In this document: positions 1 to 64,000 of the stretch, piece after piece
Layout: each line of letters opens with the position of its first letter
Position numbering within the stretch: the first letter of the stretch is position 1
Source of the DNA: Prostheceraeus crozeri
Taxonomy: Eukaryota > Platyhelminthes > Polycladida > Euryleptidae
DNA: 64,000 bases
Reading direction: 5' to 3'
Assembly (NCBI GenBank): GCA_907163375.1
Contig: CAJQUW010015622.1
Location: forward strand, 1-64,000
Notes under the pieces: model-generated
What the model was told of the DNA's origin: nothing
What the model saw: the letters and a program-made list of their open reading frames with translations, nothing else
Database searches by the model: none
Translations under genes and position numbers: made by a program

Positions 1-177
1 TTAAATAATTCATATCGGCCGCATACAGCAATTATCATGATAACACAGAGCTGCAAAAGAAATCCTGCAGATGCGACCATTTCAAATCATCAAAGCTTGA
101 ACATGTACAAGCAGCCTGACAAAAAATCTGCCAGCAAAAGAGAGTGAAATTGCTTGTACCTTCAACCCTATTTGGTC

Positions 178-1076
178 TGGGGAGGGGCCGATTCGACCCC
201 GTCCCAGATACTTTTTAATCCCACAGATGAACGTCTTTGTGTGAGAAGTCTACCTTCCGTGACTTTTCCTAACTTTTAATTGCGCATCTTTTGGGAGTAA
301 AAGATTTAATTTTGGCCAAATATTTTGGCCGTACGAGCTAAATGAAAACTAGTTACGACGTCTAAAAATCGTTGGAATTTACCTTCTGCTCTCATTTCAA
401 ACTTTTTCTCGAATAAATTAATGTAGTGTTGCATAATAGACACAAATTAATGATTTTGATAACATCAATGTTTTTTATAATATGATATTGGGATAGTATT
501 TGAATGCTTTTTAGTCTTATATCCTCCATATACTACTCATGAATAAATAGTAGAATAATTAACATTTTCTCATTTTTTACACGAATAATGAAACTTTTAG
601 AAAAACGTATCATTGTAATAATTGCGTATTTGTCTTCATTTAGGTTTCTTTGTGATAATATATTCTAGCTAATGATAGATAGCCAATTTGGAATGAAATT
701 TATGTCAATATATCTGATGAAAAAAATACTTTTTACTGTTTCAATGTTTGAAATTTGAAATACTATTCATACAGCATTATTATACATGTATGAATAAAAG
801 CAATAATTTAGCATTGATATAGCAAGAAACATGCCAGATAGAACACTTTCGCGTTATGTTTTAGTATTTTTAACAATAAAAAGTATCTAAAATTTGTAAA
901 AAATGCACTTTCAAATTTTGAATTGCTATTTATAGCATGGAGAAATTAAAGTTCTGAAAAACCGACTCCACCACTGAAAATATCATGACCGAAATATAGT
1001 ATGCATGTAATTTCATTAAATTTGAGTATTTACTTTAGGAAATCTGAGAGGGGGGCCCGAATCGGCCCCTCCCCAG
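178..1076. repeat. Short inverted repeat pair bounding about 0.9 kb
   Basis: A 19-bp G/C-rich sequence at 178-196 recurs inverted at 1058-1076, in a region otherwise very A/T-rich, and the similarity extends weakly beyond it on both sides. It may be the ends of a small non-autonomous DNA transposon. No target duplication was identified, and nothing coding was seen between the arms. Confidence 0.4.
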
Positions 1077-1180
1077 GCTGAGACAGTTAAAAAACCCAGA
1101 TCAGATAGGGTCAAACAAACATGCAAATATTTCATATCAGCAACCAAGAAAATTAACTCTATTAAAATTTAAATTTTTAG

Positions 1181-1318
1181 AGTGGAACATCAGATAGAAA
1201 AAAAGCTGACATTGAAGACGATGCTGAAGTCAATTTGAACTGGAGCTCTGTAACTGCTCAGTCCCAAATGCGCAAATTACTCAATAAAAGAACCCGTAAG
1301 AGTGAACTAAAACCATAG
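1181..1318 (+). CDS. Last coding exon of an unidentified host gene
   Basis: A polypyrimidine/TTTTAG acceptor ends at 1180, and a single open frame then runs 45 codons to TAG at 1316-1318. The peptide begins SGTSDRKKADIEDDAEV and ends in a basic tail, RKLLNKRTRKSELKP. Base composition is richer in G/C than the flanks, as expected for an exon. Upstream exons would lie to the left, possibly outside the window. The family is not recognised. Confidence 0.5.
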   Translation, partial: SGTSDRKKADIEDDAEVNLNWSSVTAQSQMRKLLNKRTRKSELKP

Positions 1319-3951
1319 GTAAATTTCTGGCTGCTTAATGATCATTTATTACATCACTAAACTATCCAAAAAGTATAGTTTCTCTTTTTTCTATAGTTTG
1401 ATCTTTCACATTTTTGAAATCATGGAAATGCGAATTTTCGCTTTGTTTATGTTAGTAAGACTAGAATGGACAACAGACTGTTTGTTGGCAGCAAATTCAG
1501 CTGCTCTATCAATGAAGCTTGTCATAATTGCAACTGGTTGCCGTAAGTTGATTTGTTGGATGTCATTATATCAAAGCGACTTAATATTTGGATATAATAA
1601 CAGCATCATGACTCTCTTTACAAAGCACACAGACAAGATGCCAGTACTGTCAACCAATAGGAGCCGTCATTCTTTAGACATCATGATTAGAAATTATTTG
1701 ATCAGCCATTACTTCACCCAAGACGTGGGACAATTTGCGTATTTCTGAAACATGATAAAGACCAACAATGTCCTCCCAGCTTATCCTTGACGTGATTATC
1801 ACTAAGATGTTACAGCAATAAAGTTTCTGAAGTATGACGTCATTGCGCTACGAAAATGTTTTTGAAAAATTGTAGCATTGTTTGCAATACACCTCAAATG
1901 TATTTTTGCAAATGAACAATATGGGAAGTTTATGATCTATGTTTTCTTGTGTCTAGCAGTTTCCTATTGATCTCAATAACAATTGATGCATTAAATTCTC
2001 TACTACAGTCAGCAACTTGGACATTTTATAATGGTGTGTTCGACACACCGTCTTTGACAAGATGTGCATCTTTTTGTTGATTTTCTGTCACCCATCGTCT
2101 CTGACTATGTACCGGTTGGTTGATACGTCTCATTGGTAATCTTGCTGGCTCAAGCACGTTGCCTCCTTTTCAACCATTCAAATTTCAAAGACTTGGACAA
2201 TTGAAGTAGAGAGCGTTTTAGCGTGCCTAATTATAACCATCTATGCACATGTTCTTACTGTTTGACTAAAATAATCTGAAGGACTGCATAAATTAGCAGT
2301 AGTATTATTTGCTGTAAAAAATTATTTTTTTTGCCTGTATTAAATTAGTGTTGCCATACTGAGGCCTACCATACCTGGTGTGCTCTGCGTGTAATGAAAC
2401 GACGATACATTCATTTTTATAAACGGCAATATCATTTTTATCAAATTCCCTTTCAAATTATATTTCTTTCTGTGAATTATATACATAAGTGTGAAGTTCA
2501 ACTCCAACCTTTGTCCCATGACTAATTCCAATATTTGCCCTAGGTTGATGCTTATCAAAAATTTAATGATAAGATAAGGTTACACATGAAAAAATAAATT
2601 TAATCTGATACACTTAAATATTTCCAAGTTCGACGTAAATGTTGTGTAATAGTTAATAAGCAGTGACGTCACGTGCTTTCAGACCATAGGCCTTCACTCG
2701 GCATTGGAATACTATTTCTATACCAAACACTTTTATGTTGCAACATTAATTTTCAAAAAAGCTGAATTTTTGATAACAATATCCCGAACATTTTTTAATG
2801 CCAAGTGAATGTGCACATGAGAAGTGATTGCTCATGTCACTTAACCGCCGTACTCAAGGAGCTGAGACCACATTATCTCGAGAAAAAGGAGGCAAGGCCA
2901 ACAGTTTTCTGTGCTTCTCACGGCCGGTCAGCCACTCACTTGTTTGAAATTTTGATGCATTAAAATGTCTTGTGTAGTATTTCTTATTTTTTTCTGAGTG
3001 AGCACTGTCATTTTATATCAGGTGTTGGCCTACCTTGCTTGACGATTGTCATCTTTTTAGTATATTCCCTTCGGACGAAAGGCGTGTATGATCTCACCTG
3101 CAGTACTAAACATAGCGTCACATCAATCACGTAAAAACAAATTATGGAATTCTACCGAATCTGGGTGTTCGAGTCAGATGCATTACTCTGCATTCATTGG
3201 AGAACGCTCATCATCTGATCGCAGTCTTGTCTGAACGTCAGCCATCTGCTACTGTTGACGTAGTGGCCTCTCTGACATAAAGCGAATCCAAGAACAATTG
3301 GGTTGCGCTTCCCTTACTATATTTAGATACCGCGCCTCGATCAAGAATCGCGCAGAATTTCATTGCAAAAATTGGAGAAGGCTAAGTATCATGTCTATCG
3401 GGAAAGCCAATATTGTCGCGGGCGCGTGCGCTTACTGCCTCACACGCACACAACTCTTTTTCGCTGTCTGAACATCAGTGCTCCGTCTGAACACACGACT
3501 AGTTTGTGTGTCTAATTGTTCGAAGAAGACAGCTGTGATTCGAGCACGTGCTGCAAAACTGTTCGCTCTGAGGTTGAGCGTCTGATTATGAGAAGGAAAG
3601 CTGTACACGCTATGACGAGAAGCAAATGAATTTAATGAATGATGACACTTTTCATTTTTATAATTGTTGGAAAATTATTTTTGAGGATGCGTCGAAGGCC
3701 TCGCAGGTACGGAGAAGACGCCACTGGTAATAAGTACTTATTCATGAGAACCGAATTTCTGTAGGTACGAAACCTTACACAACCAAAAGCTCAAAATTTA
3801 CTTATGCACTGTAAACTGTACACAAGTAGATGACAGTCAAAACAGCAGCCATATTGAACAGCCAATTGCTACAGACAATAAAAGAAAACGCACAACCAAA
3901 TAATCAGACACAATTGTCTACTTTTCTAATTTTGTTGTAAAATAGGTAACA
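1319..3951. other. Intergenic stretch, no supported gene
   Basis: Mostly A/T-rich DNA with short random open frames only. The part 3230-3620 is richer in G/C and CpG and might be promoter-like, but no TATA box or downstream coding start could be tied to it. A CACTGTAAACTGT motif near 3807 matches the ends of the TA-flanked miniature elements at 57262 and 62500 and may be a fragment of that family. Confidence 0.35.
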
Positions 3952-4239
3952 GGTGAGTCAAATTAAATGACCCTAAGTGCTGCAGATCAGTGAACATCCA
4001 ACCAATTTTTCACCGATGTATCACTTTAAACCCCAGGATATGGGCATCATTTTAGCGACTATTTGAAGTTCAAAGATATGTTGACTTTATAGATATATAA
4101 TGCTAAAGAATCATAAGTGAAAAATCGAATTTACAGCTCAAAAATCTATTTCAGTGTATTATCATCTATTAAAAGTACGCGATCATAAAAGAGCTACGAG
4201 TATCTACGTCAAACCATAAAAAAGGGCATATTGAGTCAA

Positions 4240-4640
4240 AAAAGTAAATCAAACGTTCCCTGTATAGTCATCACGATTAATGCGACCTCCATTCCTCGCT
4301 ACAATCGCTACACGATCGGCATGTCCGCCAGCAGTCATCGAACTTCACGGAATGAATGTCGATGGGAATTCGATCACCAAATAGTCGATCAACTTCCTCG
4401 AGTACTTCCCTCGTCCGGTGGATTGAGGCACCACCATCTTGCTAAATGCAATTTCCACAGGGATAGCGGCGCGCAACCGCTGGACAGATTACTACACGCA
4501 GAAGAATTGCGTACCGAGCTCCAGTCATTGTTCGTCCCTTCGGAACTGAAAGCGGCTGCTCCAACCACTCTACCACAAAGATCAGTCCATTCACTGGTAT
4601 CAAACCATTGATGCCGCTCATGACCAAGTAGACTGTCCTT
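4240..4640 (-). pseudogene. Decayed DDE transposase fragment
   Basis: On the minus strand a broken frame contains QDGGASIHRTREVLEEVD, the second-aspartate region of Tc1/mariner-superfamily transposases, followed by several stops. The fragment lies inside the 3952-6472 element and was probably its own enzyme. Catalytic residues other than this aspartate were not located, so it cannot be active. Assignment to the superfamily rests on this motif only. Confidence 0.4.
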
Positions 4641-5031
4641 TCTTGTCTTTCACTGCGACCACCACTTTCCCAACCACTTTCCCAGACTGGTGGTGACTTC
4701 GTTCAGCGACTCCTGCTTGCGGATTCTTTTTAGAGCAAAGCTCGCAAAGCTAGCTTTTTTGGAGTTGAAACTCATTGCACTAATTTCAGAGTGCTCGCTT
4801 TCCTCTACGTATTTGGCTACTTTATAGCCACTCCAGCTACCTATACCATGAAGGCAATTTAGCACCTCAATTGAATTCCACAGGAAATCTCTTGTAGACA
4901 CAGACAGCTTCTTCTTAGCATAAATTCACAGATCAACTGTTCATATTATTGCATGGCATGTATAGACATGTAAAACTAGGAAAACTTTTCAAATTCAAAA
5001 CCGCTGAATATCGTCAAAGTCAAGATATCTA

Positions 5032-6339
5032 CAGACCGTTTCATAAATCGTTGCACGCACAAAATATTCTTATATCTTTTCATATATTCTCATCAAATTT
5101 AATCGCATGCTGACAATCGATCAATAAACTTATTTACTCGGTCAGCTGAGACGCTTGGTTCAGGAAACATAGTTGTGTGGTTTGCCTAATTACATGAAGT
5201 AATTAGTGATTGTCTGCTTTGTTACTTTCACGATGCTATTTCAGATATCAATATCATGTTGGCCCATGTTTCACTCATTCTCCTTTTCATCATTGATGAG
5301 CTGCTCCATTAATCGGACGCAACACAAGTGTTAGCATTCCTACGGCGTGAAGAAAATGCTATCGTTTGCTGTGAACAGGTGCACAGACGAGACAAGCCCT
5401 TGTCTGATCCGAGATTCGAATTTCTTCTGACCTCAGTGAGGGAAATGATGACTCACGCAATGGCTGACCATGGGAATAATACAAATTTGAAGTTTGTCAG
5501 TGAACGGATGGGCTGATTTTGATAAAACTTCATATTCTTGGAGCTGATAACACCAGCATTATTTTAAACCAAAACTCGAAAGCACCAGCGTTAATACAAC
5601 AGAAGTTGTTAAGTTGTGTGCAGTTGACCGTTGTTGAACATTATTAACGCGAAAGTGGCGCAAAATTAGGAAAAAGTGTAAATTGAATGAAATTGCACAA
5701 ATTGATGTCCGAATTCTAAAAACAATATGTCATCTGAAAGCTTAACACGAGCCTGATTCAATGGTGATAATTTCAATCTTCTGTATTGCATAGTTTCGTC
5801 TGTAGGTGTCGGTGAACGAATTGACCGAACATTCATACTTTTAAGTCTGCTGACCACAGCTGACGAGACATAAGCTAAACGCGTTGCCAAATTAAAGTGC
5901 TTGACATAACCTTTTACATGGTACGAAGGTTATTGAAATTGAGCATCTTCATCAATGAGAAAATCTTGTGAGACTTTTTTAGCAACATTTTTTTGGTAAA
6001 ACTTATTAGTATTGTATCTTTTTGTATATACAGCCAATCCTAAGAACCATGTATCATGATGAAGATGACTGATAGTTCATGCTGTCTGCCAACTTTCATA
6101 AAAAAGTTCCGCCGTTTTCATGTTGAAATCCTGCATCAAAGAAAAACGCTCATTTTTTTTCATAAGGCCTACTGACCACAGCTGACTACACATGAAAACG
6201 AAATATGTGCCAAAATAATCTATGGAATACAAGGTTTCATATGGCATATCGTTTATGAAAATTAATCCAGGACTTCAACACGTAAATTTCATTTGAAAAT
6301 GGCCTAGCTTTTTTGTGTAATTACTTTTGAAGCGGTCTG
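5032..6339. mobile_element. 1.3-kb mariner-type element, copy A
   Basis: The ends read CAGACCGTTTCA and its inverse, flanked by TA (5030-5031 and 6340-6341). It inserted into the 3952-6472 transposon. A near-identical inverted copy lies at 18859-20162. It carries no recognisable transposase. Its longest open frames (5328-5516 plus; 5666-5890 minus) are short; the first is conserved between copies but its product is unknown. Probably non-autonomous. Confidence 0.65.
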
Positions 6340-6472
6340 TATGTAGTTTTAACAACCAGAGTTGCTGTTGAGACTATAGGGTTTAAATTAATACATCGCA
6401 TTTCAGAAATTGGTTGGATGTTCACTGATCTACAACACTTTATAAAATAGGGCCATTTAATTTGACTCACCC

Positions 6473-7425
6473 TTTATATCCAATGTGTAACTTACTACTA
6501 CTGTAGTAGTATATTAGTATTCCAAGATCTACCTCAGATAAAAAATATTGCCAATGAAGTCCATCAATACCAGTTTGTTTTAAGTAGACTACCTCTCACC
6601 CCATCCTCGCTAGCTTACACACACATGCACAAACACCCTCGAACATTCACTCATGTACATCTGTGTTGCCATGTCAGCAATCTCTCGCATGGATGGCAAG
6701 GTGTATGCAGCAGAAACATCTGCAACCTTAAAAACTGCAAGGATCATTTTAAAAACTGAGTTAAGATGCGACATCAAGATGCCAAAAATTCATAACTGCT
6801 ATCGCAATTACTCCCAGTCTATGAAATAATGATGAAACAAGCGCACTCATCAGTGCGCTACATCTGAAAATAAAGCTTAACTAAAAGTTTGCTGATAGGC
6901 CGGATGGAGGCCTACATAACTTCATTCCAGACATGTGTCCTATTTTGCTTTTCTCTGCAGAGGCATATCCAACATCTGCCCCATCTTCCACAATGTATTT
7001 GCGCTCGTAAATAGAGAGTGATATTCATTTGAGTAGTTGGGCATTTTCCTTTATACTTCTCTGCAGCTAAAGTTTGAATGCAGTCAAATTTGGTGACACC
7101 AGATATGAAGAGGAAACAAACTTCGTCTTTGAAATGAAAAATCGTTCGGTAGGTTGGTTAGTGAATAACGTTTATGATAATAATAGACTTCATCGATAAT
7201 ATGCAGCTCCCAAGTTCAATCTGAATACCACACGGAAAATATATTCAAGAAGTACGGTAGTTAGACGTTGCGTTAAATGAAGGAAACGGAAGCATAATAT
7301 TCAAACTGAATATAGCTTAACACGAAGTCTAACTAGAATAATACAATAGCATCCCGCAAAGCTGACAGCCATTATAACTAGAATTCTTGTAGGCACCATT
7401 GCAAATTGCTTTTTCTATTACTCAC
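6473..7425. other. Intergenic or intronic stretch, nothing assigned
   Basis: No coding exon could be supported. If the CAP-family exon at 7426-7695 belongs to a complete gene, later exons on the minus strand should lie here or further left; none was recognised with confidence. Confidence 0.3.
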
Positions 7426-7695
7426 CAAGGCGCTCATATGTGTTGCATTAGGCATCAATCCAGCGGCTGAGATCTTACAATTACCAGTTGCAATTTTGTG
7501 TCGTAAGGCATTTGTCATATCTAGAACAGCCTGCTTTTCATCTGTCTTCAAGCCTCTAGGAAGTGTGAAACCGTAGGACAAAATACGCTTTCCAGTTAAT
7601 TTTGTATTGAATGTTTCAAATAGATATCGCTGGCCATTGATCGATTGAATGCCAATGAAGCACAGTAGGCACACAACGAGTTGATGATTTTCCAT
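7426..7695 (-). CDS. First coding exon of a CAP/SCP-family secreted protein
   Basis: The start ATG at 7695 opens a signal peptide (about residues 1-22, MENHQLVVCLLCFIGIQSIN) followed by the start of a CAP domain: EKQAVLDMTNALRHKIATG and a later NATHMSAL, matching the family pattern of a helix with an xxHNxLR-type motif (here TNALR) and an NM/HM-containing loop. A consensus donor, G|GTGAGT, ends the exon at 7426; reading on gives intronic residues and a stop. CAP proteins (antigen 5, CRISP, PR-1) are secreted and disulfide-rich. The canonical histidine of HN is replaced by threonine. The rest of the gene was not found, so this may be a fragment. Confidence 0.6.
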
Positions 7696-8111
7696 TTTGA
7701 TGGGCTGCAAGGACGTTGAAAAACAAAAATTGACTAAATGGATTTGTGATGCAAAACTTGGGTTTCTAGACAACTCGCAATGCTTCATATGAAGATACAA
7801 TGTTCCACACTTTGAATTGAAGCATTTCTGGACATGCAACAGGAGCAAGCAAATATCTGATCATCAATCAAAACTTTCTTCGATCTGTAGAATATTTCAA
7901 ATTAGAAAATTTGTACTTTGTGTTTTTGATCTTGGACAAGGTGATGTCACGATACTGCGGAAGTTCGTCGAACAGATACAGTGTGATCCAAAAATAACCG
8001 AACCCAAAATAAAGCAAAAAATGTAGTGAACATCACATGTACATGTATTTATAGTGACAAGAGATTAGTCAATACATCAATAACCGAACCACAGAAGACA
8101 TGCATTCATGA

Positions 8112-8618
8112 CCCCCACAAGAAGAAATCGGGTGGGGTCAGATCCGGTGATCGGGTCGGCCACTCGACGGGTCCACGGCGACCTAACCAGCGCCCAGGGA
8201 AGTGCTCATCCAACCACTCACGAACCTTCAAAGCGTAAAGTAGAGTTTGTGAACATCCTCTCGTTCAGCAACATACCTGCTCCTTTAGCAACTTCAAATA
8301 GGATTCACCACTAACAGTCCCTTCGAAGAAATATGGTCCAATAAGGCCAGAAGAACACAATCCGCACCAAACAGTGATTCCAGGAGCATTGACGTCCTTC
8401 TGTAGAATCTCGAATGGATTCGTGTCGCACCAATAGACGGAGTTGTGTCGATTAACATGTCCATTGGTTTTGAAAGTGGCTTCATCTGACCACAAGATGC
8501 TGTCCACAAAATCCCGATACATGTCAGTAAAGCTAAGGAACGTTTCACAAAATTGTAGGCGCATGTCCGGATCGTCTTCATTCAGCTTATGCAGCAAATG
8601 TGGTTTGTAGGGCTTCAA
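8112..8618 (-). pseudogene. Truncated Tc1/mariner-superfamily transposase
   Basis: The frame 8265-8618 contains WSDEATFKTNGHVNRHNS, the first-aspartate region, followed by a GITVWCGLCSSGLIGPYFF block. Further on, 8112-8230 encodes HFPGRWLGRRGPVEWP and RSPDLTPPDFF, the C-terminal third-acidic-residue region. The block with the second aspartate between them is missing and the N-terminal DNA-binding domain is absent. The related copy at 49526-50290 shares the GHVNRHN motif. Dead relic of an insect-type mariner-like family. Confidence 0.65.
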
Positions 8619-8815
8619 GCCAATATCATTTCTTATCAGCTGTATTAAAACTATGATATCATACCATAGACTTCCTGTTATACACTATCAAAGTAATGAC
8701 TTCCTAATTTGTTAAAATTTTCTGTCACAAAGATGCAATAATTCACTTAAAATTAAGGTGGGCCTAACTTGTCCGTCATTCTTTAAATCCTTGTTGGCCA
8801 TTATTTTCTATGTTG

Positions 8816-8867
8816 GCAATGAATAAATTTGGAGAGCGCGTTAGCGCTCTCCAAATTTATTCATTGC
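8816..8867. repeat. Perfect 24-bp palindrome with GTTA loop
   Basis: Arms 8816-8839 and 8844-8867 are exactly complementary, separated by four bases. It could form a long cruciform or a stem-loop in RNA. It has no adjacent gene and may be a relic of a foldback element. Confidence 0.75.
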
Positions 8868-9857
8868 TCGTTCAACCATTAATTTCCTTGGTATTTCATT
8901 CATTGATTCTACCCTAAGAATTGCTGATTGCTTGATTTTCAAATTTCAAACAAACGTTTTAGTATGATGCTCTGAACTCTAATATATCTCAATTTGAGTG
9001 ACGTAGATTGAAAACTTTGTTGGTGACTGTTGAATTAGTGCCAAAATATGTTGACGTTTAAATGGACATGCAGGTCTCAGAATTTTCTAATTTGAGATTG
9101 ATTTTTAGTGACACAAGTTATTGATTTCCTGTGATATATCACAAATACAATTTGCATCGCGTCATAATTTTTTATGCATTGTGATGATAGTGATGGGATA
9201 TAACTGCGTGCTTCATCAAAATTGCACTGTATTTCCTTGTCATGTGGCAGTAACTATTGATTGTTAATTATTAAGCAACCTCATTCATTAGCATTTAATA
9301 GATGATACTGTACATGTGAACCATCCTCGTCATAGGACAAACAGATGTAAAACAAAATCGAAGAAAGATTCAAGAGATTGACATTAGATCAGTTTTAGAC
9401 CTGAATAATGGAGCTGCTCAAAGATATTAAGATTATTGGAGTTGCTATTAACGTCAAGACTACTAACCACGGGACTGTCTGCCCCTTTTTATTGACGTAG
9501 CCTATTTATATAAAAGCCATCGCATTCCGATCGATATAAAGTAATAAATAAAATGTATAATTTCCTTTAATATGATTATCAACTACATTTGCTTTTGAAT
9601 GCAAGTTACTCAATCGAGCTTCAAACATTTATAAATATAGCAAGTGTTGCAACCAAGTCTCCATAATAGTGATGATCCAATCGATGAAGTGCAGCTATTG
9701 TGCATCGTTTTTCATTTCTTTGATTGTCAATGAAAAACACTATTACAAAGTCAAATATTTCAGAACGTAATCGAATACAGAGAAAACTATACTGCGGACT
9801 TAGGCATAAGCTCATAAACTCTGGCTGAACACATGTAACAACCTGTAAACTTTGCTC
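8868..9857. other. Intergenic stretch, nothing assigned
   Basis: A/T-rich, with only short open frames and no domain or splice signal that could be defended. Confidence 0.3.
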
Positions 9858-10242
9858 TCATTTTTCACTTGTGATACTCCAAAATGACGAGACAGCTGCT
9901 GATGAGCGATTGCTCCATTCTTTTAAATTTTCTCGTTGTTGCAATCTACTTTTGATTAATTTGAAACGAAGAAAGGAATAGTATCCGACAAAGATTGTAA
10001 TGCATATGGAGGCAAGACCACACATTACAAGAAATAATATGGTAATGGTCATTTCGCTTGCTTTGAGACAATTTGCTACTGTGCTTGGATATACACTTTG
10101 ATAAGTCATTGCAACAGAGAAATTTTGAGTCCTTAGAACAGCAGAAATTTACACACACATTGTGTCCATATGATGTATTGCAATATTCTCTTGCATGACT
10201 TCGCAAAATGAAAGTCAATATTAGATGCAAACATATATACAT
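9858..10242 (-). pseudogene. Small cysteine-rich single-pass membrane protein, frameshifted
   Basis: Reading from ATG at 10242, a signal-like segment (MYICLHLILTFILRSHA) is followed by a compact cysteine pattern, EYCN...CVNFCC...FLCCN. In the next frame (9858-10109) come a strong transmembrane helix (TITILFLVMCGLASICITIF) and a basic cytoplasmic tail. This is the layout of Shisa/WBP1-like small type I membrane proteins. The two parts are out of frame by one base near 10080-10120. An assembly error, a small unseen intron or a real mutation could explain this. Family assignment is by layout only. Confidence 0.35.
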
Positions 10243-10759
10243 GGCTTGTACAGCTGTGACTCTATGTAATGGGTATATTTTACTAGCTACAATAAGCACC
10301 GATATTCAGAAATCATCTGCTCGCAGTGCTTTAAATTTCCATGATGATTAGAAGCTGATAGGAGTAAGATGACTTTTGGTGAAATTTGCTAACAATATCT
10401 ATAAGTTCTTAAAATGATTTCTATGAATCGAATCATAGAAGGATTTAGAAGGTTTAAATCATTTAGAAGCATCATTAATGAAGATATATTGCCTTTCAAA
10501 TGACAGCCTAAATCGTCGGCGTGTAGATACTTACGTACACGCATACTTTGCCTTCTGAAATGTGGTCTTGGTGTGCCAGAAAGGCGGTTTCATTTTGAAA
10601 CTTTCCTATTGTGTTTCCCGGCGGTTTCTAATGCATTTTTGCATGAAAGTTTCGAAAATCATGGTTAAAAATCATACAACTTGCCCTTTTCGAGAAAGTG
10701 ACGAAAATTTAGAATTGGCGGACAGAAAAACTGAAACTATTCTGGTGTTGACTTAAAAC

Positions 10760-11140
10760 AATTCCCAAGCATTCTTTGTAAGATCTATTCCGGAATATGG
10801 GAGTATCGTGTGGTCACCCAGTACCAAATTGGCAGGATTTCAAATCGAGCGGAAGCAATTCACCAGAATTTTTCCTAAGTTGCGTCAGCTTGAGTACAAA
10901 AAACGGTTGGAAGCATTATCACTATATTCTTTATCAACGTGCCGTCTACGTCATCGTCTTATTTTTCTTTTCAAAGTACTCAGTGGTATGACTTCGATTA
11001 AACCGGGAGATTTTTTCGCAAGATCCCAGCGTGGCAATCCATTCAAAATACTGATGCCTATACAGCACCGTGCACATATACAGATCGGTTTTTTTCACTG
11101 TCGACACCGTGTGGCATTGGAATCAATTTTCAGCGCATGA
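10760..11140 (+). pseudogene. LINE reverse transcriptase C-terminal remnant
   Basis: The translation shows the end of a non-LTR retrotransposon ORF2: YGSIVWSPSTKLAGF, then IERKQFTRIFPKLRQLEYKK, RLEALSLYSLSTCRLRHRL and IFLFKVLSGMTSIKPGDFF. This order (last palm/thumb block, ERxQRRFTR, L.SL..RRLR.DL, .FKIL.G) is typical of CR1/Jockey-like elements. The 5' part is missing, and a stop follows at 11140. 5'-truncated copies like this are usual for LINEs. Confidence 0.65.
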
Positions 11141-13824
11141 AGTGTCGGCGGGGTCGGTTGGCAGGTTCAAGTCAAGGTTGGTTGAATATTTCAGGCGCTT
11201 GGACTTGTGGTGAACATGAACACCTTCATGCATACTTAGTACTTAGTGAACTGTTCTTGTGAAGTTTGATTCTATCGCCCTACATGGGCTTGATATTTGT
11301 CGTTTTTCACTTGTTGTAACTTTATTTTTCATGATTTATGTATTGGTTCTTGACAAATATAACATTACTATTTTGTCAGCAGTTTCCTATGTAATTTGAC
11401 GTGCACTTTTCAAATATAATTACCAGAAAATCATGCGGTTAACCCTTTCGTGAATATAACGAAAATTCAAAATGGCGGACATAAAACCAAAACTGCATTC
11501 TGGCGCTCGTTTAACATGTGTTATGTATTAACAACAAGTTAGTTGCAGGCTGATCAATCTGATACTGACCACTGATTCATATACGTGGTTTGTGCACGAA
11601 GTGGTGATTAAGAATATGACCTTTCATAGACTTTTAAGGAACCTTTCAGGACCTGAAAAGAGGGAAACTGAAGCACTACTCGATTGATACACAGGAACTG
11701 CTTATAAGGTGTAGATGTAGAAACAGCTGGCAATCGGCGCCTTACTTTTCCAGTCGGTACATTTTAGAAGAAATTTGCGTCGTTGGTATATCAAGCAACT
11801 TCCAAGGATATCATGTCAAGTAGTAGATTAAATGGCGACTTAAATTTCCATCATATCGACGGCGTCGATATGATGACAGCTTGTGTTATTTTTAAGTATA
11901 GAGCAAAGTAAAATGATCGAATGACTACTCCAGTTATGCCATTGTGGAAGTCTACTATGGGCAGGCTATTTATCATGAAAATATTAGATCCATTGAGCAT
12001 TTCTTCTGGTTAGGAGATCAGACAGCCGTCGATGTGATAACGAATTGTGGCCACTATTTTAGAGAAAATATGGAATTTTTCAAGACAAATGATGCAATAT
12101 CAATGAGCATTAGTTAAGAGACTTTTGATTATCAATTAAGACCATATAAACATTCTACATGTTAATTGTCGTTTGAATTAATGCAGTCAATCCAAATTTA
12201 GAGGCGTCGATGTGATGAAGGAAAAAGTTGTGGACAGGTATATATGTCGAACTAGCTCTGATTTATAATTCTTTGATTCAAGGGTGTTAGGAAGTCTGGT
12301 TAAATATGTACTGTATTTCTTTGTTGCACAGCAATCCAAAAAAATGTATTTTTCGTGTGGACATGCAAAAATGAGGTGCTTTTGAATTTCAAATGAATTT
12401 GTATGCCAAAAATCTTGCATGAAGCTTAAAATGAAAGACATTTTCGGTTAGAGCAGACGAGGACCAATCGAATGGTGTGTTGAACATTGACAGCAGACCC
12501 ATATCTTGACCACAAAATGCAAAAGACAAATCACTCCCAAAAATATTTCTGGATTTCACCATATACTTTATACGGAAAGTATAGTAGAGATTGCATTAGG
12601 ACTTCTTCTATTCTCTTCTACCGTAATTATATCACACAATCATTATGATTCTAACTAATTCATCTACATACATGCAGCATGTAAGTGATATATACAACCA
12701 GGGCTAATAATCTTGTATATATTTGAGCATACCGGTATAAAAAGTCGTGCAAATCAACCTCCATGCAGTTCTGCAGCAAAGTATGCCTGTGCTGTGACTC
12801 TCTTCCTCTTCGGACGTCCCTGATACAATGAAGCTATTAAAGGTCATTCACAATCATTAACAATGTGTAATGAATGTCAAATCAGCATAGATGTCTCGCA
12901 GAATTTAAGTAGGGAAATGGCAAACTGTTTGATAACACAAAAATCCGATTTTTTGTGTGATAGAATGGCAGAATTCTGATTGCTTCTAGTGAATGTCAAA
13001 ATCATGATTATCCTCACAGAATTCCCATAGTAGGAATATGGGAGCTGCAGGGATGACCTCAGCACCCATATCCACCCCATACGCATGGGTATACCGACAG
13101 AAACCCCATACCGACGGCAACCCTGAAAATGTGCATACATGTATCTCACATTTGGAACTGGGTCACAAATCGACCTTATCTAATAAAATCGAAACTGCAT
13201 GCACATTGAGGATTTAATTAACACTGAGTTGCTCCTCTACTTAATATACTCGTACTTACTCTCTGGTTTGGCCTTCTCTTCCAGTAATACAACACAAATT
13301 AATGCCGGTAATTTATGTCAATTTTGCATAAAAGTGGACCAAGCCTGACGTTAGGCTGATGTCAAAAATTATTAAACGTTTCACAATTAGTCAAGCGCTC
13401 CATGATTTGAATTACCGCATATCTTCTAATAGAATCCGAGGGGTTCTATTAATTCATGTTGCTCTTACCCGGGTTCTATAAGAGGCCCGGGTTCTATTTA
13501 ATTACCTCAACAATTTATCGGCAAAAACACGATATCAACCATGGCATTCGCTGAACCTCCAAAAAATACCGGTCCATTATATGACGGCTCTCGCTACTAC
13601 TAGTACAGTGTACTGCAGTTTACATCTTTTTTGCATACGCCTGATATCTTAAGTAGCCTAGGTATTCTTGTAGCATGCTTACTCTTACATCATTATTCAA
13701 CACTAATCGCATTTATCTTTTGTCTCTTTAATCTTTTTTTCAATTTCCGTCTTATACTTATTATACGTAAGTCATAGAAACCCACTCGCTACAAGGAATT
13801 ACTTAAAAGGAGAGCATTCAAGTT
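11141..13824. other. Intergenic stretch without a supported gene
   Basis: Open frames here are short and have no recognisable domain. It contains a perfect 12-bp-arm palindrome with a GGC loop at 11849-11875 (CATCATATCGAC/GTCGATATGATG), and related GTCGAT(A/G)TGAT sequences recur near 12025 and 12207. Near 13430-13495 the phrase GGGTTCTAT recurs three times, which looks like a short decayed repeat. Confidence 0.35.
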
Positions 13825-14030
13825 ATGAAAAATCTGACTATCGGTACAGAAAACAAAGCTCTTGTACAGTGCATTCTTGCAAAAGTCAATCGTCTTCTTC
13901 TATCATTATCAACTTGTCGTCCGACGGAACATCCACTTCTTAAAGGTCAAGATCAAATTCTGGTTACATTTCAGACAATCGAGGAAGTGCATCATGGCAT
14001 GGATGCCCTGCTTGGAACACTCGATAAGGT
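13825..14030 (+). CDS. Possible coding exon, unidentified
   Basis: The frame starting at ATG 13825 reads like protein (IGTENKALVQCILAKVNRLL, QTIEEVHHGMDALLGTLDK), is richer in G/C than its flanks, and meets a donor-like AAG|GTGATC near 14027. Reading on gives a stop at 14067. No family was recognised and the upstream boundary is uncertain. Confidence 0.25.
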
Positions 14031-14067
14031 GATCTTCACTTCCTTCCAATTCATTTGTGATTCATAG

Positions 14068-15717
14068 ATATATAGATTCATAATAATACCAAATTATAGG
14101 CCAATTATCCGCAATATCGGTATACCAATATTGTATGTGTGAAAGTCTTCTATATTTCCAAAGCAGACAAGCGCCTGTTATTGAGTCAGAAAATTAACAC
14201 ATCGGTGTCATGTGTATCCTACGTGTGATACCTGGGTAAGTATGAGTATCCCGGTACGCATCGGTACATTATTAAAGATGGAAACTACATTGGCGTTGGT
14301 TTCCGTACCCAATGTTCCGGAGCTTGGATCGCGGAAATAAACTTTTCTCTAATCTTGGTTGTTGTTTTGGCTAATTTTTCGTAAATTCTAAAAATATCAT
14401 CAGACAATCAAAAAAATCAGAAATGAAGATCTTCCAATATATAGCATCAGTAGAACTCATAAATGACATATATGTAGGTGACTGGTTCAATTACAATACT
14501 CATAATTGCGACTATAATTGCGACAACATGCATCACCAGAGTTGGAAGTGGGTCAACGAAACTTGACCCACGATTCACGTGACCACGACCACCTGACCCA
14601 CATGCTAAAAGCATGATTTCCTTTTCTGGTTTCGTCCTTAGCTTCATTTTCATTTTCATTCAAGTTTCTAGGTCTAGGTATGTAGTATCACAACTGTTGC
14701 TAAGATTTGCTATGTAGAATCTAGTGCATCAGATCACTTGACACATGTCAGTGATTAATAGACCTGAAGCCTTATAAAAATTGTCCTATAACCAAAGTGC
14801 ATGCAGCACACATGTTTTCGGTTTTAAAAAAAATTATAAGCTATTCAGTTTCTTGTTGCAAGATGATAAGTTAAGCTAACTTAAGTGCCCTACAAAAAGA
14901 TTACTGCATTGATATTATACTAGTATACGCACACAAATGATTTGATTTTGACCATAGAGATAATCTATGTTTTATGTTTATTATATAGTATCACATCTAT
15001 AACTTATATGCCTATATTGTATATTTGCACACTTAAATGGCACATCTATATATTTTTGTTTTCAATTTTTGTTGGAAATATTTTGTTCTTATTAAAGACT
15101 GCCATCTCGGAGACCTTTCTACTGGGATTTCGGAACTCCGAAAGATTATAATCGCTGGATCCAGGGATTCATTCAATAACAAATCACTGTAGAGCAGCCT
15201 ATATTTAGATGAAGAAAATTGCTTTCTAATGGTCCTCTTGATGCAAATTTTGCTACGTTCAATAATCTGCGACCGCCAGTGACGAATTAACGTCGGCAAT
15301 TTGAGTTTTGTGAGTCGATAACTCTTGTAATAGGCCTACATAACCGTTAGCATTTTCACTACTCATTTGCTACTATTTTTGAATTATTTTTGGATATTGG
15401 AGAATGTTGAATGCCTTCCCACTAATAAGTGAAAGTTAAACATGCTCTTCTTAGGAGCACAGACAGACTTCTACAATAAAGCGTAATATACTTCTTACAA
15501 AGTCGATAACAATTGATATCAGATTGATGAATTGATTGAAATAGCTAGAATTCATGAGATGTGCCTATTGTCAAGTTCAACTATCCACGATATGAAAAGT
15601 AAAAAAATGTTGCTGTGAGCAGGAGACATCTATTTAGGTGATCCATCTCGTAAATGTGGAAGAAGAAGAGCCAACCTCGCCAAATTGTTGGATGCAGCAA
15701 AGTATTGGCTAACTTAT
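14068..15717. other. Intergenic stretch, nothing assigned
   Basis: A/T-rich, with only short random open frames. No repeats with clear ends and no splice-supported exon were seen. Confidence 0.3.
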
Positions 15718-16430
15718 GAAAATACAATGCGCAGATGACACACACGTCATGATACATGCATTAAAGACATCAACAGAATTAGAAATACATAAAAGATGAA
15801 CGATAAAGTTAAGGCTGTAAGGATAACGATTTGAAGTTGAACAGGAAGAAGTTAAGCGTGCTGATGTGTCTAAGAGAAAATGACACGCTCGAAACCTGAA
15901 GTTTAATGTTCTCCGATCAAGTATAAGGAAAATTCTTAGAGTGACCTTCAACAATCAGCTGACATGGGTACACCACACTGACAACATCGTGAAGACCATA
16001 GAGTTGGGATATAATTATTCTATGGTGAAGACATGCAAGCGTCGCTATATAGGCCTATTCCGCGAAAATCAAAGATCGTATTATCGTGAACTCTACCAAA
16101 TTTATCAAACGACAATTTTATCAAGAATTGAACACGCCTACCCGGTATTTGTTGAGCTCTCAAAGACATTGTCGATAAAACTTGAGCGAATTCAGAAACG
16201 CGCATGTAAGATCACTTGATATAGACAAATTTCTCGTCTTTACAGGAAGCTGCAGAAGACATCAGTGCTCAATTTTGACAGTTATTTCACCCGTTATTCA
16301 AGTGACACTTTCATCGACCCGAATATGTGAGAAAATGTATGGGATCTTGTCATTGTATTTGATCAAGTACAATGACAGTTATTCGCTCTTAATCCCAACA
16401 AAGCGTCTGGCAGTTACCAAGTTCTAGCTA
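15718..16430 (+). pseudogene. LINE reverse transcriptase palm-to-thumb remnant
   Basis: Near 15718 the plus strand encodes QCADDTHVMIHALKTSTELE, containing the catalytic A-D-D of the reverse transcriptase box (usually [F/Y]ADD). Stops follow. At 15941-16219 the frame resumes with FNNQLTWVHHTDNIVKTIE, then ELYQIYQTTILSRIEHAYPV and LERIQKRACKIT, the usual post-palm blocks of Jockey/CR1-type LINEs. Several stops and frame changes show decay. No endonuclease or ORF1 is present, as expected for a truncated copy. Confidence 0.6.
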
Positions 16431-16899
16431 GGTGATTCACTCAATGTTCAGATTATGATAAAATTTATTGAGAAATTACAATCTACAATGCAATTCTTTA
16501 TCATTCAAATGATAAGGTTGAAGCTATCACGGTAAGTAAATCAATGCACTACATGTATAGTTTGTGATGGGTTTCCAATAACAACTTGATTTGGCTTGAT
16601 TGATAACAACTATCATCATTGGGCTAGAATTATCATTATTATTAAGCTAGAATCAGTCACATATGCAATTCTAAGCTTTTTCATTGATAGTTGATTACCA
16701 ACTTAGCTCCTCCGAAGATGATGTGCCGCGACCTTGAGTCAATTTCCGTACTAGTAAACTTCAGGCAAACAATATATTTATATGCAGTCACATATGAACT
16801 ACATGTAATGTAACACGCTTCTCAATAACAAACATGAAAATGTATGGGCTTAGTATTGACTTAAGGTAATCATAATCGTTCACAATTTCAAAATATCCT
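16431..16899. other. Intergenic stretch, nothing assigned
   Basis: A/T-rich, with no open frame of note. It separates two LINE remnants and may itself be decayed repeat. Confidence 0.3.
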
Positions 16900-17600
16900 T
16901 CCTATACCTCGAGGTTAAATATGAACTTATTATTAACCTTATTAACTTATTTTATTGAGTTGGGAAGAACCAAGTTTTGTCGGATAATCAAAATCTAATC
17001 ATTTATCTATTTTGTGATATATTTCGATCAGTGCATGTCAATTATCCATTTACAGTGCACATGGTAAACCAGTGCTATCCGTCGCCCTTACCTTTCATTT
17101 CTATTTCTTATTTGTTTAGTTTTTAATTCACTGTCTCCTATTTGCGAAAATAAATTGTACGCTAAATATGCAGATAATTTGACTGTGTTACTTTTCATTC
17201 GTGAAATTTTGAGGACAAGAAATTATTCTGAATATTACAAAAAATTGTCCTGTGTACGGCACTCTGTGGAGGAAGCCAGTAGACTAAAGATGCTATGCTG
17301 CTTTTTTTTGTTCAAGATCTGAAATGGAAGTCTCAAATCGATTTCATTGTCAAAAAAAGCCTCCATACATCTTTTTTTGTTGCAGTGGTTCAAGAGGTCA
17401 GGTTGTCCCCAAAGTATTTTATGGCAGGTGTATGTCTCGTGTATTCGATGCCTTTTTGTTGCATCCATATCTAGTCTCTTGTAATTCTCCTGAAAACCTA
17501 ATGAAAAAGTTGGTTGCGGTCGAAAAGCGTGCAAAACGGATTTTGAGTTTTGGAATTTTACCCACTACATGCATTAATTGAAGCCGGTGAAAAAATGTTT
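16900..17600 (+). pseudogene. Second LINE reverse transcriptase remnant
   Basis: Around 17430-17580 the plus strand encodes RVFDAFLLHPYLVSCNSPEN followed by KKLVAVEKRAKRILSFGI, matching the 'LFDSLVLPHLxYCxxVW...LxxLxxVQKRAxRII' end block of LINE reverse transcriptases. The part 16955-17010 resembles the inverted sequence at 18600-18690, so the same family is present twice in opposite orientation. Frames are broken. Confidence 0.5.
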
Positions 17601-17946
17601 TAGGCACTCAAGCATGTTGAGTTGGACCCTGCCCATTCATTAAGAAGCTTTTTCATGTATGACCCTTGTCGTCGAGAATTAACTGTTCAATAATGAAACC
17701 TAAAACAAAACGATGTCAAAAGGCTTTCATTATTATCTGCTAGTGATCAGTTGGTTGTGTCATTTTGTGCTTCACGTGTTCTATCTTTCTTTTACTTGTG
17801 AATATACTTCTGTGAATGTACCACCGCCCTTGTGGAACAAATATAGATTATTTCTATTATATTACATTCTATTTCTATGTTTATGGATAAGAATGTTTGT
17901 ATTTTTTAGTTCTTTTAAATTATGCAATGTAAGTAGATTCATTTGT

Positions 17947-17976
17947 CTGAAGATGATCGGCATGTGCTGATCGAAA
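17947..17976 (+). other. Hammerhead-like core motif
   Basis: CTGAAGA is followed one base later by an 8-bp stem (GATCGGCA/TGCTGATC, one G-T pair, TG loop) and then GAAA. This has the order CUGANGA - stem II - GAAA of the hammerhead ribozyme core, apart from the extra base. It sits at the end of a LINE/Penelope-type repeat. Stems I and III were not established, so activity is doubtful. Confidence 0.2.
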
Positions 17977-17981
17977 GAGCT

Positions 17982-18595
17982 GATCATAAAAAACGAACCA
18001 TCTACATTTCGTTGAAATTCAATCGATTCTCATTCCTTCCAATCTTGTCGCACAACAAGGTGCCACACTATTCGAAAGCTTGCATTCTCAGATTTAAACC
18101 TTAAAACTTTGTTTACTTTGTATGTCTGTGTTCCGCACTTTAGAGCAATGAGAAAAAATGAAGAAGTTTGAAAAAGAGTTATTCTATTGAACTGATTTGA
18201 ATCAAACTTAGGCCTGCATATTCGTACTCCTTACATCGATCCTGAAGATACCAAACATGAAAGTTTGTAAAGAATAGATGAAAATATAATATTTTCAGCT
18301 AAAAGAGTCATGATTTTGTGATAACTTCACGATGTCACTAATTTTTCCCTAGTTCATCTATTTTCATGACCAGTTTATCAAAAGAGAGGTCAGACAATGC
18401 TCGTTCTCCCCGTGCCTGAACAATTATCATACTCATATGTTTTCTTATTGAAAAGGCAATCAGCAAGAAATCAGAAAATACAATAACGGATGCGACTCGA
18501 ATGATGTATGGCACGTTGTTGTGCCACACGATTGGAGGAGGCTATGAGAATCGATTGAATTTCAGCGAAATTGAGATGGTCCGTTGTTTATGATT
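17982..18595. repeat. Inverted repeat pair in LINE tail copies
   Basis: 17982-18068 recurs inverted at about 18505-18595 (shared GAAATTCAATCGATTCTCAT). The two are 3'-end regions of the two oppositely oriented LINE-like remnants. Confidence 0.55.
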
Positions 18596-18785
18596 ATCTG
18601 TTATATCGCAAATTATAAAAAGGATCAGATTTTGAATAACCAACAAAACTTGGTTCTTCCCAACCCAACGCAGTAAACTTGACTATTTCATCAATTAAGA
18701 TTGCATCGAATAATCGTTGAAAGAGATCATACTTATCTAATGGCAATAAAGTAGGCATAAAGATACCTTGATATTTTTGTCTCAC
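18594..18785 (-). pseudogene. LINE reverse transcriptase fragment, inverted copy
   Basis: The minus strand encodes LDKYDLFQRLFDAILIDEIV and GWEEPSFVGYSKSDPF, resembling the 'LFDSLVxPVLLYGxEVW' block of LINEs. Its DNA is similar, in inverse orientation, to 16955-17010. Only a short piece survives. Confidence 0.4.
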
Positions 18786-18858
18786 TTCAATAGGTGATTT
18801 TTCGTTTCAACGCTAATGGAAAATGGAATTTCAGAGCCATGAGATTAGATGCTACATA

Positions 18859-20162
18859 CAGACCGTTTCAAAAGTAATTACACAAAAAAGCTAGGCCATT
18901 TTCAAATGAACTTTACGTGTTGAAGTCCAGGATCAGTTTTCATAAACGATATGCCATATGAAACCTTTTGTTCCATAGATTATTTTGGCACATATTTCGT
19001 TTTCATGTGTATAGTCAGCTGTTGTCAGTAGGCCTTATGAAAAAAATGAGCGTTTTTCTTTGATGCAGGATTTCAACATGAAAACGGCGGAACTTTTTTA
19101 TGAAAGTTGGCAGACAGCATGAACTATCAGTCATCTTCATCATGATACACGGTTTTTAGGATTGGCTGTATATACAAAAAGATACAATACTAATAAGTTT
19201 TACCAAAAAAATGTTGCTAAAAAAGTCTCACAAGATTTTCTCATTGATGAAGATGCTCAATTTCAATAACCTTCGTACCATGTAAAAGGTTATGTCAAGC
19301 ACTTTAATTTGGCAACGCGTTTAGCTTATGTCTCGTCAGCTGTGGTCAGCAGACTTAAAAGTATGAATGTTCGGTCAATTCGTTCACCGACACCTACAGA
19401 CGAAACTATGTAATACAGAAAATTGAAATTATCACCATTGAATCAGGCTCGTGTTAAGCTTTCAGATGACATATTGTTTTTAGAATTCGGACATCAATTT
19501 GTGCAATTTCATTCAATTTACACTTTTACCTAATTTTGCGCCACTTTCGCGTTAACAATGTTCAACAACGGTCAACTGCACACAAATTAACAACTTCTGT
19601 TGTATTAACGCTGGTGCTTTCGAGTTTTGGTTTAAAATAATGCTGGTGCTATCAGCTCCAAGAATATGTAAGTTTTATCAAAATCAGCCCATCCGTTCAC
19701 TGACAAACTTCAAATTTGTATTATTCCCATGGTCAGCCATTGCGTGAGTCATCATTTCCCTCACTGAGGTCAGAAGAAATTCGAATCTCGGATCAGACAA
19801 GGGCTTGTCTCGTCTGTGCACCTGTTCACAGCAAACGATAGCATTTTCTTCACACCGTAGGAATGCTAACACTTGTGTTGCGTCCGATTAATGGAGCAGC
19901 TCATCAATGATGAAAATGAGAATTAGTGACACATGGGTCAACATGATATTGATATCTGAAATAGCATCGTGAAAGTAACAAAGCAGACAATCACAAATTA
20001 CTTCATTTAATTAGGCAAACCACACCACTATGTTTCCAAGCGTCTCAGCTGACCAAGTAAATAAGTTTATTGATCGATTATCAGCATGCGATTAAATTTG
20101 ATGAGAATAAACAAAAGATATAAGAATATTTTGTGCTGTGCAACGATTTATGAAGCGGTATG
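18859..20162. mobile_element. 1.3-kb mariner-type element, copy B
   Basis: Inverted, near-identical copy of 5032-6339, with ends CAGACCGTTTCA... and ...CGGTATG, flanked by TA at 18857-18858 and 20163-20164. The same 62-codon frame is present (19684-19872, minus). One codon of the opposite-strand frame has become a stop, so the two copies have diverged slightly. No transposase is encoded. Confidence 0.65.
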
Positions 20163-20880
20163 TATGACTTAAATTATATGCATGCGTATATTGCTGCACA
20201 ATTACCGCACCAAGGACTCGTACAGAAAGTTTAAAACTTGAAAATAGTTTAGTTCTGTGACATGCGTTATATTGCTATTCATGCTTTATTACCTGTACGA
20301 TAACAAAATTGCTTTCAGAAATCTAAAATAAACTGCACCAACCGCCTTGAATATTATGAAACATCCAATTATATCACATATTAACCCTCATTTGACCAAC
20401 AGACTACACATGTAGTCTTGATATACTTTCGTCAATTTTTTCTAATGACTCACATCTTCTCAATGACTGATTTTCTGTTTCCATGTATAAGTATGTAAGA
20501 ACATTGCATTCCACTATCACTTTAATTTTCTTTTGCTAAATAACAATTTCACTTGATGGGTTATGCTTACTTTGACCAACAGACTACATATGTAGTCTAA
20601 TTGCTATGGTCTAAATTCTTGAACTAAATCAAAGTCAAAAGGATTTCATTGTACCGGAATTGACTAGATTTCTATGCTAGCGACGCGTTACTGAGTACAT
20701 TCTTGTCAACAAGCAGTGGAGCTAATGAAGCCATAGAAATTAACAATACCATAGAAAGCACTATTATCTACTTCTATGAATGAAGCAGTGGTTTATTGAT
20801 CGGCATAGATAGCTATTTGCACTACTGTATAACTGTCCAATATTGCGCATAATCAAGTTTGTCAATTCACAGTCAGCATC

Positions 20881-22612
20881 ATGTCAGCACTATGTGTCAA
20901 ACTCTCTGCATTACAACGAATTGCCGAATTATGTGCCAGATCTGACGACAGTGACAGTGACATTTCAACAAGCGACGATCCCCACTGTGTAAATTGTTTT
21001 CCTACTCCATGTGCAGTTGCAGCGACGGGTGATGTAGCAATACATGATGAAGAAATCTAATCCTGGTGTATATGATTTACCTAATGACGGAGAAGTCCAA
21101 CTCGCTAACGACTCTTCTGAAGAATCTATTGAGTCTGATGAAAGTGATGGCGACGAACCAGAGCATCAGAGTGACGAGATTATGGCTGCTCCAAGCGGAA
21201 TTCCGTGGCGTATGTCTCATTTACCACCACGTCGTCTTCAACGCAACATTGTGTCATTCAATGAAGGACCGACTATCAAACCCCTGACACCCCTTGAAGC
21301 ATTCTTTCTATTTTTCACAGAGTTCATATTAAGAACAATTATGAGACTTCCAAATCGAAGAATGCGTGCAAAAAGAGAGAAGCCATTTTCATTTGCTGAG
21401 ATGAATGCTACGATTGCAGTTATTATTCGCGCGGGTGCTGATAAAGACAATCTTTAGGATCTAAGTGACTTGTTTCATCCGTCGGACTCAATACCATTTT
21501 ATAGATGTGCTATATCAAAAAAACAGAATGCGGAAATTTATGAGAAACGTGACCTTGACGAAAGCAGACACGTAAAGCTAGACAGAAAGAAGACAAGCTG
21601 GCCGCTGTTAGAGAGATATGGAATCTGTTCGCACTCGGATTACGCAAATACTATGTTCCGTCGCCTTCACTTACGATCGATGAGCAGCTTTACTGATTTA
21701 GGGGATATGTTCCTGGAAGATGCTGTATGCCAAGCAAGCCTACAAAATGCGGCGTAAAAATATTTTGGTTATGTGACGCGAGAAATGGCTTTGCTCTTGA
21801 ATCATACATGTATTCTGTGAAAGGAGAAGGAAGAACTGTAGGTTTGGTAGAGCACATGGTGATGAAGTTAGTCTCCTTCTATAGTTTTACTTGGAGAAAC
21901 ATCTACATGGATCGCTTTTTTACTACGCACTCTTTATGCAAAAAATTGTTAAAACAACGGACTCACGATGACTGGAACGATTGTTTCTGGCCGTAGAGAT
22001 GTTCCACATAATCTGCGAGATGTACGTGATCGCACTATGTTATCATCCGTGGGTGTGTATGATCATGAGAACAGAATAATGATGATATCTTACGTACCTA
22101 GACGCAATAAGAATGTTCTTCTGATGACGTCGATGCACCAAGTTCTTCATGTCGAATCTCAGCGTACGGATCGCAAACCGGAAATCATACTTGAGTACAA
22201 TAGTGGGAAAGGAGGAGTCGACTTGATGGACTCAAGAATCGCAGATTATTCGTGTAAGAGAATGACACCACGTTATCCTCTCATCTTTTTGTTCAACATA
22301 TTGGACATTGGCCTCTTGAACTCACTTGTAATTGTGGAAGCCAATGGATACAAGAAAAATCGGAAGTGCTTTATCAAAAATATATCGGAAATGCTTGCAA
22401 TGGAAAATATCAAGGTTAGGTGCAACAATCCAAAGATATACTCAAAGTCGAAGGATGCCTTCTCACGTTTTGGAGTCAAGCCAGATAAACCCATTGCGAC
22501 TCCTGTAGTAACGCAATCTACAGGTCCAAGAAAGTGTCAGATCGACAAATGCAAGGTTTCAACAAGAAGTAGATGCAGAAAGTGTATCAGACGGATGTGC
22601 CCAGAACAGTAA
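20881..22612 (+). pseudogene. piggyBac transposase, decayed and cut by the Polinton
   Basis: DDE_Tnp_1_7-type transposase (nuclear cut-and-paste enzyme). The acidic N-terminal region is followed by SGIPWRMSHLPPRR, the MRLPNRRMRAKR block, SFTWRNIYMDRFFTTHSL, GKGGVDLMDSRIADYSCKR (around the last catalytic aspartate) and a C-terminal cysteine-rich finger, CQIDKCKVSTRSRCRKC. There is a frame change near 21044-21060, a TAG at 21455-21457, and further frame changes near 21730 and 21970. The present stop at 22610-22612 is made by the Polinton terminus (AGTAATGG). The original last codons are at 41129-41157. Not functional. Confidence 0.85.
22602..22607. repeat. Polinton target-site duplication, left copy
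   Basis: CAGAAC immediately precedes the left TIR. The same six bases follow the right TIR at 41123-41128. Polintons are known to make 6-bp duplications. Confidence 0.95.
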
Positions 22613-23139
22613 TGGTCAAAAGACCGTTCCAGGACAGGACAGGTCAAAAAAAAATTGGTATCTTTAAAAACGACATAAATTCATGAATTTAGTCCCTTTT
22701 TCAGGTTTTAAAGACCTGAATTCATGAATTTAGTCCATTCAAAAAGTACCATTTTTTCAAAAAATGGTATTTTTAAAAACAACATAAATTCATGAATTTG
22801 AACCCTTTTTCAGGTTATGAAGACCTAAATTCATAAATTTGGGCGTTTTTAAAAATACCCAGTTTTTCAAATTTTTCAAAATCTCAAATTTGAGAATTAC
22901 AATCGGGCGAAGCCCTAGAACCTTCGGTTCGATTTTCACCCCCAAAATCATGACCGTTCTAGGACACCGAAAATCATAAAAGTTGAAAATCTCAAATTTG
23001 AGAATTACAATTTTTACCTTGAAAATCATGACCGTTCCAGGACACCGAAAAAATCAGAAAAGTTAAGAATTTCAAATTCATGAGTTTAGACGTTTTTAGG
23101 TTTTTAAAATATATCATGTGACTAATAATATTTCTTTAA
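22608..23139. repeat. Polinton left terminal inverted repeat
   Basis: Matches 40590-41122 in reverse complement over its whole length; the clear difference seen is one base in a poly-A/T run (9 versus 10). It contains repeated AAATTCATGAATTTA palindromes, repeated TCATGACCGTTC(C/T)AGGACA phrases related to the terminus, and one two-hairpin module at 22904-22931. The 79-codon frame inside (22790-23029, minus) exists only because both TIRs share sequence; it is not taken as a gene. Confidence 0.95.
22904..22931. repeat. Two-hairpin module in left TIR
   Basis: GGGC-GAA-GCCC followed by GAACC-TTC-GGTTC, two short stems with three-base loops. The same module lies in the right TIR at 40800-40825 and inside coding regions near 29652-29680, 30640-30662 and 32460-32488. 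The GCGAAGC core is at 22907-22913. Confidence 0.85.
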
Positions 23140-23141
23140 AA

Positions 23142-23252
23142 GTGGAAGAAACAGCAAGAATATATCCTTCAATATCATATGAACGTAGTTCTGCTACCCC
23201 CTCCCTTCTGTCTTCTAGGGGTCCCTTAAGAAATTTTTTTATTATAAAATGA
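23142..23252 (+). pseudogene. Truncated duplicate of the 5' end of the membrane-protein gene
   Basis: Starting right after the left TIR, an open frame without ATG (first codon GTG) reads EETARIYPSISYERSS, almost identical to the N-terminus of the transmembrane-protein gene at 38119-38796 (EEAARIYPSISYERSS). DNA identity covers about 50 bases. After that the frame diverges and ends at TGA overlapping the protease ATG (ATGA). It looks like a captured fragment of the other end of the element, perhaps a relic of TIR extension or gene conversion. Confidence 0.7.
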
Positions 23253-23737
23253 GCAACATAAATAAGTTTTTTAAATTATATGGAACGCAAACTACGACAA
23301 ATTTCGACCTAAAGAAAATCGCAAATGAATTAGGAATAAAGAATTTTCATGTTCTAATGAGAGACGAATTACAATTCCTAAAAAATAAGCCAACAGGAAC
23401 CTTCAGTTCCCGGAACAAAGTTCCATCAATAACTGTAAATTTCGTAAGCAATCTTCACACTTCAGACCAAAAAGGCGTACATTGGTCAGCAGGCGTTAAA
23501 AATCATCAGCAGAACTATTATTTTGATCGCCCGGAGGCTGAGAACTATTGGTTCGATTCATACGGTTTGCCACCTACAAATGAAGTAAAAGAATTACTTG
23601 GAACGGGAACATACAATACGTTTCAAATTCAAACACCAGGCACTACCTATTGTGGACAATTATTTTTATACGTTTTGTACAAATTACAAAAAGGAGTACC
23701 ATTTCTAGATATTATGTTAGAGTTAAACAATCTATAA
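23249..23737 (+). CDS. PRO: Adenovirus-type cysteine protease (Polinton PRO)
   Basis: Predicted maturation protease of the C5 (adenain) type that would cleave capsid precursors inside particles. The 162-residue protein has the expected order: His78 in GVHWS, Asp103 in WFDSYGLPP, a glutamine near 126-128, and Cys135 in TYCGQLFLYVLYKL. Length is normal for Polinton proteases. The ATG follows an A-rich TTATAAA leader and overlaps the stop of the upstream remnant. It converges with the phospholipase-integrase gene, a GCGAAGC hairpin lying between the two stops. A candidate substrate site, IRGN|G, is near the C-terminus of the protein at 27402-27899. Confidence 0.9.
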   Translation: MSNINKFFKLYGTQTTTNFDLKKIANELGIKNFHVLMRDELQFLKNKPTGTFSSRNKVPSITVNFVSNLHTSDQKGVHWSAGVKNHQQNYYFDRPEAENYWFDSYGLPPTNEVKELLGTGTYNTFQIQTPGTTYCGQLFLYVLYKLQKGVPFLDIMLELNNL

Positions 23738-23771
23738 CTCAAGCGAAGCTAGCTAAAGCGCCACCTAAAGG
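23738..23771. repeat. GCGAAGC hairpin between convergent genes
   Basis: AGCGAAGCT (core 23743-23749) lies five bases after the protease stop, followed by CTAGCTAAAGCGCC and the stop of the convergent integrase gene. The position suits a 3'-end or termination structure for both genes. This is inference from position. Confidence 0.45.
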
Positions 23772-25154
23772 TTAAAGCTCTGTTTTCTGTAATTCATTTT
23801 GATAAAAACGGCCTCTGATATCCTCATTATCTAAATCTTTAATTTCATAAGTAATCGGATAACTTTGATTTATTTTGCAAACTTCAAATATTTCTTTAGT
23901 CCAATAACCAACAAAGCCTTTTTCAAATTTATTCTTATATTTAAATATTCTAACTCTATCTCCAATTTTAAATTTCGGCTTAAGTTTCTGCAAATTCGGA
24001 TTACTCTCATTTGAATTATTATTCTCGAATATTTTCTTTCGTACTAGATCAGGGTCGACAGAAGCATTCTTTGGAGTTTCTTCAATACCAGAATGAACTT
24101 TATTATTGTACTCATCTACAATTCCTGGTAATATTTTTAACCATTTCTGATTTCTTTGCTCAGTAAATTTCTTGAATAACTTATTTTTTAACGTCCGATT
24201 GAATCTTTCTATCACTACGGCCTTCCCTGCATTTTCAGTTGAATAAACAGTTTCAAATAATGGTTGAACGTTTCGGTTATAAAATTCCGATCCTTTATCA
24301 ACAAACAATTTTTTTGGCTTTCTATTACTTTCTTTAAAGATTTCTTCAAACGCATATTTAACTGATAGACCACTTTTATTTTTTAAAGGTTTCACCCAAG
24401 CGTATCGTGTATATAAATCTATAACGGTCAATGCGTATTTATAATCAGAATCATTCGGCATATGAATAAGATCAGCACTCCAAATATCATCTTTATTAAA
24501 TACTTTTACTTTCAATAGATATTTCGGCTTTCTATATTCCTTGTGAATTTCGGACGCGTAGGTTCGAGCGTTGCTCTCAGAGTTATTAGTTCGAGCGTTG
24601 CTCTCAGAGTTATTAGTTCGAGCGTTGCTCTCAGACAGCTTAGCTGTCGTTTCATTTAAACCCTGTCCGAATAATATTTTAGCTTGTAAAGCTTTCTTAA
24701 CAAACATTCTTTCAATTTTTTCTCTAAATGTAGGATTCTGAATACTATCTAATTCTTGTATCATCTTCTTATCAGCTGCATGACGAGAACTTAGATCATG
24801 ATTTCGATAAGCTAAATCATGCCTGTAAGCGGCGGCGTCTACTCTATTTATCGGTTCTTCACCTGGTTTCGGATTATTATTCTCATCTAGTCTTATATCT
24901 AATCGAGTTCCTGGACCGGTATATGAATGACCAGGAAGATGTTTTTCTTTCGAATACTTACTCCAAATAAATCCAGGAAAGTTTTCTAATGTTTTTTGTA
25001 TGTCACCACCGTAGGTAGTAGCCAAACTTTGTTTGTCGTCGTTACCTTCATAAATTTTACAATTTGAGTTTTCATTTTTGTTTAATAGATAATTCAATAA
25101 ATCTAAATTAGAAATTTTTAATTTAGTTAAATTTTCGGAATTTGTAGAATTCAT
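23772..25154 (-). CDS. INT: Phospholipase A2-like domain fused to DDE integrase
   Basis: One 460-residue frame joins two activities. Residues 77-125 form a PLA2-like domain of the parvovirus-capsid/invertebrate type: GHSYTGPGTRLD (calcium loop, 76-86) and RHDLAYRNHD (catalytic His-Asp at 112-113). A linker of three SESNARTNN-type repeats (174-199) follows. Residues 216-365 form a retrovirus-type integrase core with Asp228 (WSADL), Asp286 (VDKGSEFYN) and Glu316 (IERFNRTLKNK). Residues 391-455 form a small SH3/chromo-like C-terminal domain (FKIGDRVRIFKYKNKFEKG). The N-terminal HHCC zinc finger usual in Polinton integrases was not seen. The integrase would insert element DNA; the lipase part would suit membrane passage of a particle. 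Confidence 0.88.
   Translation of the reverse strand: MNSTNSENLTKLKISNLDLLNYLLNKNENSNCKIYEGNDDKQSLATTYGGDIQKTLENFPGFIWSKYSKEKHLPGHSYTGPGTRLDIRLDENNNPKPGEEPINRVDAAAYRHDLAYRNHDLSSRHAADKKMIQELDSIQNPTFREKIERMFVKKALQAKILFGQGLNETTAKLSESNARTNNSESNARTNNSESNARTYASEIHKEYRKPKYLLKVKVFNKDDIWSADLIHMPNDSDYKYALTVIDLYTRYAWVKPLKNKSGLSVKYAFEEIFKESNRKPKKLFVDKGSEFYNRNVQPLFETVYSTENAGKAVVIERFNRTLKNKLFKKFTEQRNQKWLKILPGIVDEYNNKVHSGIEETPKNASVDPDLVRKKIFENNNSNESNPNLQKLKPKFKIGDRVRIFKYKNKFEKGFVGYWTKEIFEVCKINQSYPITYEIKDLDNEDIRGRFYQNELQKTEL
24562..24642. repeat. Triple 27-bp tandem repeat in the PLA2-integrase linker
   Basis: The unit starts GTTCGAGCGTTGCTCTCAGA, is repeated almost exactly three times, and keeps the frame. 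Each unit holds GAGC-GTT-GCTC, another stem with a three-base loop. The last unit runs into GACAGC-TTA-GCTGTC. The repeat makes a hydrophilic linker. Confidence 0.85.
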
Positions 25155-25237
25155 TTTAAAAGATAAAATAAAAGTTTTACCTAATCAGACCAAAGGTCCT
25201 GAGGTTTTAACCGATCGGACCAAACGTTCTGAGGTTA
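25155..25237. repeat. Tandem ~33-bp hairpin repeat between two minus-strand genes
   Basis: Two copies of a unit around CC(G/A)ATC(G/A)GACCAAA, one with GACC-AAA-GGTC able to pair, lie just downstream of the stop of the 25238-25780 gene. An A-rich leader then precedes the integrase start. Confidence 0.6.
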
Positions 25238-25780
25238 TTACCGAATCATACTAGGACTTAGATATATTCCAGAACCATCTTTAGTTTCTTTAATTTCAAT
25301 TAAATCATCAACATTGTGGAGAATATTTTTAAGAACTCGTTTTCCTTCATCAACTAATTTTAATTTACTAATAAAATTATCTATTACTCCTTTTCCTTCG
25401 GGCGAAGCCCTGGAAGACATCTCCGTTGACCCATGAACCGATGTCCCTTCACCCCTAGCAACTTTCTCTAACTCTCTGTTATGGCGTTTTTGTTCTTCTA
25501 ATGCTGCCTTCTCTGATTTATTTTTATTTACTGCTTGGACAATACCAGCTGTCCCACCTGCAACACTTCCTGCTGCTGCTATGCCACCTATTATTAGGGG
25601 AATTAATGGGAGAATCCCGCCATTCTTTTCTTCTTGTAATTGAATATTCTCTATCATTGGTTTACTTATGTAATACTTTTTTTTATTAATAGTAATAGTT
25701 TTAGGGGTATTTTTGTCAACAATATTACGTAATTTTAATTCAACAGTTTTATTATTAATATTACTTTTCGCTTGCGACAT
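25238..25780 (-). CDS. Small capsid-associated protein with hydrophobic GGILPLIPL segment
   Basis: 180 residues. A glycine-led hydrophobic segment (about 54-84, GGILPLIPLIIGGIAAAG and following) is followed by a basic helix (NKNKSEKAALEEQKRHN). The pattern is reminiscent of small adenovirus core/minor capsid precursors, which carry a similar segment and are cut by the viral protease; IIGG|I fits the (M/I/L)XGG|X rule. An in-frame hairpin module inserts TEMSSRASPEGKG around residues 115-127. The gene sits in the capsid block between integrase and major capsid. Role is inferred. Confidence 0.6.
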   Translation of the reverse strand: MSQAKSNINNKTVELKLRNIVDKNTPKTITINKKKYYISKPMIENIQLQEEKNGGILPLIPLIIGGIAAAGSVAGGTAGIVQAVNKNKSEKAALEEQKRHNRELEKVARGEGTSVHGSTEMSSRASPEGKGVIDNFISKLKLVDEGKRVLKNILHNVDDLIEIKETKDGSGIYLSPSMIR

Positions 25781-25973
25781 TTTTAATAAAAAAATTTTAA
25801 GTTATCAAAAATTTAAATCTATTCTAGTTATGAAAAATTTTAAGTTATCAAAATTTTTAATCTATTCTAGTTACCAAAAATTTTAAGTTACCAAAATTTT
25901 TAATCTATTCTAGTTATGAAAAAATTTTTAAGTTAAGAATTTTTAATCTATTCTAGTTATGAAAAAATTTTAA
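25781..25973. repeat. Tandem repeats derived from the 3' end of the capsid gene
   Basis: Four or so imperfect ~45-50-bp units carry AATCTATTCTAGTTA. This is the complement of the last codons and stop of the adjacent capsid gene (TGACTAGAATAAATTAA), so the array seems to have grown from that gene end. It lies between that stop and the leader of the 25238-25780 gene. Confidence 0.7.
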
Positions 25974-27308
25974 TTAATTTATTCTAGTCATCTTCCCATT
26001 AAGAATTTCAATAGAATATTTTACATCTTCTAGCAATAAACCATAAGCCATCAATGAAGTTGTGGAATCTTTCTTTTCAATATTAATTGTTACATCACAA
26101 CCATTTTTAATAATATCTTCTATTTGTGCACTTAAATCGAAACAGAAAATTGGATATAAATGTCTCCAATCTCCAGGAGTTAATTGTGGTTCAACTCCAA
26201 ATTCTATACAAAGATTTCTATAAGCATCATATCCTTCCATAAATTGATTATTGGTATCATCGAATCTTAATGGATCAATTGGATATCGAGTTTGATTTAA
26301 TGGAACTTGTAAACTTCGAATTGTATTAATATGAAAAATATTATTGTTCTTATCAAAACTTGGAGAATTATTTCTTTGAAATGTTAGTAATAAATATCTT
26401 GGAGTATTCGCAGTTCTAGTAAAATGCCAGTTAAATCTTTGTTCGGAAAAAGTTACTGAACTAGCAGTACGCTTTAGAAAACTTACTGGAATTGGTTTGC
26501 TAGTATTTAATCTTTTAGCAATAGCTGTTTCAATCTCTAAACTAGGAGTAATATGCTTAATCCACCATTCAAGTCTATCAATTTTTAAATATGCTTTTTT
26601 TCCAGTCTTACCAAAAAAGATTAATTCATTATTTGCTGTACGATGAATTATTAATTTAAATTTTAACTGATATGATATTTTAACATAATCTAAATATCCG
26701 AATAATGGAGACAATGACCAATTTACTGTTTGCTTACTTTTCTTGTTAAATTCACGTCTTTCTTTATATGCAGTATTGTTTGTTTTATTTAAATGTTTTG
26801 CAATATTTTCTACATCTTTCGCAATTCCTGCGGCATCTGTTCCAGCGTGAGTTAAATCCTCAATAATTATGCCATCATTAGTATCAGGAAACCAACCTTC
26901 GATTTCATGCTTTTTATTATTTTCACCAATTATTACAAATCTAAGCATTGTATCAATTACACCTGGAGAATCACTTATTGTTTCTATATTTTGAGTTGCA
27001 ACATCTAAACGCATTTGTGTAAATAATCTTGGAAAAAAATTATTCTCTAGTGTAATATTATCGGTATCTGGTAATGGTGTTGTAAAATTAGCATCACTAT
27101 ATAAAGAATATTCACAGTGTAAAAATGAATCAGGTAAATATAAATAACTCTGCTGATTATCAACTTCAAAGATTAAATCTCCTCCAGTATTTACTCTACT
27201 GGAAGATCCGGGATTCATAGCAATTCTTATATAGTCATTCTTTTTTTGATTATAACTGACGAACGGAGGATCGTCTAATCTAAATTTATTTTCAATAAGC
27301 GAAGACAT
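25974..27308 (-). CDS. MCP: Major capsid protein, double jelly-roll type
   Basis: The 444-residue protein has the Polinton major-capsid layout: an N-terminal YNQKKNDYIRIAMNPGSSSR strand region, then GGDLIFEVDNQQSYLYLPDS, then LENNFFPRLFTQMRLDVATQ followed by IETISDSPGVIDTMLRFVI. The NNxxxxLFxxxxxxxxxxxIExIxxPGxxxTML pattern is conserved in the family. The C-terminal half has alternating beta-strand character (YLLLTFQRNN, IDPLRFDDTNNQFMEGYDAYRNL). It would form the pseudo-hexameric capsomers. It is somewhat shorter than many family members. Neighbours are capsid-associated genes. Confidence 0.8.
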   Translation of the reverse strand: MSSLIENKFRLDDPPFVSYNQKKNDYIRIAMNPGSSSRVNTGGDLIFEVDNQQSYLYLPDSFLHCEYSLYSDANFTTPLPDTDNITLENNFFPRLFTQMRLDVATQNIETISDSPGVIDTMLRFVIIGENNKKHEIEGWFPDTNDGIIIEDLTHAGTDAAGIAKDVENIAKHLNKTNNTAYKERREFNKKSKQTVNWSLSPLFGYLDYVKISYQLKFKLIIHRTANNELIFFGKTGKKAYLKIDRLEWWIKHITPSLEIETAIAKRLNTSKPIPVSFLKRTASSVTFSEQRFNWHFTRTANTPRYLLLTFQRNNSPSFDKNNNIFHINTIRSLQVPLNQTRYPIDPLRFDDTNNQFMEGYDAYRNLCIEFGVEPQLTPGDWRHLYPIFCFDLSAQIEDIIKNGCDVTINIEKKDSTTSLMAYGLLLEDVKYSIEILNGKMTRIN

Positions 27309-27401
27309 TTTTATAAAAAATAATTTGACTTTTTGTTTTTCTCATAGACAGAAAAAAATTTTACTAAAAAAATTACTAAAAAATTTTACTAAAATATAAT
27401 T

Positions 27402-27899
27402 TTAGAATTTTGCTAGACCATTACCTCTTATTTCTTCAATTGTTTTTTCATTATGTTTACTATCAGACGGAGCTCCGCTCCTCAAGGTTTCCCCAACAGC
27501 AATGTTAGCAATTTTGTTCTTTGTTTCATCTGAAAGTTTTTTTAATTTTTTTAGTTCTTCGGAATCATTCCTAAGTTTACGAATAGCCTCTAGTTGTTTT
27601 AATTCGTTTTGAGACTTGACAGCATTTGATATTGCACTAGCTGTACTACCTATAGCAGCTGCTCCTTTTGCAGCAGATGTAATCAAATCTTTATTATTTT
27701 TAATTAAGTTAACGATACTACCAATACCAGAGAAGATCCCAGCTCCTTCCGTGTGAACGGCACCTGCGGTGCCTAGGAACTTTTCTGTTCCGACTGTTTC
27801 TCTATTATCATAATGATAAACAGGATTCATACGTGGTTCATGAGCAATTTTTTGATTTGAAGCAAAATGTTTAAGATTGTGTTTATAAATTATAGGCAT
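27402..27899 (-). CDS. Small capsid-associated protein with amphipathic helix and C-terminal protease site
   Basis: 165 residues. A glycine-rich, membrane-seeking region (GAGIFSGIGSIVNLIKNNKD and KGAAAIGSTASAISNAVKS, about 53-95) is followed by a charged helix and ends EIRGNGLAKF. IRGN|G fits the adenain rule (M/I/L)XGX|G, so the last five residues would be released. This resembles the layout of the adenoviral membrane-lytic protein VI, whose C-terminal peptide activates the protease; the comparison is by layout only. A GGAGC-TCC-GCTCC hairpin (about 27469-27481) lies in frame near residues 140-144, and GGCACC-TGC-GGTGCC near 27758. Confidence 0.6.
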   Translation of the reverse strand: MPIIYKHNLKHFASNQKIAHEPRMNPVYHYDNRETVGTEKFLGTAGAVHTEGAGIFSGIGSIVNLIKNNKDLITSAAKGAAAIGSTASAISNAVKSQNELKQLEAIRKLRNDSEELKKLKKLSDETKNKIANIAVGETLRSGAPSDSKHNEKTIEEIRGNGLAKF

Positions 27900-27939
27900 T
27901 TTTTAGGATTAAATTTGACTTTTGAGAAAAATATTTACG

Positions 27940-28551
27940 CTAAGATTTACGTTTGTGAATGGACAACAACTTCGAGATAACTTTATTAATTGACTGTTGC
28001 ACTTTATATATTGCGTCAAGCAGCGTGTGATGTACTTTAATTTCTTTTCTATTAACTTGCATTTTCTGCTGATTAATCTTCAATGCCGTTTTAAGAGCAT
28101 TTAACTTAATTTTAAGAACATCTAATTGTCTTTTAATAGAATCTAACTGTTCTTTATTTTCTTTAGAGTTTTCTTGTAAATTTTTCTTTAATTCATTTTC
28201 TAAATTGATTTTAAGAGTTTTCATTTTATCAACTCTTTGATTAAGTGAGTTTACTTCATTTATTATTCTATTCATCTTTTTCATTTGTTGAGTAATTTTA
28301 GAACTTAATTCATCAACACTTTTTTGGAATGTAGTTTGTAACTGCTTTAATTTTTTTTTAATTCTTTCAGGTAGTTTTTCTATTTCATCTTCTAATTGTT
28401 CTTTTAACATTTTTATCTGATGTTTATTTTTAATTACAGCAGATTTTAACTTTATAGAAAGTAATATTAAAATTTTTGATTGTTCAGAAATCCTTTTAAA
28501 AAGTTTTGCTATATTTGCTTCTAGCTCTCTATCCTTTTTATCAAGTTTTAA
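27940..28551 (-). pseudogene. Fibre-like protein, coiled-coil part behind a premature TGA
   Basis: Downstream of TGA 28552-28554 the same frame stays open for 47 codons to the ATG at 28410 and on for 156 more. The product is lysine- and glutamate-rich with continuous heptads (KQLQTTFQKSVDELSSKITQ, ENELKKNLQENSKENKEQLD), a long trimeric or dimeric coiled coil ending in a basic tail. It is best read as the shaft of the protein begun at 28552-28827. It might also be translated alone from ATG 28410, which has the usual A-rich leader (ATAAAAATG). Confidence 0.6.
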
Positions 28552-28827
28552 TCATTTTTCATTTAATGATTTGTCATTAAGTTTAAGCAACTTTAATTCG
28601 TTCATCATTGGAACCATAACATCGTTTATATATTTTTCCTTTAAGTCATTGATTTGTGTATCAACATATTGTTTATTTGTTAACTCTGTATTTTGTTGCG
28701 GAAGAATAGAAAGATGCAATGGACCAGATAAAACGTCTCCAGTTTTCATAATATAATTTTCTATCTCTATTTCTAATTCACGATTATTCGGGATATATGC
28801 ACCTCCACCAACATTTGGTAACATCAT
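28552..28827 (-). CDS. Fibre-like protein, N-terminal part, ending at an in-frame TGA
   Basis: 91 residues from ATG 28827. It opens with a GGG-containing segment (PNVGGGAYIPNN), then MKTGDVLSGPLHLSILPQQN and ELTNKQYVDTQINDLKEKY. The pattern MKxGDxLSGxLxL..P...xLxNKxYVDxxI is the repeat motif of phage tail-fibre and spike proteins, which trimerise and carry receptor-binding parts. Coiled coil follows. The frame stops at TGA 28552-28554 but stays open beyond, so one nonsense mutation (or readthrough) splits the gene. It diverges from the 28933 gene over a 105-bp A/T-rich promoter. Confidence 0.6.
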   Translation of the reverse strand: MMLPNVGGGAYIPNNRELEIEIENYIMKTGDVLSGPLHLSILPQQNTELTNKQYVDTQINDLKEKYINDVMVPMMNELKLLKLNDKSLNEK

Positions 28828-28932
28828 TTTTAAAACAATAAAAAAGTAAAATTTTTTCTAATAAAAATAAAAAAATAAAATTTTTTCTAATAAAGATAAA
28901 AAAATAAAATTTTTTCTAATAAAAATAAAAAA
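28828..28932. promoter_or_regulatory. Bidirectional promoter region with tandem A/T repeat
   Basis: Three ~31-bp units of AAAATAAAATTTTTTCTAAT fill the gap between two divergent starts (28827 minus, 28933 plus). Like other starts in the element, both ATGs directly follow an A-run. Confidence 0.5.
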
Positions 28933-30198
28933 ATGGAAAATCCAAATTTAAAAAAATTATATTCGCCCGCATCATCCTGTTCTTCTTATTCGACGAGATC
29001 AACGGGATTTGAAAATAAATGTTTTGATAATAATAATAATAATAATCCATGTATTGATGTTAATCTTTTGTTTGAATTACAAGCCGAAATATTTAGAGAA
29101 CAGACTAAAGGTCTACCTTCTATAGAAACTAATTATGGTTTATTTCCAGGTGATCCATTTATTAAATTTATGGAGATTGTAAGTAAATATAATGATGTAG
29201 CTTATGTTGAATTAAATAAGGAAAATATGGTTATAATAGGCCATAATAATGTATATGGGTTTATCAGAGCAGTTTTGCCGATTAGTAATACTGATTGGAT
29301 AGAAACTAAAATTATTAATTATATCAATATTAAAGAATTAGTTAAAAAATTAAAATCTTTTTCCAAAGAAAAAATAAGATTATTTGTTGATGTACAAAAT
29401 CAATATAACATTCACATAGAGAGTAAAAAACATAATGAAGAATTATTATGTCAAGTTTATTATAGAGACACAATTTATAAACAAGAAACATTAGAAATGC
29501 CCCAAAGATATGATGATGATACGTATATAGGATTATATTCCAACTTAAATATTAATTTATTAAAATCTTATATAAATGGTTTAGCTCAACAAGAGAAAAT
29601 TTATATGTGGACTACACCTTATACTATTAACAATGACCATAATCATAATAAACGAACCGAAGGTTCTAGGGCTTTGCCCGATCTTAAAGAATCTTATGAT
29701 AATATAGATGATGATTCAGAAACATCTGAAAATGGTGTAAATGGTAAAAAAGATTATAAAAATATTAGTAATTATAAAAATTTATCTAAATTTCATTTTC
29801 TTACAATTGAAAATAATAATGATGGTATAGTTGAAGATACTGTTAGACAACTATGTGTCGGGTCTACAAAATTTAAATTAGGATTTACATCTAATCAATT
29901 TAAAATTTTATCATCTTTAATAAAAACTAAAAGTGATTCAGATTATAGTGGTGTTATTAAATTTTCCAAAAGAGAACAAAGACCAATATTTTTCTCTATT
30001 ATATTATTATCAGATAAGAAATGTAATTTAGAATTAGATATTCCTATCAGGGAATGGTATCCAATCCCAAAAAGTGTAATTTATGATGATGATGAAAAAT
30101 CAATTTATGATGATGAAGAATCAATAGTTAGTGAAAATAAATTTAAATTATCTTTTGATAAAACATTATATGATGAAACATTATATGATGAAACTTAA
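28933..30198 (+). CDS. Unknown 421-aa Polinton protein, possibly clamp-like
   Basis: Not recognised by motif. The middle (about 75-155) alternates strands and helices (VAYVELNKENMVIIGHNN, INIKELVKKLKSFSKEKIRL, FVDVQNQYNIHIESK) in a way reminiscent of one domain of a DNA sliding clamp. A second similar block may lie at 290-375 (FKILSSLIKTKSDSDYSGVI). Its position directly before DNA polymerase, in the same orientation, would suit a replication partner. This is weak inference. A hairpin module supplies TEGSRALPD near residues 242-250. The C-terminus is acidic and repetitive (TLYDET units) and the repeat continues past the stop. Confidence 0.6.
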   Translation: MENPNLKKLYSPASSCSSYSTRSTGFENKCFDNNNNNNPCIDVNLLFELQAEIFREQTKGLPSIETNYGLFPGDPFIKFMEIVSKYNDVAYVELNKENMVIIGHNNVYGFIRAVLPISNTDWIETKIINYINIKELVKKLKSFSKEKIRLFVDVQNQYNIHIESKKHNEELLCQVYYRDTIYKQETLEMPQRYDDDTYIGLYSNLNINLLKSYINGLAQQEKIYMWTTPYTINNDHNHNKRTEGSRALPDLKESYDNIDDDSETSENGVNGKKDYKNISNYKNLSKFHFLTIENNNDGIVEDTVRQLCVGSTKFKLGFTSNQFKILSSLIKTKSDSDYSGVIKFSKREQRPIFFSIILLSDKKCNLELDIPIREWYPIPKSVIYDDDEKSIYDDEESIVSENKFKLSFDKTLYDETLYDET

Positions 30199-30262
30199 TA
30201 TGATAAAGCTTAATATGATAAAACTTAATATGATTAAACTTAATATGATAAAGAAAAAAAAA
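30165..30262. repeat. 18-bp minisatellite spanning a stop codon
   Basis: Units of ATATGAT(G/A)AAAC(A/T)T run through the last codons and stop of the 28933 gene and on into the gap before the polymerase gene. Changes of one base per unit turn coding units into stops, so the length of this C-terminus is likely to vary between copies. Confidence 0.7.
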
Positions 30263-30383
30263 TAACTAAAGAACGTGTAATATATAATAATATAAAATAA
30301 CACTCAAGTCCTTGATATTAAAATGTTTATATCTAAAATTAAAACACAAATTTTTTCTTAAATTTTCTCTAAAAAAATAAAAA

Positions 30384-33300
30384 ATGGAAAATACCAAGTT
30401 TTATTGTAACTTATGTAAAAAAAAGTTGCAAACAAAAAGAAGTTATCAATCTCATTTAAATAGTAAATTGCATTTACAAAATGTAGAACGAGTTGATGAA
30501 GGAAATATATTAAAATTAAATAGTTATAAAAACTATCTAGAAACATTGCCTACTGATATAAAAGTTAAAAAAATGTTTGATGATTATTCACATTCGGAAT
30601 ATAAAAAAGTTTTTAATAGTGAAGATGAGACCATACAAACCGAAGGTTCTAGGGCTTCGCCCGTACCAGATGGAAGATATTTATTTAGCGATACTGATGA
30701 ATTTGATGAAGCTGAACGAACCGATGAAGCGGAACACGGGACATCAAAGATGTCTTCCAGGGCTTCGCCATTAACAGATATAAAATATTTATTTAATGAA
30801 TCTGTACACGGGACATCAAAGATGTCTTTCAGGGCTTCGCCCGTTGAATATAATGAAACCGATAAAACTTTTTCTGATATTCTAACCAACTTTTATAATA
30901 TATTTAAGAAATCTTTCAAATGTTATATGAATGTAGAAGTACTTTATACAAAAAATGGATCTGATGGAATTCCTGAAGAAATAATACAAGGACATTTTAC
31001 AAAGTCACAAGAAATTCATAATGTAAATAATATACAACCCATATTTCAATCGATGATACTTAAATTAGAAAATTGTATAATTGAAGCCCAGTTACGTGAA
31101 TCTGGTTGGAGATTTGTTAAAATACTATCTAAGAAAATAGTAATTGATAAATATAAAAATAATACTGGTGGTAGTTATGTTCCTTTGCCTTTCAGTTCAC
31201 CACAAATAATCAACATAAAAAATGAAGATGATTATTGTTTTCTGTGGAGTATTATAGCACATTTACATCCTGCAAAATATCACAAAGAAAGACTAAGTCA
31301 TTACAATAAAGAAGAATACATAAATGAATTTGATCTTTCTGATGGCTTAGATGAATTTCCATATGATTATAATAGGTTAATAAAGTTTCATAAAAAGAAT
31401 AAAAATTTAATAGAAGTAAATGTTTTTGAATTAAATGTGAATTATGTTTCTATTGGTAAAATTACTCCACTTTACTCAGATTCAAAAAAATTTTATTTGA
31501 ATAATAAAAATTTATGCCAATCAGAAATAGTATATAATGATAGAGGAAATTACATGCATCATAATATTTTTTACCAAGGAAATATAATATGTACTGAAAA
31601 ATTTGAACTTGTTAAAACACTATCACCAATAATGATTAATCATAATAATTATAAAGGACGTACTGATGATTATAATTACAAATATTCATCTTTATCTTCA
31701 GAATATCAACAAAAATTAGAAAATTTAAATAAAAGTTTACAAAAATGTAAAATAGATTATCAACAACAAACAAAAATGTTACTACAAGAATATCACCATA
31801 AATATCAAAATAAGATAGAAACAATTCCAAAACTAAATGAAGAAAATAATAAAAAATTAAATAATAAAGAATTAAATAATGAAGAAAATAAAGAATCGGC
31901 TAAAGCCAGAGGAGCTTCGCTCCGATTAAATGAATGTTTAAAAAAATGTCTACAACAATATAAAGAACAATATGATAAAGAATATATTTATCAGCTACAA
32001 ATATTAAATCAAAATTATTATCAAAATACATTTAATATTACAAAAGAAATTAATGAAACACATGAAATATATAAAGATGAATTTGAAAAACTAGAACAGT
32101 CAAAACAACCAGCACAAGCGAATATATTATATTATCAGGGTCATTTTATATTGTGTAAAGATGTTTCTATATTTACAAAAACTTCAGATAATAAAAATTT
32201 TCCTTGTCTTCAATGTATGACAAGTTTTAGAACTTTAGAAGAAATGAATAGACATTTGGAGAATTGTCAACAAAATGAAGCAGTCAGAAACACGTTTCCA
32301 AAAGATGATTATTTAGAATATAATAAATGGTATTTCAAAAATAAAGTACCCTTTACTATTTATTGTGATTTTGAAGCATATAATGTTAATATGACACAAA
32401 ATCGAACGGAAAGTTCCAGGGCTTCGCCCGATTCTAAAAATGATAATTCTGAAAATGGTACGGGCCAAGCCCTAGAACCTTCGGTTTGTAATTATGAAAA
32501 AAGTGCACCTGAACAAAGCAAAGAAAAATATTTATTTGAACAAAAACCATTATGTTGGGGAATGTACATTCATTCAAATTATCCTGAATTATTTAACTCA
32601 GAATATTTACAATACTATGGTGAAGATAGTTCAGAAATGTTTACAAAGAAAGTAGAAGAATTACAAGGACGTTTTTCACAATTGCTTGAAACAAATATTC
32701 CAATGATGCCATTAACAGAAAAAGAAAAAATTAATTTTGTTAATGAAACAAATTGTTATTACTGTGGAAGAGAATTTGCAAAAAATTATAAAAATGGCAG
32801 AGGTAGATATCTTGATAAGGTAAAAGATCATGATCATCTAAATGGATTATATAGAGGTGCAGCACATAATTCTTGTAATCTTAATGCTAATAAATTTAAA
32901 TATAACTTTGTTCCTCTATATTTCTATAATGGTTCTAAATATGATTTCCATCTAGTAATGAAAGATTTATTTTCATCTGAAAAATTACAACAACAACAAA
33001 TAAATGTACTATGTAAAACAGAGGAAGAATATTTTTCAATGCAATTAGGTTGTATTAGAATTTTAGATGCATTTAGATTTTTTACTCCTTATTCATTAGA
33101 TGTTATGGGAAAAACTTTGAAATCTGAACAATGTAAAATATTAAATAAATATAATTTAAAACCTTTAAAAGGAATATTTCCGTATGAGTATATAGCCTGC
33201 GGCTCACAGTCGACCTATGGTTCACAGTCGAAGACTGATATAACTGGAGATAAAACCTGCGGTCCACAGTCGAAGACTAATTTTAATTCTGTGAATAAAA

Positions 33301-35096
33301 TTATGGAAGAAAAACAACTTCCTCCAATAAATAAATTTAAATCAACATTAAAACAATCACAATTATCTGACGAAGACTATGCAGAAGCTGAAAAGAATTG
33401 GAGAGAGTTAAATTGTAAAACAATGTATGATTATACAATGAAATATCTTCAGATAGATGTGTTAATACTAGCTGATCTTTTTGAAAACTTTCGTGATATG
33501 TGCTTAGAATATTACGGAATAGATCCATGTTATTGTTATTCTACACCAGGTTTAACATGGTTAGCAGGATTAAAACATACTGGTGTTCAAGCCGATGGCT
33601 CTAGGACAAAGTCCGTTAAACTTAAACATTATAAAGAAAAAACATATGATAAATTATTATTTTTTGAATCTGGAATTAGAGGTGGAGTTTCATCAGTTTT
33701 AGGTAATCGTTATGTACAGTGTTACAATAAAAAAGTAAATCCTGATGATTATGGAATAATGAAACCTTTATCTCCAGAAGAAAGTGATCAGTTTATAAAA
33801 TTGTTTAATCAAAATATAGAAGGACTTATATCAAATGAAGATAGTCAAGCAGCAGTTGATGAAATCATGAGAGAAAACTATTTGTTATATTATGATTTTA
33901 ATAGCTTATATTCTTCTTGCATGATACAAGAATTACCAACAGGTGAAATGTCATGGTGTAATATTATTGATTATCAAAGAACATATGATGGTGAAAATAA
34001 TTTTGGTTATGTATATGAAGTTGATTTAGTATACCCTGATTATATAAAAGAAGCAACAAAATATTATCCTTTCTGTCCAGAAAACAAAATTCCCAATATA
34101 GAAGATTTTTCAGATTATCAAAAATCTATGATTCCGAAAAAATACAGACCAACAAAAAAACTTATGTTAACACAAAGCAATAAAGGAAAGTATGTTGTTG
34201 AAGGAAGAATGCTAGATTGGTATTTAGATCATGGTATGATTCTCACCAAAATACATCGAAAACTAGAGTATAGAAAATCTAGGTGGTTAAAAAATTATAT
34301 AGAGTTCAATATTGAAAAACGCAAAATAGCTAAAAGAAATAAAGATGATTTTGGAAACGTGTTCTTCAAATTAATGAATAATGCATTTTATGGCAAGACT
34401 TTAGAAAATGTGCGTAATAGACAAAATATTGAAATAGTTTATGATAGAGATAGATTTCAAAATTTAACAAGGAAACCTACATATAAAAGAACTACTAGAT
34501 TCAGTGATGAACTTTGTGCTGTTCATCTAAGAAGAAGCATTGTAAAACATGATAAGTTTAATTTCATTGGTTTCACTATATTAGAATTAGCTAAACTATT
34601 TATGTATAAATTTATATATGATTATTTAGCACCTGCTTATGGCAAAAACTATAAATTACACTTTACAGATACCGATTCTATTTTCTTAGAATTAACAGTA
34701 CCATATGGTTCTTCACTTGATAAAGAAATTAATAAAATAAAAGATATTATTCATCCTTCTGATTTATGTAAAGTAAAAGATGAATTAGAAGGAAATGAAG
34801 ATTTCATAACAGAAGCTATATTTTTAAAATCTAAATGTTACTGTTATGATACAACTAATAATATTAAAACACATAAAACATTAAAAGGAATTTCAAAGGC
34901 ATCAGTGGCTAATCAAATAACATTTCAAGATTATAAAAATGCATTATTTAATAATGAAATAAAAACAGCATGTAATTATAGACTTAATTCAAAAAAACAT
35001 AAAATGTATTTAAAAGAAGAACATAAATTAGCATTAGATCCATTTGATGATAAAAGAAAAATTTTACCTGATGGAATAACTACTGAACCTTTTTAA
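30384..35096 (+). CDS. POLB: Protein-primed-type DNA polymerase B (Polinton PolB)
   Basis: 1570-residue replicative polymerase. In order: N-terminal C2H2-like finger (FYCNLCKKKLQTKRSYQSH); a CFLWSIIAHLHP region (~288-300) typical of Polinton polymerases; a second finger (FPCLQCMTSFRTLEEMNRH, ~610); exonuclease motifs ExoI DFEAY (662-666), ExoII NGSKYDFH (849-856) and ExoIII YLQIDVLILADL (~1020); a CxxC...HDH...C cluster (~793-835); polymerase motif A YYDFNSLYSS (~1169-1178), motif B NNAFYGKT (~1332-1339) and motif C TDTDS (1428-1432); then the K-rich CYCYDT box. It is longer than most relatives partly because of in-frame hairpin modules (TEGSRASP, TSKMSSRASP, TSKMSFRASP, KARGASLR, TESSRASP, QALEPS, GSRTKS) and coiled-coil spacers (430-600). 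All catalytic acids are present. Confidence 0.93.
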   Translation: MENTKFYCNLCKKKLQTKRSYQSHLNSKLHLQNVERVDEGNILKLNSYKNYLETLPTDIKVKKMFDDYSHSEYKKVFNSEDETIQTEGSRASPVPDGRYLFSDTDEFDEAERTDEAEHGTSKMSSRASPLTDIKYLFNESVHGTSKMSFRASPVEYNETDKTFSDILTNFYNIFKKSFKCYMNVEVLYTKNGSDGIPEEIIQGHFTKSQEIHNVNNIQPIFQSMILKLENCIIEAQLRESGWRFVKILSKKIVIDKYKNNTGGSYVPLPFSSPQIINIKNEDDYCFLWSIIAHLHPAKYHKERLSHYNKEEYINEFDLSDGLDEFPYDYNRLIKFHKKNKNLIEVNVFELNVNYVSIGKITPLYSDSKKFYLNNKNLCQSEIVYNDRGNYMHHNIFYQGNIICTEKFELVKTLSPIMINHNNYKGRTDDYNYKYSSLSSEYQQKLENLNKSLQKCKIDYQQQTKMLLQEYHHKYQNKIETIPKLNEENNKKLNNKELNNEENKESAKARGASLRLNECLKKCLQQYKEQYDKEYIYQLQILNQNYYQNTFNITKEINETHEIYKDEFEKLEQSKQPAQANILYYQGHFILCKDVSIFTKTSDNKNFPCLQCMTSFRTLEEMNRHLENCQQNEAVRNTFPKDDYLEYNKWYFKNKVPFTIYCDFEAYNVNMTQNRTESSRASPDSKNDNSENGTGQALEPSVCNYEKSAPEQSKEKYLFEQKPLCWGMYIHSNYPELFNSEYLQYYGEDSSEMFTKKVEELQGRFSQLLETNIPMMPLTEKEKINFVNETNCYYCGREFAKNYKNGRGRYLDKVKDHDHLNGLYRGAAHNSCNLNANKFKYNFVPLYFYNGSKYDFHLVMKDLFSSEKLQQQQINVLCKTEEEYFSMQLGCIRILDAFRFFTPYSLDVMGKTLKSEQCKILNKYNLKPLKGIFPYEYIACGSQSTYGSQSKTDITGDKTCGPQSKTNFNSVNKIMEEKQLPPINKFKSTLKQSQLSDEDYAEAEKNWRELNCKTMYDYTMKYLQIDVLILADLFENFRDMCLEYYGIDPCYCYSTPGLTWLAGLKHTGVQADGSRTKSVKLKHYKEKTYDKLLFFESGIRGGVSSVLGNRYVQCYNKKVNPDDYGIMKPLSPEESDQFIKLFNQNIEGLISNEDSQAAVDEIMRENYLLYYDFNSLYSSCMIQELPTGEMSWCNIIDYQRTYDGENNFGYVYEVDLVYPDYIKEATKYYPFCPENKIPNIEDFSDYQKSMIPKKYRPTKKLMLTQSNKGKYVVEGRMLDWYLDHGMILTKIHRKLEYRKSRWLKNYIEFNIEKRKIAKRNKDDFGNVFFKLMNNAFYGKTLENVRNRQNIEIVYDRDRFQNLTRKPTYKRTTRFSDELCAVHLRRSIVKHDKFNFIGFTILELAKLFMYKFIYDYLAPAYGKNYKLHFTDTDSIFLELTVPYGSSLDKEINKIKDIIHPSDLCKVKDELEGNEDFITEAIFLKSKCYCYDTTNNIKTHKTLKGISKASVANQITFQDYKNALFNNEIKTACNYRLNSKKHKMYLKEEHKLALDPFDDKRKILPDGITTEPF
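30636..30842. repeat. Three in-frame two-hairpin modules in PolB
   Basis: Modules around 30636-30662, 30737-30770 and 30809-30842 each pair a variable stem (ACC-GAA-GGT or GACATC-AAA-GATGTC) with GGGC-TTC-GCC(C). All keep the frame and encode ...SRASP or SFRASP. GCTTCGC cores are at 30654, 30762 and 30834. Others in the gene: core 31914 (GGAGC-TTC-GCTCC), core 32421, an inverted variant at 32460-32488, and GGAC-AAA-GTCC near 33603. Confidence 0.85.
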
Positions 35097-35204
35097 TTTT
35101 CTAATTTCTAAGATAGACAAATTTCATATATACATAAAATAAAAAAATATTAAAACACTATATTTGTATATTTTTTATCACTCCGCGAAAATATTTTCTA
35201 TCGA

Positions 35205-35241
35205 CTTTCAGTCGGGGCGAAGCCCCTCAAGGCGAAGCCTA
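35205..35241. repeat. Double GCGAAGC hairpin between convergent PolB and ATPase genes
   Basis: GGGGC-GAA-GCCCC (core 35217-35223) is followed by AGGC-GAA-GCCT (core 35232-35238), which abuts the ATPase stop codon. It lies 110 bp past the PolB stop. The position suggests a 3'-end structure. Confidence 0.7.
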
Positions 35242-36006
35242 GTCAGAGAACAATTGTTCGATAACTCTTTCATGAATTTTTTTATCAATATTAATTGTAA
35301 TGAAGCCATAATCTTTTGACCAAGCATTGTTATACGATTGTTTAAATTCATCTTTATTTCTTACACATAAATCTCTTAACAAATCACTTAAGTTTCTTGC
35401 ATTTATTTCAAATAGTATAAATATATTTGCATTCTTTCTAATAACACTTCCGTCTAATGAATACATACTTTGTGTTAAATAAAAAACACTACAGTTATTA
35501 TGTCTACCTCGTGTAAAATAATTTCTCTGAACTGACTGATTTCTATCATTAACACAATCATCAAAAATTACACAATGTTTCATTGTTTTATCTAGTTTAC
35601 TAGGATCTTGCATATTACCACTATCATCTATTAGTTGTATCTTTATATGCTTATTTTTATTGGTTTCAACTGACTGATTATTTTTTGTTGCTTCTTCACA
35701 CCACGAACTTATTTCTTCTTCATCTTCAGATTTTTCATATTCTTTGAATAATGAAGGAACTGCTGTTTTTTTAAGATTATTTTCAAATCCATATTTTAAA
35801 AATTGATAGACGGGTTGTTCTGCCGTTGTTGTATAAATTATAAGATTGTTATAATCCAAAAAATTTGGAGTCGTCAATATTTTAAACAATAGATACGTTT
35901 TTCCACATCCTGATCTTCCACAAATAACTGACAAAACTTTATTAGATAAATTTGGATGATGATTAAATTTAAGTTTTTTTTTATTTAATGGTAGTACTTC
36001 ACTCAT
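35239..36006 (-). CDS. ATP: A32/FtsK-type DNA-packaging ATPase
   Basis: 255 residues. Walker A GRSGCGKT is at 30-37 and Walker B CVIFDD at 145-150, followed by the NYFTRGRHNNCSVFYLTQSM region with the sensor threonine/glutamine. This is the genome-packaging ATPase shared by Polintons, adintoviruses and large DNA viruses (A32 in poxviruses), which would pump DNA into the capsid. Length is normal. It is one of a run of minus-strand genes with the penton and 37168-37982 genes. Confidence 0.9.
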   Translation of the reverse strand: MSEVLPLNKKKLKFNHHPNLSNKVLSVICGRSGCGKTYLLFKILTTPNFLDYNNLIIYTTTAEQPVYQFLKYGFENNLKKTAVPSLFKEYEKSEDEEEISSWCEEATKNNQSVETNKNKHIKIQLIDDSGNMQDPSKLDKTMKHCVIFDDCVNDRNQSVQRNYFTRGRHNNCSVFYLTQSMYSLDGSVIRKNANIFILFEINARNLSDLLRDLCVRNKDEFKQSYNNAWSKDYGFITINIDKKIHERVIEQLFSD

Positions 36007-36074
36007 TTTTTAATAAAAAAATTTATTTTTATTTTATTTTTATTTCTAAAGAAGAAGAAAATTAGACTTATCTA

Positions 36075-36167
36075 GCTTCGCGTGGGAGTTTATACCTCTC
36101 GAACGGGAGTTTATACCTCTCGAACGGGAGTTTATACCTCTCGAACGGGAGTTTATACCTCCCGAAC
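36075..36167. repeat. GCTTCGC core plus four 21-bp tandem repeats after the penton gene
   Basis: GCTTCGC at 36075-36081 is followed by four units of GGGAGTTTATACCTCTCGAAC. Each can pair GGGAG with CTCCC or CTCTC. The array overlaps the last codons of the penton gene on the other strand and extends beyond its stop. Confidence 0.75.
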
Positions 36168-36941
36168 CAAAAGATCTATCATAATCTCTTCACCTCCAAA
36201 ATTTATTTCTTGTCCTTTTTCATCAGTGATTCTCATGTTAATGTTGTTAATAGTTTTTCTTGTAATAGGGAAATATATTAATGTTTGTGGAATTACATTT
36301 AGTCTATAACCAATGGGTACAGTAAAAGCTGGAAAACTGAATATTAAATTTGATAATTTACCATTTATATATCCTCCTTCAATAATGTCACAATGTACAA
36401 CAATTGAATTTATTTCAGTTATTTTTGGAATCTTCTCACCTAAATGATAACCTTGACTATAAGTTTGTTTATTAAATCCTAATAGCTTTGACAATGATCT
36501 ATCATGATTAAAATCAACTTGATGATTTTCGTCTAAAGTAAGAGAAAATTTATTAACTGCCGGTTCAACTGCAAAATGTAATTGTTTCTTATCTTTAAAT
36601 GGTATACCTAAATGTCTCTTAATTTCATTTGATATTGATTCAACTTCGTAAGAACCAGGAAGAAAAGTTAGTACTTTCCACGTTTTGCCTTTATCAGTAG
36701 AATATCTAAATTGATCATTCACATCTTTGATAACGTTTTGAATAGTGTTAAATGTAGAGAAACTAGTCAATGCAATTTGATAATTTTTATTTTGTTCCAA
36801 ATGTAGAGTGGGTTCTAAATTACAAGTGTGTGATGAAGTAGTTGTTATAATTTTTAACGTCGTACTAAATTTTGATGAACCCAAAATCTCTGTCAAATTT
36901 TCTAAATGATTATTTATTTTGTCTAAATCTGCTGAACACAT
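36153..36941 (-). CDS. Minor capsid (penton) protein
   Basis: 262 residues with the conserved Polinton penton pattern: LEQNKNYQIALTSFSTFNTI (48-67), a LPGSYEVESISNEI segment, LSKLLGF, then INSIVVHCDIIEGGYINGKL and FPAFTVPIGYRLNVIPQTL, ending in beta-strands to VREV. It is predicted to be a single jelly-roll pentamer at capsid vertices. Start ATG at 36941 follows an AACTAAAAA leader; the downstream end carries a 21-bp tandem repeat. Confidence 0.85.
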   Translation of the reverse strand: MCSADLDKINNHLENLTEILGSSKFSTTLKIITTTSSHTCNLEPTLHLEQNKNYQIALTSFSTFNTIQNVIKDVNDQFRYSTDKGKTWKVLTFLPGSYEVESISNEIKRHLGIPFKDKKQLHFAVEPAVNKFSLTLDENHQVDFNHDRSLSKLLGFNKQTYSQGYHLGEKIPKITEINSIVVHCDIIEGGYINGKLSNLIFSFPAFTVPIGYRLNVIPQTLIYFPITRKTINNINMRITDEKGQEINFGGEEIMIDLLVREV

Positions 36942-36954
36942 TTTTTAGTTAAAA

Positions 36955-37125
36955 TTTTGAATAAATATTATAGATAAAAATCGTAGATAAAAATCATAGA
37001 TAAAAATCGTAGATAAAAATCATAGATAAAAATCATAGATAAAAATCATAGATAAAAATCATAGATAAAAATCGTAGATAAAAGTCATAGATAAAAATCG
37101 TAGATAAAAATCATAGATAAAAATT
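36955..37125. repeat. 14-bp minisatellite, about twelve units
   Basis: Units of ATAGATAAAAATC(A/G)T, twelve or so, fill the gap between the penton start and the stop of the next gene. It may act as an A/T-rich promoter spacer for the penton gene. Confidence 0.85.
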
Positions 37126-37141
37126 AGAAACAACATATTTC

Positions 37142-37182
37142 AGCTACGGGCGAAGCCCTGGAGGACATCAGAGATGTCCGGT
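37142..37182. repeat. Two-hairpin module supplying a stop codon
   Basis: GGGC-GAA-GCCC (core 37150-37156) is followed by GGACATC-AGA-GATGTCC. The second stem encodes the last residues and stop (TGA at 37168-37170) of the minus-strand gene above it. Confidence 0.8.
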
Positions 37183-37610
37183 TATACTTTTATAATCCTC
37201 TTCATTTAGAATCTTCTTTTCTAACAGTCTTTTCAATATAGCATGAATTTCATTGAAACTAGAATTATGTCCTTCTTTTATTGCAGATATTAAAATATTT
37301 AATCTATTTAGTAATTCTTGTGGATCATCTGGTAAAAATATGGTTGTTTCTGTTTTCTGTTTTTCAGATAAACCTTTTCCTACTTTAACTCCCGTTGATA
37401 ATAAATTTTCTAATTGTTTATAACGTCTTAGAGACTTTACTGCACCAACTCTATCTAACATAGCTTTATATTTTATAAGATCATCTACAGCATAATTATT
37501 CAAATCTGCTCCTCTTAAAAGATTAACAAAATTTCTATCTAAATTAAAAGGAGATTTATCTGGTGAAAAAATTAAACCTCGAAAAGGTTGTGGAAATATT
37601 TCTTTTGTCC
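37168..37610 (-). pseudogene. C-terminal part of a frameshifted Polinton structural gene
   Basis: This frame is open upstream past 37503 (where the first codon is only TTG, not ATG) into the 3' end of the 37572-37982 frame, so it lacks its own start. It encodes DLIKYKAMLDRVGAVKSLRR and ends KSITGHL at a stop inside the hairpin module. The two frames together resemble a conserved Polinton protein of unknown role with a 'xYLGxKxY...GL...YxxxDxxxYxxIL' region. One frameshift near 37590-37620 separates them. Confidence 0.6.
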
Positions 37611-37982
37611 GAGATAAAATCTAGGTATTGTTTTTCCATCTATAAATGAGATAGAATGTTCAAATTGCATAGATTTTGGTAATTTCTTATTAATGTTTGA
37701 TTCTAGTAATCCATAGTCATCTAATATAGTTTTGTGCTCTGGATCTGTTATATCAATTTGTTTATCATTAAGTTCTTTTTCAAGAGTTTTAAATGGTTCG
37801 ACAGTTTTTTCATAATCAGTTTTTACTTGCTCGGTTTGCTGCATTTTTTCATACATATCAGATTGAATACCAGCTTTTATCATTCTATGTTGAAGATGAT
37901 TTTCTTTCATAATATTTCTTTGTTTTATTAACTCTTCTAATTGTTCAATTCTTTTTTGATTATCAGCTTTAATTTTATCCAT
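37572..37982 (-). CDS. N-terminal part of a frameshifted Polinton structural gene
   Basis: Start chosen at ATG 37982 (MDKIKADNQKRIEQLEEL) because it follows the A-rich leader seen at other starts; an upstream ATG at 38048 would add an unlikely hydrophobic tail. The first ~70 residues are coiled coil. The end (LPKSMQFEHSISFIDGKTIP, then RFYLGQKK) matches the conserved core of a Polinton-wide unknown protein. It then shifts frame and stops at 37572. Product intact only if the shift is an error or is bypassed. Confidence 0.6.
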   Translation of the reverse strand: MDKIKADNQKRIEQLEELIKQRNIMKENHLQHRMIKAGIQSDMYEKMQQTEQVKTDYEKTVEPFKTLEKELNDKQIDITDPEHKTILDDYGLLESNINKKLPKSMQFEHSISFIDGKTIPRFYLGQKKYFHNLFEV

Positions 37983-38118
37983 TTTTAAAATATAATATTT
38001 GAATTTTGGGGTAACATTGGAATACAACAAAAACATTTTACTGAACAAATTATTTTTTTATTGCTTTGTTGTTTGACATCTTTTCGTTTAAAGTTTTCTC
38101 GTTTAAAGTTTTCCTGTT

Positions 38119-38796
38119 TTAAGTTTTGTTTAATAAAGTTTTGCTTAAATTTTCGCTTAAAGTTTTTAGCTCTTCTAAAAAAATTTTGTCATTTTCTTCA
38201 TTAGAAATTTTGCCATCACTAGAAATTTTGCCATCCTGTTTATTCTTATCATCAACTTTTTCGGACTGTAATTGAAAGGTTTGATTTACTTCATTAGCTA
38301 TTTGATCAAATTTTTCAATCTCATCTAACGTAATAACATTATCATCACATACTCTTTGAAAGTAGTAATGTAGTTTATCATAGACTTCTTTAATATGTAA
38401 ATGCTTAGTTTTTAATGATTTTCGTTTCTTAGTTATTAAAGATTTATCTAACATTGTAACAAGTGAAGTTGCAAAAACACCCGTACCTGTTAAAGCTGTA
38501 GCAACTACTGGAATTACTAAAACACCTGAAGATATAACAATTGTTAACGTACCTAAACTTATTGTTAAGAATATACCAATTCCTTGTGTTACATTCTTAA
38601 CTTTAGACCATCTCTTTCTTAACTTTTTATAATGTTCTATTTTAAATAATAATTGAGATTCCTTATCTTTCATATACCTAACTCTATCTTTGTGTTTTTC
38701 TTTATTCATTTTTTCAATGTTAATCTTTTCAATATCCATTAAAGTAGAACTACGTTCATATGATATTGAAGGATATATTCTTGCGGCTTCTTCCAT
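38119..38796 (-). CDS. Membrane protein with hydrophobic hairpin, unknown
   Basis: Start taken at ATG 38796 (MEEAARIYPSISYERSS), which follows TTTAAAA; an in-frame upstream start at 39051 would read through host-like DNA and is rejected. A charged helix precedes two hydrophobic stretches (GIGIFLTISLGTLTIVISSG and VLVIPVVATALTGTGVFATS), then a long charged helix, a short DGKISSDGKISN repeat and a helical tail. Likely to span or insert into a membrane. Family not identified. A truncated copy of its 5' end lies beside the left TIR at 23142-23200. Confidence 0.6.
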   Translation of the reverse strand: MEEAARIYPSISYERSSTLMDIEKINIEKMNKEKHKDRVRYMKDKESQLLFKIEHYKKLRKRWSKVKNVTQGIGIFLTISLGTLTIVISSGVLVIPVVATALTGTGVFATSLVTMLDKSLITKKRKSLKTKHLHIKEVYDKLHYYFQRVCDDNVITLDEIEKFDQIANEVNQTFQLQSEKVDDKNKQDGKISSDGKISNEENDKIFLEELKTLSENLSKTLLNKT

Positions 38797-38869
38797 TTTT
38801 AAAGAAATATTTTGAATAAATATTTTGAATAAATATTTTGAATACAATCTTCTGAATTTTGATTTAAAT

Positions 38870-39461
38870 AGAAATACGCAGTTGTTTGTTTGCCGTATAT
38901 TTCTAAGAACACAGTCAGACCAAAAGCTCTGGGAGAGGATGGGACGAAGAGGGAGAGAGAACAAAGGAATTGTTTGCCAGTATGAATCGTAGATTAGCAA
39001 TTGAATTTTTTGTTTACTCCAGTATAGCTCTACTGCCCAATACCGATGCAATCGTACATGTTATGAGGATAAAAAACTACTCTTCATTCCACGAAAAATA
39101 TCCTTTTTTGGGAAGAAATGCATCTTAATGCACATTTTAATTAGTTTTTGCAGAAGAAGTCGCTAATCTTAGTTTTGTTTCGCTTGACTTGGTTTGACGT
39201 TGAACATTGAAGTGGTGACAGCTGCGGCGGCTTGTGGCAGACAATAGCGCCAATGCGGGTATGATTTAGTCGCTTCGTTGGGGCAAAGGTCATAAAGATT
39301 CTCTCTCTCTCAGAAACAGCTGCTGCCATTATTCCAAGTATTACAATTTTAGTCTTACTGCGTGCTCTAATTACTGCGTGCATTCATTCTGTGAGCGTTC
39401 TACGAGACTGTTGACTGTTTACAATTTATCCGAGACCCAAAATATCGAAGCTGTGTCAAAA
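38870..39461. other. Host-like, G/C-richer segment inside the Polinton
   Basis: From about 38890 the sequence changes from the A/T-rich style of the element to a mix with CTGGGAGAGGATGGGACG, GCTGCGGCGGCTTGTGG and a CTCTCTCTC run. It precedes the plus-strand gene at 39462 and may be its promoter, brought in together with it. Open frames on the minus strand here look random. Confidence 0.45.
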
Positions 39462-40154
39462 ATGAGTGCTTCTATTCATCGCGAATTCCTCAAATTTTGT
39501 GATCAAGTACTTCCACTCATCAAAGATGAGAAGATAGATTTTTTCAAAACTCTTATTGTAAATCATGAATTCTATTTTCAAAAGAAGATAAAACCAGAAA
39601 AAGAGGACAAGAAAAATGAGATTTTTTCTGAAATAAGAAACTCATTTTCATCAGGACAACTAATCCAACGACAGCTCGACGTGAGTGCACAGGCGACATG
39701 CACTATCCAAAACTGTGTTACAACTCTACATTCTCTAATTTATCAAGAAAAAGTACACAATAATTCTTCCTTATCAATTGCTATTTGCCAAGGATTTGTG
39801 ATATCTAAATTAAAATCAATGGAACATTTGTCAATGGTAGCCTTTACTCAAAAGTTGGAGAGTGAATATAACATTAAATTCTCAAGAAGGTATGTAACGT
39901 TTTTGATAAATTTATATCGCCTTTCTCAAGCTAACACAAAGCTTCAAACATGTACTTTAAGTATATTCTTTGTTTTCAAAAGCTTTAAGTATTTTGAAGA
40001 TTATTTTGAATTTGAAAAAGAGGAACAGTTGCTTCAAATTAGCTCAGGGATATTTTCTTCCCAAGAATCCAATCAAACATCTGATATGACAACTGGACTA
40101 ACGCAGCAATTAGAGACACAACATATACAGGAGCGCCAAACACAAAATGAGTAG
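39462..40154 (+). CDS. Unknown gene of different composition near the right TIR (candidate cargo)
   Basis: 230 residues from ATG 39462 (MSASIHREFLKFCDQVLPLI). Mainly helical: KDEKIDFFKTLIVNHEFYFQ, a polar middle with SAQATCTIQNCVTTLHSLIY, then KFSRRYVTFLINLYRLSQAN and a glutamine-rich tail. No known domain recognised. Codon use is less A/T-biased than in the viral genes around it. An upstream in-frame ATG at 39378 is possible. Its edge position, own upstream segment and composition suggest acquired cargo; function unknown. Confidence 0.5.
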   Translation: MSASIHREFLKFCDQVLPLIKDEKIDFFKTLIVNHEFYFQKKIKPEKEDKKNEIFSEIRNSFSSGQLIQRQLDVSAQATCTIQNCVTTLHSLIYQEKVHNNSSLSIAICQGFVISKLKSMEHLSMVAFTQKLESEYNIKFSRRYVTFLINLYRLSQANTKLQTCTLSIFFVFKSFKYFEDYFEFEKEEQLLQISSGIFSSQESNQTSDMTTGLTQQLETQHIQERQTQNE

Positions 40155-40480
40155 TATGTATTGACAATCATTTTATGTAACAGAATAGAAAAATGGGAAT
40201 GAGCATTCGCAGTTTATAAATGAAACAGTGGTTGCTTTTTCTTGTATTGTAAGACTTTGCTATATTATGTGAGTAGCATGCATTAACATTTTATTTTGTG
40301 AGACGGAATAAGAGAATGGGAATGAGCATTCGCAGCTTATAAATGAAACATTCTTTATTTTTTCTTATACTGTGTGACTTCTAGCATATTATTTGACGTA
40401 GTGGTGTGTATTGTCAATCATTTTATGTAACAATAGAAAAATGGGAATGCCATTCCCAGTTTATGAATGTAACATTTTTC
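40155..40480. repeat. Three ~115-bp tandem repeats after the cargo gene
   Basis: Three diverged copies carry AATGGGAATG(AG)CATT(C/G)... and TTATAAATGAAAC; the third has the palindrome GGGAATG-C-CATTCCC. They follow the stop at 40154 and lead toward the right TIR. Confidence 0.75.
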
Positions 40481-40589
40481 TAGTTGTCATATATTTACTT
40501 TGTAATCTAAACTACTTGCACATATATGTGAATAAAATATTTCATAAAGAAAAAAGAATGTGTTTTCATTTTGCATTAACCGCTACCTG

Positions 40590-41122
40590 TTAAAGAAATA
40601 TTATTAGTCACATGATATATTTTAAAAACCTAAAAACGTCTAAACTCATGAATTTGAAATTCTTAACTTTTCTGATTTTTTCGGTGTCCTGGAACGGTCA
40701 TGATTTTCAAGGTAAAAATTGTAATTCTCAAATTTGAGATTTTCAACTTTTATGATTTTCGGTGTCCTAGAACGGTCATGATTTTGGGGGTGAAAATCGA
40801 ACCGAAGGTTCTAGGGCTTCGCCCGATTGTAATTCTCAAATTTGAGATTTTGAAAAATTTGAAAAACTGGGTATTTTTAAAAACGCCCAAATTTATGAAT
40901 TTAGGTCTTCATAACCTGAAAAAGGGTTCAAATTCATGAATTTATGTTGTTTTTAAAAATACCATTTTTTGAAAAAATGGTACTTTTTGAATGGACTAAA
41001 TTCATGAATTCAGGTCTTTAAAACCTGAAAAAGGGACTAAATTCATGAATTTATGTCGTTTTTAAAGATACCAATTTTTTTTTTGACCTGTCCTGTCCTG
41101 GAACGGTCTTTTGACCATTACT
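40590..41122. repeat. Polinton right terminal inverted repeat
   Basis: Reverse complement of 22608-23139, ending CCATTACT. It includes the two-hairpin module at about 40798-40825 (GCTTCGC 40816-40822). Confidence 0.95.
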
Positions 41123-41128
41123 CAGAAC
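41123..41128. repeat. Polinton target-site duplication, right copy
   Basis: CAGAAC directly after the right TIR, identical to 22602-22607. Confidence 0.95.
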
Positions 41129-41157
41129 ACAGATTTTTTATGTGCACCGATTGCTAA
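41129..41157 (+). pseudogene. Detached last codons of the piggyBac transposase
   Basis: Continuing the frame interrupted at 22607, this piece encodes HRFFMCTDC (its first codon completed by the duplicated base) and then TAA. MC and DC supply the last cysteines of the C-terminal cysteine-rich finger begun at 22540-22606. It confirms that the Polinton landed inside a coding sequence. Confidence 0.85.
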
Positions 41158-41922
41158 TTGTAGCGACATATAATTAGAGTTTTTATTCTATGAATACTTT
41201 ACATGTAGACCTATAGTAGATTTCTCGACTGAGTTGTGTTGTTTTATCATATGAGTTGATTTTTCATAATAGTCTTGAAAATTGCTTTGATGTTGGATTG
41301 TTTCTGTATATGAAGTTCATTGCCGAATGCACGTATCAATGTGCGCATTCATTTATTGTAATTGTTATACCTGCTATAATTGGAAAAAGTGTAATTTAAT
41401 GCATCTTAAAATTTTTGAAAAATTCAAAATTTTGGATAATATACACATAACAATATCTTTTTCACTAGCATCACATAGACATTTAACTTTGGGTCAATAA
41501 AAAGAGCTTTACACTGATATTTTAGAAAGACTGCATATGTAGTCTGTTGGTCAAAGTTTTGTCGGTCAATTGAGGGTTGATGATATTTTGACATATATTC
41601 GTCAATTGCGTTCAATAACAATTGTAACAAATATAAAATGATCGATGTAAAGTTCTTCATAGAAGCAGGTAAAAAAAGCTTCAAGCAGAAATCACAGTCC
41701 GCTTAACGAATATTAGCCAGGCTAGACAAAGGAATGCAATGTTTCACTATACAATAGCTCTTATTCAATAATATCCAAACCAGTGCTTCATGATGCAATG
41801 ATAACCAAGCAGAAATAAGGAACTGTATCATTCGTTAAAATGTTGGAGCATTTATTTGGCATCTTCTTATTGGATTCTGTGTAATCAACTGCAGTGTCTT
41901 AAGATCTGATCCTAACGGTAGA

Positions 41923-41930
41923 TATTTATA
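41923..41930 (+). promoter_or_regulatory. Possible TATA box of the lectin-like gene
   Basis: TATTTATA lies 41 bases before the ATG at 41971. Spacing would give a very short 5' UTR. Support is position only. Confidence 0.25.
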
Positions 41931-41970
41931 TCCTCACCATCTCATGTGAAAGACTAACGTTTGTCGATCA

Positions 41971-42720
41971 ATGGAGGTTTCAGAATTTTATCTTTACTTC
42001 GTCATGATATCAATAGCTTGCGCTTGTACTCCTCCATTCAAGCGCATTTTCGACACTTGCCTATTCTATAATACAAGTGATAAAAAGGTCAGCTGGTGTG
42101 AGTCTCAGCGTGTTTGCGAAAAGGTAGATGGTGAGCTGGTTACTGGCTACAATGCCATTCGACTAAATCGTAAGAATCTTAGAATTTACCATTACTACAT
42201 CGGGTTGACTGATGCGCTCAATGAAAGAAGATCCAGTCGACAAGGATGGTGGTGGACCAACGGCAGCACTTCACCGAGCTCTAGTTTGCTCAGCTGGCTC
42301 GATTCCGATCCAGGAAATTACATAGCTGGTTATGAGGACTATATCACACAATGGTATGATACGGGCTCTTTCGGAGATATGCGCATTGAGACTAGTGGCA
42401 ACTGGAGGGCTGTTGCTATGTGTCAACCGAGAGAAGGGCTCTCTTCATCATGGAAAAAGAAACGCTTGAGTCAGTTCAGAAGAGTATCGGTTGCTGTATT
42501 CCGTGATACGGTTGAGTATGCGCAAGGTGGAGGTTGTTTTCGGGATATACCTAACAAAAAGGTCAGAGAATGCGCTACCGAATGCTCGGCAGAAGAATTG
42601 AATTGGTGCGTTGGATTTTATCATCATGCTGGCTCTGGTTTGTGTAAGCTGGTCCTTTACACTGACCAAAACTTAGATCTGGGCAAAGGCATTGGATGGA
42701 AGAAGTTTGTACGAGAATAA
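41971..42720 (+). CDS. Secreted C-type lectin-like protein with C-terminal PAN/apple domain
   Basis: 249 residues, apparently intronless. A signal peptide (1-18) is followed by a C-type lectin-like domain (about 28-152): Cys30, WCESQRVCE (43-49), HYYIGLTDA (74-82), GWWWTNGS (92-99), PGN (114-116) and closing Cys151. The EPN/QPD and WND calcium motifs are not clear, so sugar binding is uncertain. Residues 186-249 resemble a PAN/apple domain with Cys189, 201, 205, 213 and 225 and the CxGFYHH...GLCKL pattern. Such proteins act outside the cell in recognition or adhesion. The piggyBac end is 394 bp upstream. Could be an intact retrocopy. Confidence 0.75.
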   Translation: MEVSEFYLYFVMISIACACTPPFKRIFDTCLFYNTSDKKVSWCESQRVCEKVDGELVTGYNAIRLNRKNLRIYHYYIGLTDALNERRSSRQGWWWTNGSTSPSSSLLSWLDSDPGNYIAGYEDYITQWYDTGSFGDMRIETSGNWRAVAMCQPREGLSSSWKKKRLSQFRRVSVAVFRDTVEYAQGGGCFRDIPNKKVRECATECSAEELNWCVGFYHHAGSGLCKLVLYTDQNLDLGKGIGWKKFVRE

Positions 42721-43231
42721 GAGAAGAGCTAATTAATGAACATTTGAGTCTATAAAGCAAAACAAATATTGCTTATGAGATTGCAATGAACAAAAGTCAT
42801 TTCATCATCTGTATGTAAATAGAGAACTTCCTTTCTGATCAAGGGTTCGAGATCTCTGTCTAATGTTGTGGCATGTGATAACTGTAGAAAGACTTGTTAC
42901 AAGGAAATGTTTGCAGCATTCCCGCTTTGAATGAGAGACTGATGCATTCTACCGACATTCTGTATGACCGATTTCAAGTTGTGACTATGACGGTGATCGA
43001 AAGTACTTCAGTAATTGTTGTGAACTCATCATTTGCCTCATTCGCCAATAGCGTTCGCCTGCAAATATCCCGAAATGTTGAATTGGTGTACTCTAAAGAC
43101 ATGACCGCATAATGAAATCCAAAAAAAAGAAATGTCATATTGAACTGCTGTGAAAACGACTTTGTTGGGTTAGTGTTCAGATAGTGCAAGCATCGAATGT
43201 AATGGCAGTTAACGGGAGGCGCATTTTGAAA
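42721..43231. other. 3' flank of the lectin-like gene, nothing else assigned
   Basis: Contains short open frames (for example 42894-43112) with no recognisable domain. Probably 3' UTR and intergenic DNA. Confidence 0.3.
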
Positions 43232-43482
43232 TGTAAGGTTTTCAATAATGAAAATGGAAGTTTGCTCCCTCTGTTTTTATGCCTCAAAATAAAAATTAAA
43301 AATATCTAATTTCTTCAGCGGACGTTTCGGGTCCAGACCCTTTATCAACGCTTTTCATTCTTGCGTTGATAAAGGGTCTGGACCCGAAACGTCCGCTGAA
43401 GAAATTAGATATTTTTAATTTTTATTTTGAGGCATAAAAACAGAGGCAGCAAACTTCCATTTTCATTATTGAAAACCTTACA
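43232..43482. repeat. Foldback element, 120-bp near-perfect arms
   Basis: Arms 43232-43351 and 43363-43482 pair over 120 bases with one obvious mismatch, around an 11-base loop. The arms contain GGGTC-TG-GACCC-GAAAC, a phrase found at the ends of many animal retroelements, and a run of A/T. No coding potential. Confidence 0.9.
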
Positions 43483-43848
43483 GTGCAAGCATCATTTATC
43501 AACTGCGTCTAGCAACTCCGACAATCAATGACATGATTTATCAAAAGACTATAATTTGCTAATAACTATGATTAATTTTGGGAATGTCACTACGTGTAGA
43601 TATTTTTCAAAAACATCTCAATGTTCACTTCTTCTGCCTAATGATGGTGAGTTCATTCCATCAAACGGCTTGCTGGCTGACAAACATCATTCGAATTAAA
43701 CACATTTAATGAGAGGTTGTTTTAAATTCAAGGAGAACTTTTATCGGAAAAAATGTCAATAAATAATCAATAAACTGAGGACATCCAAAAGCCTCATATT
43801 TAGAAGGATGGCCTGATTTTTCCACATTTCCTTAACTAAAAAACAGTA

Positions 43849-43891
43849 GACCTATGCCTAAACAAAGGGTGGATCCCTGTCCTGATATCAT
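43849..43891. repeat. 43-bp direct repeat left of the first Harbinger element
   Basis: Starts GACCTATGCCTAAACAAAGG; repeated at 47639-47681 with one difference (AAC/AAA). It abuts the element end on both sides. Confidence 0.85.
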
Positions 43892-44138
43892 CTGGGGCCT
43901 ATTCTTCGATTGATAACAAGTGTTATAACTAGTAACGTTAACTAATTAACCAGTAATTTTAGTTTTTCGGTATAAAAAGTGCACGATATAACGAGTTTTG
44001 TAAAACAAGTAACTTATAACAGGTGTAATGGATCATAACGAGTGTTTGTGTCCTTCAATCACACATATTATATCCTTCACTTGTCATGATTCTAAGAATT
44101 TTTGACGAGTGAATGTAGAAGCGTTATATCATTTAATT

Positions 44139-45176
44139 ATGGATTTGCATTCAAGACGGTCGCGCGAATATCATGCGAGAGTTAACTTTTCGCTGTGGGA
44201 TAGTGAGTTCAAAGAGCACTTTCGATTTTCATGTGCTGAAGTTGAAGAGATATTGACTGATATTGGTGTTTATCTAAAGAACGATAAGGAATTCTATTAT
44301 GGTCTCGAACCACATCATCGCTTTCTCCTTGCTCTAAGGTATTACGCCAGTGGAGACTTTTGCTACAGTGTCGGGGATTCACATGGGATTTCGAAGACAG
44401 CAGTGCACGCTTCTGTTTCAAGGGTAACAGTGATTCTTAATGAAGTATATTTTGAAGAAGTAGTAGCATGGCCGGCTGATGAAGAAGCTCGAAAGCTGAT
44501 TGCTGGTCAATTTTACGCAACACACCGATTTCCAGGTGTTTGTGGAGTCATCGATGGAACCTTGATTGAAATTCTGGCACCATCAGATAACGAGAACCAA
44601 TTCGTCGATCGAAAAAGTAAACATTCCTTAAATGTAATGGCAATTGCCGGCCCGGATTATCAATTTCTTGGTATTAACGCTAACTGGCCGGGTGCCGTTC
44701 ATGACGCTCGTGTGCTTCGAGAAAGTAAGATATATCATCGATTCAATGAAGGATGGCGTCCAATTCCAAATGGTGTGTTAATCGGCGATTCAGCATATCC
44801 ACTATTAAAATGGCTGATGACAGCAATCCTGAAGCCCGAGGATGAGCTTACAAGAGCGGAAAAGAGGTATAATCACTCTTTGCGTAAAACAAGTTTTGTA
44901 GTTGAGAATGCTTTCGGTATTCTAAAGTCAAGATTTCAATGTTTACGTTTCATTCGCCTTCGAAATCCTAAGAAGGCTGTTTTAATTGTAAATGCATGTG
45001 TGATTTTACACAACATCCTCATTGCCACAAAACGTGACTTTAGACAATTACCTGAAGTCGAAGATGGATCGTTCGAATCAAGTGTGTCTTCACCTGAGGA
45101 ATTTCATACCTCAAATCAACAAAGACGAAGAGGTTTGGCCCGCCGAAATCTGATTGTTTCCATGTTTGATATCTAG
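44139..45176 (+). CDS. PIF/Harbinger transposase (DDE_Tnp_4)
   Basis: 345 residues from ATG 44139 (the open frame also extends 10 codons upstream without ATG). The DDE triad is visible: Asp in GVCGVIDGTLIEI, Asp in GVLIGDSAYPLL, Glu in SFVVENAFGILKSRF, with the spacer NANWPGAVHDARVLR and the closing NACVILHNILI. An N-terminal helix-turn-helix region is present (HGISKTAVHASVSRV). Full family length with no stops, so potentially active enzyme, but its partner gene has a nonsense codon. Confidence 0.85.
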   Translation: MDLHSRRSREYHARVNFSLWDSEFKEHFRFSCAEVEEILTDIGVYLKNDKEFYYGLEPHHRFLLALRYYASGDFCYSVGDSHGISKTAVHASVSRVTVILNEVYFEEVVAWPADEEARKLIAGQFYATHRFPGVCGVIDGTLIEILAPSDNENQFVDRKSKHSLNVMAIAGPDYQFLGINANWPGAVHDARVLRESKIYHRFNEGWRPIPNGVLIGDSAYPLLKWLMTAILKPEDELTRAEKRYNHSLRKTSFVVENAFGILKSRFQCLRFIRLRNPKKAVLIVNACVILHNILIATKRDFRQLPEVEDGSFESSVSSPEEFHTSNQQRRRGLARRNLIVSMFDI

Positions 45177-45580
45177 ATTTGCAGTTGTTTATGCTAACAC
45201 AGTAAATGGTATATTTCAAACAAACGATGCTATTCTTTTCTTAGATACCAAGTATCTGAAATCTGATACTTATTTCAAGACGGTTATTTTAAAAGTCAAA
45301 TGAAAATTATAATATAGGTTTTGCGACCCAAATGTGAAACTTGCAAATCCAAATACGACACAGCTGAATATAGTTTATACAGTAACTTGTAGATGTAGTA
45401 AGAATGAGGCTAAGATGTAGAGAATTGCAAACATTAACATCTCACCGATCGAAGGTCAGGGCGCCGTTAAAATAGAATCATTTAACCTGTATAATATTCA
45501 TAAATATTAGACATTTAAGTCAATGATCGAAATAAGTTACATCAACCGAAGTCAAATGATAAAAAACACTTGAGATTCTT

Positions 45581-47077
45581 CTACAAATTGTCTTCACTTT
45601 TAAGTTTCATCAGTTTGTATTTATAATATTCATTCATATGTCTTTGCCCTTCAATTTGCAATTTTCGGAGTTTAATGTCATAATCTAACAACATCATTCG
45701 CTTCCTTCTCAGACCATTCCCCTTTGACTTTTCTTGTGTCAGTGATAAAAGTTGAGGCGACGACTTTGTGCCCGTAGTCATAGGGAGATTTTCGACTCTT
45801 TTAAGAATATCTGCAAAAATCAAGAAAAATGTATTCGTCTTTTTTACATAATATCGATGAAATTTATCTATTTGGCAAACAAAGTGTCTTTCTTTCATTC
45901 AGGCCTTGGTCTTATAATATCACTCAATTGAAGGTCTACTACTTACAACCTGTGATATGTCCCTTAAGCACTCGGAGTACGAGAGTATGACGCCTGAACT
46001 GGGAACATCTTTAGAAATCATATGAACAGATGATTACTGGTACGATAAACTCGCCTGATATGAAAGTTCACAGTATTGAAATAATGAATACTTGCAGCTC
46101 ACTAATTTAAATTTTATCGATTTGTAAGTTTTATGACCTTTATAATAACATTTAGTAACATTAGTAGCACGCACTTCGTTCAGGAGTTTCTGTCGAAATG
46201 GACTCTTTAGGATCGGACTCAATGTAACCGAGACCTTCGACGATGGGCGAGTCTTTACCCAAAAGATCCAGAACGAGTAAATCAATCTCGTCGAACAGCT
46301 CTCCAGTGTTTGCCCCTTAACCAGTTTCCTCTCGCGTTCGCCGTTTCTCCTGTAAAAATGCAAAGTTTACCATGCAATAAACATCCAATTTTAAAGTGCA
46401 CGTAATGTTATCAAAATAAGTGAACTGTTTGGAGTAATAAGGGCACACTCGTACACGGATGATATACTTGACCCGTCAATATCCAAAGGTAAAAGCAGGT
46501 AAGTGTTATGCTCTTATGCTTGAATGTGACTATGGATGACAATTTCTGAGGATACAGCTATGTTGAATTATCCTTAGGATAATATATTTTGTAATAATTA
46601 ATTTCCTTGATTTTTGAAGGATATTTTAGGAAATTCGATTTGATTAATGATAGAGAATCTCTTTTTATACTTGTGATATGATTAAGGTAAAGTATGTCAT
46701 TCCCTGGCAAATACATGTAGCAACATTAGAAAATAGAATAGGCCTTATCCAGTAACATTTACAATTACAGCTTATTTGATATAACACCAGTATCTTGTTA
46801 AATGATGAACACTAAAGAATATGTTTTGATTTACATGAAAACTCATCAAAGTCCTCTTCTTCAAGTTTGAGAATGTCGTATCACGGAGATAATCGCCATT
46901 CTTGCCCACGGGATACCCAAGCACCACCATTTCGCTGTGAATCTCTTTCCATTTGGCCTTCCTCTTCTCCTTCGTAATTCCTTTGGAATCATCAAATTTA
47001 TTGAACAACAATTCCTTATTTTCGATCAATCTTTGTAGGAGAAGCTTCTTACCAGTGGTTTCGAATTTCGGAGGCAT
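45581..47077 (-). pseudogene. Harbinger Myb/SANT-like partner gene, three exons, one nonsense codon
   Basis: Exon 1 (46835-47077) starts MPPKFETTGKKLLLQRLIEN and has the tryptophan-spaced Myb-like fold (AKWKEIHSEMVVLGYPVGKN, FSNLKKRT). Exon 2 (about 46175-46349) follows a TTTTTACAG acceptor and contains LFDEIDLLVLDLLGKDSPIV, the conserved acidic block, but a TAA interrupts its frame about ten codons in. Exon 3 (45581-45810) follows TTTTTGCAG and ends in a charged helix (KRMMLLDYDIKLRKLQIEGQ). The protein normally escorts the transposase to the nucleus and TIRs. Confidence 0.65.
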
Positions 47078-47638
47078 TTCGTTGTCAATTAAAGAAAAGT
47101 TGTTTCTCGTTAGGTGAATGCGTACACAAAATCTATATTGACAATAAGTGTCATGCAATCGTCAAGGTGATCGAAATATCCAATCAGAAACTACGTCGAA
47201 TTCCACCGACTCCGAGTCGCGCGCTTTAGTCATGGAAGAACTTGCGGACATGCGTGCTCTTCACATAAAGCTGATCCTTCATGTAAAGCAATTAGGCGCA
47301 AAATATCGAATGACGGTACAGATGTTTTTTGATGTAGTACAAATATATATGTTATCACAACTGATAACTAAAACATTTAGCTATAACGGGACGTTTTTGA
47401 TGTTCTACGGTAGTTGTTTAATTTGCATTATTTCAGCTTCGGTGGACTGAAATGGTGAATGATTTTATGTGAAACTAACCAATGACGATGGCCGTTATAA
47501 ACTTAGTGTACTTGTTATCTTATAACAAGTGTATAGAATTTGCATCGAAGAATTGCGTTACTGATTACCTATTATAAATCACTCTTTACTAGTTACTTGT
47601 TATTACACACTTGTTATCAATCGAAGAATAGGCCCCAG

Positions 47639-47681
47639 GACCTATGCCTAAAAAAAGGGTGGATCCCTGTCCTGATATCAT
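47639..47681. repeat. 43-bp direct repeat right of the first Harbinger element
   Basis: Second copy of 43849-43891, followed by DNA homologous to the 1.3-kb mariner-type elements. Confidence 0.85.
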
Positions 47682-47880
47682 CTGAAGGCTTAACACGAAC
47701 CTGATCTAATGGCAGTAATCGTAATTTTCGATATTGCTTCAGGAGGTATCGGCGAATGAATTGACCAAACAATCATCCTTTTATGTCTTCTGAACATAAC
47801 TGACCAGACACAACCTAAGTGCTATGCCAATTTATTGTACTAAACATAACCTTTCACATGATACAAAGTCTATTTTTGAT
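47682..47880. repeat. Diverged fragment of the 1.3-kb mariner-type family
   Basis: Starts CTGAAGGCTTAACACGAACC and is similar over about 200 bp to 5731-5935 and, inverted, to 19260-19460. More diverged than those two copies are from each other. Confidence 0.6.
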
Positions 47881-49525
47881 AAATCATAATCCGAACTAAG
47901 GAAGGAGTTAAATAGCATTATTATTTCATTGAAAACAAAATAAAGTATGCAAATGAATCACTCTTTCGACCGGCTTTGGAAATAATTAAATGTTGCGATA
48001 ATATTATTTATATATTCGCATTACCGGCCTCGTCAGATAGCACATTTTAAAAAAATTGAGTGACTTATTCGCATATAATATTTTGTTTTACATGAAATCA
48101 TTATATAAAGTTTATTGAATTAGATTTCAGATATAGTTATTTTATTACATGTAGATTAATTTTAGATTAAATATTAAATATTAAAGTTTAGTGGACCACT
48201 TGGCTTATCTATCATACTTCTGCCAATACAGCTGAAATGAAAAAACACATGGAGAATCATTCTAGTGGGTACTTGCTTTTCAATGGGGGTTTTCACAGCT
48301 CATTCCGAAGAACTCAACTTATAAGTATAAAAAGCATTTCTAATTAAGGATGGTAATATCGCTAGATAACTGTTTTAATACGGAAGACAGTTAAACGATT
48401 TGAACAATGATAACCCATAATTTTGATCAGAATAATTGCGGTCAGCCGTTGTTGTCACTGTTGATGAAATCGCTAACATCTAGTGCTAAGACAATAATGG
48501 ATTAATTGCAGTCCGTTCCGCATTTGTCATCCGGATGGACATTCTAAGCTTCATTTTCAACTCTAGATATACAGTGTTTTCCGGATAATACGTCACCCTT
48601 CGGGACATACAAAAATGGCGTTTTAAGCATAGTGGCGAATTAACCGTATAAAGATGTTTCCGCAATCAGTATCGTCAAAACTCGTGCATTTGCGTATCAT
48701 GCATTCACAACTGATTCTTTCTCGTTAAATCAATCATAATTAGTTTTAGCTTTCTAGAGTTCATGTCTATTGGTGGGTAAACGACCTTTACTGTAAATGC
48801 TATAAGGTAAATGATCAAGATGTGTCTCGCCAGATTCGAGTCGTGAAATCTAAATTTTCATGAACTCCATACAACATCCTCCATGAAATATTGAATTAAG
48901 TGATTAAAAGCAAAAGGTGTCTGAAATTTCATTTCACGTTTTTATTGTATAAAGCATCAGCAAATTGTTGCAGTTATTAATGCTTTTATGCCACAATGTT
49001 ATTACAATCATTGCAGTAACAAATGATCTTTGCGTATTCCAAGCATATATTTTGTTACAAATGTTGAACATACCGGATGTCCAAAAAATCGCGGAAAACT
49101 TTAAAAGGTGATTTAAAAGGTCATTAACGGTGATTAAAAGGTCATTTGCTTCAATTCAATCATATTCACATGCGATTTTTTTAAGATATGCCTCAGATCG
49201 GGAAATTTGATTTAGCATATATGATTTTATATAATCAAAACTATAATTTTATATAATCAGACTTTAATAGCTAAAACCATGCATATCCATAAATAAAAAA
49301 TACTGATTGCAAATTGATGTTTTACTAGCCAATAACGAAACATACAATCAACAAAAGAAAAAACAAACTAATTTACAATTAAATGTTCACACAAGACTCA
49401 ATTGCTTCTCCTCCACACTCAATGCTTCCAACCTACGGCGCAGACTCAGAACAGATCGTCTCAATTCATCTGAGTCGATGCACTTAAACACCATCGTTAT
49501 CCTCTCTTGTAGCTCGTAGAGGCTT
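47881..49525. other. Intergenic stretch, nothing assigned
   Basis: A/T-rich; no supported coding sequence or bounded repeat. Confidence 0.3.
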
Positions 49526-50290
49526 CTAGGAGTGAAGCAGTGGTATACAGTCTTTCACAGTACCCCGGAAGTAGTAGTCCAGTGGTGTTAAATCTGGCCA
49601 GTGAGCTGGCCAACGGTTTGGATATCCTCTGGTGATGATCCGATCATCAGGGAATATTCGAGACAGGAAAGATCTTGCAACATTCAAAAAATGTGGAGGT
49701 CCTCCATCTTGTTGAACACGATGTCTCCTTCTAAGTTGCGGGATGACATGATCGCGAAGCATGTTGGCATACTTTTCTCCTGTAACGGTCCCAGGAAAGA
49801 AGAAAGGAGCTAGATGGTACTGCGCAAACTACCGAGCCATACACGCACTTTTTAAGCGTGGATATCTTTTTCGATGACCTCCCGAGCCTTTTCCGATCTC
49901 CAAACGATACAATTGTGGCGATTCACATGGCCCACCATTGAGAAATAAGACTCATCAGTCCGCAGAATCGACTCGAGATCAAGGGCACCTGACATGAGGA
50001 ACCGTGCGAAAGCAATGCGCTTTTCCTTATCATCATCTGTGAGTACTTGGTTAGCCTGCAGTCTGTATGGGTAGAAGCGCAATCTGTGTCGTAGGATCCG
50101 TTGAACAGTGGTTTTAGGAGCACCTGTTCTGCGAGTAACCGAACGACAACTGGCAGCTCCAAATTGTGAATTTGACTGTTACGTTTCCAGTTCATCTCTT
50201 AGACATTCTTCCCTTTCATCCTCGAGACTGGGCCTACTCGATCGAGGCTTATCTACTGCTGATCCAGTCTCTCTGGAGCGCTGAATCAAA
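49526..50290 (-). pseudogene. Tc1/mariner-superfamily transposase relic
   Basis: Reading the minus strand from 50290: RSRETGSAVDKPRSSRPS (helix-turn-helix linker), then IRTDESYFSMVGHVNRHN-like first catalytic region (ESILRTDESYFSMVGHVNRH), then QQDGGPPHFLNVARSFLSRI with the second aspartate, and YPNRWPAHWPDLTPLDYYF with the terminal region. Frames change between blocks and stops are present. Same family as 8112-8618. The Harbinger element 2 inserted at its 5' side. Confidence 0.7.
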
Positions 50291-50442
50291 GGTTAAGGCT
50301 GGTTCTCATTGCAGTAGCTAGCGACCTTGTAGTTTATCGTTTGTAGTTGATTTAAAAAGTAGTTTGTAGTCAGCTGCTTGTTGTAGTTGTAGTTGAGTAG
50401 TCGAAGTTTGTAGTTTATCTTTCTGTAGTTTGAAGTAAATCA

Positions 50443-51765
50443 ATGCATTCACACTGCAGAGAGTCGTTTGCAAATACTGACTGGGATCTGAAGATGCCAA
50501 CATTTACGAAGCGCAGACGATTGGATATTTTACTGTATCTTTTACGTAAAAAGCACCTCAACCAGAGAAGATTCTGGGTTCGACCGATTTTGTTAAGGAG
50601 AAACAAACTTGGAGAATTTGCTAATCTTGTGAGAGAAATGTATTTCGATGATGAAGAATATTTCTATCGATATTTTCACATGTGTCCAAAGGAATTTCGA
50701 TTTATACTGGAAAATATCAAAAGTCATATTTCAAAGAAAGACACAAATTTTCGTAAAAGCATATCGGCAGCAGAAAGATTGGCAGTAACATTAAGGTATC
50801 TTGTAACTGGTGATTCCCAACAAACTATTTCTTTTAATTTCCGTCTTGGGCGATCTACGGTATGTAAAATTATACATGAAACTTGTGAAGCTATTTGGAA
50901 AGTATTCCAACCTCTCTATATGCCAAATCCTACTGGAAAATATTGGGATAAAGTAATGAACCAATTTTGGAAAATGTGGAACTTTCCAAATTGCTGTAGC
51001 AGCATTGATGGCAAGCATGTCGTGATTCAAGCTCCAAGTAATTCTGGTTCATTATACTACAATTACAAAGGAACTTTCAGTATCGTATTACTTGCTGTTG
51101 TTGACGCAAACTATTGTTTCCAATTCATTGATGTCGGAGCATGTGGACGTGAGAACGATTCCGGAATTCGAAAAAAGACTGACTTTTATAGAAAGCTTGA
51201 AGAAAATGAATTGGGTATTCCAAATCTGAAAATTTTGCCTAGCTCTAAAGTCTATCTGCCACCATTTTTTATTGGAGACGAGGCTATTCCTTTAAAGCGA
51301 AACATTCTAAGGCCATATCCTGGAACCAAGTTGGAGTTTGAACAAAGGATTTTCAACTATCGCCTCAGTCGTGCTAGACGTGCCGTAGAAAACTCGTTTG
51401 GAATATTATCATCGAAGTTTTGCATCTTTCGCCGGCCTATCATTATGCACCCTGATAAAGCAGTCGATATTGTAAAGGCTGCATGTGTTTTGCATAATTT
51501 TCTGAAACGGGAAGATGAATCATATTGTACGACAACGCTAGTAGACAGAGAAAAAGATGACGGGACTATTCAACGTGGTGAATGGAGAAATATCACTCAT
51601 GATGACACGGGTTTAAAACCCGTTACATGTATGGGTGGCTATCGATCTACATTAGAAGCAGAAAAGTTCAGAAAAGATATGTCAGAATATTTCTTGACCG
51701 CTGCCGGAAAAGTGTCGTGGCAGGAGTCATATGTGAAACGAACAGAATCAAAACAAATTTCTTGA
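50443..51765 (+). CDS. PIF/Harbinger transposase (DDE_Tnp_4), apparently intact
   Basis: 440 residues from ATG 50443; a second in-frame ATG at 50494 is possible. Catalytic residues: Asp in CCSSIDGKHVVIQAP, Asp in PPFFIGDEAIPLKR, Glu in ARRAVENSFGILSSKF; VVDANYCFQFIDVGACGREN and KAACVLHNFLK complete the family pattern. N-terminal helix-turn-helix: ISFNFRLGRSTVCKIIHETC. No stops. It would cut and paste this element with the help of the MADF partner. Confidence 0.88.
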   Translation: MHSHCRESFANTDWDLKMPTFTKRRRLDILLYLLRKKHLNQRRFWVRPILLRRNKLGEFANLVREMYFDDEEYFYRYFHMCPKEFRFILENIKSHISKKDTNFRKSISAAERLAVTLRYLVTGDSQQTISFNFRLGRSTVCKIIHETCEAIWKVFQPLYMPNPTGKYWDKVMNQFWKMWNFPNCCSSIDGKHVVIQAPSNSGSLYYNYKGTFSIVLLAVVDANYCFQFIDVGACGRENDSGIRKKTDFYRKLEENELGIPNLKILPSSKVYLPPFFIGDEAIPLKRNILRPYPGTKLEFEQRIFNYRLSRARRAVENSFGILSSKFCIFRRPIIMHPDKAVDIVKAACVLHNFLKREDESYCTTTLVDREKDDGTIQRGEWRNITHDDTGLKPVTCMGGYRSTLEAEKFRKDMSEYFLTAAGKVSWQESYVKRTESKQIS

Positions 51766-52223
51766 AATACCTTGGAAACATCTAGTTAAATGGAAATTGA
51801 AATCATGTTGTTTTCGTTTTAAGATTTTGAATAAATGAATTTAACCTTCTTAACGGTCACTATAAATACATGACTTATAGTACTTATGATTACTGGTTTT
51901 GTTTTTCTTCTCAACTCTCAACTTCATTAAAAGAACGTAAAATTTGCTCGAAATGAATGACTCATTACATTGGAAAACGCTTAGACACTAATAGGTTAAG
52001 TATTCGTTTTACATAAATATATATCTATCAGTAAAGGGAACTATTATTACCTTTATGAAACCTATCAACCCTTTAACGAAACCTCCGAATGTAAGGAATA
52101 AGAATACCACTCGGAATAACCAGTGTAATATGTGTACAAGTTTTATACTCGTAAATGATAACATGGTTGAACAATACACATCAATTTTACAATGTAACGC
52201 TGGAATTTAAAATAGAGTTCTAT
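51766..52223. other. Gap between convergent Harbinger genes
   Basis: A/T-rich, contains AATAAA-like signals (AATAAATGA at ~51830) suitable for polyadenylation of the transposase. Nothing else seen. Confidence 0.4.
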
Positions 52224-53002
52224 TTATTTATTAAAAGTTTCTGTGGTATCATCAAGAAGTAGCTGCAATAGATCATTACCATTTTCTTTGTTATGTTCAT
52301 CGTTGCCACATTTAATATCGGAAATTTCCGAATCACATAAAACTTGTTGAATTTTCACTTTAGCATATGATTTAGTAGTCGGCTTCAGTTTTTTCAATGC
52401 TATCGCCACATAATTTCCAAATTGCACATCTTCATCATTTTCATTATTGAGGAGTTTCAAAATAGCAGCATCAATATTGGATGATTCTTTCAATGAACGC
52501 TTTCCACGATTTCCTTTCCCCATGCTTTCAACGAATGATTGAGACACAGAAGATTCAAAGTACGAGTCTGTCGGTTGGTTTTCCGTGCCAGCTTCTACAC
52601 TTAACGCTGTTTCTGAATTCTCCTGATCATTGCAGATCTCCTGATCATTAGAATCCGCTCCACTACGCTCATCCATTGTATCATTTGCCATATTGCTACA
52701 ACAACTTCTAGACTTGCAAAAAGTATCAAGCCATTTCAGGCAGTGATAGAATTCCCATATCTTAAACTTTTTGGCTGCTGATCCTGATTTTTCTGATTCC
52801 TTCACCTTTTCTTTACAGGGACGATACTGGTCTCGTAGGTTTTTCCATCTCTTCATGGCATCGTCGACTTCCATTCCGGATTCAGATGAATTGCTTTATT
52901 GCTGTAGTTATTGCTGAAAACTTTATTGCTGTAGTCTTTGCTTGATACATCATATATCGCAGGATACTTTCTAACAATTTCTATAAACAGCTCAGTTGAC
53001 AT
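52224..53002 (-). CDS. MADF-BESS partner protein of Harbinger element 2, probably frameshifted
   Basis: From ATG 53002, STELFIEIVRKYPAIYDVSS is the start of a MADF domain; after a small repeat of ACAGCAATAA(A/C) the frame changes and VDDAMKRWKNLRDQYRPCKE (52874 downwards) is its second half. A lysine/serine-rich linker follows, and KPTTKSYAKVKIQQVLCD near the C-terminus resembles a BESS motif. The repeat and frame change near 52860-52930 suggest damage within the MADF domain. The Tc1 element sits 47 bp before the start. Confidence 0.6.
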
Positions 53003-53049
53003 ATTGGCGGCAGTCGCTGGTAATTCAACCTGAATGAAACGCTCAACTA

Positions 53050-54377
53050 CAGATTGTTTCATAAAAAATGGATCACCCTTAAACATCGCCTTAACTTCAA
53101 CTTTGTCTATCTCCGCCAAACTTGAACGAATTTCTCTGAAATTTGGAAGATATGTCAGTTGTGCTTACTAATATCATTGTTGAAAATTTCAAGCATGAAT
53201 ATTGAGTTGTTTTCCTGTTATAGATAAAAAAATAGTAGATAATTTGATCTTCATTTAGCAATGTTACACAAAATCATACCTCACTCTTATAAAATTACAT
53301 TTGTTTCCTTTGTTACGTAATATGTTGTTCTACAAGCCAAAAGCTATCAAGCAAAACAAAAATAAAGAAAATCGGTCAATCAGAGCCAGTATAGCACCAT
53401 TATTCATCAACAATAATGTAACTGCTATATGTGATTAACTGGACTTCATGTTCCATAGCTTCCTGACTTCGTTGCGGTGGTGTTGGCAGCACTCCTGATT
53501 GCTTTCAGCTAGAAATCTATCTCTTACCGGTTGAAAACAATACAAAGCACAAATGAACAATAACGAGATCGCATTCACAAAAGGCAAAGTGTCAACCTTG
53601 GGGGTTGACTAGAGGGTTTTCTTTGCGAGCTACAAGCAAGCGACTAAATGTCCCTTACACAAATGTGCATCGATGGCATAATGATGATTTTCGACTCTGT
53701 CGTAAAGAGGGCTCTGGCCGTCCACGCAAAACATCCAAACGTAGAGACCACCTAATTTTGAGATTTGTTAAAGTTGATCCATAAAAGTTGATCCATAAAA
53801 CCATTAAAGTCTCTCGTTAACTGAGATGGCTGCACTAGACTCGTCTATTTCTAAGTCCACTATTCGTAGAAGACTTGTTGTTCGTAGTGATCCATCGACT
53901 TGGTTATTTATGGATGATAATGTTACGTGTCACAGGAGTAGTAGAGTCAACTTATGCAAGTCTCAATTAGGGCTTAGGACATTATCTTGGCCAGCTCGTT
54001 CTCCTAATCTGAATCCCATAGAAAATGTATGGAGTATTCTAAAACGTAACGTTCGTCGTTCACTGCTACCTGCAGATGGCGTATCACAACTTACGTCACT
54101 GTTAAAAAGAGAGTGGCGAAAGTTAGATCAGTCAAAAATCAACGATATCATCGAATCAATGCCTAGACGAATTGGTAATGTCATTGACAATAAGGGTAGG
54201 GCCACAAAATATTAGCTTCTTAAGAACCGTTACTGTATCATAGCTTATCAGATTATATTATATAAGGACATTTAAATATATTAGGGACATGAAATAACAT
54301 GAAAAATGCTTTCTGTATCATACTTATGTTTTATTTAGTCAAATTTTAGGATGATCCACTTTTTATGAAACGGACTG
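53050..54377. mobile_element. Tc1-type element, copy A (internally deleted)
   Basis: TIRs CAGATTGTTTCATAAAAAAT and its inverse ...ATGAAACGGACTG, flanked by TA (53048-53049; 54378-54379). An inverted relative lies at 58444-59537. Inserted within Harbinger element 2. Transposase joins N- and C-terminal parts with the middle missing. Confidence 0.8.
53554..54215 (+). pseudogene. Tc1 transposase with internal deletion, copy A
   Basis: 53554-53820 carries broken frames of the helix-turn-helix part (NNNEIAFTKGK, NVHRWHNDDFRLCRKEGSGR). 53826-54215 encodes WLFMDDNVTCHRS (second aspartate) and LSWPARSPNLNPIENVWSIL (third acidic residue). The first catalytic region between them is absent. Copy B lacks a different part. 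Confidence 0.75.
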
Positions 54378-54944
54378 TACTTGTAGTTACGTCGCTATGT
54401 AGTTCATTGCTACTGGCTGTTCCCATCGCGATTGGTTGACGACAAACTGGCAGCGACAGATCGATTTGTAGCTGACGACAGTCAATGTAGTAGCCAACTA
54501 CAAACTACAAAAAAATAAGTCGTTGACTACAAAGCTACAACCAGTGGGAACCAGCCTTAAGATGACAGAAACTCTAAAAGAGTCGCGATGATGACCATGA
54601 GTCTTTTTTTAAGTGCGCAGAACCGTTGAAGAGATGTCGAAGAAGAGCTCAACAGATTCAATGCATGTTTCGAGATCCATGCCTAGGGTAATAATTCATT
54701 GAGTGTGCAAAGTCTCTATATGACTCGTCGAGTGAATAGAGTTCACATCCAGACGATAATTGACCGATCGAAGTACTATGTGCACACAACAGCAGCTTGG
54801 TGCAAGATCAATGAAATTCGCCAACTTAACAATGCATTGATATCGAGTCAATTGTCAACTTCAAAGTCATGAAATTATACTGTTTCTTTCCATGTGATAT
54901 GAACGTCAAGATAGAATATAATGAAGAAATCAGACAGTGGCACA

Positions 54945-55870
54945 TCAAATTCCCTGATCTGAGGTATAATTTAAAAAAATCGTATGTGAATATGATTGAA
55001 TTGAAGCAAATGACAGTCTTTCTAAACACACAAGTAATATTGTAGAAAGACATGCAAATCGTATAAAGTAGTTCTCAAAACGCTCAGTGCGAGACTTTAG
55101 CTTTTGCTGTGGTCGTCCAATGCGCACACTATGTCTTCTCGTTTGAGCTTCATATATGATGTTCAGGGGAGGTTGCTGGTCCTTCGCCTTCATTGCAAAC
55201 TGTCCCGCTGAACGACAACAAAGTTGGGATATCTGTTCACAAATCAAAAATTCTGAAACGTTGTTTTTCAAAACGCACCAGATGATTGAAGCGGGAGGCT
55301 GAGATATTACACTATGAAGCATGAGCACACGATGATATTGGACGGATCATCGTTAGATGCACTGATCGGATGAGTTGGCGATTTTTCAGAGAAATCTGTC
55401 TCAGTATGTGAAGATAGTTTATTCTTCGTTTTGTTTTCGAGAGAATATGGTTGAGATGGGGTTCCCAACTGATCTTGCCGTCGAATATAACTCAAGGAGT
55501 TAAGCAGACTGAACTTCTTCAATGGCGGTGGAAGAAGGAAGATCACGTAGCTCGCCCATAGTAAGACAGTTCTTGGTTACGAAGTTGATGACTTAAATCT
55601 TAGTAAAATTGATATGCATTCCATGATCGTAAGACCATTTAGTGATGTGATTGAGTTCGGCTTGAAGATTGTCTTCCTCGTTGTCTGGTAGCACAGTATC
55701 AGTTGAACTACGAGGCGGTTTTGCAATGCTTGCTGTTACCATAAAACCTGAGATAGTTGATTTTAATGAAACTGATTTATTCCATTCAGCAGAACCCGTG
55801 CGTTTGTCCATTCTTTCAAATTTATCCATGCCCATCGAAAATAAGTCTAAAATGAACCACAATTGCTGCA
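54945..55870 (-). pseudogene. LINE reverse transcriptase remnant
   Basis: On the minus strand, 55593-55700 encodes LPDNEEDNLQAELNHITKWS followed by YDHGMHINFTKI, the block just after the reverse transcriptase YADD box. Lower coordinates hold a decayed tail including QKLKSRTERFENYFIRFAC, like LINE C-termini. Many stops. The catalytic D-D itself appears altered (SSTDTVL). Confidence 0.55.
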
Positions 55871-56348
55871 CTTTTAGACCCTTAAAACAGGTGTGGAGAT
55901 CTTAAACTCATCAATTACTGCTGTGAAAACAGTCTGTTTTTAGTGTTGAACTATGAATATAATGATAGCTTGCATCTTGAACATTGTTTCATGCTGAGAT
56001 GTTCATATAGGCCAACCAGTCATGCACGACGATTTGCGAAAGCAAAATATTTACATTTTTGTGATCTTCTAGCACAACGCAGGTGCACGAGTATGATGCG
56101 AGCAATGAATAAATGAATTTCACTCTTTATGTACCATCGTGGACATGTCCAAAATCATTTTTCATCTGACAGTACAAATTTTGTGATGAGAATTTCTGCA
56201 TGGCTGAGACCTGAAGGGGTCAAATGAAATAACACATGCAGATTCACTGTCAAATATCATGAGGGTTAAAGACATTTCATGGTCAAACGTGCCGCTTTGT
56301 TGTCTTCTCGATTATCAAGTGCTGCAAGATCGTAGAAGCTCGACACTA

Positions 56349-57588
56349 CACTGTAAATCGTTCAATACCAATCACATACGAAGGACGCATACCAAAGTAT
56401 TTTTTTGGCATATTTCTGTATTCTCTTGGTATATATTTTATGCTTTTCGTATGTTATTTCAAATGTGATATGCATTACATACTAAAGCCATAACAGCACA
56501 ATGGTAAAAGGAAGCATGAATCATGTCCAAAGTATGTTGATTTAAGGCCTTTTGTCAAAAAAGATCACACTGATGTTACTACTGTTCTGTAAGTAGTGAG
56601 ATCATGACATTCAAGCGTCACACTTTCAATAATTAATTCGATTTTAATACGTGTAAGTCCAAGGCATTTCATGAATAATCAATAAGTATTCAACCATCAA
56701 CAATTATGCATTATGTAATTTTGAAATTAAGCATATTATCAATCCGAAATAAAAACATATTATAATTCATGAACGCAAAAGTAGTTATGTTTGAGATATA
56801 TAAGTCAACATGATTGCAAGAAAGATATCGTTTGAGTGAATTGATGTTTATCAACTTAGTTCATAAAGTAGAGCTAAAGAAGCGTCCTGTAAAGGTTGCT
56901 AGACAAGTAGTAACGACGACAATATCGTAGAGCATTAAATTCACAATAAATCTAATCTAGTTAAATATCACTCTATCAAACAAAACGTATTCACGTCTGG
57001 TATTACTGAAAAAAGTTATGTGACAGTAGTATGTAAAATATACATATTGTTTGCTATGTGACTTAAAGCTCTTCATACGAAACACATACCAATTTGCATC
57101 GGATCTCGTATATAAAACATACCAACAACTCGTATTTCAGTGTAAAACAGCCAATCACAATTAGAATAGTTCGTATCGCTGCATACCAATCACATACAAA
57201 AGTAAGTGAGGCTTCGTATAAAAAACATACTAGATCTCTGTAAGTATACGAGAATCGTGTACACTGTAAACTGTAGAGTACGAAAGCTGGCTGATTTTGA
57301 CTACGAAACCGATGTACAAAACGAGAATAACAAAATGCACGAAAGTGCCATTTTTCGTGCTCATACACTACGAAAGCGATCGGCCTTCCTATTGGATTAT
57401 CTTTATCATCCAATAGGAGAGCCAATCGCTTTCGTAGTGCATGAGCATGAACAATAGCGCTTTCGTACATTTTGTTATTCTCGTTTTGTACATCGGTTTC
57501 GTAAGTAGCTTTGGTATCGCACAGCTTACAGTGTACCAGATTTTAGTTTCAAATTGTATGTAATTTTCGTATCCAGCGATTTACAGTG
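56349..57588. mobile_element. TA-flanked non-autonomous element (CACTGTAAATCG ends)
   Basis: Ends CACTGTAAATCG and the inverse CGATTTACAGTG, flanked by TA. The interior has repeated TCGTATATAAAACATACCA-like phrases and no transposase. A smaller relative is nested at 57262-57533. Confidence 0.55.
57262..57533. mobile_element. Nested foldback miniature element
   Basis: Ends CACTGTAAACTGT... and ...CTTACAGTG, flanked by TA. Long imperfect arms fold around 57390-57415, where TCCTATTGGAT and ATCCAATAGGA face each other; shared arm sequence includes CGATGTACAAAACGAGAATA. Confidence 0.7.
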
Positions 57589-57592
57589 TATA

Positions 57593-58267
57593 ATAATGGT
57601 GAAGTACTAGAACGGACATGAACATGCGTTGTCATAACAACACTAACCAGACGATGCCGGCTTCCTATGGTTGACAACGGTAAAACCGGCGGTACTTGTC
57701 CTGTACTTTGTAAGGATTGATGGTTATTACCATTTCTCCTTATATACAAAAGCATGTTGATATAATAACCAGCGGTGGCGGAACGAAAAATAAAGTGGGA
57801 GGGGGCTGTATCCAAGTCAGCTTCATCCAATTTCTAATCGCTCTCCTCCCTCTTCCCTCCGTTCTCTATCTCTCTTTCAAAAATATTATAACAATAGGCT
57901 AAATGCCTAAGCAATATTCAAAATAAACATTCATGTCATTCGAGCTACTATTCATGTTACGTTTGTAAGGCCACTATTTGCGTAGAACATTCATATTAAC
58001 TAATTAGAATAGCATTGATTCAGAATTAATTGATAAACCCAGTACTAAGAATAAATAAACCGATTATCTGGAATAATAATCTCTGTGAATGAAATAAATA
58101 TTGAACAATAAGTCTTTTGTTGAATAGATGTTCAGTTGATTTATGGCATGTTGCAATTCGCGTTGATCTGACGAGATGAAATGTTTCGCTAGAAACCAAA
58201 ACAATCAGCAAGAATGGCATGGATGCCACCTACACTTGTCGGAATGCATTTGAAGTAAGAAGCACTA
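57593..58267. other. Intergenic stretch, nothing assigned
   Basis: No supported gene or bounded repeat. Confidence 0.3.
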
Positions 58268-58443
58268 CTTATAGTCCGGGAAGTACCAACATTTTCTCCC
58301 TAAATTCGAGCACAAAAGGTTTGTCATCATGGAAGAATAGATCTTGAATAGCTGAACCAGAAAATCAAATTCTTATGTGTCACAACCATTCTCGTTCGAT
58401 TAGGGGTCAAGCTAAAAAATACAAAAAGTCACATTTCGTACTA

Positions 58444-59537
58444 CAGTCCGTTTCATAAAAAGTGGATCATCCTAAAATTTGACTAAATAAAACATAAGTA
58501 TGATACAGAAAGCATTTTTCATGTTATTTCATGTCCCTAATATATATAAATGTCCTTATATAATCTGATAAGCTATGATACAGTAACGATTCTTAAGAAG
58601 CTAATATTTTGTGGCCCTACCCTTATTGTCAATGACATTATCAATTCGTCTAGGCATTGATTCGATGATATCGTTGATTTTTGACTGATCTAACTTTCTC
58701 CACTCTCTTTTTAACAGTGACGTAAGTTGTGATACGCCATCTGTAGGTAGCAGTGAACGACGAACGTTACGTTTTTAGAATACTCCATACATCTCAGTTA
58801 ACGATAGACTTGGATCAACTTTAACAAATCTCAAAATTAGGCGGTCTCTACGTTTGGATGTTTTGCGTGGACGGCCAGAGCCCTCTTTACGACAGAGTCG
58901 AAAATCATCATTATGCCATCGATGCACATTTGTATAAGGGACATTTAGTCGCTCGCTTGTAGCTCGCAAAGAAAACCCTAGTTCTAGCAAGGCTGACACT
59001 TTGCCTTTTCTGAATGCGATCTCGTTATTGTTCATTTGTGCTTTGTATTGTTTTCAACCGGTAAGAGATAGATTTCTAGCTGAAAGCAATCAGGAGTGCT
59101 GCCAACACCACCGCAACGAAGTCAGGAAGCTATGGAACATGAAGTCCAGTTAATCACATATAGCAGTTACATTATTGTTGATGAATAATGGTGCTATACT
59201 GGCTCTGATTGACCGATTTTCTTTATTTTTGTTTTGCTTGATAGCTTTTGGCTTGTAGAACAACATATTACATAACAAAGGAAACAAACGTAATTTTATA
59301 AGAGTGAGGTATGATTTTGTGTAACATTGCTAAAGAAGATCAAATTATCTACTACTTTTTTATCTATAACAGGAAAACAACTCAATATTCATGCTTGAAA
59401 TTTCCAACAATGATATTAGTAAGCACAACTGACATATCTTCCAAATTTCAGAGAAATTCGTTCAAGTTTGGCGGAGTTAGACAAAGTTGAAGTTAAGGCG
59501 ATGTTTAAGGGTGATCCATTTTTTATGAAACAATCTG
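58444..59537. mobile_element. Tc1-type element, copy B (internally deleted)
   Basis: TIRs CAGTCCGTTTCATAAAAAGT and ...ATGAAACAATCTG, flanked by TA (58442-58443; 59538-59539). Opposite orientation to copy A, with a different internal deletion. Confidence 0.8.
58620..59035 (-). pseudogene. Tc1 transposase with internal deletion, copy B
   Basis: 58775-59035 encodes an intact helix-turn-helix part (NNNEIAFRKGKVSALLELGF, ATSERLNVPYTNVHRWHNDD, SGRPRKTSKRRDRLILRF). It then jumps to sequence equivalent to the last ~55 codons of copy A (58620-58775), losing the catalytic core. Non-functional. Confidence 0.75.
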
Positions 59538-60049
59538 TATATTCACGCACAAGCATAAGAATTGCATTAAAATCATCCTTGTATACTACATGATCGCAAT
59601 ATATACATAAGAATCGCAGATTTCAGTCATTAACGCATTTAAGAGCGATCTTTTGCCTGGCTGTCGACAGACTTTCCCTAGCAACGGTCTTTTGCAACGA
59701 CTAAAATGCGTCTACATGTATATTGGTTTCATTAAAAGCTAGCCTCCCCAAACTTTGTATGCATATTGTCGATGATGTGCTTAGTAACCCCAGACAATGA
59801 ATTCAACAATTGTGCTTGAATTTGGTAAGAACTGTGACTTTTCGCATTTCTTAGCTTTCTCTCCATTTGTCCGTGAATTTAGTATGAACTGTGACTTTTT
59901 GCATTTTTTTAGCTTGATCCCTGACGGAACGAGAATGGTTGTGACACATAAGAATTTGATTTTCTGGTTCAGCTATTCAAGATCTATTCTTCCATGATGA
60001 CAAACCTTTTGTGCTCGAATTTAGGGAGAAAATGTCAGTAGCTTCCGGT

Positions 60050-60922
60050 TTGCTAGATCACTGCCTAAATGAGCGACTGAACTCACAGAATTAGATTGTT
60101 TAAAGAATGTTTGAGCGCATCACTTTGCTAGAAGTGCAAACTGATTCAAAATGATGGCACATGCAGGAGCGTACTAAATGGGCAAAAAGAACCTTTTCAT
60201 ACCTTGCAGAGATAGGAAAAATAATTCGCTTGTGGATTGTTGTGAATTTCTTTAGAATGCTCCAATCGCTACGATTCCTTCAGATTCGAAGAATTCAGAT
60301 CATTGCGAAAAAGTTTTCTCGATAATGTTGGTCCTCCGGATCATTATTAAAAATGTTAGCAGGCGCATAAAAAACGTTCTCAAACTTCTCTGTAGAACTT
60401 GACATCGACTGTGTCACTTTGCTGTGTGAGTCGGTTGATAACAATCACTGAAACTTCGCACAATTTGGAGTGTTTAATGTTGAACTGGCTGCTCATTGTT
60501 CGATTGCTATGGCATTGTGTCAGCAGAGTGTGCCATTTCATTAGCGTTACATTTTCCAGTGCTTCCTTTCTAATAAGACAGACCTGTCTAATTCTGTGAC
60601 TGAACTGACAATCAACAAGCCGGCCATAGTTCATTTTAGCTTCACTAGCCTATACAAAATGAAAAGTCAGATTTTTATGGTTTCAGCATACCCAGTTCAA
60701 GTTGTTGCGGCACTGATATGAAGAAATGAGATAATATAGCGTAGATGGAATTCAATTATCTTGAACGGGGTCTAAACAACTGGAACATTTCTTTTCCACG
60801 TGTTATTTAGTATTGGATTTCGTATTGAAAACACCTCCAAAGTTTGATAAGCACATATTCATTCAATGATAATGAAAACTCCGACTCAAAATAGCGAATA
60901 TGATGCATATGAATAATGTACC
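60050..60922. other. Intergenic stretch, nothing assigned
   Basis: Short random open frames only. Confidence 0.3.
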
Positions 60923-61231
60923 GGCACTACTGCAGTTTAGTGCACCCTCTATGAAAGAGACGGAAACGCGCCTACTGCAGTTTAGTGCACCCTAAAACAA
61001 CGGCGCATTCTCCCGCAAACGACGACTACGCACATTACACCGAAGCGCGCGCTCGGTGTAATGTGCGAAGACGAAGACGAAGACGAAGACACAAAGACAC
61101 TCATTTATAACCATAGGGAAGAACGAACGGCATTCATTCTGTTGATTAAATCATGTTGTTCTCACATGCATTTTAGGGTGCACTAAACTGCAGTAGGGGT
61201 AAAAGAGGGTGCACTAAACTGCAGTAGTGCC
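60923..61231. mobile_element. 309-bp miniature element with doubled TIR and 9-bp duplication
   Basis: Starts GGCACTACTGCAGTTTAGTG and ends in the inverse. The phrase CTACTGCAGTTTAGTGCACC is present twice at the left (60927, 60974) and twice inverted at the right (61177, 61210). TAATGTACC flanks both sides (60914-60922; 61232-61240). The centre holds CGCACATTACACCGA and its inverse around GCGCGCGC, then a GAAGAC tandem run. 9-bp duplications are typical of Mutator-like elements. Confidence 0.85.
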
Positions 61232-61240
61232 TAATGTACC

Positions 61241-62499
61241 TGCATATTAACGGATGTAATACTAAGTCCAGCTTCATATCTTATAATAAGCAAATTTTGG
61301 ATTATGAAACAATAACAATTCTTCAAAATCAATCAATTTCATAAAATGTTTGTATTCCAAGCGCAATATTGTCAATGCTTTGTTAATTAATTACTTTGTT
61401 CACAAGAAAATCAAGAAAAATTATTCAACCTCAGGGTTACTGGGTTAATACAGAGTTAATCAGCATTTGCTGTGTGCAGCAGTCCTCCACCTGCCCTATG
61501 GATGCGCGGCCACGGTGCAGTACACTAAATTTTGAAGGCTTTCTGATTAGTATCTGTCCATAGGATCAGACCAGCTGCTGGCACAAAATAAATGTTCATT
61601 TAGAACGCAGCTGGTCTGATCCTAAAAAGACAGACAGAAACACACACTTCAATGTTTGGTGTAGAGCAGTAAATTGCTTTTAAATTGAATTGGTGCATTT
61701 GAGTGCGACCAATGGATCATTCACTATTGGCTACTGCTTTTTATAAAGCCAAAAACATGTCTTAATACTATCAAAGCATGAAATACTGTTCATATATCAT
61801 GGACAATCTTCACGATCGAGCCCTGGAAGGAGACTGACTGGATGGATAATGTTGAATTCCAAGCCGTCCGCTCAATGCGGTGCTGCCTGGAACGACTGAG
61901 TGCAATCCTGCAAAAGGGAAATGCTTTCCTCATCAACCTGCTCTTTCGCTGATGAAATCTTGAAGCTTGCAAGATCTTTTTCCTCGCATGTAGGAACATT
62001 GCATTTGTACTTTTTTCTTGAAAGATACAAACATTCAAAAATTATTTCATAATTATCCCTGTTCAGTAGAAGATGGGTGTTGCTCAACCATTTTACACAT
62101 TAAAATGATGGGAGCGTGAAAATGTAAAGGCGCTTTATAACTCGCTTACCAGACTTTTCGCTCACTGCAGGATTTTTGTACATTCCATGAATTCTAAGCT
62201 CGCTTATCATCTGCGTGTGAATAAAAAAGAGGAGCAACTTAGTATTAATTAAATCCCCAATGTATATGCAGCTTCGATTTCTATCAAATGAACTCGAGTT
62301 GTGACCCAGTAGCAAATGTGAAATAAACAAATTTCTGCAGTTTTGAAGAAATCATCGCGGAATGACTGATCATGATCGCAATACAGAAGAGAGAAAAGTA
62401 TTCCACAAATCCTCCGTGTCATGACAGCCTTGGAGAAGCAATGGTCATCAAATTAACTTCAATGGAAGTGCCATGATTTAATGCTCAGCCTTATTAATA
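61241..62499. other. Intergenic stretch, nothing assigned
   Basis: A short near-inverse pair, GATCAGACCAGCTGC/GCAGCTGGTCTGATC, occurs at 61564-61622. No gene supported. Confidence 0.35.
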
Positions 62500-62930
62500 C
62501 ACTGTAAACTGTAGACCGACAATTATCCTACAAAATTACTAACAAAATCAACGGACGATTGTAACCTCCAATATCCTGCGATATCCGACGAATTTGTAGG
62601 TTCTCCACCGACATCGAAACAGATGCTTTGTATGCAAATTAACTAAGCAAAAACTGTTGAATATTGATTGATTTTTTCGATTAGTGATTGCTTGACTTTT
62701 GGGCAATATGTATTATTGTGTGGCAAAACTATGATATATTTTGACATAATTTAATTAATTACCTACATTTTTGATAAAATTTAAGCTATAATTCATTGCA
62801 ATTCATTTTGTCGCTTTTTGTCAGATATTGTAGGTGTTCAGTGTCAATCATCCTACAAGAACTAACAATGACCGACAAATAGATTTTGTAGGATAAATGT
62901 CTGTCAATTGTCAGTCAACGGTTTACAGTG
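62500..62930. mobile_element. TA-flanked 431-bp miniature element
   Basis: Ends CACTGTAAACTGTAGACCGA and inverse ...GGTTTACAGTG, flanked by TA (62498-62499; 62931-62932). Subterminal CCTACAAAAT/TGTAGGAT phrases recur inverted. Same end family as 57262-57533. No coding capacity. Confidence 0.8.
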
Positions 62931-64000
62931 TAGAAGTATTTTCTAGAGCTTGATCATGTCACCTAATCTACCGGCACTGAAATAGAAAAGTATCACAATC
63001 AAAGACAATGATCATAATTAGCTTACTTAAAGGATGTAAATGGGTCCACAATACTGTTCAGATTCAGATAAGTAACGAAGCTTGATTTGCAGTGAGTCAC
63101 TAAATTATTTAACTGTAAAAAGTATTGCATCAATCCACAATTAAATGCGAGCAGTTGAATTCTAATTGCACAAAGTATTGTAATTCTAACAATTCACATT
63201 TACATGTATAGCTCTATTTTACACAGAGATTTCTACATACCGTAGGATACAGTTGATAATTTGAATCCTTAACTTAACAGATCCATTTAGCTTGGTGGAA
63301 AAGGACTGCATGAATTCGATCAAGTTAGCAAATTTGAAATTTCAGCCAAGAAGCAGAATAAGGCCGCTGTCACACAGAATGAGGCGTCTTCAATCTTCCA
63401 TCGTTCATCACGCTGTCACTAAATACTGAATCTCTTGATTTAAAAGTTTTCACTACATGCTGACATTTTTTGAAACGACAGTTTGTCTACTACTTGTATG
63501 TATATACTTACTCCATGATCCGAAGTGTTTTCTTATTGCGCGATCTGTCAATTAATTCTCTTTCTTAGCCTTCTCCTTCCCATCGTGATACCGACTCAGA
63601 AATGTTCAGATTCTTGCTTTCAATAATACTAGAAAAAATGATGAACATTTTAAACCGCTTGAAAATCGAAGCATTTTTTGCTATCAACTTCTATTCTTGA
63701 CTTGAATCGAGTCAAGTCGCCAGAAGACACGCTGAAATAATTTCATTCTATGTGATTCTATTTGATGTGATACTTGATATTTTAACACTGATTCTCATTC
63801 GATGATGAAAATCATTCCTGCAGCCATTTATGTCATTTTTGCAGCAAAATGATGCAATTTGTCAAGAGAACAAATGAATGAATGAACTTCCGATCTTTGT
63901 CAGTGATTAAGCTTTAACTTAATCTTCAAGGCCAATTTACTAAACTGCAGATAAGTTTTGAAACATGTTGGGATTCGGTATCGTTTTTCAGAAAAAAGAG
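62931..64000. other. Intergenic stretch, nothing assigned
   Basis: A/T-rich with no supported exon or repeat. Confidence 0.3.

Follow-up and report, generated by a model that had tools for sequence, protein, structure and literature searches.

Two-hairpin units inside a flatworm Polinton as probable mobile mini-palindromes

In bacteria, the small hairpins of REP and IS200-IS605 elements are substrates for mobility on single strands. Yeast mitochondrial DNA carries GC clusters that fall into the sequence classes M1-M4, and byps elements combine a hairpin and a short flanking repeat with a location inside genes, where neither the frame nor freedom from stops need be kept. GC clusters are 30-80 bp long and mobile, one class often adjoining another (PMC4464245); they also occur in the var1 ORF, where they are not removed from the RNA (PMC2800124). 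The same account describes fungal double-hairpin elements and sponge mitochondrial repetitive hairpin-forming elements (RHE) as repeated, presumably mobile hairpin or double-hairpin sequences located mostly in spacers and sometimes in genes; the sponge RHE have constant stems and varying loops, and the Allomyces double-hairpin elements are cited there as lacking flanking duplications (PMC2800124). Rickettsia palindromic elements are palindromic repeats of about 150 bp that lie in frame in protein genes (PMC10969869). Here we describe small two-hairpin units inside a Polinton of the polyclad Prostheceraeus crozeri, contained in a window (the whole stretch of DNA analysed) of 64,000 nucleotides.

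The carrier Polinton and its units

The carrier, placed at 22608..41122 (no strand assigned) by its inverted repeats, its ends and Pfam, is flanked by a 6-bp target duplication, CAGAAC, at 22602-22607 and 41123-41128. Pfam matches comprise an RVE integrase core, a PLA2-like domain, a double jelly-roll capsid and an A32-like ATPase, and the full set by which Polintons are recognized (terminal inverted repeats, 6-bp duplication, PolB, RVE integrase, capsid, ATPase) is present. PolB was identified via homologues: DNA_pol_B_2 is matched in 4 of 12 aligned members, and the window's own PolB protein has no DNA_pol_B_2 match at E 0.01. The genome contains 3,870 exact matches to a PolB marker. The G+C content of the Polinton is mostly 24-31% (2-kb windows). 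Of 45 capsid relatives, 2 are labelled as coming from the mollusc Lottia gigantea, and a lectin-like host ORF has no homologue at E 0.001.

The units are listed below with one segment of PolB; L-numbered names denote compared sequences of Polinton copies.

22904..22931, minus strand: unit A, 28 bp, left terminal repeat, with AT as target repeat; some copies lack it
23396..23424, plus strand: unit F, two hairpins, in frame within an ORF of 162 aa; L025 and L028 lack it
24619..24649, minus strand: unit K, 31 bp, within the PLA2-like/integrase ORF; L013 and L025 lack it; L027 shows AA as target repeat
25399..25447, minus strand: derivative of unit B whose first loop is enlarged, within an ORF of 180 aa; L024 and L025 lack it; flanks form no simple short repeat
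29653..29680, plus strand: unit A variant (RTEGSRALP) in a 421-aa ORF; missing in L015, with no clean empty site
30636..30663, plus strand: unit A variant (TEGSRASP) in PolB; B in L024, A+B in L025; target repeat TA
30735..30770, plus strand: unit B (TSKMSSRASP) in PolB
30807..30843, plus strand: unit B in PolB; L016 empty, L012 and L029 with A; TT repeat exact in L024, imperfect here
31897..31924, plus strand: unit C (AKARGASLR) in PolB; AT flanks, repeat-rich; missing in copies that have no clean empty site
32403..32430, plus strand: unit A variant in PolB; target repeat AT; L020 empty, L012 and L017 of B type
32461..32488, minus strand: unit A variant in opposite orientation, in PolB, GQALEPSV frame
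32712..32888, plus strand: aa 777-835 of PolB, an endonuclease-VII-like segment that may cut branched DNA
33193..33238, plus strand: unit J with internal duplication, in PolB; target repeat TA; 28-bp form in L016, L026 and L031
33252..33279 (boundaries approximate), plus strand: second J-type unit, in PolB
33588..33615, plus strand: unit I (QADGSRTKS) in PolB; target repeat TT; 7 copies empty
35202..35260, minus strand: unit D, 59 bp, four hairpins, lying between the genes for PolB and the ATPase; AT as target repeat; L021 has a tandem array
37147..37181, minus strand: unit B, non-coding; L017 empty, L019 with A; tandem in L016, L026 and L031
40798..40825, plus strand: unit A, right terminal repeat; same insertion event as 22904

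Units common to several copies also reflect shared descent or recombination, and the flanks of the unit A site in the terminal repeats hold tandem repeats.

Fold and layout of the units

The commonest unit length is 28 bp, with others of 31, about 33-37 and 59 bp. One strand of each has the potential to form a pair of small neighbouring hairpins, or four hairpins in the longest unit, often closed by a terminal C-G or T-A pair. Strict two-hairpin pairs number 8 in the Polinton versus 0.04 (maximum 1) in 50 shuffles of it, and 0 in the 45,470 bp of flanking host DNA, for which 10 shuffles give 0.9 (maximum 2). Scanning for the layout returned 71 instances, some units being counted on both strands, versus 3.4 in shuffles (maximum 9), and the same scan also matches three times in the 45 kb of host DNA. 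Loops of 3 nt occur in 31 of 43 distinct hairpins, compared with about 27% in shuffles. As DNA, single units fold only modestly better than shuffles do (z -1.5 to -2.5), and Rfam has no match at the gathering threshold in 22600-41130.

Pairing is retained across units that differ in sequence. Watson-Crick pairs occupy 55 of 60 cells in six representatives (J being included twice), as against at most 17 of 54 when the sequences are slid. The covariation proposed as a check by an earlier, sequence-only reading of this DNA is indeed found: in an alignment of 12 hand-picked rows, from which four J rows misaligned by MAFFT were excluded, paired changes on both sides occur at 5 of 10 pairs versus 0 of 500 shuffles, while further pair types, one of five paired-change measures, do not rise above shuffles (183/500).

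That reading had started from the heptamer GCGAAGC/GCTTCGC, and all 13 positions it listed are exact. Set against shuffled counts, the excess it claimed holds, with 13 in 22904-40825 versus a mean of 0.23 (maximum 3; 300 dinucleotide shuffles); the 9-mer GGCGAAGCC/GGCTTCGCC occurs 10 times in the same interval versus a shuffle mean of 0.01 (maximum 1), and the complete 11-mer GGGCGAAGCCC/GGGCTTCGCCC is present at 8 of the 13 heptamer positions. Placement of the heptamers in two-hairpin modules stands for 11 of them and fails for those at 23743 and 36075, which lie outside such units. Those at 35217 and 35232 are parts of one unit, and those at 22907 and 40816 represent a single insertion that the two terminal repeats share. 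The heptamer also misses units built on the same plan at 23396, 24619, 29653, 32461, 33193, ~33252 and 33588. A special role for the d(GCGAAGC) loop is not supported, because other units have other triloops (AAA, GAT, GCA, TAA, AAC, TCT).

Probable mobility of the units and its alternatives

Filled and empty sites were compared in 21 sequences. An exact repeat of at least 2 target bases flanks the unit at 14 of 18 tabulated sites (AT, TA, TT, AA, AC; GATGG once); of the four without a clean repeat, one is complex, one is unclear and two lack a clean empty copy. Among clean indels of 20-70 bp, 29 of 75 have at least two hairpins, versus 1.3 (maximum 5) for shuffled inserts, and 24 of these 29 show a junction repeat of at least 2 bases where 7.4% would be expected without duplication, the clusters not being independent. 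A raw junction repeat of 3 is commoner than one of 2 (14 versus 5 of the 29). Other clean indels, many of them tandem-repeat changes, often have junction repeats of at least 2 bases too (31 of 46), so the repeat alone is no proof of transposition. One and the same unit recurs at several different sites, in either orientation, and can adjoin an earlier unit; by flank clusters, some of which are the same site, unit A is present in 7, B in 9 and C in 4.

The pairing maintained between units of different sequence, and the presence of units in both terminal repeats and between convergent genes, would suit functional Polinton parts, i.e., packaging, replication or regulatory hairpins under structural selection. 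The sequence-only reading had offered such selection as one of two possibilities; its premise of kept pairing is sound, but unit A variants often break a pair, and this speaks against any long-lasting structural role in the Polinton. Many units lie inside genes, each of the 18 sites is without its unit in some copies, type and orientation vary, and units I and J are missing from the PolB of all 11 relatives, so that we consider this explanation improbable. The other possibility of that reading, a mobile mini-palindrome, is supported by the absence of I and J in those relatives as well as from the filled and empty sites with short target repeats, the several sites, the two orientations and the tandem units.

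Comparably improbable is an origin of the hairpins by local mutation (polymerase snap-back or template switching), with no mobile unit. In its favour are the many differing stem sequences around 3-nt loops, the tandem units and slippage variants, GCTTCGCGCTTCGC among them; against it, neither hairpin arm is visible in clean empty sites, two-hairpin inserts average 54% G+C in a far less G+C-rich Polinton, and an identical 28-mer recurs at several sites. A 26-mer from this 28-mer has 4,039 genomic occurrences (control 0), and GGGCTTCGCCCG occurs 12,024 times (reversed control 9).

So far the units have been found only in Polintons. Polinton DNA is present at the match position in 25 of 25 stretches read around GGGCTTCGCCCG-type matches, and for 80 of the 100 matches listed an exact PolB marker is no more than 20 kb away, a placement that applies to at most 7.6% of the genome. 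A 25-base core of unit A has no exact match in prokaryote genome contigs (GTDB). In viral contigs the pattern GGTTCNAGGGCTTCGCCC matched three stretches of 60-71% G+C, one match each, with no second hairpin seen. PolB alignment and capsid scans of viral contigs matched 42 and 6 stretches, none of which encodes a relative.

Two different adjacent hairpins with a short flanking repeat could also look like the joined ends that remain once a larger, hairpin-ended transposon has been excised. We regard this as very improbable: across the 21 sequences, 57 of 63 GGGCTT[CT]GCCC hairpins have a second hairpin at most 30 nt upstream, the 6 exceptions look like units with an enlarged loop or a lost pair, and no longer form with separated halves was noticed among these sequences. 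Nor was a longer parent element noticed there, such as the autonomous transposon with which a MITE shares its terminal inverted repeats.

Insertions in or beside genes, a set of 34 that includes a few repeat-type inserts, are multiples of three in 33 cases, versus 6 of 11 elsewhere (Fisher p 0.002), and 27 framed insertions contain no stop. Because 28+2 bp is already divisible by three, selection accounts for only part of the frame excess. At the sequence level the inserts keep the frame and add no stop, so that Polinton proteins are predicted to carry short extra peptides such as RTEGSRASP. Inserts skipped by ribosomes, as in byps-like translational bypass, would share the hairpin, the short flanking repeat and the position in genes, but intact frames without stops are what translation predicts and identical units also lie in non-coding DNA, which leaves this the least credible explanation.

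That the units are mobile is, from these comparisons, very likely. The fuller explanation, that they are mobile mini-palindromes living inside Polintons, is probable because of the filled and empty sites, the recurrence in both orientations, the shared layout, the frame and the absence in relatives. A unit would enter a new site and duplicate a few bases of the target, in the simplest case two. Copying may take place during strand-displacing Polinton replication, when single strands can fold; we give this link to replication roughly even chances, and it draws its plausibility from all stretches read being Polinton and from a target repeat shorter than the 6 bp of integration. A candidate cutter of such branched DNA is the endonuclease-VII-like domain fused to PolB, whose match in the window's PolB is weak (E 0.0048; 17.2 bits, below the Pfam cut-off of 23.6) and which is matched at E up to 0.01 in 9 of 12 aligned PolB proteins (best 7e-08); a role for this nuclease in unit movement is possible, if doubtful.

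We tentatively raise a bolder proposal, itself rather unlikely: that the units constitute a new minimal class of mobile DNA in an animal nuclear genome, i.e., fold-defined 28-bp double-triloop hairpins of differing sequence and one exact layout, mobilised in trans by the Polinton PolB-endonuclease-VII-like enzyme, and thus a parasite of a virus-like element that writes new peptides into its proteins. If the fuller explanation above is right, hairpin parasites like those of mitochondria and some bacteria also exist in an animal virus-like element, thousands of copies offer filled and empty sites in unusual number, and the movement of tiny palindromes becomes statistically testable (target preference, duplication length, nesting, loss and frame selection). 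The units would also illustrate one route by which short peptides enter virus-like proteins.

Comparison with known systems

Among the matches listed in literature searches on Polinton hairpins or palindromes, endonuclease VII and Rickettsia palindromic elements, a scope that leaves most subscription journals outside, no title describes such units. The carrier itself is an ordinary Polinton/Maverick, judged by its genes and its 6-bp target duplication; what differs is the small units, passengers here, two of which (I and J) its PolB relatives lack. With REP and IS200-IS605 elements the units appear to share small hairpins and mobility on single strands, and no IS200-IS605-type transposase is among the Pfam matches of the scanned Polinton ORFs. 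Yeast GC clusters are mitochondrial and probably of other sequence, whereas the present units lie in nuclear Polinton copies, have one two-hairpin layout with triloops and number thousands of copies; small size, mobility, adjoining classes and presence in an ORF seem common to both (PMC4464245, PMC2800124). Two adjacent hairpins at many sites, the mark of double-hairpin elements, are likewise seen here. The Allomyces elements differ in being mitochondrial and without flanking duplication, in contrast to the short target repeats at 14 of 18 Polinton sites, and the sponge RHE keep their stems constant where the Polinton units have different stems with pairing kept. Rickettsia palindromic elements are about 150 bp long and belong to bacterial chromosomes, unlike these units of 28-60 bp in an animal Polinton, with which they share in-frame palindromic insertion into protein genes. 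The Polinton units are similar to GC clusters, to double-hairpin elements and to Rickettsia palindromic elements alike.

Double hairpins in the carrier Polinton

The units described here are small inserts of two hairpins each (four in unit D), found in a Polinton in the window and in its copies. The element is delimited by terminal inverted repeats and a target duplication:

22602-22607 and 41123-41128: 6-bp target duplication CAGAAC, flanking the Polinton
22608-41122: Polinton
21968-22612: piggyBac-type transposase ORF, at whose end the Polinton starts
23772-25154: PLA2-like (phospholipase-A2-like) domain fused to an RVE integrase core in a single ORF (Pfam)
36153-36941: penton-like ORF, our own label, without a Pfam match

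The terminal repeats comprise two arms (497 + 47 nt, 100% complementary, together ~535 bp) that differ by one base in register. The other genes encode a double jelly-roll capsid protein and an A32-like ATPase (Pfam), as well as a PolB of 1570 aa that was recognised via homologues, several of them with a DNA_pol_B_2 domain. Tandem repeats of 109 bp lie inside the terminal repeats (22650-22867 and 40858-41075), and arrays of 21-bp and 13-bp units occupy 36084-36167 and ~36938-37140, with Polinton copies differing by indels of these units. The host flank holds two DDE_Tnp_4 transposase ORFs (44109-45176 and 50443-51765).

The sequence-only reading had claimed an excess of the heptamer GCGAAGC/GCTTCGC, to be counted against shuffled sequence, and had placed most heptamers in two-hairpin modules. 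The excess was borne out (13 versus 0.23 in shuffles), and 11 of the 13 do lie in such units, those at 23743 and 36075 falling outside. A search for strict double hairpins, which also revealed units without the heptamer, returned 8 in the Polinton versus 0.04 in its shuffles; the corresponding figures for 45 kb of host flank were 0 and 0.9.

A common layout of 28 bp recurs in units A, L and I and, when reversed, in J and C: a 13-nt hairpin is followed, after two bases, by an 11-nt hairpin, and the single bases at the two ends of the unit pair with each other. Across six representatives, Watson-Crick pairs fill 55 of 60 cells; with the partner slid, at most 17 of 54 are filled. When 12 hand-chosen variants were aligned, 5 of 10 pairs had changed on both sides, a count reached by 0 of 500 shuffles, although further pair types were not above shuffles (183/500) and a slide of -2 still gave 2 both-side pairs. 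A scan for the layout, which counts some units on both strands, gave 71 instances and 30 distinct strings versus 3.4 instances in 20 shuffles (maximum 9). Because host DNA gave 3 matches as well, the layout by itself lacks specificity. Loops are 3 nt long in 31 of 43 distinct hairpins, and DNA folding of seven units yields two adjacent hairpins (-3.9 to -8.0 kcal/mol, z -1.5 to -2.5). A pair is broken in 5 of 9 variant rows of unit A, as expected of passengers after insertion.

Filled and empty sites

The window's Polinton was aligned with 20 genome stretches read around unit matches (L012-L031), and these 21 sequences differ by 332 indel events, which fall into 174 clusters; clean ones of 20-70 bp number 75. 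At least two hairpins occur in 29 of these 75, versus 1.3 with shuffled inserts (maximum 5 in 200), and the G+C content of these inserts is 54%, versus 38% in other indels. A junction repeat of at least two bases accompanies 24 of the 29 (commonest length three, in 14), whereas insertion without duplication would give one in 7.4%; however, such repeats are also present in 31 of the remaining 46 clean indels, many of which are tandem-repeat changes. Judged by eye, site by site, 14 of 18 sites (named by window start or unit) show two or more target bases exactly repeated:

AT: terminal repeat, 32403, a non-coding C site, D site
TA: 30636, 33193, 37147
TT: 33588, 30807 (in L024), L026 site
AA: K site, L023 site
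AC: L site
GATGG: F site (in L027)

Two bases suffice at all 14 but the F site, assuming that units end as in the common layout, with one extra needed at 37147. Among the other four, 25399 is complex, L025:1162 (non-coding) is unclear, and 29653 and 31897 lack a clean empty copy. The repeat differs from the Polinton's own six-base integration repeat, which makes the Polinton integrase an unlikely mover.

Flank clusters in the 21 sequences number 7 for unit A, 9 for B and 4 for C, some clusters representing the same site. Unit A sits in PolB in both orientations (30636 and 32403; reversed at 32461); 30636, 30807, 32403, 37147 and the non-coding site hold A in one copy and B in another, and two of these sites (30636 and 37147) also show A+B or B+B in tandem. 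In L025 the first unit's repeated dinucleotide is the position of a second unit, and L021 carries a D-type tandem array with 61-bp spacing. Eleven relatives, one of them 76% identical in alignment, lack units I and J in their PolB proteins; the PolB of the relative P0001 also lacks inserts at 32403-32488, in a comparison that excludes 30636-30843, its N-terminus being missing. These units look like gains. Slippage-like core-hairpin variants (GCTTCGCGCTTCGC) occur in L013, L014 and L028, at two different sites.

Reading frames and genomic spread

Among the 45 GC-rich clean indels with a hairpin, 34 fall inside a Polinton ORF match or no more than 20 nt from one; a few of the 34 are of the repeat type, for example the 63-bp arrays next to the penton-like ORF. 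Lengths are multiples of three in 33 of these 34, versus 6 of 11 elsewhere (Fisher p 0.002), and 27 in-frame insert peptides contain no stop codons; the inserts thus seem to be translated and tolerated, and this disfavours ribosomal bypass of them. Within this set, all insertions of A, L or I in sense orientation share one reading phase (giving RTEGSRASP, DRTEGSKTKS and QADGSRTKS), and none of the 34 falls in the capsid or ATPase genes. Comparison of copies shows, at the level of sequence, that units inserted with a short target repeat, spread, nested and passed a frame filter.

In the window's own genome (2.05 Gb), GGGCTTCGCCCG has 6,136 + 5,888 matches and its reversed control 4 + 5. Matches to a 26-base stretch of unit A number 4,039, to a unit B pattern 3,652 and to unit I 1,154, the control being 0 each time. 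A 26-base PolB marker has 3,870 exact matches, indicating thousands of Polinton copies, whole or partial. The Polinton load is unusually large, at ~3.5% of the genome if every marker match is a full-length copy. We read 20 stretches around matches from the first hundred listed and 5 at listed unit A places: matches to Polinton proteins occur in 19 of the 20, in the twentieth a 357-bp piece of Polinton terminal repeat is present where the unit sits, and all five later stretches align to Polinton copies. An exact PolB marker is found no farther than 20 kb from 80 of the hundred listed matches; such zones cover at most 7.6% of the genome. The stretches read include 3 of the remaining 20, and all 3 are Polinton.

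Possible mechanism and known relatives

Polymerases of this type replicate DNA in a protein-primed, strand-displacing mode, and the units may be copied during such replication of the Polinton, when they can fold. An endonuclease-VII-like domain is found in 9 of 12 aligned proteins of the PolB family (best E 7e-08), the match in the window's own PolB being below the cut-off. Endonuclease-VII-type enzymes cut branched DNA, and we hypothesise that this domain is linked to unit movement.

In a literature search, the matches listed included no paper title on such units in Polintons. In their way of working, the units resemble mobile GC clusters (PMC4464245), double-hairpin elements (PMC2800124) and Rickettsia palindromic elements (PMC10969869); as far as tested, place, size or flanking repeat sets them apart from all three systems.
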